This document shows, one piece after another, positions 1 through 64,000 of a DNA stretch of 64,000 nt (positions are counted from its first letter, which is position 1; each line of letters opens with the position of its first letter). The DNA is from Prototheca cutis. Lineage: Eukaryota > Chlorophyta > Trebouxiophyceae > Chlorellales > Chlorellaceae. The notes under the pieces were generated by a model. It saw only the letters and a program-made list of their open reading frames with translations, was not told the DNA's origin and ran no database searches. Both the position numbers and the translations under genes were made by a program. The stretch lies in the NCBI GenBank assembly GCA_002897115.2, contig BCIH01000004.1, positions 922,324-986,323 of the forward strand. The letters run 5' to 3'.

Positions 1-872
1 AGCTGATCTCTGGTGTGCAAGGGGGGGGTGGTGGGGGGGGGGATGGATTGTTATGGGAGTTGCTATGAGAGGGAGCACAGCAGGTGCGACCCAGGCACAG
101 CGGGTACTGCTGGCGAACCAGGAACGGCGGGGTATAGCATTTGCGCTGTACCCCCACCCGACCACACCGTACGTCGTCTCCCCACACCCGCAGGCGACCA
201 GAACGGCAACATCCGGGTCTGGGACCTGACTGCTAATGCCTGCTCCTGCGAGTTGGTCCCGGAACTTAATGTCGGGGTGCGGTCCCTGTCTGTTGCCGTG
301 GACGGCAGCCTGGTTGTCGCTGCCAACAGCAGGTGCTTGTCATCAGGATTTTGTTGACTCTGTTGTTTTCATGGTGATTGCTATGGCAGGGGCGTAGGGT
401 CTCCATGTGGAAAATGACCCCCGTTCGACGCCATTCAACACACACCCCCTCCCCCCCCCTTCCCTGCAACAGTGGGACATGCTATGTGTGGCGTGCGCTG
501 CGCGGCGCCAGCCACTCCACGCACTTCGAGCCGCTGCACAAGCTCAAGGCCCACTCGGATTACATCCTAAAGTGCGCGCTGAGCCCCGACGTGCGCCAAC
601 TGGCGACGACCAGCGCCGACCGAAGCATCAGCCTGTGGAACCTGGACGGCTTCACACTGGACCGGACGCTGGCTGGGCACACACGCTGGGTCTGGGACTG
701 CGTGTTCTCTGTCGACGCGGCGTATCTCGTTACGGCCTCCACCGACTGCACCGCCCGGCTCTGGGACCTGACCTCGGGCGAAGCCATCCGGGTGTACTCC
801 GGCCACCACAAGGGTGTGGTGGCATGTGCGCTCAACGATTCGGCCGTCGACGCACGTGACACTGACGGATAG
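1..872 (+). CDS. LST8: LST8, TOR complex WD40 subunit (3' part)
   Basis: C-terminal part of the WD40 propeller protein LST8, a constitutive partner of the TOR kinase that stabilises its catalytic domain. Exons read 1-12, 194-332 and 473-872, with GT-AG introns 13-193 and 333-472; phases agree throughout. The first 12 bases end in ELISG, joined to [12 protein letters not shown]. Further family landmarks are NFEP-like [44 protein letters not shown] and [19 protein letters not shown]; the stop falls where LST8 proteins normally end. About four of the seven WD repeats are inside the window and the 5' part lies to the left of position 1. Similarity to plant and animal LST8 is very high (known family); expression is not visible here. 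Confidence 0.96.
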
Positions 873-1427
873 CTCCTTCTGTGACTGGACGGGCAATGAA
901 TGCACAGGCGCGTGCCCCTGCATGACACTGCTTGTCTCTCCTTTGCCAGAGAAAAGAGCATGTTGCCTGCTGGGTCAGTCCTGCCCATCCACCATACTGC
1001 TGTAGCTCCTTACATCATCACCCATGCCAGGGGCCCGCATCCAGAATGCAGTCAGTGCGGGGTTGGGGAGAGGGCATCACCCTCACACGACGCTCCAAAC
1101 CGACAAGCGGGGGTGCTTGCCCAGCGAGTCACCACAGAAATCATGGTCTTGCCATGCAATGTGTCGAGTGAGTAGGGCTTGCTTGGCCCAGCTTCCCTCC
1201 TTGCATCGCCATTGAGGGTGTCCGCGTCGGCCCTAGCAGCACTGGGGCCCATGGGAGTTGAGCCCAAGCGACGAGGCTCTGGGGCCCAGTCTCGCCACAT
1301 GGCCCCCATGGCCCTCACGGCCCTCCTGCTGTCTGACGACTGCGGCCAGTGGGAAAAGGAACGAGGGCAAGCCCGGTGACAGAATCATTGCATCTCAGCA
1401 ACTCCTCTGCAACAAACAGGCCGCTCC
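873..1427. other. convergent 3' region of LST8 and the MOS1-like gene
   Basis: No convincing coding exon on either strand. It holds both 3' untranslated regions. A TTACA at 1010-1014 reads TGTAA on the minus strand and could be a distant poly(A) signal for the MOS1-like gene. Confidence 0.6.
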
Positions 1428-4400
1428 TCACACGTTGGAGCCGGCGCTGGAAGTGGGCAGCGGACTGCTCACGATTGTGGGCGGGGAGATGGTCCCATCC
1501 CGTGCTACCGACTTGTGCTGCTGTTGAGGCTTGGCGCTGGGGGCCGGTGCCCGAGCGCTGGCGTCGCCACCTGCGGGACCGTTGGTCTCGGCCGCCGCAC
1601 CACCCTCCGGCCGGCTCCGCATGCGGCGCTGTCGCCCGCCAGACTTGCCGTGCTGCTTCGCACCTTCCCCGACCACACCGCCCTTGGGACCTGCACCGCG
1701 TTGTGCGTGTGTGCTTGCTTGTCTGTTCGTGGAGTGCATGAATCTTGGCATGCATGCTCATTGGTTCTCCCGATGGCATGGCATGGCCTCATCTATACGG
1801 GCACATTCTTGCCAACCCCCACGCAAGCACCGCCATTTTCCTTGGACACCACGGGCCGCGCTGCATCCCCCTCCCATCTACACACCTGTCTTCTCTGCTG
1901 CCCCAGCGCTCGCGGGGGAGCCCTGTTCGGCAGCCTTGTCAGTCGGGGGCTTGGTACTGACAGCGCCAGGCTTGGCCTTGCGGCGCTGGTTCGAGCGCTT
2001 GGAAGCCCCGGGGGCACTGTCGGCACCCTCCTTGGCTGCAGCACCACTCTGCTTGGCTGCGACTGCGCCCTGCTCAACGGGCTCGGCGTCCTTGCCTGGG
2101 CCACGGGCCGCGGGCTTGCCGGGCTTGCCTGCCGCAGGCCGCGCCGCGGTTGCAGCAGCCGCGCCGCCGTTGGGCACGAGGCCAGAGGCTGTACGCCGAA
2201 GCTCCACCACACGCCCGCCAGACTGCGTTGACATGGCCTTAATCCCGGCCACTGGCAGCGGCTTGGGCTTGGTACCCGCCTGCTGCTGCTGCTGCTGCTG
2301 GCCCGGGTGTGCCTCGGCACCGGAACTCTTCTGCTCAGCAGCAATTGCTTTGCCTGCTTTGCCGCCCCGAGCCTTGTGCGCCTGCTGCTGCTGCTTCCTG
2401 CCTCCGCCGGCGGGTGCGGTGCCACAGCCTTCTCCATCCTGCTGCTGCTGCTGGCTCCCAGACGTCTTCTTGCCGGCACCAGTGCTCGCGACCTCGACCG
2501 CAGGGGCAGCGGCACCCCGCCCCGCAGCCCCGCCCACCCCCTCGCCGCCGCCACGCTGTTGCAGTTTGCGTGCCCGCTCCTGGGCCTTGGCCTTCATGTA
2601 CGCCGACTGCGCCTCTGCAGTCATGGGCTGCTGCTGCTGTTGCTCCTGTGCCACCGGCCGCGACTGCTGACCCTCATGCTGCTGCTGCACCTGCTGGGCA
2701 ACGCGACCCTGGCCACCCTTCTTGCCAGCCTTGGGCCCGCCAGCCTGTCGCTGCTGCTGCTGCTGTTCTGCCAGACGGGCACCCAGACGCTCGGCGCCCT
2801 GGACATCCCGCTGCGGCGGGGCAGGGGCCGCGCTGGCGGCCGGCTGCTGCGGCGCGTCCTTACCAGCAGCCGCTGCGGGGGGTGCTGGCGAGGGCTGGGG
2901 CTGCCACAGAGCGCGCAGCGCAGCATGGTGCTGGCCCTGCGCGACTGGCAGTCCTCCGGCTGGTGGGAGGTACCCGGGGATGCCCATGCCTGCACCCAGC
3001 CCGCCACCCAGGTCAAACCGTGGCGTGGCGTCGACTGGGCGCCGGCCACCCGCCGCCGCTGCCGCAGCGGCGGCCGCCGTGGCAGCCTGGTACTCTGCCA
3101 GTGCCGCCATCTGCGCCTGGGTCAGCATAACCATCTGCTGTGCCTGTCCTGGAGGCGGCAGCAGCATGCCCCCCGGCCCAGCCACTCCCACGGGTGCAAA
3201 CCCGAGCTGCTGCTGCTGAAGGTGGTGTCGCTGGTGGTGGTGGTGAGTTGCTCCCGCTGCTGCCCCTGGAGCTGGCTGCTCGACGCCGGCTTCCGAGATA
3301 GGCCCAAGGGCGCCGGGCCCCGCGCTGCGCGTTGCGGGTGCAGCCGCCGGTGAGGAGATGTGCTGCAGGAAACTGGCTTGGGAGGGCAGCTGCTGCTGCA
3401 CTGCAGGCGACTCGGGCGTCGGCGCTGCATCCGGAGACTGAACGGGTGCTGAGCGTGGCGAGACGTCGCCTGCGTGCCGCCGCAGGATTCGTGGTGGCGG
3501 CGGCTGCTGCTGCTGCTGCTGCTTGGGCGGCACGGGGCCGGCCCGCATGGGGCTGGTCACCTCGCCGGAATCATCGGCCACTGCTGCTGTCGGGGCAGCG
3601 CTGCCAAGAGCATCTTGCATTGCACCAGCGCCAGCCGGTCCTGCACCCGCATCGGCGGGCTCGGCGCTGGTCGGCAAGGATGCGGAACCTCGGGTGGCCT
3701 GGTGGCTGGCATCGGCCTCGCTGTCTGCCGCAACGGCCTCGCTGGGTGTGTGCGCTGGCACCTGTGCGGAGGACGATCCGACCGCAGGGACAAAGCCCTC
3801 GGGCACCGGGGGGCGCTCGGGCTCGGTGGGCCTGGCAGTCTCGCGCGGTGGCGGGGGGGGAGGAGGGGGTGGCGGGGGCACCCAACGCTGTGTGGGCACG
3901 TAACCCTCGCTGGCCCTAAAGTCCTGCGACTCGGCGGGCATGCGCCGGCCGGCGCCGTGGGGGTACCCGTCACCGGGCCCGTACATGCCGCCCTGCTGGG
4001 GGCTGGCCCGGTACCCCGGGCCCCACTCGCTGCGGTGGCCGTAGTCGTCATGGTGGTGCGGCTGGCCCCAGTCGCCGCCGCCGTAGCCGCGGCCATAGTA
4101 TCCGTCGCGCGGCGGCCGGCCTTCACCTGCGGGGGGTGGTGCAAACCCGCGCTCGTCGGCCTCCCAATGCCCGCGCTCGCCGGGGTAGTGGTGGGAGTGG
4201 TAGCCGTTGCGGCCGTCGGGTCCCCCGCTGCCCAGCACAGGGAACTGCTGCTCGCGCGCCGCGGCCTCCGCCACGCGCCGGCGCTCCTCGGGAAGGCCCA
4301 GCCCACCCCAGGCCGGCGAGGGCCCCGCCGGGATCACGCGCGCAGGGCCCGCGGAGCCCGCGCCGTCACCGACACGCTCCGTGCTGGCCTGCTCACCGAT

Positions 4401-4571
4401 GGAAGAAGTGGCCGATGGGGAGGTGGACGGCGGAGGTGCGCCGCCCGCCCAGCCCACGCCGGTGGCAGACTTGCGTACGAGGTCCACGGATGGATCGTTG
4501 CCATTATTCTCCTTGCGCTGTGACGGCAAGTTGACAGGTTTGGGAGCAGCAACCTTGCCGAGAGAGACCAT
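1428..4571 (-). CDS. MOS1: MOS1-like BAT2 N-domain, polyQ protein
   Basis: Starts (from the ATG at 4571) with SLGKVAAPKPVNLPSQRKEN, the hallmark of the BAT2 N-terminal domain of plant MODIFIER OF SNC1 1, a nuclear regulator of immune-receptor expression. Coding exons are 4571-1886 and 1690-1428; the phase-1 intron 1691-1885 joins EKT to GPKGGVVGEG. About 982 residues. The rest is low complexity: Gly/Tyr/His-rich (about 135-240), a polyPro run, and many polyQ tracts encoded by CAG repeats, with a basic NQRRKAK segment near the C-terminus that could be a nuclear localisation signal. A GT repeat lies just upstream of the ATG, so another N-terminal exon beyond it (a possible ATG at 4736 or further) cannot be excluded. 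Family assignment rests on the N-domain; function is inferred from plants. Confidence 0.85.
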
Positions 4572-4586
4572 GCGCCTCGGCCTTCG

Positions 4587-4588
<2 letters not shown>

Positions 4589-4681
<93 letters not shown>
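4589..4681. repeat. GT dinucleotide microsatellite
   Basis: About 45 uninterrupted GT units immediately 5' of the MOS1-like start codon (reads AC on the sense strand). It is probably in an intron or the 5' UTR; translated His-Thr runs across it are artefacts. Confidence 0.95.
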
Positions 4682-6284
4682 GGGAATGGGTTCGGTGCAT
4701 GTGGGGGAGTGCAGGTGCAGGTGAAGCAGCTGCCATCGTCCAGGTATGGGCCTCTGCCCGTCCGCCGCCGGGCGGCCGATGCAGTCCCCCACCGGTCTCA
4801 ACACCCGTCTGCGATCACGCGGCCCCGCGAACACTGAGCCCGGCCTCTGCCCGGCAGACAGTCCGTGCCTCCACCCCAGACACAGCAGTATAGGTCCTGG
4901 ATCACGCACACTGCAGTGGTCCACCAACTGCTCCCACAAAGGCCTGCCCTCGCCCGCCCACGCCGCTGGGGGCCCTGCCAGCATGCTGCCACGCTTACCT
5001 TCCTCCTGGACCCAACATGCTGAAACAATGCACCAGAAACACAAAGTACAAGTGTTGTTCGCCTCACACTGTGGGGCAAGGGGGAAGTAGGGAGTCGGCG
5101 AGGTGTGCACCGTGGGCGCTCAGGTCGCTGATCGCCTGGGCGGACCTGGGCCCGCCTGATCCACGACAACCAACACCTGCATGGCATGCATTGCATGACC
5201 ATTACGATTGCAAAAAACACAGCCCAATGCATGCCTGGCCGCTGGTACCTTCCCCGCAGGGGACCCTCACCTGCGCCGGTCCACAGAGCAATCCTGTGGA
5301 CAACTAGCCCCGCTACTGCACCAGGTGCCCACTCCACAGGTCGCGTCAATCAATTATGGTCCCAGCTCTAGGACCCTGCGCCGTCCGAGATCATGCCGGG
5401 AGCGCAGTGCAGGTAAACTTGGAGAATTCCCCTCACCCCCCCCCGCATCGAGGCCCCGCCACATTTCCGCCGTGGCCCGACTGGCGTTTTTGAAATAACA
5501 CGGCTGCAATCACCACGCAGACGCAGCGTTTGCTATAATTTCAATCAAGCTTGGTATGTCGTTGTCTTGTGCAAAAGCAATGCGGTGCAATCGTGCTGGG
5601 CTGTAGTCGTCTCCGTGGTGCTAGGTTTGGACTCTGCCTGGGCAGGGCCTGACAACCAGCGCTGGACCGTCTCTGGACGAGCCTTTGTGTTCAATGCTGC
5701 ATTTCATTGCGACATCTTGGAATAGAAATGCATCGGGAGGTGGGGGGATGTTCATCCCAGGAATGGGCTCGCAGCCGGAGTCGTCGTTCGTTCTCAGGTC
5801 TGCAAGATGGCACCAGCGTAGATATCTAGTGGATGCAGCAGAAAGCATCCCATCACAGAATGCATGTAGAATGTATGGGCAAGCCCAATGATGCAATGGC
5901 ATTGAGAACTGTTTGCCTGATCACGAAGGGCAGAGCCTGCTCGTGTGGCTTGCCTGTCCCACAGTATGGGGTACCCAATTGCCATTCAACCCCTGGGAGA
6001 TACGTTTCGAGGAGGTCAGGTACCCACATATGCGTTTGCTGGCTGATGTGGGAAGGGCTTGGCATCTTTTGGCGCAAAATGATGGACTTCCTGCTAAATG
6101 GTGGCCTGCAGGGTTCTGGGGCTGCAGTGAAGAGATGGTGATAAAAGCCTCCAATTCCACATGGCTGGGGGGCCCCCTTGGCGTTCAACAGCAGCCCCAT
6201 CTTCCCAGCACGCTCATAGCTCGGCGAGCATTCAGAGGGAATATTCATTGTGTTTACCTCAATCACCCTGCATCGGGAGTTTTG
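4682..6284. other. divergent intergenic region, MOS1-like (-) / PRAT protein (+)
   Basis: Shared upstream region of two divergent genes. Open frames here have no recognisable protein features. An untranslated first exon of the MOS1-like gene probably lies at about 4700-5000 on the minus strand, but I cannot fix its borders. Confidence 0.5.
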
Positions 6285-7388
6285 ATGGCGAGGGGTCGAG
6301 GCCGGCGGAAGGCACCACAGGACGAGGAGGAGGCGGTGCTGAGCCTTGAGCTCGACAGCAGCTCCCCGGGCCTGGAACCCCGGGATTCCACCAGCACCGA
6401 TGTATACCATGTGCCATGCAGCTTCAAGGGGCTGACGGCGGGGGCCAGCGGCGGCGCCCTGGGCATGGTCTTTGGATTTGGTGAGCCGGGCTTTTGTTGA
6501 CGGTCTGGGGGCCACGGATGGTCTGGGGGCCATGGGTCGGTCCATTGAAAACCCAGCCACTCACACATGCACAGGCTGAGACCGCCCATGTTTCACCTGC
6601 ACACGACACTACACAGGTGGCTACTGGTTAAACCACCGGCTAAAGGGGACGCTCCGTGGATCGCTCGCAGAAGGGTGGTCCTCCGCCAAGGTCCGCAGTC
6701 GGTACCCGGTTGCTGGGATTTCCAGCGCCGCCGATGGCACAGGAGAGGTGCCAGGGTGGGGATGGCAGCGGAGACTGGCGGCGGCACAGCGCTTTTGGCC
6801 CAATTGAAACAATAATATGCCTTTCTCTCCCCTCGATCGCAGAATTTTGCCATCATGGGCGGTCTCTATGCTGCTGTTGGCTGCTTCATGCAACGCATTC
6901 GGCGAAAAGACGACGGTGCGAGGCTTATTGGCTGAAGGATGTGCTTGTTTTCGTTGCAGCGGCATCTGTCCTTGTTGCCGCGGCTATGCATATTCTCTTT
7001 CTGGAACCCACTGTGTATGTTCCGCCTATTTGCAGCCTGGAACGGTGCCGCTTCGGGCTGTGCCACGGGCCTGGCCCTCGGCTGGGGCAACGGCCCTCTG
7101 GGCGCGCTACAGTCCTGCGCCATGCTCGGTGTGTTCTCCTACATCGTGGACGGACTGTCCAAAGTCCAGCCAGCCGCCGCCGCTGACGTGCCACCGCCGA
7201 GTGCAGGCTGGGCTCGCACCAGGGAGGAACAGCGACTGGCGGCCTGGCTGGATGGCGCGGCAGGCGTGGAGCCAGCCGGGTCCCGGAACCTAGATGCAGC
7301 GCTGTGGCAGGCAACTCGGCTCGTTCTGGCGCCGGCGGTGCCACTCGTCACAGCGCTCGCGCCCTGCCGGCGCTGCATCCGTACCTGA
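6285..7388 (+). CDS. Tim17/Tim22/Tim23 (PRAT) family translocase subunit
   Basis: Four exons: 6285-6480, 6617-6690, 6843-6915 and 7036-7388 (231 residues, phases 1, 0, 1). The splice chain reconstructs FKGLTAGASGGALGMVFGFG, then GYWLNHRLKG, NFAIMGGLYAAVGCF, QRIRRKDD and AWNGAASGCATGLALGWGNG. This is the PRAT pattern of four glycine-rich helices, with the typical RxKDDxxN loop before helix 3. PRAT proteins form protein or solute channels of the mitochondrial inner membrane or chloroplast envelope. The RRKDD loop and the LQSC-FSYIVDGL end resemble the plant HP20/HP22 group, so a plastid or mitochondrial location are both possible. The N-terminus is short, acidic and without a clear presequence. 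The start is the ATG at 6285. Confidence 0.88.
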
Positions 7389-7443
7389 GGTTGTCGACGT
7401 TGAGTGTCCATGCATCACGTCAGTTACCGCAGCGCGTCGGCTA

Positions 7444-7448
7444 TGTAA
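7444..7448 (+). terminator. TGTAA poly(A) signal of the PRAT gene
   Basis: TGTAA, the usual green-algal polyadenylation signal, about 56 bases after the stop; a second copy lies at 7487-7491. Confidence 0.5.
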
Positions 7449-7707
7449 ATCAGGTGTGCTGACAACTGCCCTCCGCATTGTGCTGCTGTAATGCCCCAAC
7501 TTTATTCACTGCGGTGAGACGGCACTGCAGCAATCGGTCTTGCGCCCTAACAATCCACGGCGCGTAGGCCTTGCACTGTTTTTCTGCTCGCCACGCAATC
7601 GCAGCTGGGCTGATTGCTTCCCAATCAAAAGCACCCGCTGGTGCCGGATGGTCCCACCTGCTTTCACACATCACGGACGGTTAACAGCTGTGGCAAATGT
7701 GCGGCGA

Positions 7708-7712
7708 TTACA
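7708..7712 (-). terminator. TGTAA poly(A) signal of tryptophanyl-tRNA synthetase
   Basis: TTACA on the plus strand is TGTAA on the minus strand, about 106 bases downstream of the synthetase stop. The convergent stretch 7389-7817 holds no other gene I can support. Confidence 0.45.
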
Positions 7713-7817
7713 GCCGGATCGCAAGGTGGTCCATGCCCAGGTCCCCGCCCCAGTGCGCGGCCGAGCTTCCAGACACTGGCTGCAATGCCTCATCCACTCC
7801 TCGACCGGCCACCAGCT

Positions 7818-10348
7818 TCATCTCCGGCCAGCCGTAGCAGGGGCTGCCGGAAAGAGGCCAGGCATGGCCCGCACGGCCATGAACGCCTGCACCTGCTCCT
7901 CGGTCACCGCGGCGCGGGCCCGCTGGTGCGCGGCGACGATGCCCTCCAGCACCTTGACCAGCTCCGCCTTGACTTGTCCAGTGTACATGCGGCCAGCCGC
8001 ATACTCACGCTCAATCTCGGCCAGACGATCGTCGTCTTCCAGCAGGAACCGCAGCCACTGGATGGACGTATCCACCTCCAGATTGGCACCTGGAATAACA
8101 GTCGTGGGTTTCGAGCGTCGATCCAAAATGAAGGCTTTCGTGAGTGAGGAGCAGTAGCAACGCAGCGGCCTCAACGCCTTACGCACCGTGCTTCTCGTGC
8201 TCCTCCTTGGTGGCACCGCCGCCGCTGAATGCGTACTTCTTCACCTTGGTCTCAATCTCCTTGGGGGAGTCTGTCACGAAGATGGCCGAGGACGTGCTCG
8301 ACGCGCTCATCTTTCCAGAGTCACCCTGCAGTGTACAGCATCATTGGGTGGGTGGGTTGCCGGGGGGGGGGGATGGTGATCGAGCTCCCTTGCGCGTGCC
8401 AGTGCCCTCTGGGTGCTCTCTACGCGACTTTTCACGTCTGCAGCACCAATCATAGTCACGACATGGCAGTTTCCGGGCAGCTGCCGATCAACCTACCTGG
8501 AGTGCGGGGAAGAAGCGGGCCTCGATCAGGGCTGTCTTGTGGTGGCCCAGACGGGGCGCCACGTCGCGAGTCATGCGGAAGTACGGGTCCTGGTCGATGG
8601 CGCACGGCACCAGGCACCTGTGGNNGNGNNGGGGGGGGGGGGGGGGATGGATGAGTCAACGTGAGGAGGGCCTTCACCTGCATACATGGCAGTCTGCAAA
8701 CCAGCCGCCTCACCTGATGTCTTTCCGGTTTCCAAACATGTGCGGGAAGGAGTCTGGGAACGCTGGTGCCGCCTGTGGGGTTTAGTCATGCGGACAGTGA
8801 GATGCTGCCGCTGGAGGCAAGCTGTCCTAATGCAGTGCAAGGCTCCTTGCTGTCCTCTGTGCATGCCTGGCTGCCTGCCTGCCGAGCAGAAGCCCAGCCA
8901 CTCCAGCCCAGGGCCTCGACCCCCCACCCCCGCGGCCCACCTGGGTCGCTGGAAAGGAGATCTTGCCGATGTAATCATCTGACGTCAATCCAAAGATGCC
9001 CTTGACCTGATTCATCGTGACACACCTGGCGTGGGGTATGTGGGTTTGAGAGTAAATATTTGGAGGATCCAGCATGGGTGTACGTGTGAGCTGGGGCGAG
9101 TGAATTTCCCTCCAAGTCACCGCACATCTCACCGCTGGATGCGGACAATGTTCTTGTAAAACTCCCCGCCTACGTAGTCAAAGTCGGAGAAGAGAAAGGT
9201 CTTGGTGATGTCAAAGCCGCAGGCGATGATGTCCTTGGCATTCTCTGTGGCCAGGTGGCGGGCCTCCTCCACTGCCATGCCCCTGTGCGATGATGGGATG
9301 GGTGGTGCACATGGGTGGTTTTGAAAAACCAGGGGGGCCTCAACAGCACCCTGCCTGCCCGCAATGGCCAACAATGCCATGGGCCTACTTCCACAGGAAC
9401 TTCTCGTCGTCGGTCAACTGGATGACCAGTGGCACCTGCGAGGCAATTGGAAAGTGAGGCACAGGGTGTGAGTGAAAGTCGTCTGTGCCCCCCTCAACCA
9501 GCTGTGCGCCATCAGCAAGGAGTCCCATTGGAGCACGCATATGCCAAGAGCAAACAAAAGGTCCAGTCATTGCCCTTTCCACTGCAATACCCATCCAGGT
9601 AATACCCCACCCGACACCCGAATTCGCACATCAAATGCATCCTGGAGCCACTTGGTGAAGAGGAAGGGGATGAGATGGCCGAGATGGAGCGCATCGCTCG
9701 AGGGACCCTGCAGAACCATGGAGGGATCTCAGCTGTCGGGACAAGGCACCCACAAGTGAGTGCCCTGCTGTGTGGCCCTCCCACCACCCAGCCTGATCGG
9801 GAACCCACGTCTACGCACTTACCCGGCCTGTGTACAGGTAGAATGGCTCCCCCTTCTCATAGGCGTCCAGGATGTCCTCCAGATCCCTGCATGTGCAGAG
9901 TGGTGGATCAGGACGTGAACGTCCAATATGGCAGGGGTTGAGCACAGTTGCGAACAAACTTGGAGGCTGCAACCCCCAAAGGTCATGAATCTCCCCAGAC
10001 CACGCCACCCACCTACCCACCGCACCTGTGTGCAAAGAAGATCCCCCTGCGCAGGAAGCGGTGCGCCTTTTTGCCCGTCAGCCTTTCGATGCGCGCCACG
10101 AGCTCCGGCTCTATTGCCTTGCACCCAAACTGCTCCAGCAGCTTGTTGTAATTGATCGTGCCATCCCCTGCCGCCTCCACGTCCCACGGTGTGACCACCT
10201 GCGCAAGGTGGCATCGATTTTCAGACGCTCACCCATTGCATGCTTCCAAACCCACAGAATTGCCATACATTTGCAATACATGCACGAGGGCCCGCACCTG
10301 CTCCTTCTCGGCCGTGTCCACAGCGGGCTGGGCCTCCTGGTCGCTCAT
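7818..10348 (-). CDS. WARS: tryptophanyl-tRNA synthetase, eukaryotic cytosolic type
   Basis: Charges tRNA-Trp with tryptophan. Eleven exons: 10348-10298, 10198-10026, 9886-9823, 9707-9630, 9435-9389, 9282-9133, 9025-8941, 8772-8714, 8617-8497, 8325-8187 and 8089-7818; total 412 residues with every phase consistent. The class I signature is [10 protein letters not shown] (HIGH motif, about residue 103-112), followed by [52 protein letters not shown] and GKMSAS (the KMSKS equivalent of the eukaryotic enzyme). It ends [19 protein letters not shown] to [12 protein letters not shown], as in animal enzymes. There is no WHEP domain. Intron 8 contains an unresolved G-run with Ns (8624-8646) that does not touch coding sequence. 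Confidence 0.97.
8624..8646. repeat. poly-G tract with ambiguous bases
   Basis: Five Ns among Gs followed by a pure G run, inside intron 8 of the tryptophanyl-tRNA synthetase gene. It looks like a homopolymer sequencing gap. Confidence 0.9.
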
Positions 10349-10915
10349 GCTCGGCCCAGGCAGGAACACCGATCACTCCCTCCCCCTGTGCCCTTGACGA
10401 AGGTTCGCCTGTTCCTCACACAGTACAGTACTGCAACGTACCGAATTGTATATGGGGATCAAGACTCTAAACTGTGCGACTGCGCCTCACCATGTTCCGG
10501 CCGAGCTTCCGCGTACATTTTTGTTTGCAAGAGCTCGCGCTCGAGGGCGGCTGACGGGTCTCCTCCCCCCATGGGTTCCCATGCATTCCATTTCCACAAT
10601 CTGATCCTCCCAGGCGCTGCCGTGCCGCAAACACTCAATGAAATACAGAACCGAATAAGAGGGTAACACTGGAAAACTGGGCCTCGGGCCCCATCACAGA
10701 CTCCCGCCACCCGGCAGCGCCCAAACATCACCGGCGGCCAAAACATCGCCGCTATTACCACACCGGCTCTCTCGTTGCGCGGCAGATCTCGCCGCCATCA
10801 TGCTGCATGTGCGGGGGTTCAGTGGGGCCGCTTGGTATGCAATCGGATTCCAGACTTTGCGTATTCGGGACCACCAATCCCAGCAGGCAGCAGCATGCAG
10901 AGATGCCACGGCAGC
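10349..10915. other. upstream of the synthetase, downstream of bZIP-1
   Basis: Promoter side of the synthetase gene and 3' flank of the bZIP array. No coding exon seen. Confidence 0.6.
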
Positions 10916-13347
10916 CTAACCTCCCCCCACTCCCCTGCAAAACTCCATGCACACGTGCCTGAGCAGGTCTGGCAGTGCCGGCGATGACATGGTGAAGACC
11001 ATGGCAATCTGCGGATTCCAACAAAGCAGAGGGTCTTCTTGCCATGGATCGGGTAGGCTTGCATCGAGGACAGCACAGGCAACCCCATCTGAGAATGAGC
11101 ACATGCACGGCACGCCAGGGGGCCTGCATCACCCCCCCCCACACACACACACGTGCGCGCATCCGCTCCCGCACCCGCACCTGTTGTGGCGTCAAAACGT
11201 TCTCGAGGAAAAAGAACGAGCACAGTCCGGAAGAGAGGAGCCACTCTTTTCTGACATTCTCTTGCAGCGCATCGGTAACCCCCCGGAACTGCATGTTGTG
11301 GCAGGTGCAGGTCAGGTGAACATGCGTCGCGCCTGGTCCAGCAGGCTCGCCCCAGCCGTCCCCGATCCCTCCCAAGCCCCAGTGATCTCAACCCCGCCTG
11401 CCCGGCAGCACTCCCCACCTGCAGCGCTGCTTGTGCGTGGTACATCATCACGCTGTCGGGCCGGGGAGCGAGATGCTGGAGCGAGGACATCAACGTTTTC
11501 CGTTCCTTGTACACCTGTGCCGTCGGACGGGTGCCTTTGGTGTGGGTACGGAGCTTTGAGACTGGGTTCTCGTGAGACACACGCACTTGCGCAGCCCGTG
11601 CGCTGTCGATATCCTCTCGTGGACCCAGCGTTTCCTAGCATGTGCCCCCAACCCGACGCACACCCACACCCACACGCATACACAAGACATTGGCATTACC
11701 GCGTGCAGGCTGTGGATGACTTCCTTCTGCTTGGCATCCAGCAGCTCATGCTGACGGGGCGTCAGCCGCAGGCTCTCCAGCACGCCCAGCCAGAACCGCG
11801 AGTCGGTCAAATTCTGCTGGTGGAATGTGGGCGCCCCCTGCACCACTTGACCCAGGACACCCGGTCGCTGGCGGTACAGCTGCCACAGCCTCACACGCTG
11901 TGGGTAAATGGGTGGGGGTGTTGGGAGGGAATGGTTGAGCGCCTGATGTACGGGCTAGGGCCCAGGGTGTCCTGGGTTCAGCGACGCAGGAACAACCCCT
12001 CCCCCCCTTTCAAACCCCCCTTTCAACAAACCCCCTTCCCCCAAACACACATGCTCACCCCATGATGGAAGCACTTGTGAAAAGTCAAGAGTGCATCGGT
12101 GTCGTCATCGCCGCGCGCCTGCACCTCTGCAACGCGGTCAGCCAGCTGGTGCAACTGCTCCACGCCCCGCCGCCACTGTCGCCCCAGCTCCTCTGGAGGG
12201 GATCCGCGCATGTCCTCCAGCTCCCTGCCGGTCGAGCAGCGGGTATGAATGGCGTTGTCTGCTATGGCACTGTCGTTTTAATTGCTCTTTTGCAGTTGAC
12301 CCCCGGGCTCTAAAAGCGGCATTGCCTGCTCGCTCAGTCCCTGGTTCCATGCATGCAGACACGTCGACACCCTTTTCCGCGCTCCCCACCTTTCCCCAAA
12401 CAGCAACAGGCACCCCCCACGCACCCCCCCCAACACCCCACCCCCGACGTACCGTCCCCGCAGGGCGATGGTGTCTGCCTCGGCGTCCAGCGCCGCGGCC
12501 GAGCAGTAGATGATGCCCATCTGACCGGGGGTCAGCCCAGGCTCCACCGTGTACACACCAGTACGGACCAGGTCACCCTGCGTGCGAAGAAAACAGGAAT
12601 GGGCTCACCCAAATGAGCCACCTCCATGCCCACCAGGCGTCTCGCATGGTTCTTGCCCCGAACACGTCCTCCCACCACACTGCTCACCTCCTTGGCAGAG
12701 TTGAGGATGTCTATGGACTCGTCACGCATGCGTATGCACTGCTCAAACGCTTGCTGCGATGCATGCAGCATGGCCCACTCCTGCCGAGCCGCGCCAAGTC
12801 CCTGGGTGAGTTCCATTCGGGAAGTGGCCATCTGCTCCTTTTGCTGCTTGCGCTTGGCCCGGTACGTGGCTTGTGACCTGGCCAGAACAGGATATCCAGG
12901 GGTTGGACATGAATTTCTTTGAAAGGTGCAATGCGCCGTCGGGCACCAGTCACAAAGACATAGCAGCATGCGAACGCATCCAGTACTATTCCCTTTCAAG
13001 GGTGCTCTCAGCTGGCTCACACAACGCCTTGCTTGCACAGCAATGCCTGCAACTAGCAACCCGTTGTAACCTTCCAAGCAGGCACCAGGGGCAAGCCCCA
13101 GGATGGCAGCCTTGCTGGGGGACGCCTCCCGTTCAGATCGCATTTGCTGGATAGACACAGACGCGTCTTCGTGCCCAACCCACAATCCATAACACATTGC
13201 CAGTTCGCCCTACCTTCTGTTCCGGGCCCTGGTCTTCTCCAGAGAGGTCATGGCGCTGGCCTGCGAGGGGACGCTGTGGGGACTCTCCGCACTCCCCTGG
13301 CTGCCCTGCCTTTCCGGCTTGGAGTCAACTACTATGTCGGGCTGCAT
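10916..13347 (-). CDS. bZIP-1, class I bZIP with C-terminal helical module
   Basis: Eight exons: 13347-13214, 12877-12688, 12577-12453, 12224-12059, 11897-11700, 11514-11419, 11288-11181 and 11008-10916 (369 residues, phases consistent). Basic region EKTRARNRRSQATYRAKRKQ spans the first intron (about residues 37-56); it has the N-x7-R spacing and then an amphipathic helix to about residue 108. Then come VYTVEPGLTPGQ, LRLTPRQHELLDAKQKEVI, an NVRKEW helix, LENVLTPQQ and SSPALPDLL. Exon 2 (190 nt) equals the 67-nt basic exon of its sisters fused to the zipper exon; exon 5 fuses the WR and LTPxQ exons. The ATG at 13347 is the first in frame after an upstream stop. Role inferred: nuclear DNA-binding regulator. 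Confidence 0.85.
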
Positions 13348-14311
13348 AATGGCATGTCTGGTGCTGTCCAGACCTCCGTTCCGGGACTGAAAAGCGTGCC
13401 AGACGACGTCGCTTGTTGCGTGGGAGTGGTCCCCCGCCTGGCCCAAGCAAGTCTGTTCGAAACTCCCGGCTATATGCCGAGCGCCCAACTATAGGCCCGC
13501 CTGTGACCTGGCTGGGGTTTTCTTCTCACGGATCAGTTCCTGCGTGTTGGTTCTCAGGGCAAGGCGCGTCCGATCCACCCGAGATCCCATTTTCATTTTG
13601 CGGGGTTACGTCAGCGGTGGCTCAGCTCGTCTTCGTGAAAGGACGCATAAAATACCATGCAGGGCCAAAATAATGCAACCAGCTCAGCCAGCAGCAGCGT
13701 CACATCACCCCGGGAGTCACTGGGCATCACTGATGGCTGTGAATTGTCACCCCCCACAGGGCAATAGGAAGGTGGACTGCCTCAATGATGGACCACCGAG
13801 TTGCAACAAGTGTCGTGCCAGGCTCAATTTCCAGGACTTTCTAAAGCCTCCTTGCACGACCCGTCCTGCTGCAGGAAGGAGCCCAACCCATTCTCTGAAC
13901 GACATGGCAAGGGAATGCGGGGGCAAACAGGCACTTTGTTTGGAACCCATGCCCTTGCTGTGCAGGTGGGAATCTTCTGACGAATCTCGGAAAGGTGTCA
14001 TCGTTTTCTGCCGTAAATGTACAGTATTTTCAAGGCAGCACGTGACAGGGACATTTGCAACGCATGATATATTATGCTTTTGAATTGTGTTCCCGGTGGA
14101 ATAGGGACGCGTGGCGTCCTTGGACGATACTGGCCAGGCATTGCCAGCGGTGGATGGGGGTACGCAGCAGGGGGAAAGGAGAGGAAAGCACATGACAGCA
14201 CCGTAGGGCACCAACGCTTGGATGAATTGGCAAGGGACGCAAGCACGAAATAAGGGGTACAAACACACTTGAGTTGAGGGCCAGGGCCCTGGGGAGGAGG
14301 AAGCAGCGCTC
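13348..14311. other. spacer bZIP-1 / bZIP-2
   Basis: Upstream region of bZIP-1 and 3' flank of bZIP-2. Apart from the TTACGTCA site no feature is supported. Confidence 0.55.
13606..13613 (-). promoter_or_regulatory. TTACGTCA (TGACGTAA) site upstream of bZIP-1
   Basis: ACGT-core bZIP site 259 bp upstream of the start codon. Part of a recurring set in the array. Confidence 0.5.
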
Positions 14312-16963
14312 TCACAGCAGCAGCAGCCCTTGCTGACCACCGGGCTCGGCCACCTGCTCCTGCCGGCTCCGCTCGGCCGCGATGCTGAACAGCCTGTGGA
14401 AGCGGGTGCCAGTGTGACTCTTGTGTGTGTGCGTGTGCGTGCGGCTGAGGCGGCGCGGGCACGTGGGTATTCTGACATGGCAGATGGACTGGGCTTTGGA
14501 GCCGGCACAAATCGCCTTGAGGCACACCCTCCAACCCAGCCCACCCAACGCACTGGAGCATGTCGGGCAGATACGGATACGCCGCCGACAGCATGGCCGC
14601 TTTCTGCAGTGCATAGTTGTTTGTTTTTTGGAAGAAGGGGGGGGGGGGGGGGGGGGGGTCATCGCAGACAAGGAGGGCTGGTTTCCATGTGCACACCGGT
14701 CCCGTCGAGCACCAAGCCTGCACAAGAGCCAACATGCCTGGCGCAGTGAGATGTTGTGGGCAATGGCGGCCATGTAGGCATCACGGTGGGCCACCTTCTC
14801 CTCGTCCAGGTTGACGGCCATGGCGTGCGTGGCAGCACGCCACTGCACCAACGCTTCGGGCGTCGACCCGTCGTCGGGCACCGGCAGTTGTTCCAGGGTT
14901 GCCAGGCACCGTCGCCGCTCCACCAGGATCTGCGATGGGTGAGGGGAGACGACGGTGCAGGGTGGGGAGTGCAGAGTTGGCCGGTTGATGACACAGCTGG
15001 CTGACTTGCAGGCCGACTGCTTTGTCCAGACTGTCCCTGGAGGGTGAGCCAGCAAGAGCTGGTTGCGGTTCACTATGGTGTTCCAACCGCAACTCCCCCC
15101 GGCACCCTTTCAGAACGGCTCCTGCACACCTTGTCCATCCGCTGGATGAGGGCCATCCGAGTTTCCAGCAGCGCCGCAAGCTGCGGTGGCGTCAGCGCCG
15201 CGGCGTCCTGCACGTGTAGCAGATTTTGGGGGGTTTGCAGGGACTAGGTGGTGCTTGGTAGACGCGCAGCGGCCGAGGAGTTTCCTGACGAGTCCAGTCC
15301 CTCTTCAAGAACCCACCATCGCACAAGATACCCGTAAAATGAGCAGATACACGCACAGAGACGAAACACACGGCTCCCCTCTGGGACGGACCATGACGGC
15401 ACTCCAGTGCGCGTGGTGGTGCTCCGGGGGGATCTCAGGCATGCTGCCAATCATGACCTGGCGCACGATGCCGGGGCGGTAACGGCTGCAGCGCCACAGC
15501 AGCTCACGCTGCGGCGATCGGGAGCGGGGTTGTGGCATGAGCGCCGGCGCGCCGCACAAGCCTGAGACCTCAAAGTACCACTGCCACAGCACCCTCGCCA
15601 CCGTTCCCCCGCATGGCATTCCATTCCGTCATGCCAAGCCCTTGCACACCGAGCGGCGGACGGCGTTGACGAGGCGCTCACAGATGAGGTCCAGCGGCCC
15701 CACGCCCTGCACCACGTGGAGGAGATCCAGCGTCTGAAGCGTCTCGGTCCGCGTGTCGCGCCACAGCGCGCTCAGCGTGCTCAGCGGCGTGGCCCTAAAG
15801 GCGGCAATCTCCCTGCAGACATTTGTTTCGAAAGGTGGTGCAGGGGTGTGAGTGTTTTTGTCCTCGGTTGATGGTCCGCAGCCAGCCAGTCAACCCCCCA
15901 CAAACGAACAATCCCCAACGCACGCTGGTTGGAGTGTGGGTGACTGCATCTCGTCCAGGTACCGGCACAGTCCGTCCAGGCACGCGGCCTGGCCAGGGGG
16001 CAGGTCGGGCTCGGTCCAACTGTAGTACAGCGGGGGCGGGTCGCCCTCTGCATTTCCCCAGGCCGGCACGCCCAGCACGGGACTGAAGCCGTGCTTGGCA
16101 CGGATGAGGTTCAGGTAATCCTCGCGTGCCGACAGCAGCTGCTCGTACATGATCGACCGACTTGTCAGCAGCCGGTTTTCACGACGCGCCGACACCAGCT
16201 CGGAATTCAGCTGCGGGCCAGTGCACAGATGGATGAACGGGGAAGATGGGTCAACAGGGTTCCTGAGGTAAGAGTGCCACATGCGAAAGGCAGGGGCGGA
16301 TCACGCTACAACTGCGCCGCACCCGTTCAAACGAGGCCTTGGCATGCTCCGATTCAGCCTTGCGCTTTGCTCGATACCGCGCCTGTGCCCTGCAGTTGTG
16401 TGCGGGAGAGGAAAACAGCTCTCAACAGCCTGATTTAGCGTCGAAAGAACGACCGGCCCCTCCACATGCGCGTGGGAAGCAGCTCGTAGACGAGGCATTC
16501 GCACCTCTGGCAGATTGCGAGCCTAGTCAAACCATGTGCCAGAGTTATCCCGTACATGCACCCCCCAAACTCACTCTCTGTTTCGCTCCCGCGAGCGGCT
16601 GGGGGGCTTGGGCTTGGCGGGCTTTGGGGAGGGCTCCCCGACCGGCTGTGGCGTTGCGGTGTGACAGACGGGCCCCATCTGGGACCCGGGACCGTCCGCG
16701 GGCTTGGCTGGCAGCGCTTTAGATGCCACTTGTCCACCGACTGGGACACCATGAAGGCTACCAAACTGCATATTTGTCAGCTTATCCTGCAACCCCAGGT
16801 CCCCCTGCACGGCCGCGAAATCGCCCAGCGAAAAGGACGGAGGGGAGAGCATGTCGTCCAGGGGCTCGAGGAAGCTCAGGCTAAGGTTGGACGGCGCCCT
16901 GGTCTCCATCTCCAACTGGAATACGTTGTTGGATTTGGAATTAGGATCCTCGCTCTGCTCCAT
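14312..16963 (-). CDS. bZIP-2, class I bZIP with C-terminal helical module
   Basis: Nine exons: 16963-16575, 16389-16323, 16210-15945, 15812-15650, 15508-15392, 15207-15130, 14929-14738, 14603-14554 and 14393-14312 (467 residues). The basic region RSRERNREAQARYRAKRK (about residues 122-140) is cut by a phase-2 intron after NR, and the second exon is exactly 67 nt. A zipper-like helix ELVSARRENRLLTSRSIMYE follows, then a divergent TEPDLPPGQ segment, RELLWRCSRYRPGIVRQVM, ALTPPQLAALLETRMALIQR, ILVERRRCLATL and NLDEEKVAHR, and finally KAAMLSAAYPYLPDMLQ. The intron after HNISLRQ uses a GC donor (CAG|GCATGT), the only frame-compatible choice I found. Function inferred from the family. Confidence 0.86.
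14637..14658. repeat. poly-G run
   Basis: 22 Gs inside an intron of bZIP-2 (between the exons ending at 14738 and starting at 14603). Confidence 0.95.
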
Positions 16964-17338
16964 CGGCCATGCCAGCGCCAGGCGGGCGAACACCCCCTGG
17001 CTCCTGACCCCGCGCGGGACTGGGTAAACCAGCCGCTCTGATTTGGCGGCACTAATTCGTTTCGGTTCGGTAGTGTGGTTCAAGTCTGTACCGCATGTGC
17101 GGGACTTCAATTATTTGGCGGAAATAAGCCTTTGTGCGCGATCACCCGTCGGACAAGAAGTGCCGGTAGGGTTCATGTAATCCACCTCCTTGACTGCGCC
17201 GCACTCCGCCCTGGCCCCCTCTTCGCCAAGTCTATGCGCTATTGACCATTGATGCAAGTAGCCAGAGGCTCAACGCGTCATGCATGCCATGTTTGCAGCG
17301 CTTCGCGGAGGTCTCGCAGGTGCCGACGTGGCAAAAAT
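16964..17338. other. spacer bZIP-2 / bZIP-3
   Basis: No gene. An imperfect site ACGCGTCA lies at 17273-17280, 310 bp upstream of bZIP-2; weak. Confidence 0.5.
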
Positions 17339-20225
17339 TCAACTCCCCATGATGCTGGTTAGGACTCGGCTGGCAAAGCTCCCCTCCCCCTCCTCGTCGT
17401 CGAGCAGGCTCGGAATGATCCTGCGCCCCGGTGCAACCCGCGTTGGATCTAAAACATATGCAGCAATCATCATCGCGGCTCGCTCCCAAGACCTTGCCCG
17501 TCCCAGTGACCAACCAGGTGGCCCACCCCTCACCTGAAGATATCTGGCAAGGTGGGCATGGATACCACCACGAACATGAGCTTCTGCGACAGCAGGTGGG
17601 GGAGGGGGGGATATTCATGATGCTGGATCAGGAAATCATGCTCTGTTCCAATGAATCTATGGCATGCCCACAAAACATATACAGTTGGCTGTCCACCAGA
17701 GGGGCTGGGGTCGTGACAAACCCCTCCGTCCGTCCTCAAGCTGTGCTTCTCACCTGATTGAAATCGAGGATCATACCAAAGGTGCCTGCTACCAGGCCGA
17801 GCATCAGCTCCTGCTCGTCCACTAGTGTCCAGTAAACCGCACTCAGCGCGTCGCTCCACTGTCGGCCGATGGAGCGGGGTGGGGGGGTCGGGAGGGCAAT
17901 CTCACAGATTGATCTCACAGGTGCAGCACCGGCAGCAGGAATGCGGCATTATAGCGTCGTTGCCGAGAGTTCCACCTCGAGGCCCCCATTCTCAGCACGG
18001 ACACCGCCCCACCTCGGAAAACCGGCCAGCCGCCAGGATTGTAGAATCTGCATTGTCCAGACGGAGATCTTGCAGCACCCCCAATGCAGCTGCTCTTCGA
18101 TCCAGCACCTGCAGTGGGTAGGTGACAGCATTTGAATGCGTGCAAGTGTGTGTGTGTAACGGGGGGGGGGGGGGGGGGGCGGGCGCCCACGCGCGCGCCA
18201 GACCGGTCTGTGGAGCTGCAGCAGAAAGTCATCCCGGCCCGGCATCCATCCATCCACCAAGGGTGGCTGTGAAAAGGAACCCGCATGGCCCGACACCGCA
18301 CGCACCTCGTTCAGCTTTTCACGAGTCTGGGCGATATGTCGTCGCATCGCCTCCTGTTGATCCGGCGTTGGCTTGACCGCCTCCTGCGTGCGACACGCCA
18401 CGGCAATGGATCTCGGGGATTCGTCCTTGGGGTTCAGGGGCAGCAGTGTTCCTTGCCATACAGCCACACGCCCGCACTCATGTGGCCGCACAACCGACCA
18501 AACATCGCCAGAAAAATTTTGCACTCTGCCCCTGGCCCTCCCCTCGACGCGAGATGGGGGACACACATTCCATCCCAGACACGCACGATGCCGCGGCGCC
18601 AGAGATCGATGCTGTCCTGGCCTGGACTTCCCATCTCCCGCTGCACCGCGTCCATGATACTCTTGAGCCGGCCAGGCATGCACCTCGATACGCAGAGCAG
18701 ATCGCGCCGCTGCATTGTGTGTTGGATGTGCGGGCAAGGGGTTGCACTCTCGAAACCACTGGTGTCAATCATCAAGGGTCGCCACAGGATGCAGCTGGCA
18801 CCAGCACATCCCTACTCAAATGCTGCTCACCTGCGCATGCATCGACTGCATCACATCTGCCTGCCACGTGGCATCTGTTGCCTTTGAAGGCGCCAGGGCG
18901 AGCCCCTCAAACAGCTCCTGGAGATGGACATAGTTCGACACAAATCTTGCCGCCATGGCCTCCGTCGACATGTTCTCCAGTGCCAGCAACTCTCTGCCAT
19001 TTTTTGTATTTATTTAGGGGGGGGAGGCGGAGGGGGGTTGCTCATATTTGCACGCTTCTTTGAGCAGCGAGGGCAATTCCCCCACAAAACAACAAGGAAG
19101 CGGAAAGGAAACAACCCACTTGGTGGTCAAGCGTTCTGCGTCGGTCTTGCTCGCCCATCGCACTGCCCCCCGGAACATGATCATTTGACCCTGTGAGAAC
19201 CCAGGCTCTGTGTGCAGCACATAGCCGTGGGTATCCGGGCTTGACAAGGACCTCTCGATGGGGTTCTGCAGCAGGAGAGGAGATCAGAGGACGCACTTGC
19301 TTGGGGCACACAGCTGCTTCGAGGTCCGATCGCAGCCACCGAGGCACCCAATGCCTTGACCAGCATCTGCCGCCCGCCGCCGCGCCCCCCCCNNNNNNNN
19401 NNNNNNNCCCCCCCCCCAATTCTCACCTGTTCCATGGCTGACACAACCCCGCTCAGATACACGCCTAGTTTCTCCAACGTCTGGTAGTTGGTCGTCAGCA
19501 TGGCATGCTCCTGCCGTGCCAGCTCCAGCTCATGCCGCACCTGGGCAGGAAAGAAGGAAACGGCCATCCCGCGTTGTAGGCGTGCGCAGTTTCAACGCTA
19601 CCCAGAGGCAAGTGCACTTTCAGCGCCATGCATAACAAAAAGAAAGTAAATTATACTCTGGCGCGGCCATGACAATAGCATCAACCCCATGTCGTGAACC
19701 TTCCCCCCAGCAGTTGTCACGGCAGCACACCCCGCGCCGCCGCCCAACCAACCTGTAGCTGACTGTCTTTAGCGGCTGTTTTCTCGCGCTGCAGTCGTGC
19801 CCTGTATTTGGCCTGCGCCCTGCAGCAATGGCAGCACAGCGTGGGACTGAGCCTGTGGCATGTATGCCCTTCCAGGCATGCATGCCCCACCAGGGACCCA
19901 CCCATGGCTGGGCCCAACCCACAAGTTCGACTCACTCTCGATTTCGCTTGAGCCTTGCCTCCCGTTTATCATCCGTCGTTAGCGAGAATGGGTGAGGCTG
20001 GACATCCTCCTTGCTGTCGGCCTGCGGTCGCCTTCCTGTTGCCATGCTGTCGTTGTCGGAGACGGAGGGCAGGGACCCCGACCCCTCGCCAGGCAGGTCC
20101 CATGCCGGATCACGCCATTCAAAGTCCAAAGCACCCGAGGCGCTGGCCTCTATCAGTATATTGGGACCATGACGGAACCCATCAAACATCTTGCCACCAT
20201 CTTCCTCGAGCATGGCTGCATCCAT
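17339..20225 (-). CDS. bZIP-3, class I bZIP with C-terminal helical module
   Basis: Eleven exons, the most divided member: 20225-19936, 19819-19753 (67 nt), 19540-19427, 19265-19120, 18993-18831, 18709-18587, 18383-18306, 18108-18013, 17858-17754, 17583-17534 and 17492-17339 (461 residues, all phases fit). N-terminus is acidic (MDAAMLEEDGG). Basic region RLKRNREAQAKYRARLQREK (about residues 90-110), then zipper VRHELELARQEHAMLTTNYQ, VLHTEPGFSQGQ, an STEAMAARF helix, RRDLLCVSRCMPGRLKSIMD, TPDQQEAMRRHIAQTREKL, VLDRRAAALGVL, LVDEQELMLGL and MPTLPDIF. This gene gives the reference exon ladder for class I. A run of 15 Ns lies in the intron at 19393-19407. Confidence 0.86.
18160..18179. repeat. poly-G run
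   Basis: Homopolymer in a bZIP-3 intron; C-run on the sense strand. Confidence 0.9.
19381..19418. repeat. C-run with 15-N gap
   Basis: Poly-C flanking Ns 19393-19407, in the bZIP-3 intron after the zipper exon (ends 19427). Unresolved homopolymer. Confidence 0.95.
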
Positions 20226-20847
20226 GGCCACCTCCGAACGCGAACGCCGGTGTCCGGAGTCACGGAAGGTTAAAAAGCACACATACTGCACGCCCTGCAG
20301 CGTTGGAGATGCCACATCCTTACTCTGGACTTATAGAATCCATTCAAGTCCATTTCCCGTTGCGGACAACATTTGTCTCGGCGACGGAGACGACTCTCGG
20401 GTCCCCCCACCCCCGATGAACAGTCCCGAACTCGACAACCTGATGACGTAAACCACAGTTGCTTGCATGTGCAGCTGGACCTGGCTATGGGGGCCGGTTC
20501 CTCACAGGAAGTTTGATTGCGACTCTTCAGAAAATGAACGTGCATCTGCACTGGTAGGCATCTGGCATGGTCTGAGCCGACGGACTGCGTGATAGCCTGT
20601 GCTTTGCAGAGGGTCAGCGCAAGGACAGTCAATACAATGCAGCGGAGCAGCAAGGAAAAAATCAATGTGGCGCAGCGCAGAAATCTGAAATCATGTGCAG
20701 CGGCTTTCACAGCCACATGCAGCTGGCTTGTGGCCCATGGCATGCAACTGATGCGGATCCGCCGGTCCTACCAGTCCCGTCGTCGATGCAGGGTGGAGGG
20801 GTGGCACGCCGCACATGCGTTGGCCGGGACAACAAGAGACTCCTGTT
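20226..20847. other. spacer bZIP-3 / bZIP-4
   Basis: No coding exon supported. Holds the TGACGTAA site of bZIP-3. Confidence 0.5.
20444..20451 (+). promoter_or_regulatory. TGACGTAA site upstream of bZIP-3
   Basis: 219 bp upstream of the bZIP-3 start; same octamer as upstream of bZIP-1, 5, 8 and 12 but in the opposite orientation. Confidence 0.5.
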
Positions 20848-23654
20848 CTAAACCCATCTACAGGCCCCCCCCAGAGCAACACAGGCACATGTGCCTGGTA
20901 CGACTAACACCCCCTGTGAGAGTTGGAGGGACCAATGGCAGACATCGTGGGCAGTGGAAATTCTAACGGAAAATTGGCCCAAAATAGGAAAAAGCCTGAT
21001 GGGGGACAAGGGTCTCCCCAAAGTCCCTCCTAGGGATTCATAGATGTTATACAGGTGAATGAAGAATATCCTCGGTGTACAGCCGTCCAGCCTCTGCATC
21101 AGGTCTCCAATGCGCTCAACACGCTGCACCGTGAAAGGTGGGAGCGGCGTTACAGGCATCATCATTGGAAAAGAGTAGCTCTGGGATGCAAGCTGCAATG
21201 CATCTTCATCCATATTCACTGCAGAGACCCCCCTTTTCCATGCGTGCATAGATCCATACACACAACCAACGCGCGGACAAATGCAGCAGCAGCTACCGAC
21301 CTGAGGAGGTCTGGGAGGCCGCCGTGGCCGTGGAGCAACAGGGCGGCGAGCTGGCGGGGGTGGAGAATCTCGCCCAGGACGGCTGTGCCGGCTTCACGAA
21401 AGGCCAGCCGCTCCGCATCCAAATTCCCTTGCAGCATGTTTGCATGTCGCTGAATCTGTCGTCGGCCAGATGGATGGGTGGTTTGTCGGAATGGTATCAG
21501 AGCAGGTGAGGCTCAGGGGGATGGGCACGCACCCAAACGCGTCACAATGCATTCCAAGGTCAACGCACCTCGAACAGGTTGGCAAATGCGGCTAGCTGCG
21601 AGCCAGCATCATTGTTGCCGAGGCAATGGAGCAGGGAGTCCAGCAGCTGGCGGCGCTCTGCCAGCAGCTGCACAAGAATCAGGAGAGAGTAGTACACTGA
21701 GGTCATTGCAGCAGCAGCAGCAGCAGCCACTGGCCGGCCGACACCGTCCTCCATTGACAAGGGCTTCCCGGCCAGCTTACCCTAACCAGATGGACATCCA
21801 GCCTTATTTTGACCGCCGCCAGCTTGGCTTCCTGGTCACGAGCCAGCGCCAACTCATCCTGTAATGGTCAGAGCATGAGGGACAGCATTACGGAAGGAAG
21901 TGGTAAGCCGGGAAAGTATGTCCAGGGCACATGCAGAGGACGAGATCTTGCAAATGTGTGGTGCTCGGGAGATCAATGTCGTGATGCCATCCTCCTTCGA
22001 GAGCTGCCTTTGTCAGGGGCGAGACGGACCAATATCTGCTGTGGAACCAGCCACCCCAGGCAATGATCCAGCACTGCATCCCCCGGCTCACCAGCGTGTG
22101 TCTCCAGAGGGTTTGAGGCCAAATCTCTGAGGCGTTGAATTCCTCGCCAAACATGACAGGCACGGCATCGGGCCGGAAGCGGACAACGCGCCAGAGGAAT
22201 TTTTCCTTCAAGCAAAAGGAGTGTGAAATTAAATTCATGGATAGTGCTGGTGAGAGTGCTGCCGTGTTCACATTGCATTCTGACAGCCGTCCATGACAGC
22301 AGTCCATAACAGGCACAAGGTCCAGACGCCAGCGACAGCGGTAGCAGCCCTGCATTATAAACAAGCCCCCCCAGCGCACCACGACACCGAGAATGTCCTC
22401 CAGGTCGCCGTCCCCAGTGCCATCACCACGCAACTGACTAGAGCGGTCATAACAGAGCCTGACATCAGTCAGAATCTCCCGCCATCGCTGCCCGAGCCCG
22501 TCTGCCGACACCTGATGGAGCATTTCCAGCTCCCTTCAAGTGAGTAATCAATTTAATAATCCTGTGAATTGCTGCTCTGTGCGTACAGCTGTCCAAATGG
22601 ACGGAAACAATGACGAAGCCAGCGGTCTGCCCAATCTCTTGCAGCCGAGGCACCCTGCATCATCACTCTTCACGATCAGTCTTGGCCATCAAAGCCGCTG
22701 ACAACCATGGCGCCAGTGGAAACCTACTCATGGGTTGGAGAAGGTGGTTGCCTGTTGTGCACAGCCGCCAGCACCGTTAGACTGGACAGGAAAGCACCCT
22801 GCCCAGGGCCCATATCGTGGAAGACAGTGCGCTCCACCAGGATGTCGTCCTGTCACAATGTCAAGTTCAGGGAAAACATCATGCGTGTCCAAAAAAGGAA
22901 CACAGCAGGCCAGGCAGATCCTCATGTCCCAGAAGGTCGCTGAACAGGCTGGATCCCGCACAACGCGTGCGGGGGCCTGGCTGCGCAAGGAGCCACAGCT
23001 GTCCCCAGGCACCCCACCCATCCGACCTTACCCGCGCCGCCCCCGTGCGTGCAGCCCTCTGTAACAACGTCACAGATTTGTCTCGAAGGGACATCACCAT
23101 CTCGTAGAGCCGGGACGTGTGCTCGAGCTGGCAACGCGTCTCCCTGGCGACATGGAGTTCCCGCTTCACCTGCATGGGGTGGCCGTCGAACGGCCATGGG
23201 CAATGCACCGTCATGCCCCCGTGGGTTAAACCTGCTACGTCAAACCCATGTAACCAGAAAATTTGTGATTTCCAACCTTCGCATGTGCCTGGACGGTACA
23301 AATGCGATGCTGTCGCAACTTCGCGCGATATCGTGCTTGGGCCCTGCAAACGGAGGGTTTACGGTTCCGTGACGTGATCTAGCCAGGCCAGGCCAATCAT
23401 CATCATCACACTTCCGCGTCCCTCCCACGCCGCGTCGAAACCCTGTTTGTGTTCGCGTACTCCTTGTTCCTGTCCCTAGGGGGCGGCGAGGACTGCTTCC
23501 CAGCGATGACGACCGATCTCGAGGTTGTTGGGCGGACGTGGTCCAGGCCGTTCGACGACACAGCCACAGCGCTGGAAGACGGCTCTGAGGATCCGGCCTC
23601 CCATTTCTGATCATCGATGTCTATATCTATGTCCTCCAAGGTCATTGCGCCCAT
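20848..23654 (-). CDS. bZIP-4, class I bZIP with C-terminal helical module
   Basis: Exons supported: 23654-23461, 23343-23277 (67 nt), 23169-23032, 22849-22728, 22533-22380, 22205-22092, 21858-21781 (78 nt), 21667-21569 and 21449-21301. The start MGAMTLEDIDIDID is acidic. Basic region DRNKEAQARYRAKLRQHR (about residues 59-76); zipper KRELHVARETRCQLEHTSRL; a degenerate FHDMGPGQ instead of EPGLTxxQ; QVSADGLGQRWREIL; FLWRVVRFRPDAVPVMF; LLAERRQLLDSL; GEILHPRQLAALLL ending GGLPDLL. The last exon is uncertain: an acceptor at about 21222 would give a long tail rich in hydrophobic residues stopping at 20848, while other acceptors give an almost immediate stop. Confidence 0.78.
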
Positions 23655-24632
23655 GGGTCTCGGAGGCAGCGGAACTCGAGATCTCCCTGCGCCACGTGGA
23701 GATTCCGGCGCCGTCGGCGACGCAGGGCAATTCGGAACCAAACAAACGTGGAGAGGCCATCCCAGCGCCATCACCATGTCGAAACAACGTTGCAATGCTC
23801 GTACCAGAGTACTGCGGTTTCAAACATGTTGCAGGCAAGCGCAGGCTGCAAGAAATTGGGAGCTTGGCCCGGGCCAGAGGGGACGAAACGCCGTTGTTGT
23901 GCAGATGCGCGTACGGATTGCCATGAGGCCCCTCGTCAAGGTCATATTGGCCGCAGGCCATGACAATTCAAATCACGCCCTGATAAAAGCAAAAATGCAC
24001 TGTTTCTGAAAAAAGGGGAAGTTGTGCGCAGGCGCAATCCCGGATGACCTCACCCGTGGTGTCCAGTCACATAACGGTACCGGAAGTTGCGGCGCGCTCA
24101 CGCCCCCGCATGAAACGTTGAGACGACCTTCGAAGCTGCCCTCATTTTGGGGCCCCCTTGCAGATCATAGTTTACAGGTGGGGATATGCCACGAACAACC
24201 CACAATTGGAATAATGGTACGGAGTGTCAAGGTGACAAGAATACGGTTGGAACGCCAATTTTCCAGCTGGAGCATGGAGCGACGGTCAAGAGTGTCTTGG
24301 GGGTTGTGAGGACGGAAGGAGCACACACTTGTCCACTGCATGCGCCACATGTGTACAGGCAGGATGTGAAAGGACGTCGTGCACGAAAAAGCCGGCAGGC
24401 GCTCGAGCGCCAGTGGGAACGCCAGAGCAGCTTGCTCCAAAATATGTTCAAGTGCACGTTGAGGGAAGAAAGGAAAGCTTCCAGCAAAACGTTGCCCGAC
24501 CCGTCCAGCGCCGCGAACCCAGACTCACTGCCTCAGAGGAGGAAAACACGCAGCCACAGAGGAGGAGCCGCATTCCAAAAACGGGCTGGCTGCAGTGGCG
24601 TGCACTTTCTTTCTTTCTTTCCAGACCCATCG
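23655..24632. other. spacer bZIP-4 / bZ​IP-5
   Basis: No gene. A perfect palindromic CCACGTGG (G-box type) lies at 23692-23699, 38 bp upstream of the bZIP-4 start codon; no TTACGTCA seen. Confidence 0.5.
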
Positions 24633-27010
24633 TCACCGGTCGTCCTCGAGCTCGATGGCCTCTGGCTCTTCCAGTTCTGGCGCCGCCGCCATTCTTTCCT
24701 CCCACGCCGCAAACAGACTGCTTGGGAAGAAGAGAGAGATTGATGGATCAATAAGCTGCTCCGCCACGAGGCAGCACCCAGAGCCCTTGACCCTGTCTTG
24801 ATAGCCCTCATGCCACCCCTACCGTGATTGTCCTCCTGGACTCACACAACCAGCCTCTCGCTGCATCATTCTCCCCAAACACACACACACACACACACAC
24901 ACACCCCACATCCACACACGCAAAAAACCTTACCAGAGAATATCGGGGAGTTGTGGAGCGCAGGCGATGAAGAGCCTGGCGTTCTGAATGGGATCCAGCA
25001 TAGCAAACAGCTGTCCCGTGGCCTCGGCGACCAGCCGCTGCTCGGCCGCGAGGCTGTGCTCCAGCTCCCACAGGCGCTGTGTCGCAGCCAGACAAGAGGC
25101 GGCGCTGTGGGCCAGTGGCAGGCCCTCCCCGCCCGCCGGCGCGGCGGACGCCGCCTGCAGCAGGGCGCCCCGCTGCCGGAGCAACCCGAGGTACCGCTCA
25201 TGAAAGGAGCTCACAAACGCCGTCATCTGCCGGGCCTGGCGCGAGCTGAGTTGCAATGCCTCCAGCACGTCAGGCCACAGCTTGCCGTACTCGTGCGCGG
25301 GGCCGTGGATGCCCAGCACCTTGGCAAACGTCCCCGGCGCACAGTGCGCAATACGGAAGCTCATCACACACTGAGGTACGGGGATTATTATTTTTTATTA
25401 TTTTTATTTTTATTTTATTTTATTTTTTTTTTTGGGGGGGGGGGGGGGGATTCCACGACGTCCAGTTGGAAAAGAAAGCCAGCACTTCATTCTTGACTGA
25501 ACCCTTGCTGTGCAATGTGCAATCGCAAGCCACGCTCTGACGTCGGAGTGCGGCAACCCCCTCCCTCATTCTCCCTTCCCACCTGCATTACCAAGTAAAC
25601 ATAGAATCCCTCGGAATAACTCACCCCTTCCCTCAAAGCTTTCATCAGCTCTTCCAACAACACTGAGCTGTGCTTGGGCCCCGCGGCCTCCAGATTGGCC
25701 ACCGCATCCCGGCAGGCGGCCACGCAAGCCCTCCAGCGCCGCGCAAGCTCCGGGGTGCCCAGCAGACGAAACTCCTCTCGCTCGCTGCAAGGGTGCGTGT
25801 CGGCATCGTCTGATCAGCACAGCAGCGTTCCCGGTGTTCAAGGTGGTTCATGGCCCGCATGAACACGGGAAACAGATAGTGGTTGCCCTACCAGCCCGTT
25901 GAACATAAAGTTCTCCTCGACCGCCACTGCAACCATGGAATCACTCCCCTAGGATGGCCCCCCCGCACATACACACACCCCACGCAGATTCACTCACACA
26001 CCTGTCCGTGAGGTCTTTGTTGACGTTCCAGTTGGGGCAGCCGCCATTGAAGCAGGAACAGTGGACCAGGGCGTGCTGGCCCATGGTGAGCATGGGCTCC
26101 ATCTTTGCCAGGCAGGGCCGGTCGTAGGCACACACCCATGGCAGGCCCTTGCCCTTGGACTCCTCCAGCAGCGCAACGCAGGCATCCCGCATCGTCATCA
26201 ACCGCTCGCTCACATCCCGGTTCCGGGCCAACTCGACGTGCTCCCGCCGCGCAGCCTCAAGCTGCTCCTTGACCTGTAGGAAGCGGGGAAGGCGGTCGGA
26301 TGTGTGTCCATTGTTTCGTCTTTGCCATTCACATGGCCCCCAGCACGAACAAGCAAGCCCTGCAGTCCCAGCGTTGTGTCGTGCCGGTCCAAAGTAAGGA
26401 GGCCGTTGTGCACCCCGTCGCCCGGTGCATCCCCAGAATCCGACTCCTTGTTCATCCCACCACATTTCCTTAGAACGCAGACACCTTTGCTTATTCCAAA
26501 AAGCAGTCCCCGACGATAAACTGCCCACCTCGCGATGGTGTGAGATGATGTTGTTCCGCTTGTTCCGACACTTCTCTCGATACCGACTCTGGGCCCTGCA
26601 GCGGAGCTCAGGGAGAGGTACTTGGTGATCAATAATTCATGCAACAACCCTGGAGCACAAACCCAAACACGGTCCGAACACAGCACTGTACTGATCCTAC
26701 CTAGCCAGTACAAACCACAAGCCCCCAGCACACGTCCAACCCCCGTCGTGCTCGCTCACACTCTGTTGCGCTCCCTGAGCTCCTTCATCTTTGTTTCCTT
26801 GCTGTGTCCATGGTCCGAAGTGGCGTCCCGCGACGCCTTTTCCGTGTCCTCGGCACCGTAGGACCCGCTGACGCCACTGTCCTCCGAGTGCCGACTGCGG
26901 ACCTGGAGATCGGTGTCGGGCCAAGGTGGGCTTAACCTGGTGCACTGCTCCGCAGGCACAGCCACTCTGTCCAGCCACTCTGATGGGGGTGTGACGTCAA
27001 GCATAGCCAT
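24633..27010 (-). CDS. bZIP-5, class I bZIP with single-exon C-terminal module
   Basis: Six exons: 27010-26760, 26595-26529 (67 nt), 26273-26002, 25784-25625, 25370-24934 and 24717-24633 (423 residues). Basic region RERNRVAQSRYREKCRNKR (about residues 79-97). Zipper KEQLEAARREHVELARNRDV. A Cys/His-rich stretch VHCSCFNGGC follows MEPMLTMGQHA. Then EREEFRLLGTPELARRW. The whole C-terminal module sits in one 437-nt exon: FRIAHCAPGTFAKVLG, ALQLSSRQARQM, RQRGALLQA, LEHSLAAEQRLV, LDPIQNARLF, QLPDIL. It ends in an acidic tail LEEPEAIELEDDR. This exon gives the clearest view of the complete module. Start ATG 27010 is the first in frame; an upstream exon cannot be excluded. Confidence 0.85.
24880..24904. 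repeat. CA microsatellite
   Basis: Dinucleotide run in the last intron of bZIP-5. Confidence 0.9.
25434..25450. repeat. poly-G run after a T-rich stretch
   Basis: G homopolymer preceded by a TTTTA-rich segment (25386-25433), in bZIP-5 intron 4. Confidence 0.9.
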
Positions 27011-27766
27011 GTCGATGTCCTCAATCGTATCGAATGGCTGCGTCCAGTCAATGATGGCCACCCGAGTGGCACTGCGACGTGTGTGGAACCTTCCGCCGAG
27101 CGCAGGCTCAATCGCTCTCCCTCAGCGCCAAGGGCGATGCCCTCAACGGGCCAGAATACACTCAGAAATTTCTAGAATACTTATGTGTGTCAGAGACTGC
27201 GCGTGCGAGGGCTCTGGAGAGCACCAGAGAGGGACGTGTTCCCACCGCTGCATGCCCATGTGGGACACCAAGCAGATCCACGTGAGTTTACGTCAGAGTC
27301 GTGTCATTCACCCGAGGACCCATCGCGCCCCCGCTCGACAGCTTGAATTCGTTCGATCGAGTCTCCGAAACGAATTCCCTCTGTTTGGAGCAATTTTCAG
27401 CCTCGTCAGAATCGGTATTATCCAATACAACGCAACAGTCGATCGATATTAGGTGAAGGGAACTGCTCAGTGGACGATGTACCCACACCTAACAACTAGG
27501 GGCGGATGGGGGGCCTGTTTTGGTGCACGCTCCGCAGTAGAAGCCAGTGCACCTGCCTGTTAACCAAAATAGACACGCAGTGGGGACCATGCCAGTGTCT
27601 AATGGTGCCCAAAAAATACGCATTCGTGGGAATCAAGGTACTTGGGGCTTCAGGGGGGGTAGAGCAGACAATGGCCAGGCTGGGGCGTGTAGTGCATTGG
27701 CACTGCTCGGTGGAAAGATGCGCGGTAACCTTGTACGTCAAACCCCCATCACCCAGTGGCTCGTGT
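27011..27766. other. spacer bZIP-5 / bZIP-6
   Basis: Upstream region of bZIP-5 and 3' flank of bZIP-6; no coding exon supported. Confidence 0.5.
27288..27295 (-). promoter_or_regulatory. TTACGTCA (TGACGTAA) site upstream of bZIP-5
   Basis: 278 bp upstream of the chosen bZIP-5 start. Confidence 0.5.
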
Positions 27767-29741
27767 TCATGATGTCGAGGAACGTGCGGCTTGAGTCGTG
27801 GGCAGCGCCACCTGCTCCAGCCAGCCACGCTCGCCCTCGTCGTCCGGCACTGGGGAGGTGGTATCTGACAGCCCCGACACCTCCTCCCATGCGCCCAGCA
27901 GCCTGTAGATTGAGGTCGATTGCAGGGTGTTGCACAGCCGGCTCGGTCCATGCTCGTGGCCAGAAGTCACTGGGGTCGAGAGAAACTGCCACCGTATCCT
28001 GCAATCGTGGCCCCCAAACACCACTCTCAAGCGCACCCAGCGATGTCCGGCAGGCCATACTTGAGAGAGAGTGTGAGCATCCATGCGAGCTGCATGTGGA
28101 GTGTGGATCGTTCGGATTGGGCGGTTCAGCTCCTGCTCCGATGGGCGTCCGGCCAGCGTTTGCAAATGCAGCGTCAAGCTCCTGTCAGCCCTGCAAGGCA
28201 TTCCATCCTGTGCTGGAAACCAGTGCCACCACTCAACTACCCCTTCGCGCCTGTCGCAGGGAGAGGATGTAATTGAACACAAGCACGGCAACGCGGTTGT
28301 ATAGCTCTCGTTCTTCTCGAAGATTTGCTTCGAGCGCGGAGACCGTGGCCAGCACAGATGCCGCGGCGGCTTCGTTGGCTGTCGGCGGCGCCACAACACC
28401 GGTCTCTGGCACTGCGTCCAGCTGAGCCAAGAGCTCCTCCCGTCGGGTCATGATGCCCGCGGCCTTCTGCCGCAGAATCTGCGCCAGCCGGACCAGCTTC
28501 CGCCCTTGGTCAGGCGTCATTTGCAGCTGCAGCTGCGGGTGGTGGATGCGGAGACAAAACGCATTCATAAACGGGAGGTTCTTGGTTTCTATGCTGTTAA
28601 GCCTGCACTTCCATGAACACGCCCGCTCGCATGCAGGCATGCTCCTCTTAAATGACATGCACTCCCCCGCCAAGAAATCCCCTCAAAAGTCCCCTCCAAA
28701 AAAACCCTCAAAAGTCCACTAAAAAACCGGGCAACAACAAACGCGCCATGACAGTGTTCCAAGGAGGCGCGCGCAGGGCCTCCATGGACTGCCCGACCGC
28801 GCTTAGGAGACTGGGCATGTAGTGGAACACGCGCCAGCGCAGGATCCGCTGCGGGCGAATGGGTGGCGGTGCAGTTGTGGCGTGGCTTCCAGTCCCCTCT
28901 CCCTCCCCAACGGGTGAAGAGCGGGCATGATTGCTGTGTCAAAGAACGTTTCGTCCATCTGCCTGTCTGGCGCCAGGCAACGATCCACAGTGGAAGCAAA
29001 CCAGCACACGGAGTAGGTTATAAATAACGTCAATCATGGCCCATGGCAGCGTACCGCTTGGGAGATCCATTCCCAGAGGTGCGTGTCGAGCTCGGCGGCG
29101 ACGTGCGGCAGCACCTCTTGCGCTTTGAGAATAGCCCTGAGCTGTCCCGAGATGAACCACCAGCGGTCAACGATGGTCTCGGCGGGGAGCTCGGCAAACA
29201 GGGCCGCCGCGGGGGGCGGCAGCGCGGCCTCTCGAAAGCCCACGTCTCGCCCGTGCCCCGTGCAACTCGCGATGGCCAGCCTGCTGGCGAGCGCTGACTG
29301 CCGCGCCAGCATCGCCCGCAGGATGGTCGAGCTGGATGGGGGCCTGCCACCGCCGCCGGGCCCAAACCCTTCTCTGCGCGCCGAGGACCGCACCGACGCT
29401 GTTGGGGCGGCGCGGTATGCCATCAGTGTGTCCAGGGTCAAACGCTGCGTCGCCTGCAATGCGGCCTCGCCCCGCGCGGCCATGAGTGACGCATGGACCA
29501 CTTCGTCATGGACTACTGATGCGGGTCGATGGGCGGAGTCGTCGGCGCGTGAGATCGTGGGTGCGTTCGATTCGAGGTTTCGCATTTCATCGCCGCTAGC
29601 GGCAGCCCTCCGCCCGTCGTGCGATGCGTCGCCGTCCAACAGAGAGCCGCAGGCAAGCGTCTCCGGACGCGGCTGGTGCGGATTCTCAGCATCGTTGTGC
29701 ACCAAAGACGAGCCGTGCCCCGAGCGGGGCCATGGCGCCAA
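27767..29741 (-). CDS. bZIP-6, class II paralogue that has lost its basic region
   Basis: Exons: about 29741-29055 (5' end not resolved), 28848-28747 (102 nt), 28532-28251 (282 nt), 28089-28037 (53 nt) and 27902-27767. Downstream of exon 1 it is a normal family member: ILRWRVFHYMPSLLSAVG, LQLQMTPDQGRKLVRLAQIL, MTRREELLAQL, LEANLREERELYNRV, KYGLPDIA, LLGAWEEVSGLSDTTSPVPD. In exon 1 the zipper-like helix (SLMAARGEAALQATQRLTLD) and PPPAAALFAELPAETIVDRW are present, but the place of the basic region reads NAPTISRADDSAHRPASVV, with no NRxAQxxYR and few basic residues. No in-frame ATG precedes it in this exon apart from one at EMRNLES. Two introns need GC donors (ATG|GCGCGT and CAG|GCGCGA). It could be a dimerisation-only partner or a decaying gene. 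Confidence 0.75.
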
Positions 29742-31053
29742 AGCCAGTTCGACGGATTATGGGCACAGGAGGTTTGCCGCCGGAGCACCGGTCTGCCACG
29801 GGTCTGGGGTGAACAGTCTCTGTGGGTGGTAACCCGTGCAGACCACGGAATCCACACTCATGGGCCGCTGGAAGGTGGACTGCGCGAGTGGGATGGGCGG
29901 TGACCCGCTTCAATGAGTTGAACAGGCACGCACGAGAGGCCACCATACAAGAGGCGCGCGGGCCCTCCCAAAAAAGCCTGTCCACGTTGGACGGGGCGAT
30001 ATCACGTCTAGGCACATGAACACCCGTCGGTGTACCTGGCTCCACTGCGTCAGAAAGGCATTATATGATCACATGGGCAACAGGAAAGGGAATCGAGGCG
30101 CGTCCCACTATCAAATGCCGTTGGCCGGAGCCGGAGGGCCCCGTCAGCCGAGGCCCGACTCAGTTCCGCAACCCTTGTAGTGCGGCCGCAGTGTACTGGC
30201 GAGCTCTGGATCAAACCGCGATGCAAGGCCAATGCCTCTCACGGTAAAGCTGAATGAGCAAAGCTGCCAGTTCGTACAATCTTCCGTCAGCCCATGGATC
30301 AGGTTGGGCCGGAGTTTTCGCCAAACCCCGAGGGAGCGGTTCGTCAAGGAGCTGGGAACAGAAGGCCCTTGTTAATCATGATTTTATTGCATACATTTAT
30401 ACTGTTTCAGAAAGCTTGATTTTCAAGGTGTCGGTCCGCCGCAGTCGGCCCGTCATTTCGGAGACCGGAACTCGACATATTTGGGGAAGGGCAAAGGCAA
30501 AAGCCACGACTCGTGCGCACCATGCGCAATTCCAACAACGACGAAACAGTTTCAAATATGCAAAGATATGTATTATGTTCTATTTCCTCGTTTACTTGAC
30601 CTCAAGGTTGGCAACGAATCTTTCCAGCAAAGTCTACCGGATGTGACAGTTGGCGAATCCCAGGAAACCGCAAACGAGGCCTTCAGAAGCAGAGTCCCAT
30701 GCAGAGCAGACACCAGCAATGACGGGGAAGGTTTAACAAATGGAACATGCAACCAAGGCTTGGTTGGTAAATGTGCAAGTATCATTTCTGGTGAGACCAG
30801 ATAGTCATAAGGAACCCTTTAAAACAGCATGTGATGGCACCATCGAGAATACGGGTTCAAGGGGAGCATGGTGGTCATGGGTTCGTCAATGCTCGATTGG
30901 AGGCAAAGGGGCCTCGGCAGTCGGCTTGCTCAGATCACCAGGACGAGAAAATTCGGTGAGAAAAGCCCCGGAGAAACAGAACACCCCTGGGCATTGCGGC
31001 CAAGAACAAAACTGTGCCTGGGGCGCACATGCACACGTCAATGAGTTCGTCCT
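29742..31053. other. spacer bZIP-6 / bZIP-7, partly AT-richer
   Basis: 1.3 kb, the widest gap in the array. The part at about 30240-30960 is lower in GC than its surroundings. No coding exon, repeat ends or transposon genes recognised. A missing first exon of bZIP-6 may lie here. Confidence 0.45.
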
Positions 31054-33249
31054 TCACACAATAGGATTTGCGACAGGTTCCGGAAGAATGGGAGTCCCAC
31101 TGCGGCTCATGGTGACTTGCAGCCAGAGGCGCTGTCCCTCCTTGTCTGGCACGGGGGCGGAGGTGTCGGAGAGCCCGGAAGCATCCTCCCATGCGCTCAG
31201 CAGTCTGTGAATGGAACATGGACATGGTTGCTTGCCTTGCATGCTGCCAGCAGATCCGCTGGGGTGGGTAAAGGCACTGGCTAGACTGGGATTGGTTAAC
31301 AGAGGCAGTGCCAGTCCCATTCTGGTCCCGACACCGTGTGGAGGCTGGAACCGCAAGTGCTGAGAGATTTGGCCATCCATTCGTCCAAGAGTCCCATCCC
31401 GTAGACTAGCCCACCGCGCCGCCTCACACTCACCCAGCAATGTCGGGAGGCCCATAGCGGATGGACAGGACCATGGTCCGTGCTTGCTGCAGCACGTCGG
31501 GATGGGAAGGCGGTGTCAAGGTACTGGCCGATCGCTCCCGGCATTGCTGGGCAGCACCATGCACCAGGCCGCCCCCCCCCAAAAAAAAATTGTCCCTCTT
31601 AGAAGGAAACCCCCCCCCCCCCAAAAAAAAGGGAAAGAAAAGAAAAGGGGAAAAAACAGACATCATCATTGCAGCACCTGGCGCAAAGTCAAAATGCCAT
31701 CAAACACAATGGCTGCGGTGACGCAGTACATGTCCCGCTCCTCTTGCATGTTGCACTCCAGCCCAGCCACCATGTCTTGGAGCTGCAGCAGTGTGTGGTC
31801 ACCTGTCAATTGGTTAGTTCAGTCATGAGCTCTGATGCCCTGTTTGCAGGGGTCCCAGCCCCATGCACCCGCTTCCCCAGTTCTGGCCCAAAGCCCCCCG
31901 GATGCCAATCCACCTTGAGACTGTGGACACAGTGGTCGCCGAGTGCCGCACTGCGCACAGTGGCCTCAACCGGGGTCAAGCCCGCCAGGAGGCGGCGCCG
32001 CCGGGTCATGATGTCGCCGCACTTCCACCTCGCAGCACGGGCCAGAGCCGCCAACTGCCTGCCCTGAATCGGCGTTAAGCCCAATTGCAGCTGCACAGGT
32101 TTCGTGATTCCATTTTGGTGGTGGGGAGCTGCCGGGAAACGCATGCTCGGCACAGCCAATGTGCAGTCGCTCTTTTCATCAAGGCAGACAAATCATCACC
32201 AGATCACCGAGCCTGCAACATTGCTTTCTCTTTTGATTGATCCCAGAGAAAACAGAAAACAATTGGATCCCCTCACCACGACGGTCTTCCACTCGTCCAG
32301 GCTGGCACCCTCCAACAGGTTTCCAATTTCCCACAGACGGCCATGCATATAGTGCGCCACGCGCCACTTGAGCACTCGCTACGACATGGGTGGGCTGGGA
32401 TCGTTGATGTGGGCAGTCACGACACGCCCCGTGTTTCAGGCAAAGGCCTGGAGGTTAAAAGGCAGACTGCAAGGCCCCCGGCACCTCTCTGTGTGTTGGC
32501 CATACTCCCTGTCTTGGAATCCCCCCAAACAAACCACTCACCCCCTGACAGAGCCAGGCGTGGAGGGTGCTGTCAAGCTCCCCGCCACTACCCGGCAGGG
32601 TGGCCTGCATCTCCAGCACCCGTCGAAGCTGTTCGGAGATCAGCACCCAGCGGTCAGCAATGGCTCGGGGGCTCAACGCCGCAAATGCCGCTGCCTCGGC
32701 CGGAGGCAGCGGCGCGTCGCGGAAAAACTGTGCGCCGCTGTGACACAACGCATGCAGCACAGCCATCTGGCCCAGGCGCATGTGTGGCTCGCCCTCAAAG
32801 CACCAAGCGCCGCGCCGACCGTGCACTGAGCACAGCGGTGCGTTGCTGGAAACGTGAGGGGCGTCTGCGATGCCATGGCCGATGCCGCCGGAGGCAGCTG
32901 CCAGAATACTCAGCCCCTCGGTCCGAAAGGCCAGCAGCCGGTCCAGCATACGGTGCTGCGCTGCCAGGGCGGACGCCTCGGCTCGGGCGGCGGCCAGGGC
33001 CGCCCCAGATTCGACCAACATGGCCGACCGGGCGGCATCAACCTCACGTTTGCGGCCGCGGAACCGGCGCTGGGCCAGCCTGTTGCGCTCGCGCCTGCGG
33101 TCCAAGCCCTCCTCGGGATCGTACAAACGCGGCCGACCCCTGCCGCGCCGGGTGGGGGCTGGGGTGACTGCTCCTCCAGGGTCCTGTGGCTGGTCCTCCA
33201 TGACAGGGAGTCCAGGAGGATCCGTGTCGGGGTTTGCCGATGCGCGCAT
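31054..33249 (-). CDS. bZIP-7, class II bZIP with Yap-like basic region
   Basis: Six exons: 33249-32542, 32378-32277 (102), 32090-31914 (177), 31782-31678 (105), 31486-31434 (53) and 31204-31054; 431 residues. Basic region RRRERNRLAQRRFRGRKREV (about residues 51-70) is uninterrupted and matches the NRxAQxxFR pattern of fungal Yap/Pap1 factors; a short AT-hook-like RRGRGRPR precedes it. Ala-rich zipper, then WCFEGEPHMRLGQMAVLHAL-C (Cys-x18-Cys), LSPRAIADRWVLISEQL, LKWRVAHYMHGRLWEIG, LQLGLTPIQGRQLAALARA, TRRRRLLAGL, NMQEERDMYCV, ARTMVLSIRYGPPDIA and LLSAWEDASGLSDTSAPVPD. ATG at 33249. Confidence 0.88.
31568..31632. repeat. C-run / A-run mosaic
   Basis: Two C homopolymers each followed by an A homopolymer within intron 4 of bZIP-7. 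Confidence 0.85.
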
Positions 33250-33993
33250 GTTCCTAAGAGCCAGGGAAACACCCGCAGAACGTGCCTGGGACTGCGCCGG
33301 CTCTTCGTGAACGACAGCTAGGCAGCTGCCACTGGAGGTGGCCGCAGTGGCACCGCTCCCTGCGAGCTCAGCGCGCGATCTCTGGTTGGCTCAAGGATCC
33401 ATCTGCCCCCTTAGCGTCATCATTGAAGATTCCGAGGCTGGGGGTCGCCAGACATGGGGCTTGGAGTGCGCTCGGCCCGAGTTTGGTGTGGGGGACCGTC
33501 GTCGACGTGCCAAGCCCTACAACCTCGAAACCGATCCAGGCGCGCATGTCCTGCGACTCTGCTGCCCAGCGACCATCGACTCGTTTTATAGTGGCATTAT
33601 TGAGTTCCCAGGTCTACCGACGGTGACGGCGCTTGCTCTCTGAGTCGCTGGGCCATGAGCAGGAGAATGCAGCTGTCGGGAGACAATCGCACGTCCCCTC
33701 TCCTGTGCCCTCCAATTGGGACAGGACGCCGGCGCACACCGAGTCATCGAAGCTAACATCTGCATTCGCCCGGCACTGCTGTGTACGTTGAGTCCAACAC
33801 TGCACGCGTGATTGCATAACAAAAGGCGTTTTGCTCAACAGCCTGTCCCGAGCGCGGCACACCTGCGTCCACCCAAGGAGGTGCTCGTGGAAATGAGCAA
33901 ACAAAGAACGGGATGCTCGGATGATCAGGCCCTCGAGGGCTCCACAAGAGCGTCATGGTACAAGTAGTCAAAACGGGCACTGCACACACGAGG
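33250..33993. other. spacer bZIP-7 / bZIP-8
   Basis: No gene. TTAGCGTCA at 33411-33419 (162 bp upstream of bZIP-7) resembles the array octamer with one inserted base. Confidence 0.5.
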
Positions 33994-35250
33994 TCACTGA
34001 GTACGGGTCTCGAACGCGCGTCGTTGCTTGGCGGCCTCAATCACAGGCCGCTCGCCATAAACGTCCTTGCTGAAAAACTCAGACGGCGTCATCGACAGCT
34101 CCATCCAGTCCCGAAGCGCCTCATCCTCTGCCACGGCGCTGTACGGCTCCACCAGCCCAGAAGATTCCTCCCAAGCCGCTAACATCCTGCAGGAGGGCGT
34201 GTGGAGAGCGCGGAGCTCACCGATGCCTGATCTGCGGTCATCATCACACAGAAATATGCCATGCTCTGCACTTGCACCACGTCATTCCCTTGCTCCTGGG
34301 GTATGACAACGCTGCGCTGCCCCTGCATGACCCAAAACTGTCCCCCCGTTTCGGTGCCCAAAACATATACACACACGCGTCAGCAGCAAGCCCATTTATA
34401 TTCACCTTGCAACGTCGGGCGTCCCGAACATGTATGCCAGCACCACCGTTCGTGCTTTCTGCGAGATTTTTTGGGAGGAGTTGGAGATGTGATGATGCGG
34501 ACCCATCACGTGCATGGTTTCCGATTCCAAGGGAAGACAGTCTTGCTCAGAGCCCACCTTCCCCAGAGTCACCGCCACAACCCCACGAATATCACCGCTC
34601 ACCTGCACCAGCGTAAGCACATTACTAAACACTCCAAAGGCTGCCAGCGCATACACATCCCGCTCCTCCGCCATGTTCTTGTCCAGTGCCGCTACCAGAT
34701 CCAGCAGCTGCAGGTTTGTTTTGACGGGCATGGCGTCGTGGGCTGCATGGCTTTCAGAGGCCTCCCGGCCAAACAAACCACCGGGCCACAACCGCACCAA
34801 AGGCAACGGGCGCGCATTACCACGACAATGGAAAGAAAGAAAATCAGCAAAAACAAAACGCACGCTGAGGCTCTCCGTGCAAAAGCTGTGCAGGGGCGCC
34901 GCTTCTTCGGAGGCCTTGACCGCAGCCATGTCCGCCAGGACTGCCCGCCGCCGGTCCATGATCTTGCCCAGCTTCCAGCGTGTGGCGCGGGCCAGGCGCA
35001 CCATCTTTTCACCCTGGTCCCTGGTCAGTCGTAGCTGCATCATCAGGGTTTTCCAGTCCTCCAACGTCGCCTCCCGGGTCATGTACCGCACCTCGCCCAT
35101 CCGGCCTTGCATGTAGTGCGCCACACGCCACTTGAGGAACCGCTGCGGTGTGAGGGGAAAGGGGGTTTCTGTTTGGGATTTGCTTGCATATTTGTGGGTG
35201 TCTCTATTCTCCCTGGCGTGTCTCCTGGAAAACAGGAAGGGGGGACACAC

Positions 35251-35311
<61 letters not shown>

Positions 35312-36307
35312 GCTCACCCCATCAATCATGATTTGCTTGAGATGGTTTTCCAGCGCAGCGTGTGCTTCGGGACACCTGTCCATTTCCTCCAGCACGATGC
35401 GCATGCTGGAAATGTGGCCCTGCCACCGCTCTGCTACCACATCTGCACTGAGATTGGAAAATGCAAGTGCCTGCTCTGGCGGCAACCACGCCTCATGCGG
35501 ACCGTCGCCATGTTCCTGACACATACAGTGCAGCAGCGCCAGCTGGCTCGGCGTCATGCCCGGCTCGGCAAAGTTGCAGCGGCCAGGTGTGAGCCCTCCT
35601 CCGTGCGAGCAGCCCGCGTGGCCGTGGTGACGGACTGCCCCGCCCTCCAGCGCATGCACATGGGGCAGCGAACTGCTAGGCAGGGCAGGCACTGCCTCGC
35701 CGTCAGTACCAACCATCGCCGCATTCTGCAGAATGGACATGCTGGTGTCGCGGATGGACAGCAGCTGCTCCAATGTGCGGTGATGGGAGGCGAGCACCGC
35801 CGCCTCGCTCCGGGCAGCCACAAGCTCTGCCGTCACCTCGTCAACCCGGCGAGACTGCTCCTCGGCTCCCGCACGGCGCCTAGCTCGGTATCGCATCTGG
35901 GCGAGTCGGTTGCACTCGCGCTGGCGCGCCAGGCGCTCCTCCGCGCTCAGCTTGGAGCGTCGCTTGCCGTCCTTGTTCCTGGGCGCAGCAGTGCTGTCCG
36001 TGGGGGTGGGCTCGGGTTCCGGGTGGGAACTGCTGGCGACCCCGGCCGAGCCCTCCGGCCCCGAACTGCTGGTGGGCACGCTCGAGGACGGCTGGTCGAC
36101 TCCGTCAAACAGCTCAGGGGCCGCTGGACTTCCAAGCTGTTCAACCCACAGCGCAGGGAACTCGCCGGGCAGGCCGACCACAGGAAGGTCCATGAGCACG
36201 GGCAGGGGCGGGTGGTCGCCAAAGCGCTGTGCCGACGCCGAAGGCTCCTGGAATACATTCATGAAATCGGTGAACCCATGTTCACCAGAGCTAGCGACGT
36301 TTATCAT
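33994..36307 (-). CDS. bZIP-8, class II bZIP
   Basis: Five exons: 36307-35318, 35142-34864 (279 nt), 34707-34603 (105), 34458-34406 (53) and 34186-33994; 539 residues. Basic region RQRECNRLAQMRYRARRR (about residues 128-145), zipper-like VAARSEAAVLASHHRTLEQL, CNFAEPGMTPSQLALLHCMC, LPPEQALAFSNLSADVVAERW, LKWRVAHYMQGRMGEVRYMT, LRLTRDQGEKMVRLARA, DRRRAVLADM, NMAEERDVYALAAFGVF, KARTVVLAYMFGTPDVA, LAAWEESSGLVEPYSAVAED. Exon 2 is the exact sum of the 102- and 177-nt exons of its neighbours. Start chosen at the ATG 36307 (MINVASSGEHGF). Confidence 0.88.
35253..35309. repeat. CA microsatellite
   Basis: In intron 1 of bZIP-8, beginning 9 bases inside the donor side (exon ends 35318). Confidence 0.95.
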
Positions 36308-36808
36308 GCCGCTACGCGCCTCCTGCGCTCTGAGACCACGAGGAGAAGGCAGCACGCAGGTGCGAGAGTCCCGTCGTGCCCGGACGGGTATGGACTCGCC
36401 AGCACACAGCCGTACCGCCCAATGTAAAGGAAAGTATTACACAACTCGCGCACGCGTCCGCAAATCGCCATGGTGTTTAGCTTGAGTAGCGGAGTGCGTC
36501 GCATCTGGGGTTACGTCACGCGCCTAGCCGAGATCAGCCGGAGGCCCGGCGGGGATAGGTTCTTCCTCTGGGGACAGATCGGGCCAACAGATTTGTTTTC
36601 TACCAGCCCAGGGACCCCAATGTGCACGGGCCTTGCAAGTAGGAATGGTCACGAGTATGACAACGTGAATGACATACAATGAGAATACAGAGGTTAGCAG
36701 ACATGTACACGTGCACATTCCAGTGCAACTGGTGCTGGTCACTGGTGGGGGGCGCGGGGGGGGGGGGGGGGGGCGCTTGGCCCCTTGCCACACGCTCGGT
36801 TCCATGGC
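36308..36808. other. spacer bZIP-8 / bZIP-9
   Basis: Upstream region of bZIP-8 and 3' flank of bZIP-9, with a long G-run at about 36749-36771. No coding exon. Confidence 0.55.
36511..36518 (-). promoter_or_regulatory. TTACGTCA (TGACGTAA) site upstream of bZIP-8
   Basis: 204 bp upstream of the bZIP-8 start codon. Confidence 0.5.
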
Positions 36809-39439
36809 TCACACCAGTTTGTCACCGGCACATTGAGCAACCTGTCCACATCCCTTTTCGCAGCATGACCCATCCATCGGGGCCTGGTACTTGCGCTGTG
36901 TGTGGCAGCTGTAGAAATGGTTCCTGTCGAAATCTGGTTGTTCGGCGCACAGGTCGCGCCACGTCTCCTCCGCTTCTTTCACGGACACTGGGCTGAATGG
37001 GTCCACCAGCCCGCAGGATGCCTCCCATGCATGCAACAGCCTGCGGTTCAGTGCAGGGGGTGGGGGGACAATCAGTAGGGCGCCCCATGTCCCAGCCGTC
37101 GGGCTCATGCGGCTGTTTCTGCCGGACGGGCGGGGTTTCGCAACAGAGAGGTAGCCATGCACTTCGCGCTCGCGATACCCGGGAGCAGCACTGGCACTTG
37201 TATGGCGAGTGCATGGACATTCGCCACGGCAAACCTCGCAGCACAAAATTCCAAGGGTAGGGTCCTATTGTCAGTTTCCACAATGCTACCCCTTGTCCGG
37301 AAGCCAACGAGGAACGCACTGGGCAATGTCTGGCAGGCCCACTCGTGTGGGCGCCACCACCATCCTTGTTTTCTGCGCGGTGCAGCAGGCATGGGGAAAG
37401 GAGCATGAGATTGTTTCTCATCACGCGCCCGGCTGTGACACGAACTATGACGTGAGGGAAGGCCCATACAATATCCCCCAAAACTGCTGCAGGGCGCTGC
37501 CCGAGCACAGGGTGATAAGTGCAAGCGATCCATCTTCTGGGATGCCACCGTCCTGCCGACCCTTCCTGCGCCACCCCGGCACCCGTGGCCCATCCTGACA
37601 TCCCAGATTTCTCTCCAGATCAAACAGCCCACTGCCCTTGCCTGCCAGACGCTGAGGACACGGTTGAAACACCCGAATATGGCGCCCCGATACACATCCC
37701 GCTCCCGCTCCACAGAGCTCTCCAGCGTAGTGAGCAGCTCTGACATCTGTTGGACGGGGTGGGGGGTAGTCAGCGGCAGGGCAGCGCCATGCTGCATCCG
37801 GCAACCGCCCTCCCCCGACCCCATTCCCAGTTGCATGCAGCAAGTACATCACTGCCCCCAGCTTCTTTGGCCCTACACCAAGACAGGTGTCCTCTCCACT
37901 GGGGGAGAAGGGGGTGCACTCTCGGCAAAGCTCACCGCAACGTCCAGCTCACCTTGACGACGTCTTGGCCATAAGGCAGCAGCGGCCAAATGCGGTCTGG
38001 CCGTCGCAGCTCTTCAACCATGGCTGAGATCCTCTTACGCTCCTCCATCACATCCGCAACCTTGCGCCGCACGGCCCGTGCCAGTCTTGCCAGCTTCAAG
38101 CCCTGCTCCCGCGTCAGTTGCAGCTGGCTCTGCAGATTTGGGGACGATTGGGTGCTTTTCTGGGTGCCATGGCCCAAAGCACAACTGAGTTTCCGCGGCT
38201 GCGACTGCAGCTTCGAAATGACCCAGCCCGCCCCCCCCCAACACCAGAAAAGGCCCAGAGGGTATCCCCACGCGCCGCGCACCACGACGGCAAACCAGTC
38301 ATCCTTTTCTGTGTCGCTGGCAAAGCCCCGTATCAAATGCAGGCGGCCCGGCATGTAGTGCGAAACTCGCCAATGGAATGCCCGCTGCGAAAAGTGTGTG
38401 GGGGCGGGGAGGGTTCTGCCAGTGAAAAAGAGTCATGCGAGTTTGGCTGAAGCTACCCAGCCACCACACATCCGACCCAGAGCCCTACACCTGACCTCCA
38501 ACCCCAGATCCATGATTGTTTCCTGCCCGCAAATCTCCCTACACGCGCGCATCCATCCATCTGGCTTACCCCGTAGACGAACGAAGCCTTGAGCTCCTCG
38601 CTCAGCTTCCCATTGATGCCGCTCTCCGACTGGTCCAGCAGGCTGCTGAGCCGGTCCAGCATTCGCTGGTATAGAGTCACAACCACTCCGGGCTCCATTG
38701 CCGCAAAGGCCGCGGCCTGCTCGGGGCCCAGCACCACCTCATGGGTCCAGTGCTTGTGTGCAAAGCACCAGCCGTGAACCAATGCTAGTTGGCTCTGCGT
38801 CAGTCCCGGCTCGGCAAAGTTGCAGACCGGGCGCCTTGCTGTGGCCGTGCCACAGCTGCCACCGCCCAGCACTTCCACGTGCTTGTCCCGGACCCGGAGC
38901 AGCTTCTCAAGCGCGGCGTGTTCGGCGGCAAGCACAGCCGCCTCCGCACGAGCTGCGTTCAGGGCCGCTACAGCCTCGGCATGGCGGGCAGCGAGTGCCT
39001 GGCTTCCCTGCTGCTTCCGTGCTCTGTAACGCAGCTGTGCTCGTCGATTGGAATCACGATGGCGCTCGAGGCGCTCCTCGAGAGTCAGCCTGGCCCGTCG
39101 CCGGTCTCTCCGAGGGATGCCCGTTTCGGCTCTGGTGCTGGGGCCAGCCTGAGCGTTGGAGAGATCCCTGGACAGGTTGTCCTCGCCAGAGCTGCTCGAT
39201 GGAACGCTCCAGACTCGTCCATAGGTTTCCACCATGCGAGACACGGGCACTGGCTCGGGACTGGCGTTATCGGGCAACGCCCCCTCCATGACCCACAAGC
39301 CCAAGTCCGGTCCGCCAGTCATGCGAGGGTCCAGGCCCGGGCCCTCCACCAATTGGTTCTGCCTGCAGAATACATCACTCAAAATGTCTACAACCTCCGC
39401 AAGCGCCGGCTGATCGCCAAGAGACTCCACCGCTGCCAT
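36809..39439 (-). CDS. bZIP-9, class II bZIP with Cys-rich tail
   Basis: Six exons: 39439-38570, 38384-38283 (102), 38123-37953 (171), 37746-37642 (105), 37372-37320 (53) and 37040-36809; 510 residues. Basic region RHRDSNRRAQLRYRARKQQG (about residues 126-145), Ala-rich zipper, CNFAEPGLTQSQLALVHGWC, FHWRVSHYMPGRLHLIRGF, LQLTREQGLKLARLARAV, MEERKRISAMV, SSVERERDVYRGAIFGCF, VGLPDIA, LLHAWEASCGLVDPFSPVSV. The tail carries many Cys and His residues (SCHTQRKY, SCCEKGCGQVAQCAG). The intron after SVWQ has a GC donor (CAG|GCAAGG). Nearest relative is bZIP-10. Confidence 0.88.
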
Positions 39440-39892
39440 GCTTCCAGGCTTCCCGAACACCGAAACCACCCCTCCTGCCCAAACTCGGGTCCCACGGGCG
39501 CGACAGTGCCCGCTGTGCGACTCTGGCTCGCTGGACGAGCAGTAAAAATCTGTGCAAGAAGAATGAAGGGAGCTCGAGCCGATCAGTGCACCAGAGCGGG
39601 CGCAAAAATTTTAGTCAATCGCACAGGAGTACCATGCACAGCACAGATGACATCCCCGACTCCCTCCGAACGCGTGTCAAGTGCGCTGGACCCCAATCCC
39701 ACTCAATTCCAAAAAGGATGGCGTGCTGTCAAGGGTCAGATCTAGCAAGCACGGCATCGACTCTCAAACGCGTTGTGAAGACAAGAAAATCAATGTGTGC
39801 TTGGGCACATACTTCAACAAAACTGCCGGGTCTGTGCCGGCATGAAAGGGCCGTAGAAGGGGCCAGTAGCAGGGGCTCCGGGGTATATGGGC
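39440..39892. other. spacer bZIP-9 / bZIP-10
   Basis: No gene. TTAGTCA at 39611-39617 (172 bp upstream of bZIP-9) is a TGACTAA-type bZIP heptamer on the other strand. Confidence 0.5.
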
Positions 39893-42608
39893 TCATGCTC
39901 CGGCTGCCGAGCATGTAGCCATTCCTCCACATGCTCGGGCAAACTGTGGCCCCTGCAAAAAATGGTTGTAATCGCAGTTGGCGTCATAGGTGTTGTAGTC
40001 GCTCTCTCGAAAACCGAGCATGCCGCTGCACATCTCCCGCCACGTCTCCTCTGCTTCCAAGGCGGAAATGGGGCCGAAAGGCTCCACTAGCCCACACGAC
40101 GTCTCCCACGAGATCAGCAACCTGCGGCACACCTCCGGGAAAAGGGGAGCTATGAGTAATGGGAAACCCTGAACCCACCCGCTGGCTGCCATCTTGCAGC
40201 AGACTGGCAACAGGGATCCCAGGAACAAACAATATGCGGCCTGCCTCCACTGTCCCAAGGCCACAGCCCAAGCCATCTGACTTTGTGCGGCGGCACAGGA
40301 CCGTCAGTTGCAACCCCCTGCTGTTCAGCACCCAAGCTCAATCCCAACGGCACTCGATGGTCGGTAACCCTAACGACCACTCCCACACGACGCACTGAGC
40401 AATGTCTGGCGGGCCCATTTGCGCACACAGCACAAGCATCCTCGCCTTCTGCATGGCATACGCGGGCGTTGCGAGGCAGGGAAATGTGCAGGGTGAACGC
40501 GCAGTGTTCCAGGCATGACCACGGTATGAAGGCCGCAGCTTCTCGACACACCCTTGCTGCCATTCCACTTGCAAGGAGATGCGCATGGGGATTACCACAG
40601 TCAAGCACATTATGAACAGTTTTGACAGGGGCCCATGGAACATTGCTGTTTCCAACCCGCCCCAATGAATACATGCGCAAGAGCCCTCACATGCCACTCC
40701 CAGCCATGCAAACACGCTTGCCTGCCAAAAGTCCAAAAGACTCGCAAAAACTGCAAAGACGGCACCGCGATACACATCTCGCTCCCGCTCCACAGAGCTC
40801 TCCAGTTCATTCACCAGCTCTGATGTCTGTCGGGCAGAGTGGGGGTGGTCAGTAGCAGGGCAGTGGGATGCTGCAGCGTACGATGGTGTCCCAGAAACCT
40901 TTTTTTCCTGCCTGACTAGACCAGTACAATGGAATCCCGGAGTCGTCTCAACCCCGCATCGCTCGTGCTGGCTCTCTACAATGCCAAGCACTCTTTCTGG
41001 ACCCCCAGGCACATACACCACACCTTGCCAATGTCTTGGCCATAAGGCAGCAGCGGCCAAATGCGGTCGGGCCGCTGCAGCTCTTCGACCATGACGGAGA
41101 TCCTTTGCCGCTCCTCCATGACATCCGCAACCTTGCGCCGCACCGCCCGTGCCAGTCTTGCCAGCTTCAAGCCCTGCTCGCGCGTCAGCCGCATCTCGTC
41201 CTGCGAGGATTGTGCCGGCGGAGGCATGGTCTGTTGCCGAGACACAGGTAGGTCCACTGCAGCGCGAGCAGGGGCTCTCCCAAGCGCCAATCCCCCCTGC
41301 AACACGCCACACCGTCTTCTCCAAGCCGTCAAAACCCTAACCGCTCATGCCGATCCATGCTCAGCACGCACCATCACGCCAGACCAGTCGTCCCTGTCAG
41401 CGACACTCATCAGCTTCTTGAGCTCCAGCAGGCGCCCAGACATGTAATGTGAGATGCGGAACTGGAACGCCCTCTGCGCGGCAATTTTACGAGTGCAGGT
41501 ATGAAGGCAAATCAGCACACGGTCAGGGCTGGTAAACGAAAGCAAGTGTGAAGGCGCCGTCCTGCCGTTTGAAACGAGAACCGATGTCTAAGATGGCACG
41601 CTCACATGCAGTGCCCCTCGCCCCGCTCTTCAATGGAGCACCAGGTCTAGACGACACACTTCAAGGCGCCGCATCCTCCAACTCACAAGCCCAACGACCC
41701 CATCCCATGCGTGGCACCAATATGCACACCCCGTAGACGAGCATGGCCTTGAGCTGCTCGGCCATATGCTCGTCCCCGCCACGCTCCACCTGGTGCAGGA
41801 GGTCGCGGAACTGTGACATCAGGCGCTGGTACGTCGCGACGATGGCCCCTGGCTTGACGGCGGCAAAGGCTGCGGCCTCCTTGGGTCCCAGCACCACAGC
41901 ACCAACCCAGCGGTCGTCCTGAGAACAAAATCCGTGGAGGAGCGCCAGCTGGCTCTGTGTCAGACCGGGCTCGGCGTAGTTGCACGCCGGCAGCCGGTGG
42001 GGGCCCCCAGCACAACAGCTGGTCGCCAGAACTTGTGCATAGCTGTCCCGGACATGGAGCAGCTTTTCAAGCGTGGCTTGCTCAACCGCCAGCATGCCTG
42101 CTTCGGCACGAGCTGCATTCAGCGCCGCTCGGGTCTCGGCGTGTTTGCTCGTCAGCGCCTGGATACTGCGCTTGTGCCTTTCCCGGTAGCGCCGCTGCGC
42201 ACGACGGTTGGAATGCCTCTGGCGATCTTGCCGTTCGAAACACTTCTCGACGGTCAGCTCCACTGGCGGACGGCCCCGGCCGGGGCCGGCTGATGGTGCT
42301 CTATGAGCGTGACTGCCGGAAGTTGGACCGGTCTGGGAGCTAGACAGCCTTCTGGCCAGAGCCTCCCCTTCAGGGTTATCGGATGAAACGCTCGCGTCTT
42401 GACCTGACGTGCATGCCATGCTAGACAGGGGCTCCAGCTCAGAGATGCCGTCCGCAGTCCACATGCCGATCAAATCCCGGTTGTCCTCCCCGTTGGGAAC
42501 ACCCGGGGGGAAGCCGGGCCCATCTCCAATCGGATCGTGCTTCCACCACACGTCCTCCAACATGTCGACCAAGTCCATGAACTTTTCTTGCTCTCCAGAA
42601 AGCTCCAT
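39893..42608 (-). CDS. bZIP-10, class II bZIP, sister of bZIP-9
   Basis: Six exons: 42608-41730, 41473-41372 (102), 41200-41024 (177), 40826-40722 (105), 40448-40396 (53) and 40121-39893; 514 residues. Basic region RQRHSNRRAQRRYRERHKR (about residues 129-147), zipper-like LNAARAEAGMLAVEQATLEK, CNYAEPGLTQSQLALLHGFC, FQFRISHYMSGRLLELKKLM, MRLTREQGLKLARLARAV, SSVERERDVYRGAVFAVF, MGPPDIA, LLISWETSCGLVEPFGPISA, and a tail with spaced cysteines. Exon 3 shares a 148-base ungapped, nearly identical block with bZIP-9. GC donor after DFWQ (CAG|GCAAGC), as in bZIP-9. Confidence 0.88.
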
Positions 42609-43107
42609 TTTCAATAGGCGCTTAGGGGTCTTCCGTCATGACTTCATGCCTAAACCCACGGGCTGCTTCCCTCACCGCGAAAGTGACAGAGCGCGCCCTT
42701 TGGATCCTGCTATCCGCACAAACGTCAGAATATGGTGCAAAGAGCATTATAAATGGTTCTTCATGGCTTCTGCGTGACGACTCGGCAGAGTGGGACGTGT
42801 CGAATGCAAGGGGATGTGCGTTTCTGTTTCGGAGGGCGGGAATCCCTCGCGCGCATCGTGCGCGAGCCCGCTACTTCCGGACTTCCGCTACCCAATAGTA
42901 ACGAACCTGTTCCCAAGCTCTAGAGGTCACAACGGCACAAAGTCACAAAACAGCAACTGGTGATACCAGAAAATAACCTAGGTAAACAGAGCCCTGGAAA
43001 CATAACTATCTCGCGCGTGCAGGCCTCTAGGGTTGTTTTCTTGGCTTGCGCGACGCTCCAGGCTGGCAGCCGGGGCACCGAGTTGGTTGGCCCCACCTGT
43101 CGCTGCA
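42609..43107. other. spacer bZIP-10 / bZIP-11
   Basis: No coding exon; no exact copy of the array octamer noticed. Confidence 0.5.
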
Positions 43108-44785
43108 TCACGACGGCCTGGCGACATTGGCGAAGGAAGTTTGGTGTGCCAGGCATTCGCCGGTGGGGCCGCCATAACCCGTGCAGAGTGCGCACCACGT
43201 CTCAGAGGCCTCAGCCTCGGTCACCGGGGCGCCGGCCGGGACGAGGCCGCACACCCGCTCCCATTGCGCCAGAATGCTGCAACGAGTCGAGGCAAGAGGG
43301 TGGTTTGGGTGGAACGGAGACGTCCGATGCGCACGCCCGCCTGGCATTGTCTTTCAATGACCAGCACAGCGCAATGCCGCCGTCAACCCACGGCGCATCG
43401 CCGGGCGCCCAGCAGAGGGCACGGCAGAAGGCACTGCTCAGAGCATGCCATCGGCTGGTTGTGGACCGGGCATTCACAACCCGTGCAGATTGCCGCAGGT
43501 CATACTGTTTGCACAAACCCCTAGTCAGGAACCAAGAAACAAGAGGCAGGCCTGCAGCCGCATGCGCAGTGGCACCTTGCAATGTCCGGTGGACCCAAGC
43601 GGGTGACCAGGAGCAGCATGATGAGTCTCTGCATGGACCGGGGTGGAGAGGGTAGCAGTGGGGGGCCCACACAGTTGCAGGCGGTTCCTGTCCGCTGAAA
43701 GGCCGATGAGATGCCTGGATTCTCCCCTTCCTGCGTGCCCATGGTCAACCCCACAAGTCGCAGGCCCTTGCCAGAATGGACGATGAGTGTGTGTTGAATC
43801 CTGCCCGGCTTCCACACAACCGATGGGTTCCCCCATCCAAACACACCTGCCAGGGGCTGAGGATGTGCAGAAACATCACATGCATTGCATGGCAGTAGGT
43901 TTGGCGTTCCTGCACGGTTATCTCCTGCAGAGACTGCAGGATCTCGGTCGCCTGCATGACGAAGAGTGGGGACAGACTCAATGTCAGCACCAGCATCACA
44001 ACATCTGGGGCCAGCTCCATGCCCGGCGTGGAAGCCATATGTGTGTGGGGGAGGGTGGTCTTTCAGACCGTTTGAGTGAACCCATTTGAGTGAACCTAAA
44101 TGTTGGAAGTGCACACACTGCAAGCACGCTCCAAAGACAGCCAAACACACGTGAGAGCCCTTGCAGCCGGGCATTACATTGCAGGTGGCGACCCAGAGCT
44201 GTTTGCCATCGCACCTGGGCCGTGCCTTGACCTCCAATCCTGAGCGGTCGGCCCTGCTCGGCCTGGCGCAGTCTGTCAATCCGTTCCTTGAGCTGCACAC
44301 GGGCCTCCAGCAGCTGGCACAACTTCCATCTCAGAGCCCTCGCCAGTTGGGCCAGCTGCATGCCCTGGCCTCGGGCTGGCATGAGCTTAATCTACATAGA
44401 AGCGGGGAGGTTGGCGGTAGAGACCCGAGCAGTCATATCACGTCGCGCATTCCCATGACCATGCAAGCACATGGCTATGCACATGGGGCATGCGCCCCAG
44501 ACGTCCGTCCACCCAAGGACGCAGCAACCCGGCTCACCGCGAGGCCAAGCCATTCGGATTCGGTGGGTTGGCCAAAAGCTGCCTGGATCTTGGCGTAGCT
44601 CCCGGGTTGGTAGTGCACCACACGCCAGTGGAACGCACTCTGGGGAGTTGCAGGGCCACAGCTGTCGCTCAGTGCAGCTGCTGCCAGAGGACCCACACCC
44701 TGGGGCATCCTGGTTNTCCCCCCCCNCCCCCACCCGCCATTGGAGCATCGACCGCCCTGCCTCACAGTTCCCTTTCCCCTAATCC

Positions 44786-44855
<70 letters not shown>

Positions 44856-45912
44856 CAAAATCGCCATCCCGCCAACCACCGGGCCATTATCCCGCCCCAC
44901 ATGCCCTCACCGCGTTGGCCATGGCTGCCGTGATGAGAGCGCCCACTCTGGCTCGTGATTCCCCACCTCCCACGAGCGCAAGCAGGTCACGGACAATGGT
45001 CCAGTTCCTCACGTACCAGGCGGCCAGGACCTCGACGCTGAGCGCGGCAAAGCGGGCAGCGTCCGCTGGAGGCAGCGCGGCGTGGGCCGAGCCGTGGCGC
45101 GGCAGGTGGCAGTACCCGTGCAGGACGGCACTCTGACACACCGTCAGCCCTGGCTCCGAAAAGTTGCAGGCAGGCACCACCAGCTGGGAAGCCTGCCCCG
45201 CACGCTGCAGCATGCCCACAAACATGTCCTGCAGGCGCAGCATGCTCTCCAGCGCGCCACGCTCCCCCGCCAGGAAGGCCGCGTCGGCCCGCGCCGAGGC
45301 GACAGACAAACGTGCGCGGTTCAGGCGCCAGGCCTGCGCAGCCAACAGCCCATCCTGTCGCACCTGGCGCCATGGCTGTGCCCGAGAACTGCTCTCCCTC
45401 AGTCTGACGCGCCAGGCCTCAGGGCCCAGGGGCGGCCGGCCCGGCACTCGGGGCCTCGCAGTGCCGGCCGAGCCGCTCCGGCCGCGGGAAGATGAGTGAC
45501 TGCTCCTGTCGCCAATTGGAGACGGCAAGGTCTGGGTACCAGTGACCGAGCAAACACCCGGGGCGCTGGAGGTGCTTGCGCCGACGAGGTCCCTGGGAGG
45601 TGGAGCAGCGCAGGGGTCTGCATCCTGGGCATCTGGGACCGCCACACAATCCGAGCAACTCGCTCCTAAGCTGCCGGTCAGAGGGCTTGGATTTGGGGGC
45701 TCCGCATCGCCAACGCAAGCAGGGGGGCCGGCGGTGGTACCTTGTGCCCGCAGCAACCGGAGCGCCTCCCCGAGGTGCGAGGGCAAACTCTCGTCGAGGC
45801 AAGTCACCAAGTCTGGTATTCCTTCCACGCCAAATTGACGATCCAAAAGGGACTCAAACTCGTCGAGGTGTTCTGACCAATTTCCTTGCTCGTCAAAGCC
45901 TTGGGTTGTCAT
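43108..45912 (-). CDS. bZIP-11, class II paralogue with damaged basic region
   Basis: Six exons: 45912-44911, 44639-44538 (102), 44391-44215 (177), 43951-43847 (105), 43628-43576 (53) and 43276-43108; 535 residues, open throughout. The region aligned to the basic helix (about 45360-45415) reads RLRESSSRAQPWRQVRQDG: the invariant Asn is Ser, a Pro follows RAQ, and one residue is missing relative to paralogues. The rest is intact: LNRARLSVASARADAAFLAG, CNFSEPGLTVCQSAVLHGYC, LPPADAARFAAL, FHWRVVHYQPGSYAKIQ, LAQLARALRWKLCQLLEARV, TVQERQTYCHAM, LGPPDIA, ILAQWERVCGLVPAGAPVTE. Probably dimerises but binds DNA poorly or differently (inference). Confidence 0.85.
44787..44852. repeat. CA microsatellite
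   Basis: In intron 1 of bZIP-11; isolated Ns at 44716 and 44726 mark a C-run in the same intron. Confidence 0.95.
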
Positions 45913-46604
45913 CGTCTGGGCATTCGAGTCCTGCTCAAAATCCGGAGTGCCCGTACACCCATGTGGAAGACGCAGGAAGTCGGGAACGTGCAGTCGCCAA
46001 ATCTTGCTGCAGGTCTGTCGTACACATTACAAGCCACAGTGGACGGAGAGGTATCAGCGCGGCGCAGACCAGCCCCGTTCGACGTCGCTCCAAGGTCGAA
46101 TGCTGAGGTGGAAGCCCACGCAGGAGGATGCGCCAGCGGGACCACCGATTCTCCCCCGTACGACCGGTACCGACCTCGGATCGCTGTCATCACGCCACCC
46201 TTCTGCGCTTTGTGATAGCCCTCTTCTGATAATTCCCCGAATTCCAACTCATGTTGGACCCTTTCAACGTGCACTCCAGCGTGTGCTGGACCACAGAGGG
46301 CACTACAACCCTTGGGTTTGCATTCAGGGCATAGTACATACATCTCCCAGCCATTCTATTGCAACATAAAAGTTCCAAAAAGTAAGAGCATCAGAAATGT
46401 CGAGCCACGGGTGGCAGTGCACAACGACCCATCCACACCAAATAAGGGGTGCAGAAGAGGTCAGTCAGTAGTCTGGCAGGTCTGTCTTCGACTCAGATGC
46501 CAGGTCATGTGAGCCAGGGCACTTTCGGAGCGTGGTGATGGCGCCCAAGGTACCGGCTCGAGTCCTTGCAGGACATCATTTCCCGACGAAGGAACAAGTG
46601 TCCT
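45913..46604. other. spacer bZIP-11 / bZIP-12
   Basis: No gene supported and no exact array octamer seen. Confidence 0.5.
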
Positions 46605-49192
46605 CTACCGTGCGTCCACCTCGAGTGGATGCGCGGGCCCTCTCTGCCAAGAATGGTGATGAGGATGCCCGACCTGGCTCAACAAGTCGGTCCAAGTCTG
46701 CCGAGCTTCCAGCGCAGGCACATCAGAGAAGGGTGCCATCAAACCGCACGTCTCCTCCCATTTCATCAGCAGCCTGCAATGGCTTGTTGGAGGGGAGGGT
46801 GGAGGAAGGGGGGGGGGGCCCAGAGAATGGCAGTACGGGNGGGTCAGGGCGACTCCCCAATCAACTCCTTGTCGGGGCAAACCCAGCTTGTGCACTGCCG
46901 CCAGTGCAGGGAAAGGATCGACCACGCTCGCCACACCCCACGCAAGCTTGGCGCAGATCCAGGAAACAGGCACATGCCAGTTCCAAACCCATGCACCAAG
47001 CATGCATCCGGATTGTGCCCCAGCAGTGTCATACTTGAAAACATCCGGTGGTCCGGCTTCCAGGTACAGCATGATCAGCTTGGCTTTCTGCATGTGGGAG
47101 CGGTGCGATGAGGAGCCTGGTAATGGCTGCTGACACCCGAGTCCATCATTCGGCGTCCGTGCCATCCCAAGCTCTTAAAAACATGTCACAAGCCGCATGG
47201 CACTGCACATGCCGGCTCCAGGCCTTGTTACGGAAAACACTACCGGCACCCGGCATGTGGCCAGGTCCCGCTGCCGAGGCATCACCTGCCAGGGTCGCAG
47301 AATGTGCCCAAACAGAGCCTGAATCGTCTGGCAGTAGACATCCCGTTCTTCCTGGATGCTCCGACACAAAGCCTCGACAAGTTCTGCCACCTGCGAGAGA
47401 GTGGGCAGGTGTGATCGAACCAGATCAGGCCCTCATTCGAGGGCAGCAAGGCGCCTCTGTTGTCGCCGCACCAGGCCAAGCACCTTGGCCAACAGCACTG
47501 CGTTCGACAAACTAGATTCAGGCGACGACTGCTCGTGGGGAGCTTGAAAACCGTGCAGGCGTGCCCACCTCCTCACTGCACAATCGAGCTGTACCCCGTG
47601 TCACCACCCTTTCTCAGCACTCAACGACCCCCAAGATGGATGTCAGGGGAAGCACCAATGACCGCATCCGCACCTCGAGTGTCCCGCTGCTTGATGTCTT
47701 GAGCGGCCACGCCTCGTCAGCGCGACGCACAGCATCAACAGCGGCCTGAAGCCGCGCTCGTCGGTCCAGCACCTGATCAACCTCCCACCTCATGGCACGG
47801 GCCAGCCGGATCATCAGCACGCCCTGGTCCCTGCTCGGCCTGATCTGACACTGCATCACAGGCCAGTGCATTTGCCGTGAAAGGTTTTTTGGGGGTCCGG
47901 GGTTGTTCGGGGTGTGAGTTGTTTGCGGGGCGCCTGCCTGCCCGGGCACACTGCTCTCCATGGCGCAGCCATCACCACGACGTCGGCATCCCCATCGCAA
48001 GGCGGCCCCAATGACCATTTAAAGTCACGTACCATGGCATCCTGCAAGTCTAGGGCTGGGTGCTTGGCAACGGACCTCCTGACCTCCTGCCAGTATCCGG
48101 GCATGTAGTGGACCACACGCCAGTGAAAGGGTCTCTGCGCAGTTGAGCAACAGCGTGGGTATGTTTCTGTTAGTCCCTCGGCATGCTGCGAACTGGACAG
48201 CTCTTCAGCCGGCCATCGAGAGATGACGGCTCTGAACATCCAATCCGCGGATGGACGCTCCAGACCTGGCACACCTGGCGGCCCCCCTCTTCCCACGCAT
48301 CAGCAGCACAACGCCCACCCACCACGCAGCGCACCATGTCGCAGAATATGTTCCATATCTGGTGCTCCAGTGCCTCGATGTTGCCGTCACCGATGCTTGG
48401 CAGCAGATCACCGATCATTGCCCACCACCGGGCGTACCGGGCTGCCACGGTCGCCGGCTTGAGCGCAACAAAGGCCGCGGCCTCCGCCGGGGACAGCACC
48501 GTGCCTGCACAGTTGAACTTGTTGAGGTGGCAAAACCCATGGAGTACCGCGACCTGACTCACTGTCAGACCTGGCTCGTCAAACCGACAGCGCGGTCGCT
48601 GCCCGGGACCAGTGCCAGTCATCGAAGGCTCTCCCGCACGCTGCAGCACGTCCGTGAATGAGTCCCGCACGACCATGAGCTTCTCTAGGACGGATTGCTC
48701 AGCCGCCAGCATGGCTGCCTCGGCCCGTGCTGCATTCAGTGCCGCTCGGGCCTCGGCGTGTCTCACCGTCAGTGCCTGCGCGTCGTCCTGTCGCCTGGCG
48801 CGATACCGCTGCTGCGCCTGGCGGTTGCACTCCCGCATCCGCGCAGACCGCTCCTCGGCGCTCAGCATGGACTTCCTGCCTCGCCGCCTGGCGCTGGGGA
48901 CAGGGAGCACTGGCGCGGCACCGAAAGTTGCCGGGCCCGCCACGCTGGCATGCTCGCCGCCTGTCCCCGAAGTCTGGCTCGCAGATGCCTGCTCCGAGCC
49001 GGTGCATGTCAGGCCCGGTGACAGATCACAGTCTGGCAGCAGGTCCGTGCGGTCGGGAGAAGCTCCAGGCTCCTGGGGATCAGCTCGCCAATGCTCAAGG
49101 CCTGCCGGTGTCCACGTCTGTGGGACCCGGCTGCCGGGAGCAGCGCTTGCCAGGAGCCCATCCTGCCCAGTGCATAACTCAGACCACTCCAT
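46605..49192 (-). CDS. bZIP-12, class II bZIP
   Basis: Six exons: 49192-48335, 48134-48033 (102), 47850-47674 (177), 47390-47286 (105), 47087-47035 (53) and 46773-46605; 487 residues. Basic region RMRECNRQAQQRYRARRQ (about residues 118-135), zipper-like LNAARAEAAMLAAEQSVLEK, CRFDEPGLTVSQVAVLHGFC, LSPAEAAAFVALKPATVAAR, FHWRVVHYMPGYWQEVRRSV, RPSRDQGVLMIRLARAMR, LDRRARLQAAV, SIQEERDVYCQTIQALF, KAKLIMLYLEAGPPDVF, LLMKWEETCGLMAPFSDVPA, His-rich end HPHHHSWQ. A single N at 46840 lies in the last intron. Start ATG 49192 (MEWSELCTGQDG). Confidence 0.88.
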
Positions 49193-50207
49193 CAAAGCAT
49201 GTGGTTCCGAGGGATGCGCCAGTCGGGGGTGCCTCCCGCTTGCGCGCCCCTGCGCCCGCTCGACCGTCGAGCCTGAGCGCTTGTTTGCTTATGATGGCGA
49301 TGGGGGTATCGGGACCTGCGACGAACCATGCATGAAGCTATCCGCTCAGTCATACCCATGTCAAGATGGCTCTTTTACAGCCAATCACAGCAAGTTTGCG
49401 CCGCGTGCGTGTCCCAGATTCTGCCAGGTGAGGCCCGATCTCGACACATCACATTTACGTCATTCCTAATTCCCCGGAACCCGCCGCAGATCAGATCTCC
49501 GGGCTCCGCAAACAGCATCCATCAGGGGGCCCACGCTTCAAGGCGTCACCACCTTTGCACGTGGCAATCCCCCACGCAACTTGTCTAAAGCTTGTTTAAT
49601 TTCATCCACAACTCGTGGCACCATGCATCCACCACCCCTTTCTTATCCTTGCACATGCGCTCTGCACAACGCACAATTGTACAGGTGCGGTCGGGATGTG
49701 GCAAGACGTGCTCGCAGCGGCGGCACGTGCGCCCGCCTAAGAGACTCCGCCGTGGAGGCCGCAACCTTTGTGCAGCCGTCCGTCCGTCAGGCGCGTCAAA
49801 GGCAGCACCAACATCGCATCGCAGCACGCCGCATGGACCGTAAATCAGAAAGAGAAAGAGGGACGGGTGATGGCCAAGGTGTCCGGGCCGAGCCCAGCAC
49901 GCTCGTGGGGCCAGGGGAGGGGGGGCACTTGGTTCTCACGAGCGCCGTGCCGCCACCAGCCCTGCAGACATGGCACAGCTGTCCCAACCCCCCTTGGCTC
50001 AGCCCCATATGGCAACAAAATGATTCAGTGGTGAACACGGTCCACATGCATGGGTAGTACACGAAACACATCGATCGGTCAGCCAGTCGGTCCCGGGCCC
50101 AGGATAGCGGCCGTCGCCCCCTCAGGCCCGGCTTTGGCCTGCCTCCCCGGAGGTAGGCAAGCATGCCCGGGTGCCCCGGATCACCGGGGCATCTGAGCCC
50201 AACGCAC
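49193..50207. other. spacer bZIP-12 / bZIP-13
   Basis: 1 kb without a supported gene; contains the bZIP-12 TTACGTCA site and the 3' flank of bZIP-13. Confidence 0.5.
49455..49462 (-). promoter_or_regulatory. TTACGTCA (TGACGTAA) site upstream of bZIP-12
   Basis: 263 bp upstream of the bZIP-12 start codon. Confidence 0.5.
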
Positions 50208-52428
50208 TCAGCTGCGTTCCTGGAGCATGATGTCCCCCGCCTGGCGCGATGCTTCCAGCATGGGAGCCACCGCGTCCGGGCGACCGCTGCAGGCCGTGGC
50301 GATGCTGTAAATGTCTGGGAAGTACGGGTAGGACCGCACAATGGCGACGGCCTTTTGCTGCGGACTCAGCACGCCCCCAAACCCCCGCGACACAAACTCC
50401 ATGCAGACCAGGTGCTCCTGCTGCAGGTTGGCCGACAGCTCGCTCGTCGCCCGGTTGACACGCAGCCACTCGGCCGTCGTCTGCTGCAGCGCCTGCAGAC
50501 TGTCTGTCGGGGTCACGGCCGACAGCTGCCCCAGGATGGCACGCCGCTCCTCCATCACGCGCCCGATGCGACGCAAAAACACGTCGCGCAGCGGAATCAG
50601 CGCGGCGCGCTGCTCGTCGCTCAACTGCAGCTCCGAGGCAACAAATGCCCAGTGTGCCGCGTCGCCGCCCGCGGGTGCGGGTGCAGCGGGCACAGCTGCT
50701 GTGCCAGACGCGTCGGCGACGATGGCTCCCTTGCTGCTCGCGTGGGCAACAGCACCGCCGGCCTTCACCGCGCCAGCGGCCGCCGCTGGGGCCGCACCCG
50801 ACACGCCCAGGTTGGCGGCCAGGAGCTGCTGGATGTTGCTGGGCTTGTACACGGCATGCTCAAAGCAGTAGACGCGGGCCTCCCGAAGAGCGTCGCCGAG
50901 GACTGCCTCCGCCGCCTCCCGCGCTCCGGCATCGCTGCCGGCCGCCGCCAGCATTTGCAGCGCGTCCTCAAGCTGCGGCACCAGCGCCTTCCAGGCCGTC
51001 ACGACAGAGGCCGGGTCGGATCGCTTGATGCAATCCACCTCCGCTGCGTCCAGACCCGTCAGACCACACCGCGGCACCGGCGCCCGCGAGCCTGCCGTGC
51101 CCAAGCCAGCACCAGCACCGCCGCTGGCGCCCAGGATGTAGTCGGCATAGGCGCCGCGGCCTTCGACGAGGGCCGGCTTGAGGTCGGGCTCATCTCCCTG
51201 GAGTTCGGGCACGGCAAACACGGGGGCCAGGGGCCGCGGTGGCGCGGCGCCGCCCAGCTGCTTGATGGAATCGCAGTCAATCTCGGCCAGGCGCATCGGC
51301 GGCCGGCGCGAGTCGGTGACGGTACCGGGGGCCAGCGCCGTCTCCGGGGCCGAGGCCATGGCTGAACCCTTGAGGCTCGCCATGTACCCCTCGCGCACAG
51401 TCAGCACCCGGTCCATCAGGTCGTTGGAGTGCATCAGCGCAGCATTCTCCAGTCGCAGTCGGGCCAGCTCCTCGGCAACCTGTGCACCACGAGCGCGTGC
51501 AAGCGGGGTTACAGCGGCGTCGCATGCAGCAAGCGTTCCAAGCCAGAAGACCGAGGTCTGATGGGGATCCATGAGACTGATCTGGATTTCAGGAAGAAAT
51601 TACTGTCCCAAGAGAACAAGCCCTGCATCGAGTTTCCCACCACAAACACAGATTGCATGACCAAGATCGACACCACGCCCTCCGGCAGTAGCCACCCGAG
51701 GACACCCACCTCCTCGTGAGTCTGCATGGTGTGCTGGGCTTGCGCCCGCAGCTTGGCGCGGTACCGGACCTGGGCCCTGCCAAGGGAAGGAAGGGTGATG
51801 CAGAGCCGTGAGCAGACAGCCCAGCGACATCTTGGGCCTGCTCTTCGCCAAGACGGGATTGCGGGTGCCGTGGCGGGCGGTCCTGCGTGGCCTCTACGAT
51901 CCTGGGCCCACTCCCACGTGCATGCATGCATGGCCACATGCATCATACCAGCACAATCCACGACAATGCATGCCATACGGATGGCCAGCGCGCCAACTTC
52001 CCCATAACATCGTCAAGGTGCATGCATGCGGGCGGCAGTGCCACCGCCTCCTGGACAGCCCCCGACCCTCAGCTCCCCTCGTAAACCAGCAGACTCTACC
52101 AGCAGACTCTACTCCCGATATACCTTCTATTTTTTGCACGGATGCGCTCCAGCTGCTCCGAGTCCTTGGGCTTGGAGTTGCCCTTCTTGGCGCCTCGCCC
52201 CTTCTTGGGAGCCTGGCTCTCGTTGACATATGTCGGAGACTCGGAGGACTGCGGGACCGAGTCGGAGGCACCCAAGCTCCCTGAGTCAGCCTGGGAGGGC
52301 GCCTGGAGGCCCTCATGGAAGAAGATGTTCCTGCCGCCAGTGAAGCTGTCGTAGGGCAGCACCGGGAGGGTGTCGCCGAAGAGCGGGTCCATCTCCAACG
52401 ACGGCAAGCTCGCGTCCACCTGCGTCAT
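50208..52428 (-). CDS. bZIP-13, class I bZIP, intron-poor and longest
   Basis: Three exons only: 52428-52124, 51776-51710 (67 nt) and 51479-50208; 547 residues. Basic region RIRAKNRRAQVRYRAKLRAQ (about residues 95-114) is split at the same phase-2 position as in bZIP-1 to 5. Zipper VAEELARLRLENAALMHSND follows. An Ala/Gly-rich region of about 200 residues contains PKALVPQL-like helices. The C-terminal module is entire in one exon: LQLSDEQRAALIPLRDVFLR, MEERRAILGQLSAV, ELSANLQQEHLVCMEF, GVLSPQQKAVAIVRSYPYFP, DIYSIATACSGRP. It is the rightmost member and may be closest to the ancestral form (inference). Confidence 0.88.
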
Positions 52429-53033
52429 GACGCCCCGCCGATAGTCCACAATAACTACGCTTTTTACAAAGATTTGCTGGCGTCGCCAGCGCAGCTTCTA
52501 CCCCCCGCCGAGAGCGTCAGCAGCGTGGCAGCGCGCTCCGCTGGGTGGGACCAGGGCACTTAGTGCAGGCAAGGCGATCACCTCACGAAATATCCTTCCG
52601 TATGTAACTTGTATGTGCTCGTGTGAGCCCGGGGGCGCAGAAATCGGGAACGGGGAGTCGTGGAATCGAAGGTGATTACGTACCCAGCCGAACCTTTTCC
52701 GCGATTTTGCCCCACGTCATTTTCGGGACCACACGGTTTCTCTCCCTCTTGCCGACCGAGGACCAGGAGGTCGTCAAAGCAGCATAGGACATACGCCTGC
52801 CCGTTGTCTGTGCAGCGCATGTGTTACATCTGCTAACACAAAAGATCATCGAGCGCTCAGAGGAGAAGGAGGGGTCCATGGCGCCCAGCGGACTGGAGGA
52901 GCTGCCATGCCTGGGCAAGGTGCGGTGCATGTATGGGCAGTGGGGTTCAGGGGCCATTGTAACACTCGGGGCGGCGCGGATGGCACGTCATGAATCTGCG
53001 TGACTGCATAACGGGCGCCGCGCGTGCGCCAAC
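52429..53033. promoter_or_regulatory. divergent promoter region, bZIP-13 (-) / RRP40 (+)
   Basis: Short shared upstream region. CCACGTCA at 52712-52719 lies 284 bp upstream of bZIP-13 and is an ACGT-core bZIP-type site; a second CACGTCA is at about 52985. No coding exon. Confidence 0.5.
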
Positions 53034-54278
53034 ATGCAGTGTGTGGTTCCCGGGGACACCCTGGTGGAGCGGCTGCCAGAGTCGGGCACTGTGAGGATTG
53101 GCAGCGGCGTGGCGCAGTGCGGGACCGGGCTGCGGTCAACAAAGGCTGGAACTGTGCACAGGGGCGCGTCCGGGACCATCTGGGTCTCATCCGCTCAGAA
53201 GAGGTGCGCTGCTGCCCTGCTGCAGGAAGAGAGCGTGGGCGCTGGGTCATGCCGGCCGGCGGTCTGGCGCGTGGTTGTGTGCAGTCTTGCTTTGCCTCGA
53301 GCAGGGACTCGCCATGGAAATGTAGCGGGACAGTGTGGTGCCACGCTCTTGCAGGCGGAGCAAAGACAGCCGTCCCTCTTGCCGGTCCCTGACTGTGTTG
53401 CCAGGCTTAAGACTGCCCCACGCACCCCCTGGTCCTGCTACTGCCACCCCTGGCACTGCAGGTACATTCCCAATCAGAATGATGCGGTGATTGGCATCAT
53501 CACCCAGCGCCACTCGGAGCTCTACACGGTGGACATCTGCGGGCCCTCCTCCGCTTTTCTCCCCGCGCTGGCCTTCGAGGGCGTCGCCCGCCGCAACCGC
53601 CCAAACCTCCAAGTGCGAACAATGTTTTGGCCAAGGCATGGGTTGTTGATGCTGCCTGTGGTGATGTTGTTGTCTGCAGTGTGCGGAATGGTGCTCTTGC
53701 CTGTCGTGGGGTTGGCCAGCTCGTCAGGTGCGTGTCACGGCGGTTTCTCCGACCGCCGTGACCGCCTGCACTCCCTCGTGCTGACCACCACACCGCCGCG
53801 ACACCACCCTCTGCTCAGGTTGGAGACGTCGTGTTTTGCAGAGTGCACGAGGCCGCTCGGGATCTGGACCCGGAGCTATCATGCGTGGATCTCGCGGGCA
53901 AGGTGCGCGCGGCGGGGGAGGGGGGTGTGTTTGATGGGCCACGACCGTACACTTCCTCTCCATGCCAATGCATATCAGCGCCATCCCCCTCCCTCCAATG
54001 CGCAGGCGGCCGGGTTTGGCCCTCTCAAGGGTGGCACGCTGTGCCAGGTGTCCACGCAGTTTGCACGCCAGCTGGCGGCGCGTCCCGCATTCTTGGCTGC
54101 GCTGGGCACGGCGCTCAAGTTTGAGCTGGCGGTGGGCGCCAATGGCCGGGTGTGGGTGGACGCGGCCTCCCCTGCCACCGCCGCGGCCGTCTGCCGCGTG
54201 CTGGGCCGGGCGCAGGGCCTGGAAGAGCGGGAGGCACTGGAACTGGTGCAGGAGGCGCTCAAGGGGCTCCAGCTCTGA
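53034..54278 (+). CDS. RRP40: RRP40, exosome cap subunit
   Basis: RNA-binding cap protein (S1 plus KH domains) of the RNA exosome, which processes and degrades RNA in nucleus and cytosol. Exons 53034-53203, 53462-53612, 53819-53902 and 54006-54278 give 225 residues, phases 2, 0, 0. The ladder reads VVPGDTLVE at the N-terminus, WVSSAQKRYIPNQNDAVIGI, FEGVARRNRPNLQVGDVVFC, DLDPELSCVDLAGKAAGFGP, and FELAVGANGRVWVDA (the GxNGRxW signature of RRP40). Length and order match the family. Confidence 0.96.
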   Translation: MQCVVPGDTLVERLPESGTVRIGSGVAQCGTGLRSTKAGTVHRGASGTIWVSSAQKRCAAALLQEESVGAGSCRPAVWRVVVCSLALPRAGTRHGNVAGQCGATLLQAEQRQPSLLPVPDCVARLKTAPRTPWSCYCHPWHCRYIPNQNDAVIGIITQRHSELYTVDICGPSSAFLPALAFEGVARRNRPNLQVRTMFWPRHGLLMLPVVMLLSAVCGMVLLPVVGLASSSGACHGGFSDRRDRLHSLVLTTTPPRHHPLLRLETSCFAECTRPLGIWTRSYHAWISRARCARRGRGVCLMGHDRTLPLHANAYQRHPPPSNAQAAGFGPLKGGTLCQVSTQFARQLAARPAFLAALGTALKFELAVGANGRVWVDAASPATAAAVCRVLGRAQGLEEREALELVQEALKGLQL

Positions 54279-54378
54279 CACTGGGATTATTAAGACTTCC
54301 TTCCTGCGCTTTTCTGCCCCTTTTTCACAGTGAATAACAGTGCACCTTGGTGCAATCCCTGGTGTCGTGGCGCAGTGA

Positions 54379-54383
54379 TTACA
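54379..54383 (-). terminator. TGTAA poly(A) signal of the secreted protein gene
   Basis: TTACA on the plus strand, about 70 bases beyond the stop at 54451. Confidence 0.45.
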
Positions 54384-54450
54384 TGAAATTACGTAGGTCA
54401 ATCAAATGGTGCAGCGCGGGGCGGCCCGGCCGGGGGAGACTCTAAGGCGT

Positions 54451-56017
54451 TTAGGCCGCGGGGCCCGGGGCCGGGGCAGTGTCGTCGTCGCCCTTGCTGA
54501 ACAGACTGGGCAGGGGGATGTTGTAGGAGCGAGCGCCGACCACCACCTCGGAGGACACGCCGATCGCGCCCTTGAGGGCGCAGGTCTTGCCCGTCCAGGT
54601 GGCGGGGCTCCAGTGCTTGTAGGTGCAGCTGCCGGGCAGCTTGGTGAGGACCAGCTTGGCAGGGGTGCACACAATCTGCGGTTTGAGTGTTGGAGTGGGT
54701 GGGCCTTTTAAGTGTCGGGTGTTGCAGGCAACGGGGATGGGAAATGGATGGAGCCCTGTGTTCAAGCGGTGTGGGTTGGGCATTGCCCCATGAATCTGGG
54801 CCACGATAATTCCTAGCCAACCCTCCCTGTCTTCCCATATCGCACCTGCTTGGCAACCTCATTGATGACGCACTTCTTGGGCACAAAGGCGAGGGTGACC
54901 GAGGGACCGGAGCAGGACGAGTCCTCCAGGTGGCCGGGGTCAAAGCTCTGGGCGGTGCAAAAGTCGGACTCCAGCTTGTCCAGGTTGGCGTGCAGTTCCG
55001 CGAGTGACTGGGGCTTGGCCAGGCTGCTGAGGCTGGTATCCGACAGGAAATCCTGCAGGTTGCTCTCGTACCCGAAATCACCCAGCTTCTTCCAGGAGAA
55101 GGCTGCGGGTGGGTACGGTTGAAGGGCAGCGGTGATTTCTGTGCTGCTGGGCTGGTTGAAGGGCTGCTATTGCAATCTGCTCAAGGACTTTGGTGGAAAT
55201 TTATGCAAGCCGAAGCGCGAGCATGCACTAAGCAAATGCCGCTGCGCAATTTTGGGCAGTGTCCAGTGGCGCATCGTCTGTGCCACGGGCGTCTGCCCCG
55301 GCAGAGAGAGTGTTGAATGGGGTGGGCATCTTGGCAGGACACAGACATCACCAGCACTGAACCATCAGCGAGGTGCATATCTAGATCGCGCACGGCACAC
55401 ACATATGGATGACAAGGATGCATGGGCCCGAATCTGACAACAAAAAAATTCCCACAGCTCACCACTGGTGTTCCAGGAAGAAGGCAGGTAGTCAGCCCAC
55501 TTGCTGCCCAGGATATCCTCGAAGAACTCGTGAATGTTCTGCGGCAGGATCCTAATATGACAGTGTCATCAACGGCGCAGTGCAGGTGTGCCAGGACCAT
55601 GCGACCGAACGAAAGGGCTAGACTAGACCTGTCGGCGCCAACACGACACCGGGGGGGGGAATCTTCCCTAACGCACCTGACCAGGGGTCCACGACTGCAG
55701 GCGGCGACGGGAGGAAGAGCCGCCCTGAGACAGGGCGTTCAGCTCGGCGCGGACATTGTTCATAAACTCCGTCAGCGCTGCAGGTGGAGCGGAGATGAGA
55801 CGCAGGTGTGGGCGAGGCTGTGCGGGGCGAGGTCCGCTCTCTTTGACCAGTCGACTGCCAGGTCCCTGGACCACCCGCTCTTTGGCCCGGCCCCTCATCC
55901 CAGCAGCTTACCGGCCTGGACATCGGCGGAAGTGATCTTACGATAGTCGACTTTCTTGTCGGCCACAGCAGAGCCAATCAGAAGGAGGCACGCGAGTGCC
56001 AGGACGACGCCCTTCAT
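54451..56017 (-). CDS. secreted protein of unknown function
   Basis: Five exons: 56017-55912, 55777-55677, 55538-55463, 55102-54846 and 54675-54451; 254 residues, all phases fit. The N-terminus MKGVVLALACLLLIGSAVAD is a textbook signal peptide. The mature part has LTEFMNNVRAEL, a basic SSRRR, FFEDILGSKWADYL, and a C-terminal half with five or six cysteines (DFCTAQ, DSSCSG, KKCVIN, VCTPAK, GSCTYK, KTCALK) that could pair as disulfides. It ends in an acidic GDDDTAPAPGPAA. No retention signal or membrane segment. I do not recognise the family. Confidence 0.8.
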
Positions 56018-56393
56018 GGTCGACAAGGGATAACTGCTGCCCAGGTTGACCGAGGGGGGGGAAAAGCAAAAACACACCGTGGAATGCAGGTAAGGTCTGC
56101 AGAAATAGGCTTATAATAGAGATCGCAATGCGGATGAAGCCTCGAGAGCGGATGTTATTTGTTCGTCGAGGTCGAATGCACCCAGAGGCTGTCGAGGTCG
56201 CCGAGCGGCCGAGGGAGACGACCGGTCCTAGGCGATCAAGTCAAAAGTCAACGAGGCATCTCGGACGCCCCGGGTGCTGCTTAGAGGGCGCAGATTCCCG
56301 TGCACTTGCCTCTTTCCCATTGTATAAAACATGATGGTTACAACCAGCCCATTCCGAGTGGATTGGAGGCGATGAACGACAGTCGAGGCCATG
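56018..56393. other. spacer, secreted protein / chalcone-isomerase-like gene
   Basis: No gene. TTACA at 56338-56342 reads TGTAA on the minus strand, 52 bases past the stop of the chalcone-isomerase-like gene. Confidence 0.5.
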
Positions 56394-58339
56394 TCACCCA
56401 CCCCCACCCCGACGGGAGTCTCGCCGAACGTTGTCGGATTCGAGCAGCTGCTTGGCACCAGCCGCAAATGTAGATCGCGCTCCCGGAAGAATAGACGATT
56501 GGCCTAGAACCGCCTCGAACAGTGCTCTGCACAGCGTGGCCGACTCGATGCACAAGCCCGTCCGCGCTTGGGCAAGTTCGAAAGCCCGCTCCGGGCCCGA
56601 GAGGGCGATGTCCAGCGTCGCGTCCGTCCGATACAACAGCGTGACGACACTCCCCCTTTTCATTGTCGCGGTTTCGAAAAAGGACGCAAACGTCCTGAGT
56701 GTGTTTGCCTCTGCGAGGAGGGCAGGTAGACAGACAAGAGGGATGCAGGTGATGCGTGCGCAGTGTCCGGTGGTCAGTCCGCCAAACTTCCTAGGGGCCT
56801 CGGGCATTGAGCCAGCCACAGGGAACCATGGGCCCTCCACCCCCAGAAAATGCAGCAGCAAGACCCTCGCCAAAACGTGCCTCCACAAAACTTCATCCGC
56901 TGCTCAATGGCAGCGACCAATGGCTCCACAAACTGTACCCCTTGGACATCCTTGACAAACACAAACTGCATAAGAAGGGTTTTGGCAGGGCAGTCGCTGG
57001 CGACAGGTTGCTGGCAAGCGATTCGTTTGTCGGGCGGTGTGAGCAACCACTGGTCCCAGAACTGGCGGCATGCGCCGCGGATGCTACAACACATGAAATA
57101 GATCGAGCTTCCTTTGCTGAGGCAGTCCCCCGAACCTGCAGGGCTTTGTTAAACCCGCCGTCCACGAGCGCCGAACAGAAATCGTCATCGCTTTCGAAAA
57201 ACCCTCCCCTGCAGGCAGGTGAAGAGGTGTGGTGGGGGGCCCGGCTGTGTGTGGGCGTGGCAGGAATGGGCAGGTGCACACAGCGAAGATGTGCCAATGC
57301 TCAGAGCTCGACGTGGGCCGTGACTGTGTGGTTGTCACTACCAACCCAAGTAACAGTGGGGCCACTCACCTCGATCGGATGCCAAGTTCTCGTGCTGCCT
57401 TTGCCGACTCGACGTAGAGCGCCATTGCAAAGAGCTGCATGCATTGTGTGTATTGCGAGGGGGTGAGGCCAGCCTCACAACACAAGGCACAGTCGCGCAT
57501 CTATTGAGAATTCCCCACACACAACGCAATAGGGAAGTGGTCACTGCGGGCCAGCGACTCTCACAGACTTGCCTTGACGGAGAAAATCAGAAACCCCTTG
57601 CTCATGTGTGCTGTTCCCATGCATCGCATTTCGCTCCCCAGCCTGCATCACCGGGGTCAAACATGCACTCCACTGGCCCTTGCTGCGTACTGCCGTTATC
57701 ATTCCGGTGCTCGCGGCTCCCATCTGTGACAGGCTGCCATCTCCTTGGCATGGCGGCCACCACAGCCAGACGCCATCGTTGCAGCACATGCTCACCACCT
57801 ACACACCCTTCCTGACGCACCAGAGCTGCTCGACGAGGGGAAAGGCCACCCCCGTCCCGCTCTCCCTCAGCGTGACCATGGCAGCCGGCACCACGTTGCG
57901 GCCAGCCGTCGGCCGAGGTCTGTTTGTTGTGAACGGCAAAGCCGGCCTTGCAGACCGGCAGTGTGCCCTGCCATGCCTCTGCACCGGTAAAGGGAAGCAG
58001 AAACATCTGCGTGTGACTGATGAATCGTTTCGCACACTCCTGAACCTTCCACAAGTCGCAGTGAGGTACATGTGAATGCCCAGGTCTCAGGCCTCCCCAT
58101 CCTGGCACCTGTTCGTGCGGCAACGCCCGGGGTGGATGGGCCACAAGCGTGGACCGTGCTCCCTGCGGGGTCTGCGTCCAGACAAACAAACATCTCGATT
58201 TGATTGTGCAGTTGGGTTTGCAACGAGCACATCCCAATTGGCACGACAATATTCGTCGGACCAGAACGAAACCCCCGTCCCCCCGCCTCACCCACGTAGC
58301 GGGGCCCAGCGGGGCCCTGCTTGCAGCCTGGGCGTTCAT
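56394..58339 (-). CDS. chalcone-isomerase-like (CHI-fold) protein, probably plastid
   Basis: Supported exons: 58339-58292 (MNAQAASRAPLGPATW), 57978 to about 57821, 57434-57370, 57208-57136, 56965-56881 and 56709-56394. At least one exon between 57820 and 57435 is unresolved. The chain gives VTLRESGTGVAFP, LFAMALYVESAKAARELGIR, SALVDGGFNKAL, FVFVKDVQGVQFVEPLVAAI, ANTLRTFASFFETATMKRGS, and CIESATLCRALFEAVLGQSS. These are landmarks of the CHI fold shared by chalcone isomerases and plastid fatty-acid-binding FAP proteins. Without flavonoid-pathway context a fatty-acid-binding role is more likely in an alga (inference). The basic, Ala/Ser-rich N-terminus suits a transit peptide. The intron 56710-56880 seems to use a GC donor. 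Confidence 0.75.
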
Positions 58340-58889
58340 TGCCGCGATCCCTGCAAGGGTACGGCAGGGTTTTGATCGCGAGTCCATGACATGATGGAAG
58401 CGAGACCCATTACCCGGTCGCGGCCTGTCGATCGCCGACGTGGCTGGCGTGCACCTTCATTGTCGACCATCACCAGCATTCACCTCGTGCAGCTCGACAG
58501 CGCAGTACCCGCCGCCCTGGCTCGCTCGGATCAATGCATGTAGGTATTGCGTTACAATCTACTTGAAGGGTCGCTCAATGCGCGGCTGAAGCGTCTCTGA
58601 CCGAGATGCTGGGCAAGCGGAGTTTCCGGGATGCACGTCATGGGTGTCGGTCCAGCAGGCAGCTGCAGGACCCGAGTGACATAGAAAGGCACCACAGAAA
58701 GCCACCATGCAAAAGAATACAGCGCAGCTCAATATACCAAGCAGATGGGTGTATGGACTCTGATAATAGAACAGAAAACATATTGCGGTCCTGGCAGCAA
58801 GAAGGTTGGGGGCAGGCGGTGGGCCGGTCATTCATGGGTCACCCATGCAGCAAGAGTCAGAAATGTGCGCGGCAGGCAGGCATGTGCCA
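58340..58889. other. spacer without supported gene
   Basis: Upstream of the chalcone-isomerase-like gene and downstream of the membrane-anchored protein gene. Confidence 0.5.
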
Positions 58890-60251
58890 TCAACTGCCGG
58901 CTCGTCCAGGGCCCTCCCCCTGCTGCTGCTGCTGCTGCTGCTGCTGGCCAGGAACCGTGTCTTCGAGGATGTCAGAAACATCCACATTGACCTCCATCAT
59001 TGGCAACATGGGTCCTGCGGCGAGGTAGTGTCCGGGGAGCACGGTGTTCGGGGGGAAGGATCTGCACTGAGAGAGCATGCATGCCCGGTGCTTTCAATGA
59101 ATCCCCGCTCGAACGTCATGCAATGCACGAAGAGCGTCAAGCGCCGCTGCGCCTGCTCCACCCCTCTCCTCCAAGTGGGGCTGACTCGTTGCTCCCAGAA
59201 CAAACAAGAGGTTCCAAGTCACTCCCATGTCAACACGCTCCCCGGCGCCGCTGCCCACAAGCAGCAAGCATGCACCCTCCACGGCACGCACGCTGGAATC
59301 TTGCCGGTGGCCGCATGCTCTGCCAGCGGTCGGCTCGCGCCAGACGTTGGTGGAAATCTGGATCGTGGCCTAGCAAGTGTGTGGTCCAGATGTGGGGCCC
59401 AGTCCAGTGCCTGGGTGGCGGCTGCTGGGGCCCCCGTCCCGCACCCAACTCCACGCCGCCCGAAGCCTGCTGCACCACCTGCTGAAACTCGGCGCGGGAC
59501 AACGGCGTGGGCCGCTCCAGGCTGCCCGGCGGGCTCGCCGCCGGGGGAGACTCGCTGGAACCGTCCACCCCCGGCTGCTGCTGCTGTGCCGGTGACGGGG
59601 AAGCCCGCTCCTGGGCCTCCCCGCCAGCCCTCTCAGATTCTGCATCCGCTGGACGGACGACAACGCCGGGCCAGCGGCCCTCCTGCAGTATGGACGACGG
59701 CGGCTGCGGCCCGCGGGTCGTCGACGCTTCGACCGCAAGATCGACGGCCCCACCGGGCTGCACCACGACCCAAGGCACCTTGGGTGGGGCCTGCAACGTC
59801 GAGTGCCCCAAGTATTGGCCCTCCAGCATCTCTTGCTCTGTGCATGTGGGGATACGGTGGGCGGCTGCGTGGATAGACACAGGCGGACACACCGTGACAG
59901 AGCAGGGTCCACTCGCGGGGAGAAGCTGCCGACGGACCAACATTCCTAATTACACAGTGCATGGCACACCCCTCCTCATGGCCTCCTGGGCCACTCACCA
60001 TGGAGATCATGGCGCCGGGCGTGGTTGGCCGCGGCCGCGGCTGCTGCTCTCATGCGCCGTGGCCTCCAGAGCGTTCGGTTCAGCATTACCAGGCATGCTG
60101 CCACAGAGAGAACTACTGCCGCGGCCGTCAGTGTGGCGTACACGGCCGTGCCCCAGGCGAAATAAGATGCGGCACTCACAGTGTCCGGGGGCGGGGGCGG
60201 GGGTGGATGTGGGCCGGGGGCCGGATATGGCGACGAATCAGCGCCCATCAT
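58890..60251 (-). CDS. membrane-anchored Pro/Gln-rich protein, unknown
   Basis: Exon 1, 60251-59999, encodes MMGADSSPYPAPGP, a polyPro stretch and one transmembrane helix (AVYATLTAAAVVLSVAACLV, about residues 35-54) followed by a basic flank (RTLWRPRRMR), a type III or tail-out topology. A phase-1 intron leads to a second exon from 59837 (QEMLEGQYLGHSTLQAPPKV) that is Pro/Ser/Gln-rich. A 3' frame ending at 58890 with VNVDVSDILEDTVPG and nine Gln codons is probably the last exon, but the junction is unresolved because no phase-2 GT donor was found. Family not recognised. Confidence 0.55.
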
Positions 60252-60952
60252 GGTGCATACAACGCGTCCTCGTCCTCAGACACACATCCGGATGCGTCAA
60301 AGTCGGGGCCCTCGATTTCAGTGGCTCTCAGGCTCGCCGCAGGGTTCCGGGGGTTCACGGCAGCAGCGCACCGCTGAGGTGAGAAGGTCTCAAGATCCCA
60401 TGGTGCACCATGAACCTACCGCAATAAAGAGAGAACAAATTTAATGATGCTACATGACAGATCTGCCGATCGTTACGAGGTTATTGACCGCGTGAGGCTT
60501 CTCCGTGACGCGCAGTCACTCGCCGCGACTGCCCTCTCGAGAGCCGAGATGGGGCCCGCGAGCAGCGGCAACTCTTCCGTGGGTCCACCCGGACCAAGGG
60601 TGGTTGCAACACCAACACTCGCGCTGAACATAGGCAGAGCATGATTGTATCTCCCTTGGCTGCTATTTCATTGATCTTGACGTCCCGCAGAACCTTTGGG
60701 ATTTATCATGCGGAGCGATTGTCTGCCAGGCATCACCCGGCTTGTCAGATGTGGTAAGGTTGTCGCAGCTTTGGCCACAGGCACGGGCACAGCGGCAGTC
60801 TACAGGTTGGGTCAATCAGGTTGTGTGGCACTGTGAGAACATTTTGCAGCAAAGGACGGGGAGTCTCTGTGCCTGTTCGACTGCACTGAGCAGACATGCC
60901 TGCCCCTAGGGCGCACTCTTCGGGCGGGGCAGCTGGCCCTAGCCGTGACACG
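60252..60952. other. spacer without supported gene
   Basis: Upstream of the membrane-anchored protein gene and downstream of the small acidic protein gene; open frames show no protein-like pattern. Confidence 0.5.
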
Positions 60953-61424
60953 CTAGACGTCGTACCCAGCTTCCCTCAGCTCCTCCGCTTCCTCCTCCGT
61001 CACATATTGATCCAGATGTCCGTGGCCCACACTGCCAATCCGGCTGGCTCCGCCGCCCCTTGGTCTCTCAAAGTTTGGGGCAGAGGGGCATCCATCGGCG
61101 GTGATGACCCCTGCGTCCGCCATGGGACATTGTTCAGTCAGGTCCTCGTCATCCCGTTGGACTCTGATCAGCTCGTCCTCCTCAGTCTCGTCGTCCTCGG
61201 GCTCGCCACGTGCTGGCTGCCCTTCACTGCCAACGAGAGTTATATGGTCGAGGTGGGTGTGGGATCTGGCCCCGTGCGGCCCAACAGCGCTATCAATTTT
61301 ACTAATTGGAGTCCCAATCGAGTTTATTCTTCGACCATGTCAGATTCAGTCGTCCTTTCACGCCACACCACGCACGGGGACGCCCATACCTCGGCCACCT
61401 CCCCCGGTCGTCGACGTGCGACAT
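60953..61424 (-). CDS. small acidic protein, two exons
   Basis: Exons 61424-61390 and 61226-60953 (phase 2, intron 61227-61389 with GT-AG ends) encode 102 residues. Start MSHVDDRGRWP, an acidic centre (GEPEDDETEEDELIRVQRDD), CPMADAGVITADGCPSAPNF, a Gly/Arg linker, and an acidic end LDQYVTEEEAEELREAGYDV. The frame is open over the whole second exon while the complementary strand shows no recognisable domain. I do not recognise the family; it could be a small nuclear or chaperone-associated protein. The call rests on codon pattern and clean splice sites. Confidence 0.55.
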
Positions 61425-61830
61425 CGCTCTCGGAATGTCGAGATCGACGCTCCCGAGACCGTTCAGATCGCACCCCGCGAACTCATAGTCTGTTTCAAGT
61501 TTACGCGTGTCGGCGAAATTTTTAACGCAAATTCGCGGCGTGTGGGGCCGTCATCACGTCAAACATTGGATTCGGAGCAGCTGTAGGGGTACCGTCTGAT
61601 TGTTTGGCCCATGCTGCATCCCCCTGACCTGATCCGTATCCTGATCTGGCATCCTTCGCCAAGGCCATCATTATGTTACGGCTTCCCAGATCTAACGCCG
61701 TCCTTTCTTTATCTGGCTTTCACCGTCCCCTGAACTTCCACACCTTCAAAACCCTGTCTTGGGCCGATCCATGGGACCTCTTTCTTGGCCTCACCGCAAC
61801 ATCATGTCATTGGCAACAAGATCTCCTGCG
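61425..61830. other. spacer, 3' flank of the CCAR-like gene
   Basis: No coding exon seen. Composition is less GC-rich than the neighbouring exons. Confidence 0.5.
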
Positions 61831-63940
61831 TTAGACTGGCGGCCCTAACAACTTGGTCCGTGACACGATTTGGTCGGCCGCGCCTGGCACCTTGGCGTCT
61901 GCCGCATCCAGAATCAGCTTGCGAACCACAGACCCATGCAGGAATGGGTTGACAGCTCCTATGATCTGGGACAGCTCACCCACCCTGGAGTGTTTTGAGG
62001 GCAACAGGTTAGGCTCACACTCAGTTTGTGGTTGGAGACCCGTGAGACCATTGGTTCCCTGCTACACAGCCCATAAGCCCACACCAGCTGCCAAACAGCA
62101 CCCAGGTTGCACGCACCTGAAAAATGCTTTGCCTGCAGTATCGAAAAACTTGAACGCAAGTCGGAGGAGTGTGCGCTCGGATGGGGAGGCCGATGTCGGC
62201 TTGCGTGCATTTGGCGGACTACCGAGGTCAGCTTCCTGGGCCCTTGATGGGCTGTCGGGATCACCATGGATGCCTGGGCCCCCATCCTCTGCCCCATCGG
62301 CAACACCCGGGCCGCCTGTTCTGAACCGCCCGTCCACGGCCGTGACGCCATGAGGTGGCAGCTCGCCATCAGAATCACAGCCCTGAACTGCGTCTTCTCC
62401 ATCTTTCGCCTTATGCTCTTCGACAGTACGGGCTTTATCCACTGCCATGGCTTCGGCAGAGCCCGGCAGCCCCGCCTCTGCTGGCTGCTCATCGGCGGCA
62501 CGGGGTGTGGCTGCGCCCTCTGGCTTCGCCGCATCATCAATCACCGGCAGGATCTCGGCGTCGTCCTCGTGCCGTCCGTCGTTGACCGAGGCATCATCGT
62601 TGTCTTTGGTCAAATCAACCGCTGCACCATTGTCTCGTGCTGAAAGAACTGCAACGTTGTCGTCTCCAGTCAAACGAGCCTTTTTAGCTGTCACCGGCTG
62701 CTTGTCATCCACCGGCTTGCGATCCTCGACAGCCTGCCGCTTCTGCCCACCGGCACCATACCGGGCGCGAAGTGCTCCGAGCAGGACGCCGCCAAACTGC
62801 AGGGCCAGCCCATCGGCCGCGGCGTGCGCAGCCAGTGCCAGCTCGAAGCTGCCGCGCCCCGAATCGCTCAGGTCGTAGTCCAACAGCCCATCGAGTGAGA
62901 TGGACAGCGGGCGCAGCGCCAGCCCGGGGCGACGCAGGCCCAGCAAGCAGAGCGCAGGGCGTTCTGGCCGGGACGGTGCAGCCGGAAGCTGCTCCTGCTG
63001 GCGCTGTTCGTCCTCCCCTTGAGCCCCACCTTCATCGACGGACATCTCCCCCGGTTCCATCTCGGCGGTCCTGTCATTGGCGGGGTCGTTCTCGATTGCG
63101 CCATCACCAGGAGCGGCTGCCACCGTACCGACGACGGGTGCTGCCTCAGCAGGGCTGCCATGCTCGGCGGGCATGCCATCGCTGGGTTCAGGGACCACCT
63201 CCTCCCCAGCTTCAGGCTCGGCGGCACCGTCGGCATCCTCCGCAAGGGGCGCTCCTGCCTGTGCCTCGTTATCAATCTGGACTTTTGGCACAGCAACTGG
63301 CGCAAGGCCTGGAATGCCCAGGCCAGGGGCTCTGCCACGCAGCGCCTGGAATGGCCGGTGCCGGAAATCAGCCTTCGGCGAGGCAACGCACACGGTGTCT
63401 GCGGTTTGCATGCCCACCGACTCGAGCTTGCTCGCCCCGGTTTCTTCCTGCTTGATGACCTGACCATCGTTGGCGGCGGCAGCGGCGGCTTCACGGATGG
63501 CCTCGTCGCGATCGACACCCTCTACCCCCGCATCCAAGCCGTCAAGCACCTCTGCCTCCTCGTCCCAGGCTTCTAGCTTGGTTTCCCCTGTCGGTGCTGC
63601 ACCCTCGATGGCGGCCGGCGACACTGCGCCGGGTCCAACCCCCAGCTCCATCTCACTCAGGGGCTCGGCATCAGCATCGTGGGCCACCTCCGCCGGGTCA
63701 AACTCCTCGCCGGGTCGCTCGCCCGGAAGTGCACCGATCGAGGGAATGTCAAAGGGGCGTAGTTTGCTCTCCTGGGAAGTCAAAGCAATGATCTCATCTT
63801 GGTCAGTGAGACTGGGTCTATTCTCACGACCCGCTGCCATTGGTACAGCCGCAGATCCCATCTCGGGCTCCTGCAAGAGCCCACGGGCGGCCAGGTAGGC
63901 CGTCCACACCTCGGGCCAGTGCTCTTCATCAGCAAGGCAT
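61831..63940 (-). CDS. CCAR1/DBC1-like transcription and splicing regulator (C-terminal part)
   Basis: Two exons in the window, 63940-62117 and 61984-61831, joined in phase 2; the gene continues to the right. Exon start DEEHWPEVWTAYLAARG is followed by about 480 residues of acidic low-complexity sequence with a basic RLTGDDN patch. Across the splice the C-terminus reads LLRLAFKFFDTAGKAFFRVG, then ELSQIIGAVNPFLHGSVVRK and LILDAADAK. This matches the EF-hand-like C-terminal domain of CCAR1/DBC1 proteins and plant relatives (typical wording FRFFDRN-GYIRVEDM-LIIHNLG-FLSHRDVK). In those families it is a coactivator scaffold. Assignment rests on this end only. Confidence 0.72.
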
Positions 63941-63968
63941 CTGCGCAGGGTTGAGGTGATTTACGCGC

Positions 63969-64000
63969 GCGCGTGTGTGTGTGTTGGGGGGGGGGGGGGG
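63969..64000. repeat. GT run followed by poly-G
   Basis: Intronic simple sequence just upstream of the CCAR-like exon start, cut by the window end. Confidence 0.85.

What the first reader, a model, noticed from the sequence alone, without database searches (positions are those of the whole stretch)
10916..52428. Thirteen bZIP-family genes in one 41.5-kb same-strand tandem array
Every gene between the tryptophanyl-tRNA synthetase and RRP40 is a paralogue of one bZIP family, with no foreign gene in between. bZIP genes are normally dispersed; such a local amplification of one transcription-factor family, each with its own N-terminus but a common C-terminal module, suggests a combinatorial dimerisation set or an expanded sensing repertoire.
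Basis: partly seen in the sequence, partly recalled or inferred. Interest (0 to 1): 0.9.

Follow-up and report, generated by a model that had tools for sequence, protein, structure and literature searches.

The report
Thirteen-gene tandem bZIP array, colourless alga
A colourless green alga carries thirteen gene-regulator (bZIP) genes side by side: one conserved ancestral gene and twelve fast-evolving copies, three of which seem to have lost residues that grip DNA, and five of which have a bZIP-type binding site in front of them.

Summary
Confirmed: 13 related bZIP-type genes lie on the minus strand of 10916-52428 between the tryptophanyl-tRNA synthetase gene and RRP40. Two scaffold lengths match Prototheca cutis JCM 15793. 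The 13 are not one exclusive clade: copy M, next to RRP40, groups with a Micractinium/Chlorella bZIP; A-L form a fast-evolving clade, 99/100, not found elsewhere in this genome. Tree and gene order agree, and I and J share a gene-conversion tract: growth by unequal crossing-over is likely. D (uncertain), F and K lack basic-region residues, yet F and K keep open frames. In A-L a core zipper Leu is lost (12 of 12) and a buried Asn (11 of 12); crude charge scores favour a dispersed paralogue (C1) as partner over each other. TGACGTAA, a bZIP-type site, stands upstream of 5 of 13 copies; genome frequency predicts 0.07. Best reading: a lineage-specific set of derived bZIP partner/modulator proteins, partly cross-regulated. 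Origin is well supported; function is inferred. No structure, expression or synteny data were available.

The parts
50208..52428 (-). copy M, conserved founder-type bZIP gene (start 52428, basic region split by a phase-2 intron 51777-52123, zipper and C-terminal domain in one exon)
46677..49192 (-). copy L, derived array bZIP
43126..45912 (-). copy K, derived array bZIP; basic-region residues lost (N to S, R to Q), module frames open
39896..42608 (-). copy J, derived array bZIP; exon 3 shares a conversion tract with I
36827..39439 (-). copy I, derived array bZIP; has a relative in another, unnamed source (P0004)
34057..36307 (-). copy H, derived array bZIP
31075..33249 (-). copy G, derived array bZIP; start codon uncertain
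27800..29585 (-). copy F, derived array bZIP; basic region degenerate; start codon uncertain
24934..27010 (-). copy E, divergent array bZIP; approximate model; intron in basic region as in M
21297..23654 (-). copy D, divergent array bZIP; approximate model; invariant Asn apparently lost
17534..20225 (-). copy C, divergent array bZIP; approximate model; holds the 15-N run
14554..16963 (-). copy B, divergent array bZIP; approximate model, end uncertain
10916..13347 (-). copy A, divergent array bZIP; approximate model
49455..49462 (-). TGACGTAA site upstream of L
36511..36518 (-). TGACGTAA site upstream of H
27288..27295 (-). TGACGTAA site upstream of E
20444..20451 (+). TGACGTAA site upstream of C, inverted relative to the gene
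13606..13613 (-). TGACGTAA site upstream of A
37950..38133 (-). exon 3 of I with its edges, 88.6% identical in DNA to 41021-41204 of J: conversion tract

Best explanation
A conserved trebouxiophyte bZIP gene (M, next to RRP40) probably seeded, by repeated unequal crossing-over, a head-to-tail array of twelve derived paralogues (A-L) that gene conversion still touches. The derived proteins keep an activation-like variable N-terminus (judged by eye), a bZIP region and a common C-terminal module. Their zippers are altered: the buried Asn is gone from 11 of 12 and a core Leu is Ala in 12 of 12. Most likely they pair with a conserved bZIP such as the dispersed C1 paralogue or M and shift its DNA binding. 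Copies without a working basic region (F, K, perhaps D) would act as DNA-binding-deficient partners. Part of the array is itself under control of a bZIP through TGACGTAA sites. Shown: homology, clade, order, conversion tract, open frames, residue changes, site enrichment. Inferred: pairing, target change, inhibition, autoregulation.
For: A-L (with P0004) 99/100, M with P0001 100/99 and with Micractinium/Chlorella 92/89. Neighbours on the chromosome are neighbours on the tree (12 copies; node-count Spearman 0.65, 0 of 10000 permutations as high; branch lengths 0.41, 37 of 10000). Phase-2 intron at the same place in the basic region of M, A, B, C, E (D inferred), absent from the C1 gene model. 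I/J exon 3 dS 0.28 against 0.69 to 1.94 in the other five exons. dN/dS over the modules 0.22 to 0.49 in the six pairs tested, F-G 0.26, K-L 0.49. Neutral simulation of a K or F branch leaves no stop in 0 to 7 of 1000 runs. Array-type modules were not found elsewhere in the genome (30 of 32 matches of the copy-I query in the array, the other two on C1 at E 9e-5 and 0.07; 10 of 13 for copy E). TGACGTAA: 208 in 19.89 Mb, 5 in the array (expected 0.43, P 9e-5), all 5 within 500 bp upstream of a start (expected 0.07, P 1.1e-8; 3.8e-4 after correction for all 8-mers); they begin 211 to 285 bases before the start codon.
Against: Eight of 13 copies, M among them, lack the exact site (best 1 to 3 mismatches), and the sites TTASTAA, TGASTCA, TTACGTAA and TGACGTCA, tested first, were absent upstream. 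TGACGTAA was found by an open 8-mer scan, and duplicated promoters are not independent. Partner scores rest on four charge pairs per zipper and on an alignment in which B has a 2-residue insertion and M and A-E rest on splice models. dS is near saturation, so dN/dS is rough; single modules reach 0.64 (K-L bZIP, G-H mid), and selection on A-E was not measured. Whether A-L stem from M or from the M/C1 ancestor is not resolved by the unrooted tree. No copy's zipper passes Pfam's bZIP cut-off. No expression or binding data.
Confidence: 0.45

Rival explanations
1. One reading: the 13 proteins pair with each other in many combinations, and each N-terminus adds its own output.
For: Zipper a, d, e and g positions differ between copies; the residue at the buried-Asn position is W, N, H, R, H in A-E and Ala in F-L. 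B scores positive with every array member.
Against: The mean charge score inside A-L is no better for mixed pairs (-0.41) than for self-pairs (-0.33), and I-L repel each other; C1, outside the array, is the best-scoring partner of 12 of 12.
Confidence: 0.2
2. Mostly non-adaptive: a tandem array grown by unequal crossing-over whose copies drift and decay, with little function beyond M.
For: Long branches for A-E, loss of basic-region residues in F, K and D; weak C-terminal modules in A and C; dN/dS 0.64 in the K-L bZIP stretch.
Against: Open module frames, and dN/dS under 0.5 over all modules in the six F-L pairs tested; a foreign relative of copy I keeps bZIP, mid and exon-2 modules; shared site upstream of 5 copies. 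For A-E selection was not measured.
Confidence: 0.25
3. A repertoire of signal-sensing regulators, in which the shared C-terminal module binds different ligands or partners.
For: In the M-type proteins most invariant columns lie in the C-terminal module, and the module varies among array copies.
Against: No Pfam domain of sensing type in the frames scanned: only a borderline LTXXQ match in M (24.6 bits, cut-off 24.3); no significant solved relative. Fold not obtained.
Confidence: 0.1
4. Assembly artefact of a short-read scaffold.
For: The matching assembly is HiSeq 2500 with contig N50 56 kb (PMC11302234 table); a 15-N run lies in copy C.
Against: Best DNA match between copies is 88.6% over 184 bases, and 70 of 78 pairs show none; only one short N run.
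Confidence: 0.02

Closest known systems
Conserved trebouxiophyte bZIP gene (Micractinium conductrix C2E20_2624, Chlorella ohadii COHA_007449)
   Same: Same basic region (N-R-R-A-Q-x-R-Y-R), zipper and C-terminal module as copy M (36% over 86% and 32% over 56%)
   Different: A-L have an extra EPGLT..Q stretch (clear in most), F-L an extra C-terminal exon; zipper Asn and Leu lost; tandem array
Fungal AP-1-like bZIPs (Pap1/Yap; resemblance recalled)
   Same: Gln and Phe/Tyr at the recalled signature places of the basic region in most copies; weak profile hits to Pap1 1gd2 (E 4.2) and to a bZIP of 7aw7 (E 0.27)
   Different: Hits not significant; C-terminal module not matched; cysteine-rich domains not tested
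Plant TGA (group D) bZIPs with a DOG1 domain (recalled)
   Same: bZIP followed by a larger C-terminal module (by eye)
   Different: No DOG1 match in Pfam at E <= 1 for the M exon
Tandem arrays of other transcription factors (KRAB zinc fingers, nematode nuclear receptors, plant B3/MADS; recalled)
   Same: Local lineage-specific amplification with fast divergence
   Different: bZIP, a dimeric class; DNA-binding residues lost in some members

Membership tests
bZIP | Basic region with N-x7-R | tested here: met
   Both residues present in 10 of 13 (A, B, C, E, G, H, I, J, L, M); not met by D (model uncertain), F, K
bZIP | Leucine zipper heptads in register with the basic region | tested here: inconclusive
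   Hydrophobic at d31/d38 in most, but Ala at d24 in 12 of 12 array copies against Leu in M, C1, P0002
bZIP | Pfam bZIP models above the curated cut-off | tested here: not met
   0 of 13: F-L as exon frames (best 18.5 bits against 27.6), A-E and M as spliced stretches (best M, 21.1 against 22.3). C1 passes (31.4). The Micractinium protein P0002 also fails (18.6 against 27.6), so the cut-off is strict for this subfamily
M-type trebouxiophyte bZIP subfamily | One clade with Micractinium/Chlorella proteins | tested here: met
   M: 92/89 with them, 100/99 with P0001; A-L lie outside
TGA/DOG1 bZIP | DOG1 domain | tested here: not met
   No match for the M C-terminal exon at E <= 1
Fungal AP-1 (Yap/Pap1) | Cysteine-rich redox domains | not tested
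   Only the basic region was compared

The most novel reading that the evidence does not exclude
The array is a self-wired hub-and-spoke switchboard: twelve derived bZIPs, some unable to bind DNA, pair poorly with each other and compete for one dispersed hub (C1), while TGACGTAA sites let the hub dimers set the dose of array members.
Probability: 0.15. Interest if true: 0.75.

Novelty: new variant of a known kind. Interest (0 to 1): 0.55.

Why it matters
Colourless Prototheca are reported to have fewer transcription factors, bZIPs among them, though one P. cutis strain (20-25310) is said to show only partial loss (PMC11302234, passages). Here one locus holds 13 bZIP-type genes, more than the 8 places elsewhere that PF00170 finds, and none of the 13 passes that library's bZIP cut-offs. 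Counts by standard models can therefore mislead. The array is also a compact natural set for testing how a dimerising factor family diverges after duplication, including loss of DNA contacts.

Tried and rejected
A strict clade of all 13 was rejected. Eight bZIP-type patterns upstream gave no clear excess, apart from ACGT (30 against 15) and perhaps CACGTG (4 against 1.8). Search for the fold failed: the queue never accepted a job. Profile search of solved structures gave no significant relative. A foreign gene on the other strand was looked for in 10 frames and not found. Separate trees of exon 1 and exons 2-6 (10 rows) showed no conflict for F-G and K-L; I-J was unresolved in exon 1. Synteny in relatives could not be tested: I found no other algal genome within reach of the tools. 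Literature on a bZIP array: nothing on point in the listings (listings only, except passages of PMC11302234, PMC7941945, PMC8847788 and abstract and passages of PMC5349851); the five papers that hold such phrases were not opened.

Rows dropped: P0008-P0012 were left out of the tree (P0008 a fragment; P0009-P0012 match 8% of the query). The start of A was moved from 13251 to 13347 after the site scan; the site lies within 500 bases either way.
Full report
What was checked. The window is G000:C4:922324-986323 of a 19.89-Mb genome in 23 contigs. Contig C1 is 2,465,851 and C6 1,409,608 bases long. These equal the maximum length and scaffold N50 that a table in PMC11302234 gives for Prototheca cutis JCM 15793 (GCA_002897115.2, 20,029,045 bases in 46 scaffolds, GC 60.24%, HiSeq 2500, contig N50 56,125). 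The light-harvesting family PF00504 was not found. I take the organism to be that colourless alga, an opportunist of human skin (recalled).

Anatomy. All 13 copies lie on the minus strand and are named A (low coordinates) to M (next to RRP40). Zipper-region similarity was found in all 13. Exon models came from a spliced aligner written here; those of A-E are approximate. F-L share exon 1 (N-terminus, bZIP, a mid stretch around EPGLT..Q, poor in F), exon 2 (F.WRV.HY type), exon 3 (LT..QG..L type), exon 4 (L.....ER..Y type), exon 5 (GPPDIA type) and a last exon (AWE...GL type). Profiles of five of these modules, built without A-E, recover A-E in order, best in the bZIP part. The flanks are the tryptophanyl-tRNA synthetase gene (minus strand) and RRP40 (plus strand), so M and RRP40 are head to head.

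Family. M matches a Micractinium conductrix protein (36% over 86%), a Chlorella ohadii protein (32% over 56%) and an unnamed one (60% over 57%); 3 proteins passed among 8000 scored. A profile search gave 10 of 8000, four of them over 8% of the query only. Copy I found one protein of 8000 at E <= 1: P0004, 62% over 50%, from an unnamed assembly. In this genome the M-type family has further members on C1, C12 and C8. The array type was not found elsewhere: 30 of 32 matches of the copy-I query lie in the array, the other two on C1 (E 9e-5, the C1 bZIP, and 0.07); of 13 matches of the copy-E query 10 lie in the array, two at the C1 gene (E 0.004 and 0.3) and one on C9 (E 0.04). These searches score only the best candidates, so they are lower bounds. 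None of the 13 passes a Pfam bZIP cut-off, and neither does the Micractinium protein; the C1 gene does.

Tree (23 rows, 382 of 483 columns). A-L with P0004 are one side of a branch, 99/100. M pairs with P0001 (100/99) and joins Micractinium and Chlorella (92/89). C1, C12 and C8 group at 92/94. Holding A-M with P0004 together is rejected (AU p 0.013). Long branches (C, D, C12, C8) make their places unsure. F-G, K-L and I-J(+P0004) are neighbours both on the tree and on the chromosome; the correlation is 0.65 by node count (0 of 10000 permutations) and 0.41 by branch length (37 of 10000). P0004 sits with I rather than J (92/82), so I and J may have parted before the two organisms did. M, A, B, C and E share a phase-2 intron inside the basic region, D probably; the C1 gene model has none there. 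That favours descent from an M-like gene, though introns of outside orthologues are unknown.

Ongoing exchange. I and J are 88.6% identical in DNA over 184 bases at exon 3, with dS 0.28 there against 1.12, 1.94, 0.78, 0.69 and 1.56 in exons 1, 2, 4, 5, 6: a gene-conversion tract.

Basic region and zipper. N-x7-R is present in 10 of 13. K has S and Q in the two places, F has lost N and Q, D has Ala for Asn on the likeliest splice reading. F and K keep open module frames: neutral simulations of 288 and 304 codons leave no stop in 0 to 7 of 1000 runs, depending on branch length. dN/dS over the modules is 0.26 (F-G) and 0.49 (K-L), rough because dS is 1 to 2; the K-L bZIP stretch alone gives 0.64, which suggests relaxation there. 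The conserved Asn at a zipper a position (M, C1, P0002) is kept only by B among A-L, and the core d position just before it is Ala in all of A-L. The register depends on the alignment (B has a 2-residue insertion; M and A-E rest on splice models). Charge scores over four g-e pairs make I, J, K and L repel themselves and each other, give no gain for mixed pairs inside A-L, and make C1 the best-scoring partner of 12 of 12. This is a crude score and only suggests a hub.

A shared site. Eight bZIP-type patterns tested first showed no clear excess upstream except ACGT (30 against 15) and perhaps CACGTG (4 against 1.8). An open scan of 8-mers in the 500 bases before each start put TGACGTAA first: 5 of 13 copies (A, C, E, H, L), and those are all 5 in the window. 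The genome holds 208, which predicts 0.43 for the array and 0.07 for the 6.5 kb of upstream sequence (P 1.1e-8; 3.8e-4 after correction for all 8-mers). The sites begin 211 to 285 bases before the start codon. Among the 98 of 208 places tabulated (those listed on C1-C4), no 41.5-kb stretch away from the array holds more than 3. Against: 8 copies, M included, lack it; no listed site lies near the C1 gene; the motif was picked after the fact; duplicated promoters are not independent, although blastn showed no upstream match between copies. The site joins a TGAC and a TTAC half; conjoined half-sites are usual for bZIP heterodimers (PMC5349851, abstract and passages). Applying that here is inference.

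Verdict. Origin by unequal crossing-over and conversion is about 0.9 likely. The function offered, derived partners and DNA-binding-deficient modulators of a conserved bZIP with partial cross-regulation, is perhaps 0.35 likely by itself. No expression, binding, structure or synteny data could be had.

Noticed in passing
window 35245-35309 and 44787-44852: (AC)n microsatellites of about 32-33 units stand in the same intron (after exon 1) of copies H and K.
   Followed up: no
window 50208-51599: The C-terminal part of M gives a borderline Pfam LTXXQ match (24.6 bits, cut-off 24.3), perhaps a helical look-alike.
   Followed up: no
window 1881-4814: Minus-strand frame of 978 codons with a borderline BAT2_N match (25.3 bits, cut-off 25) and many Gln runs; a (GT)46 repeat lies within it.
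   Followed up: no
window 62062-63960: Minus-strand frame with a LAIKA domain match (28.4 bits, cut-off 27).
   Followed up: no
genome G000: TGACGTAA is rare in this genome: 208 against 728 for the pattern read backwards.
   Followed up: partly
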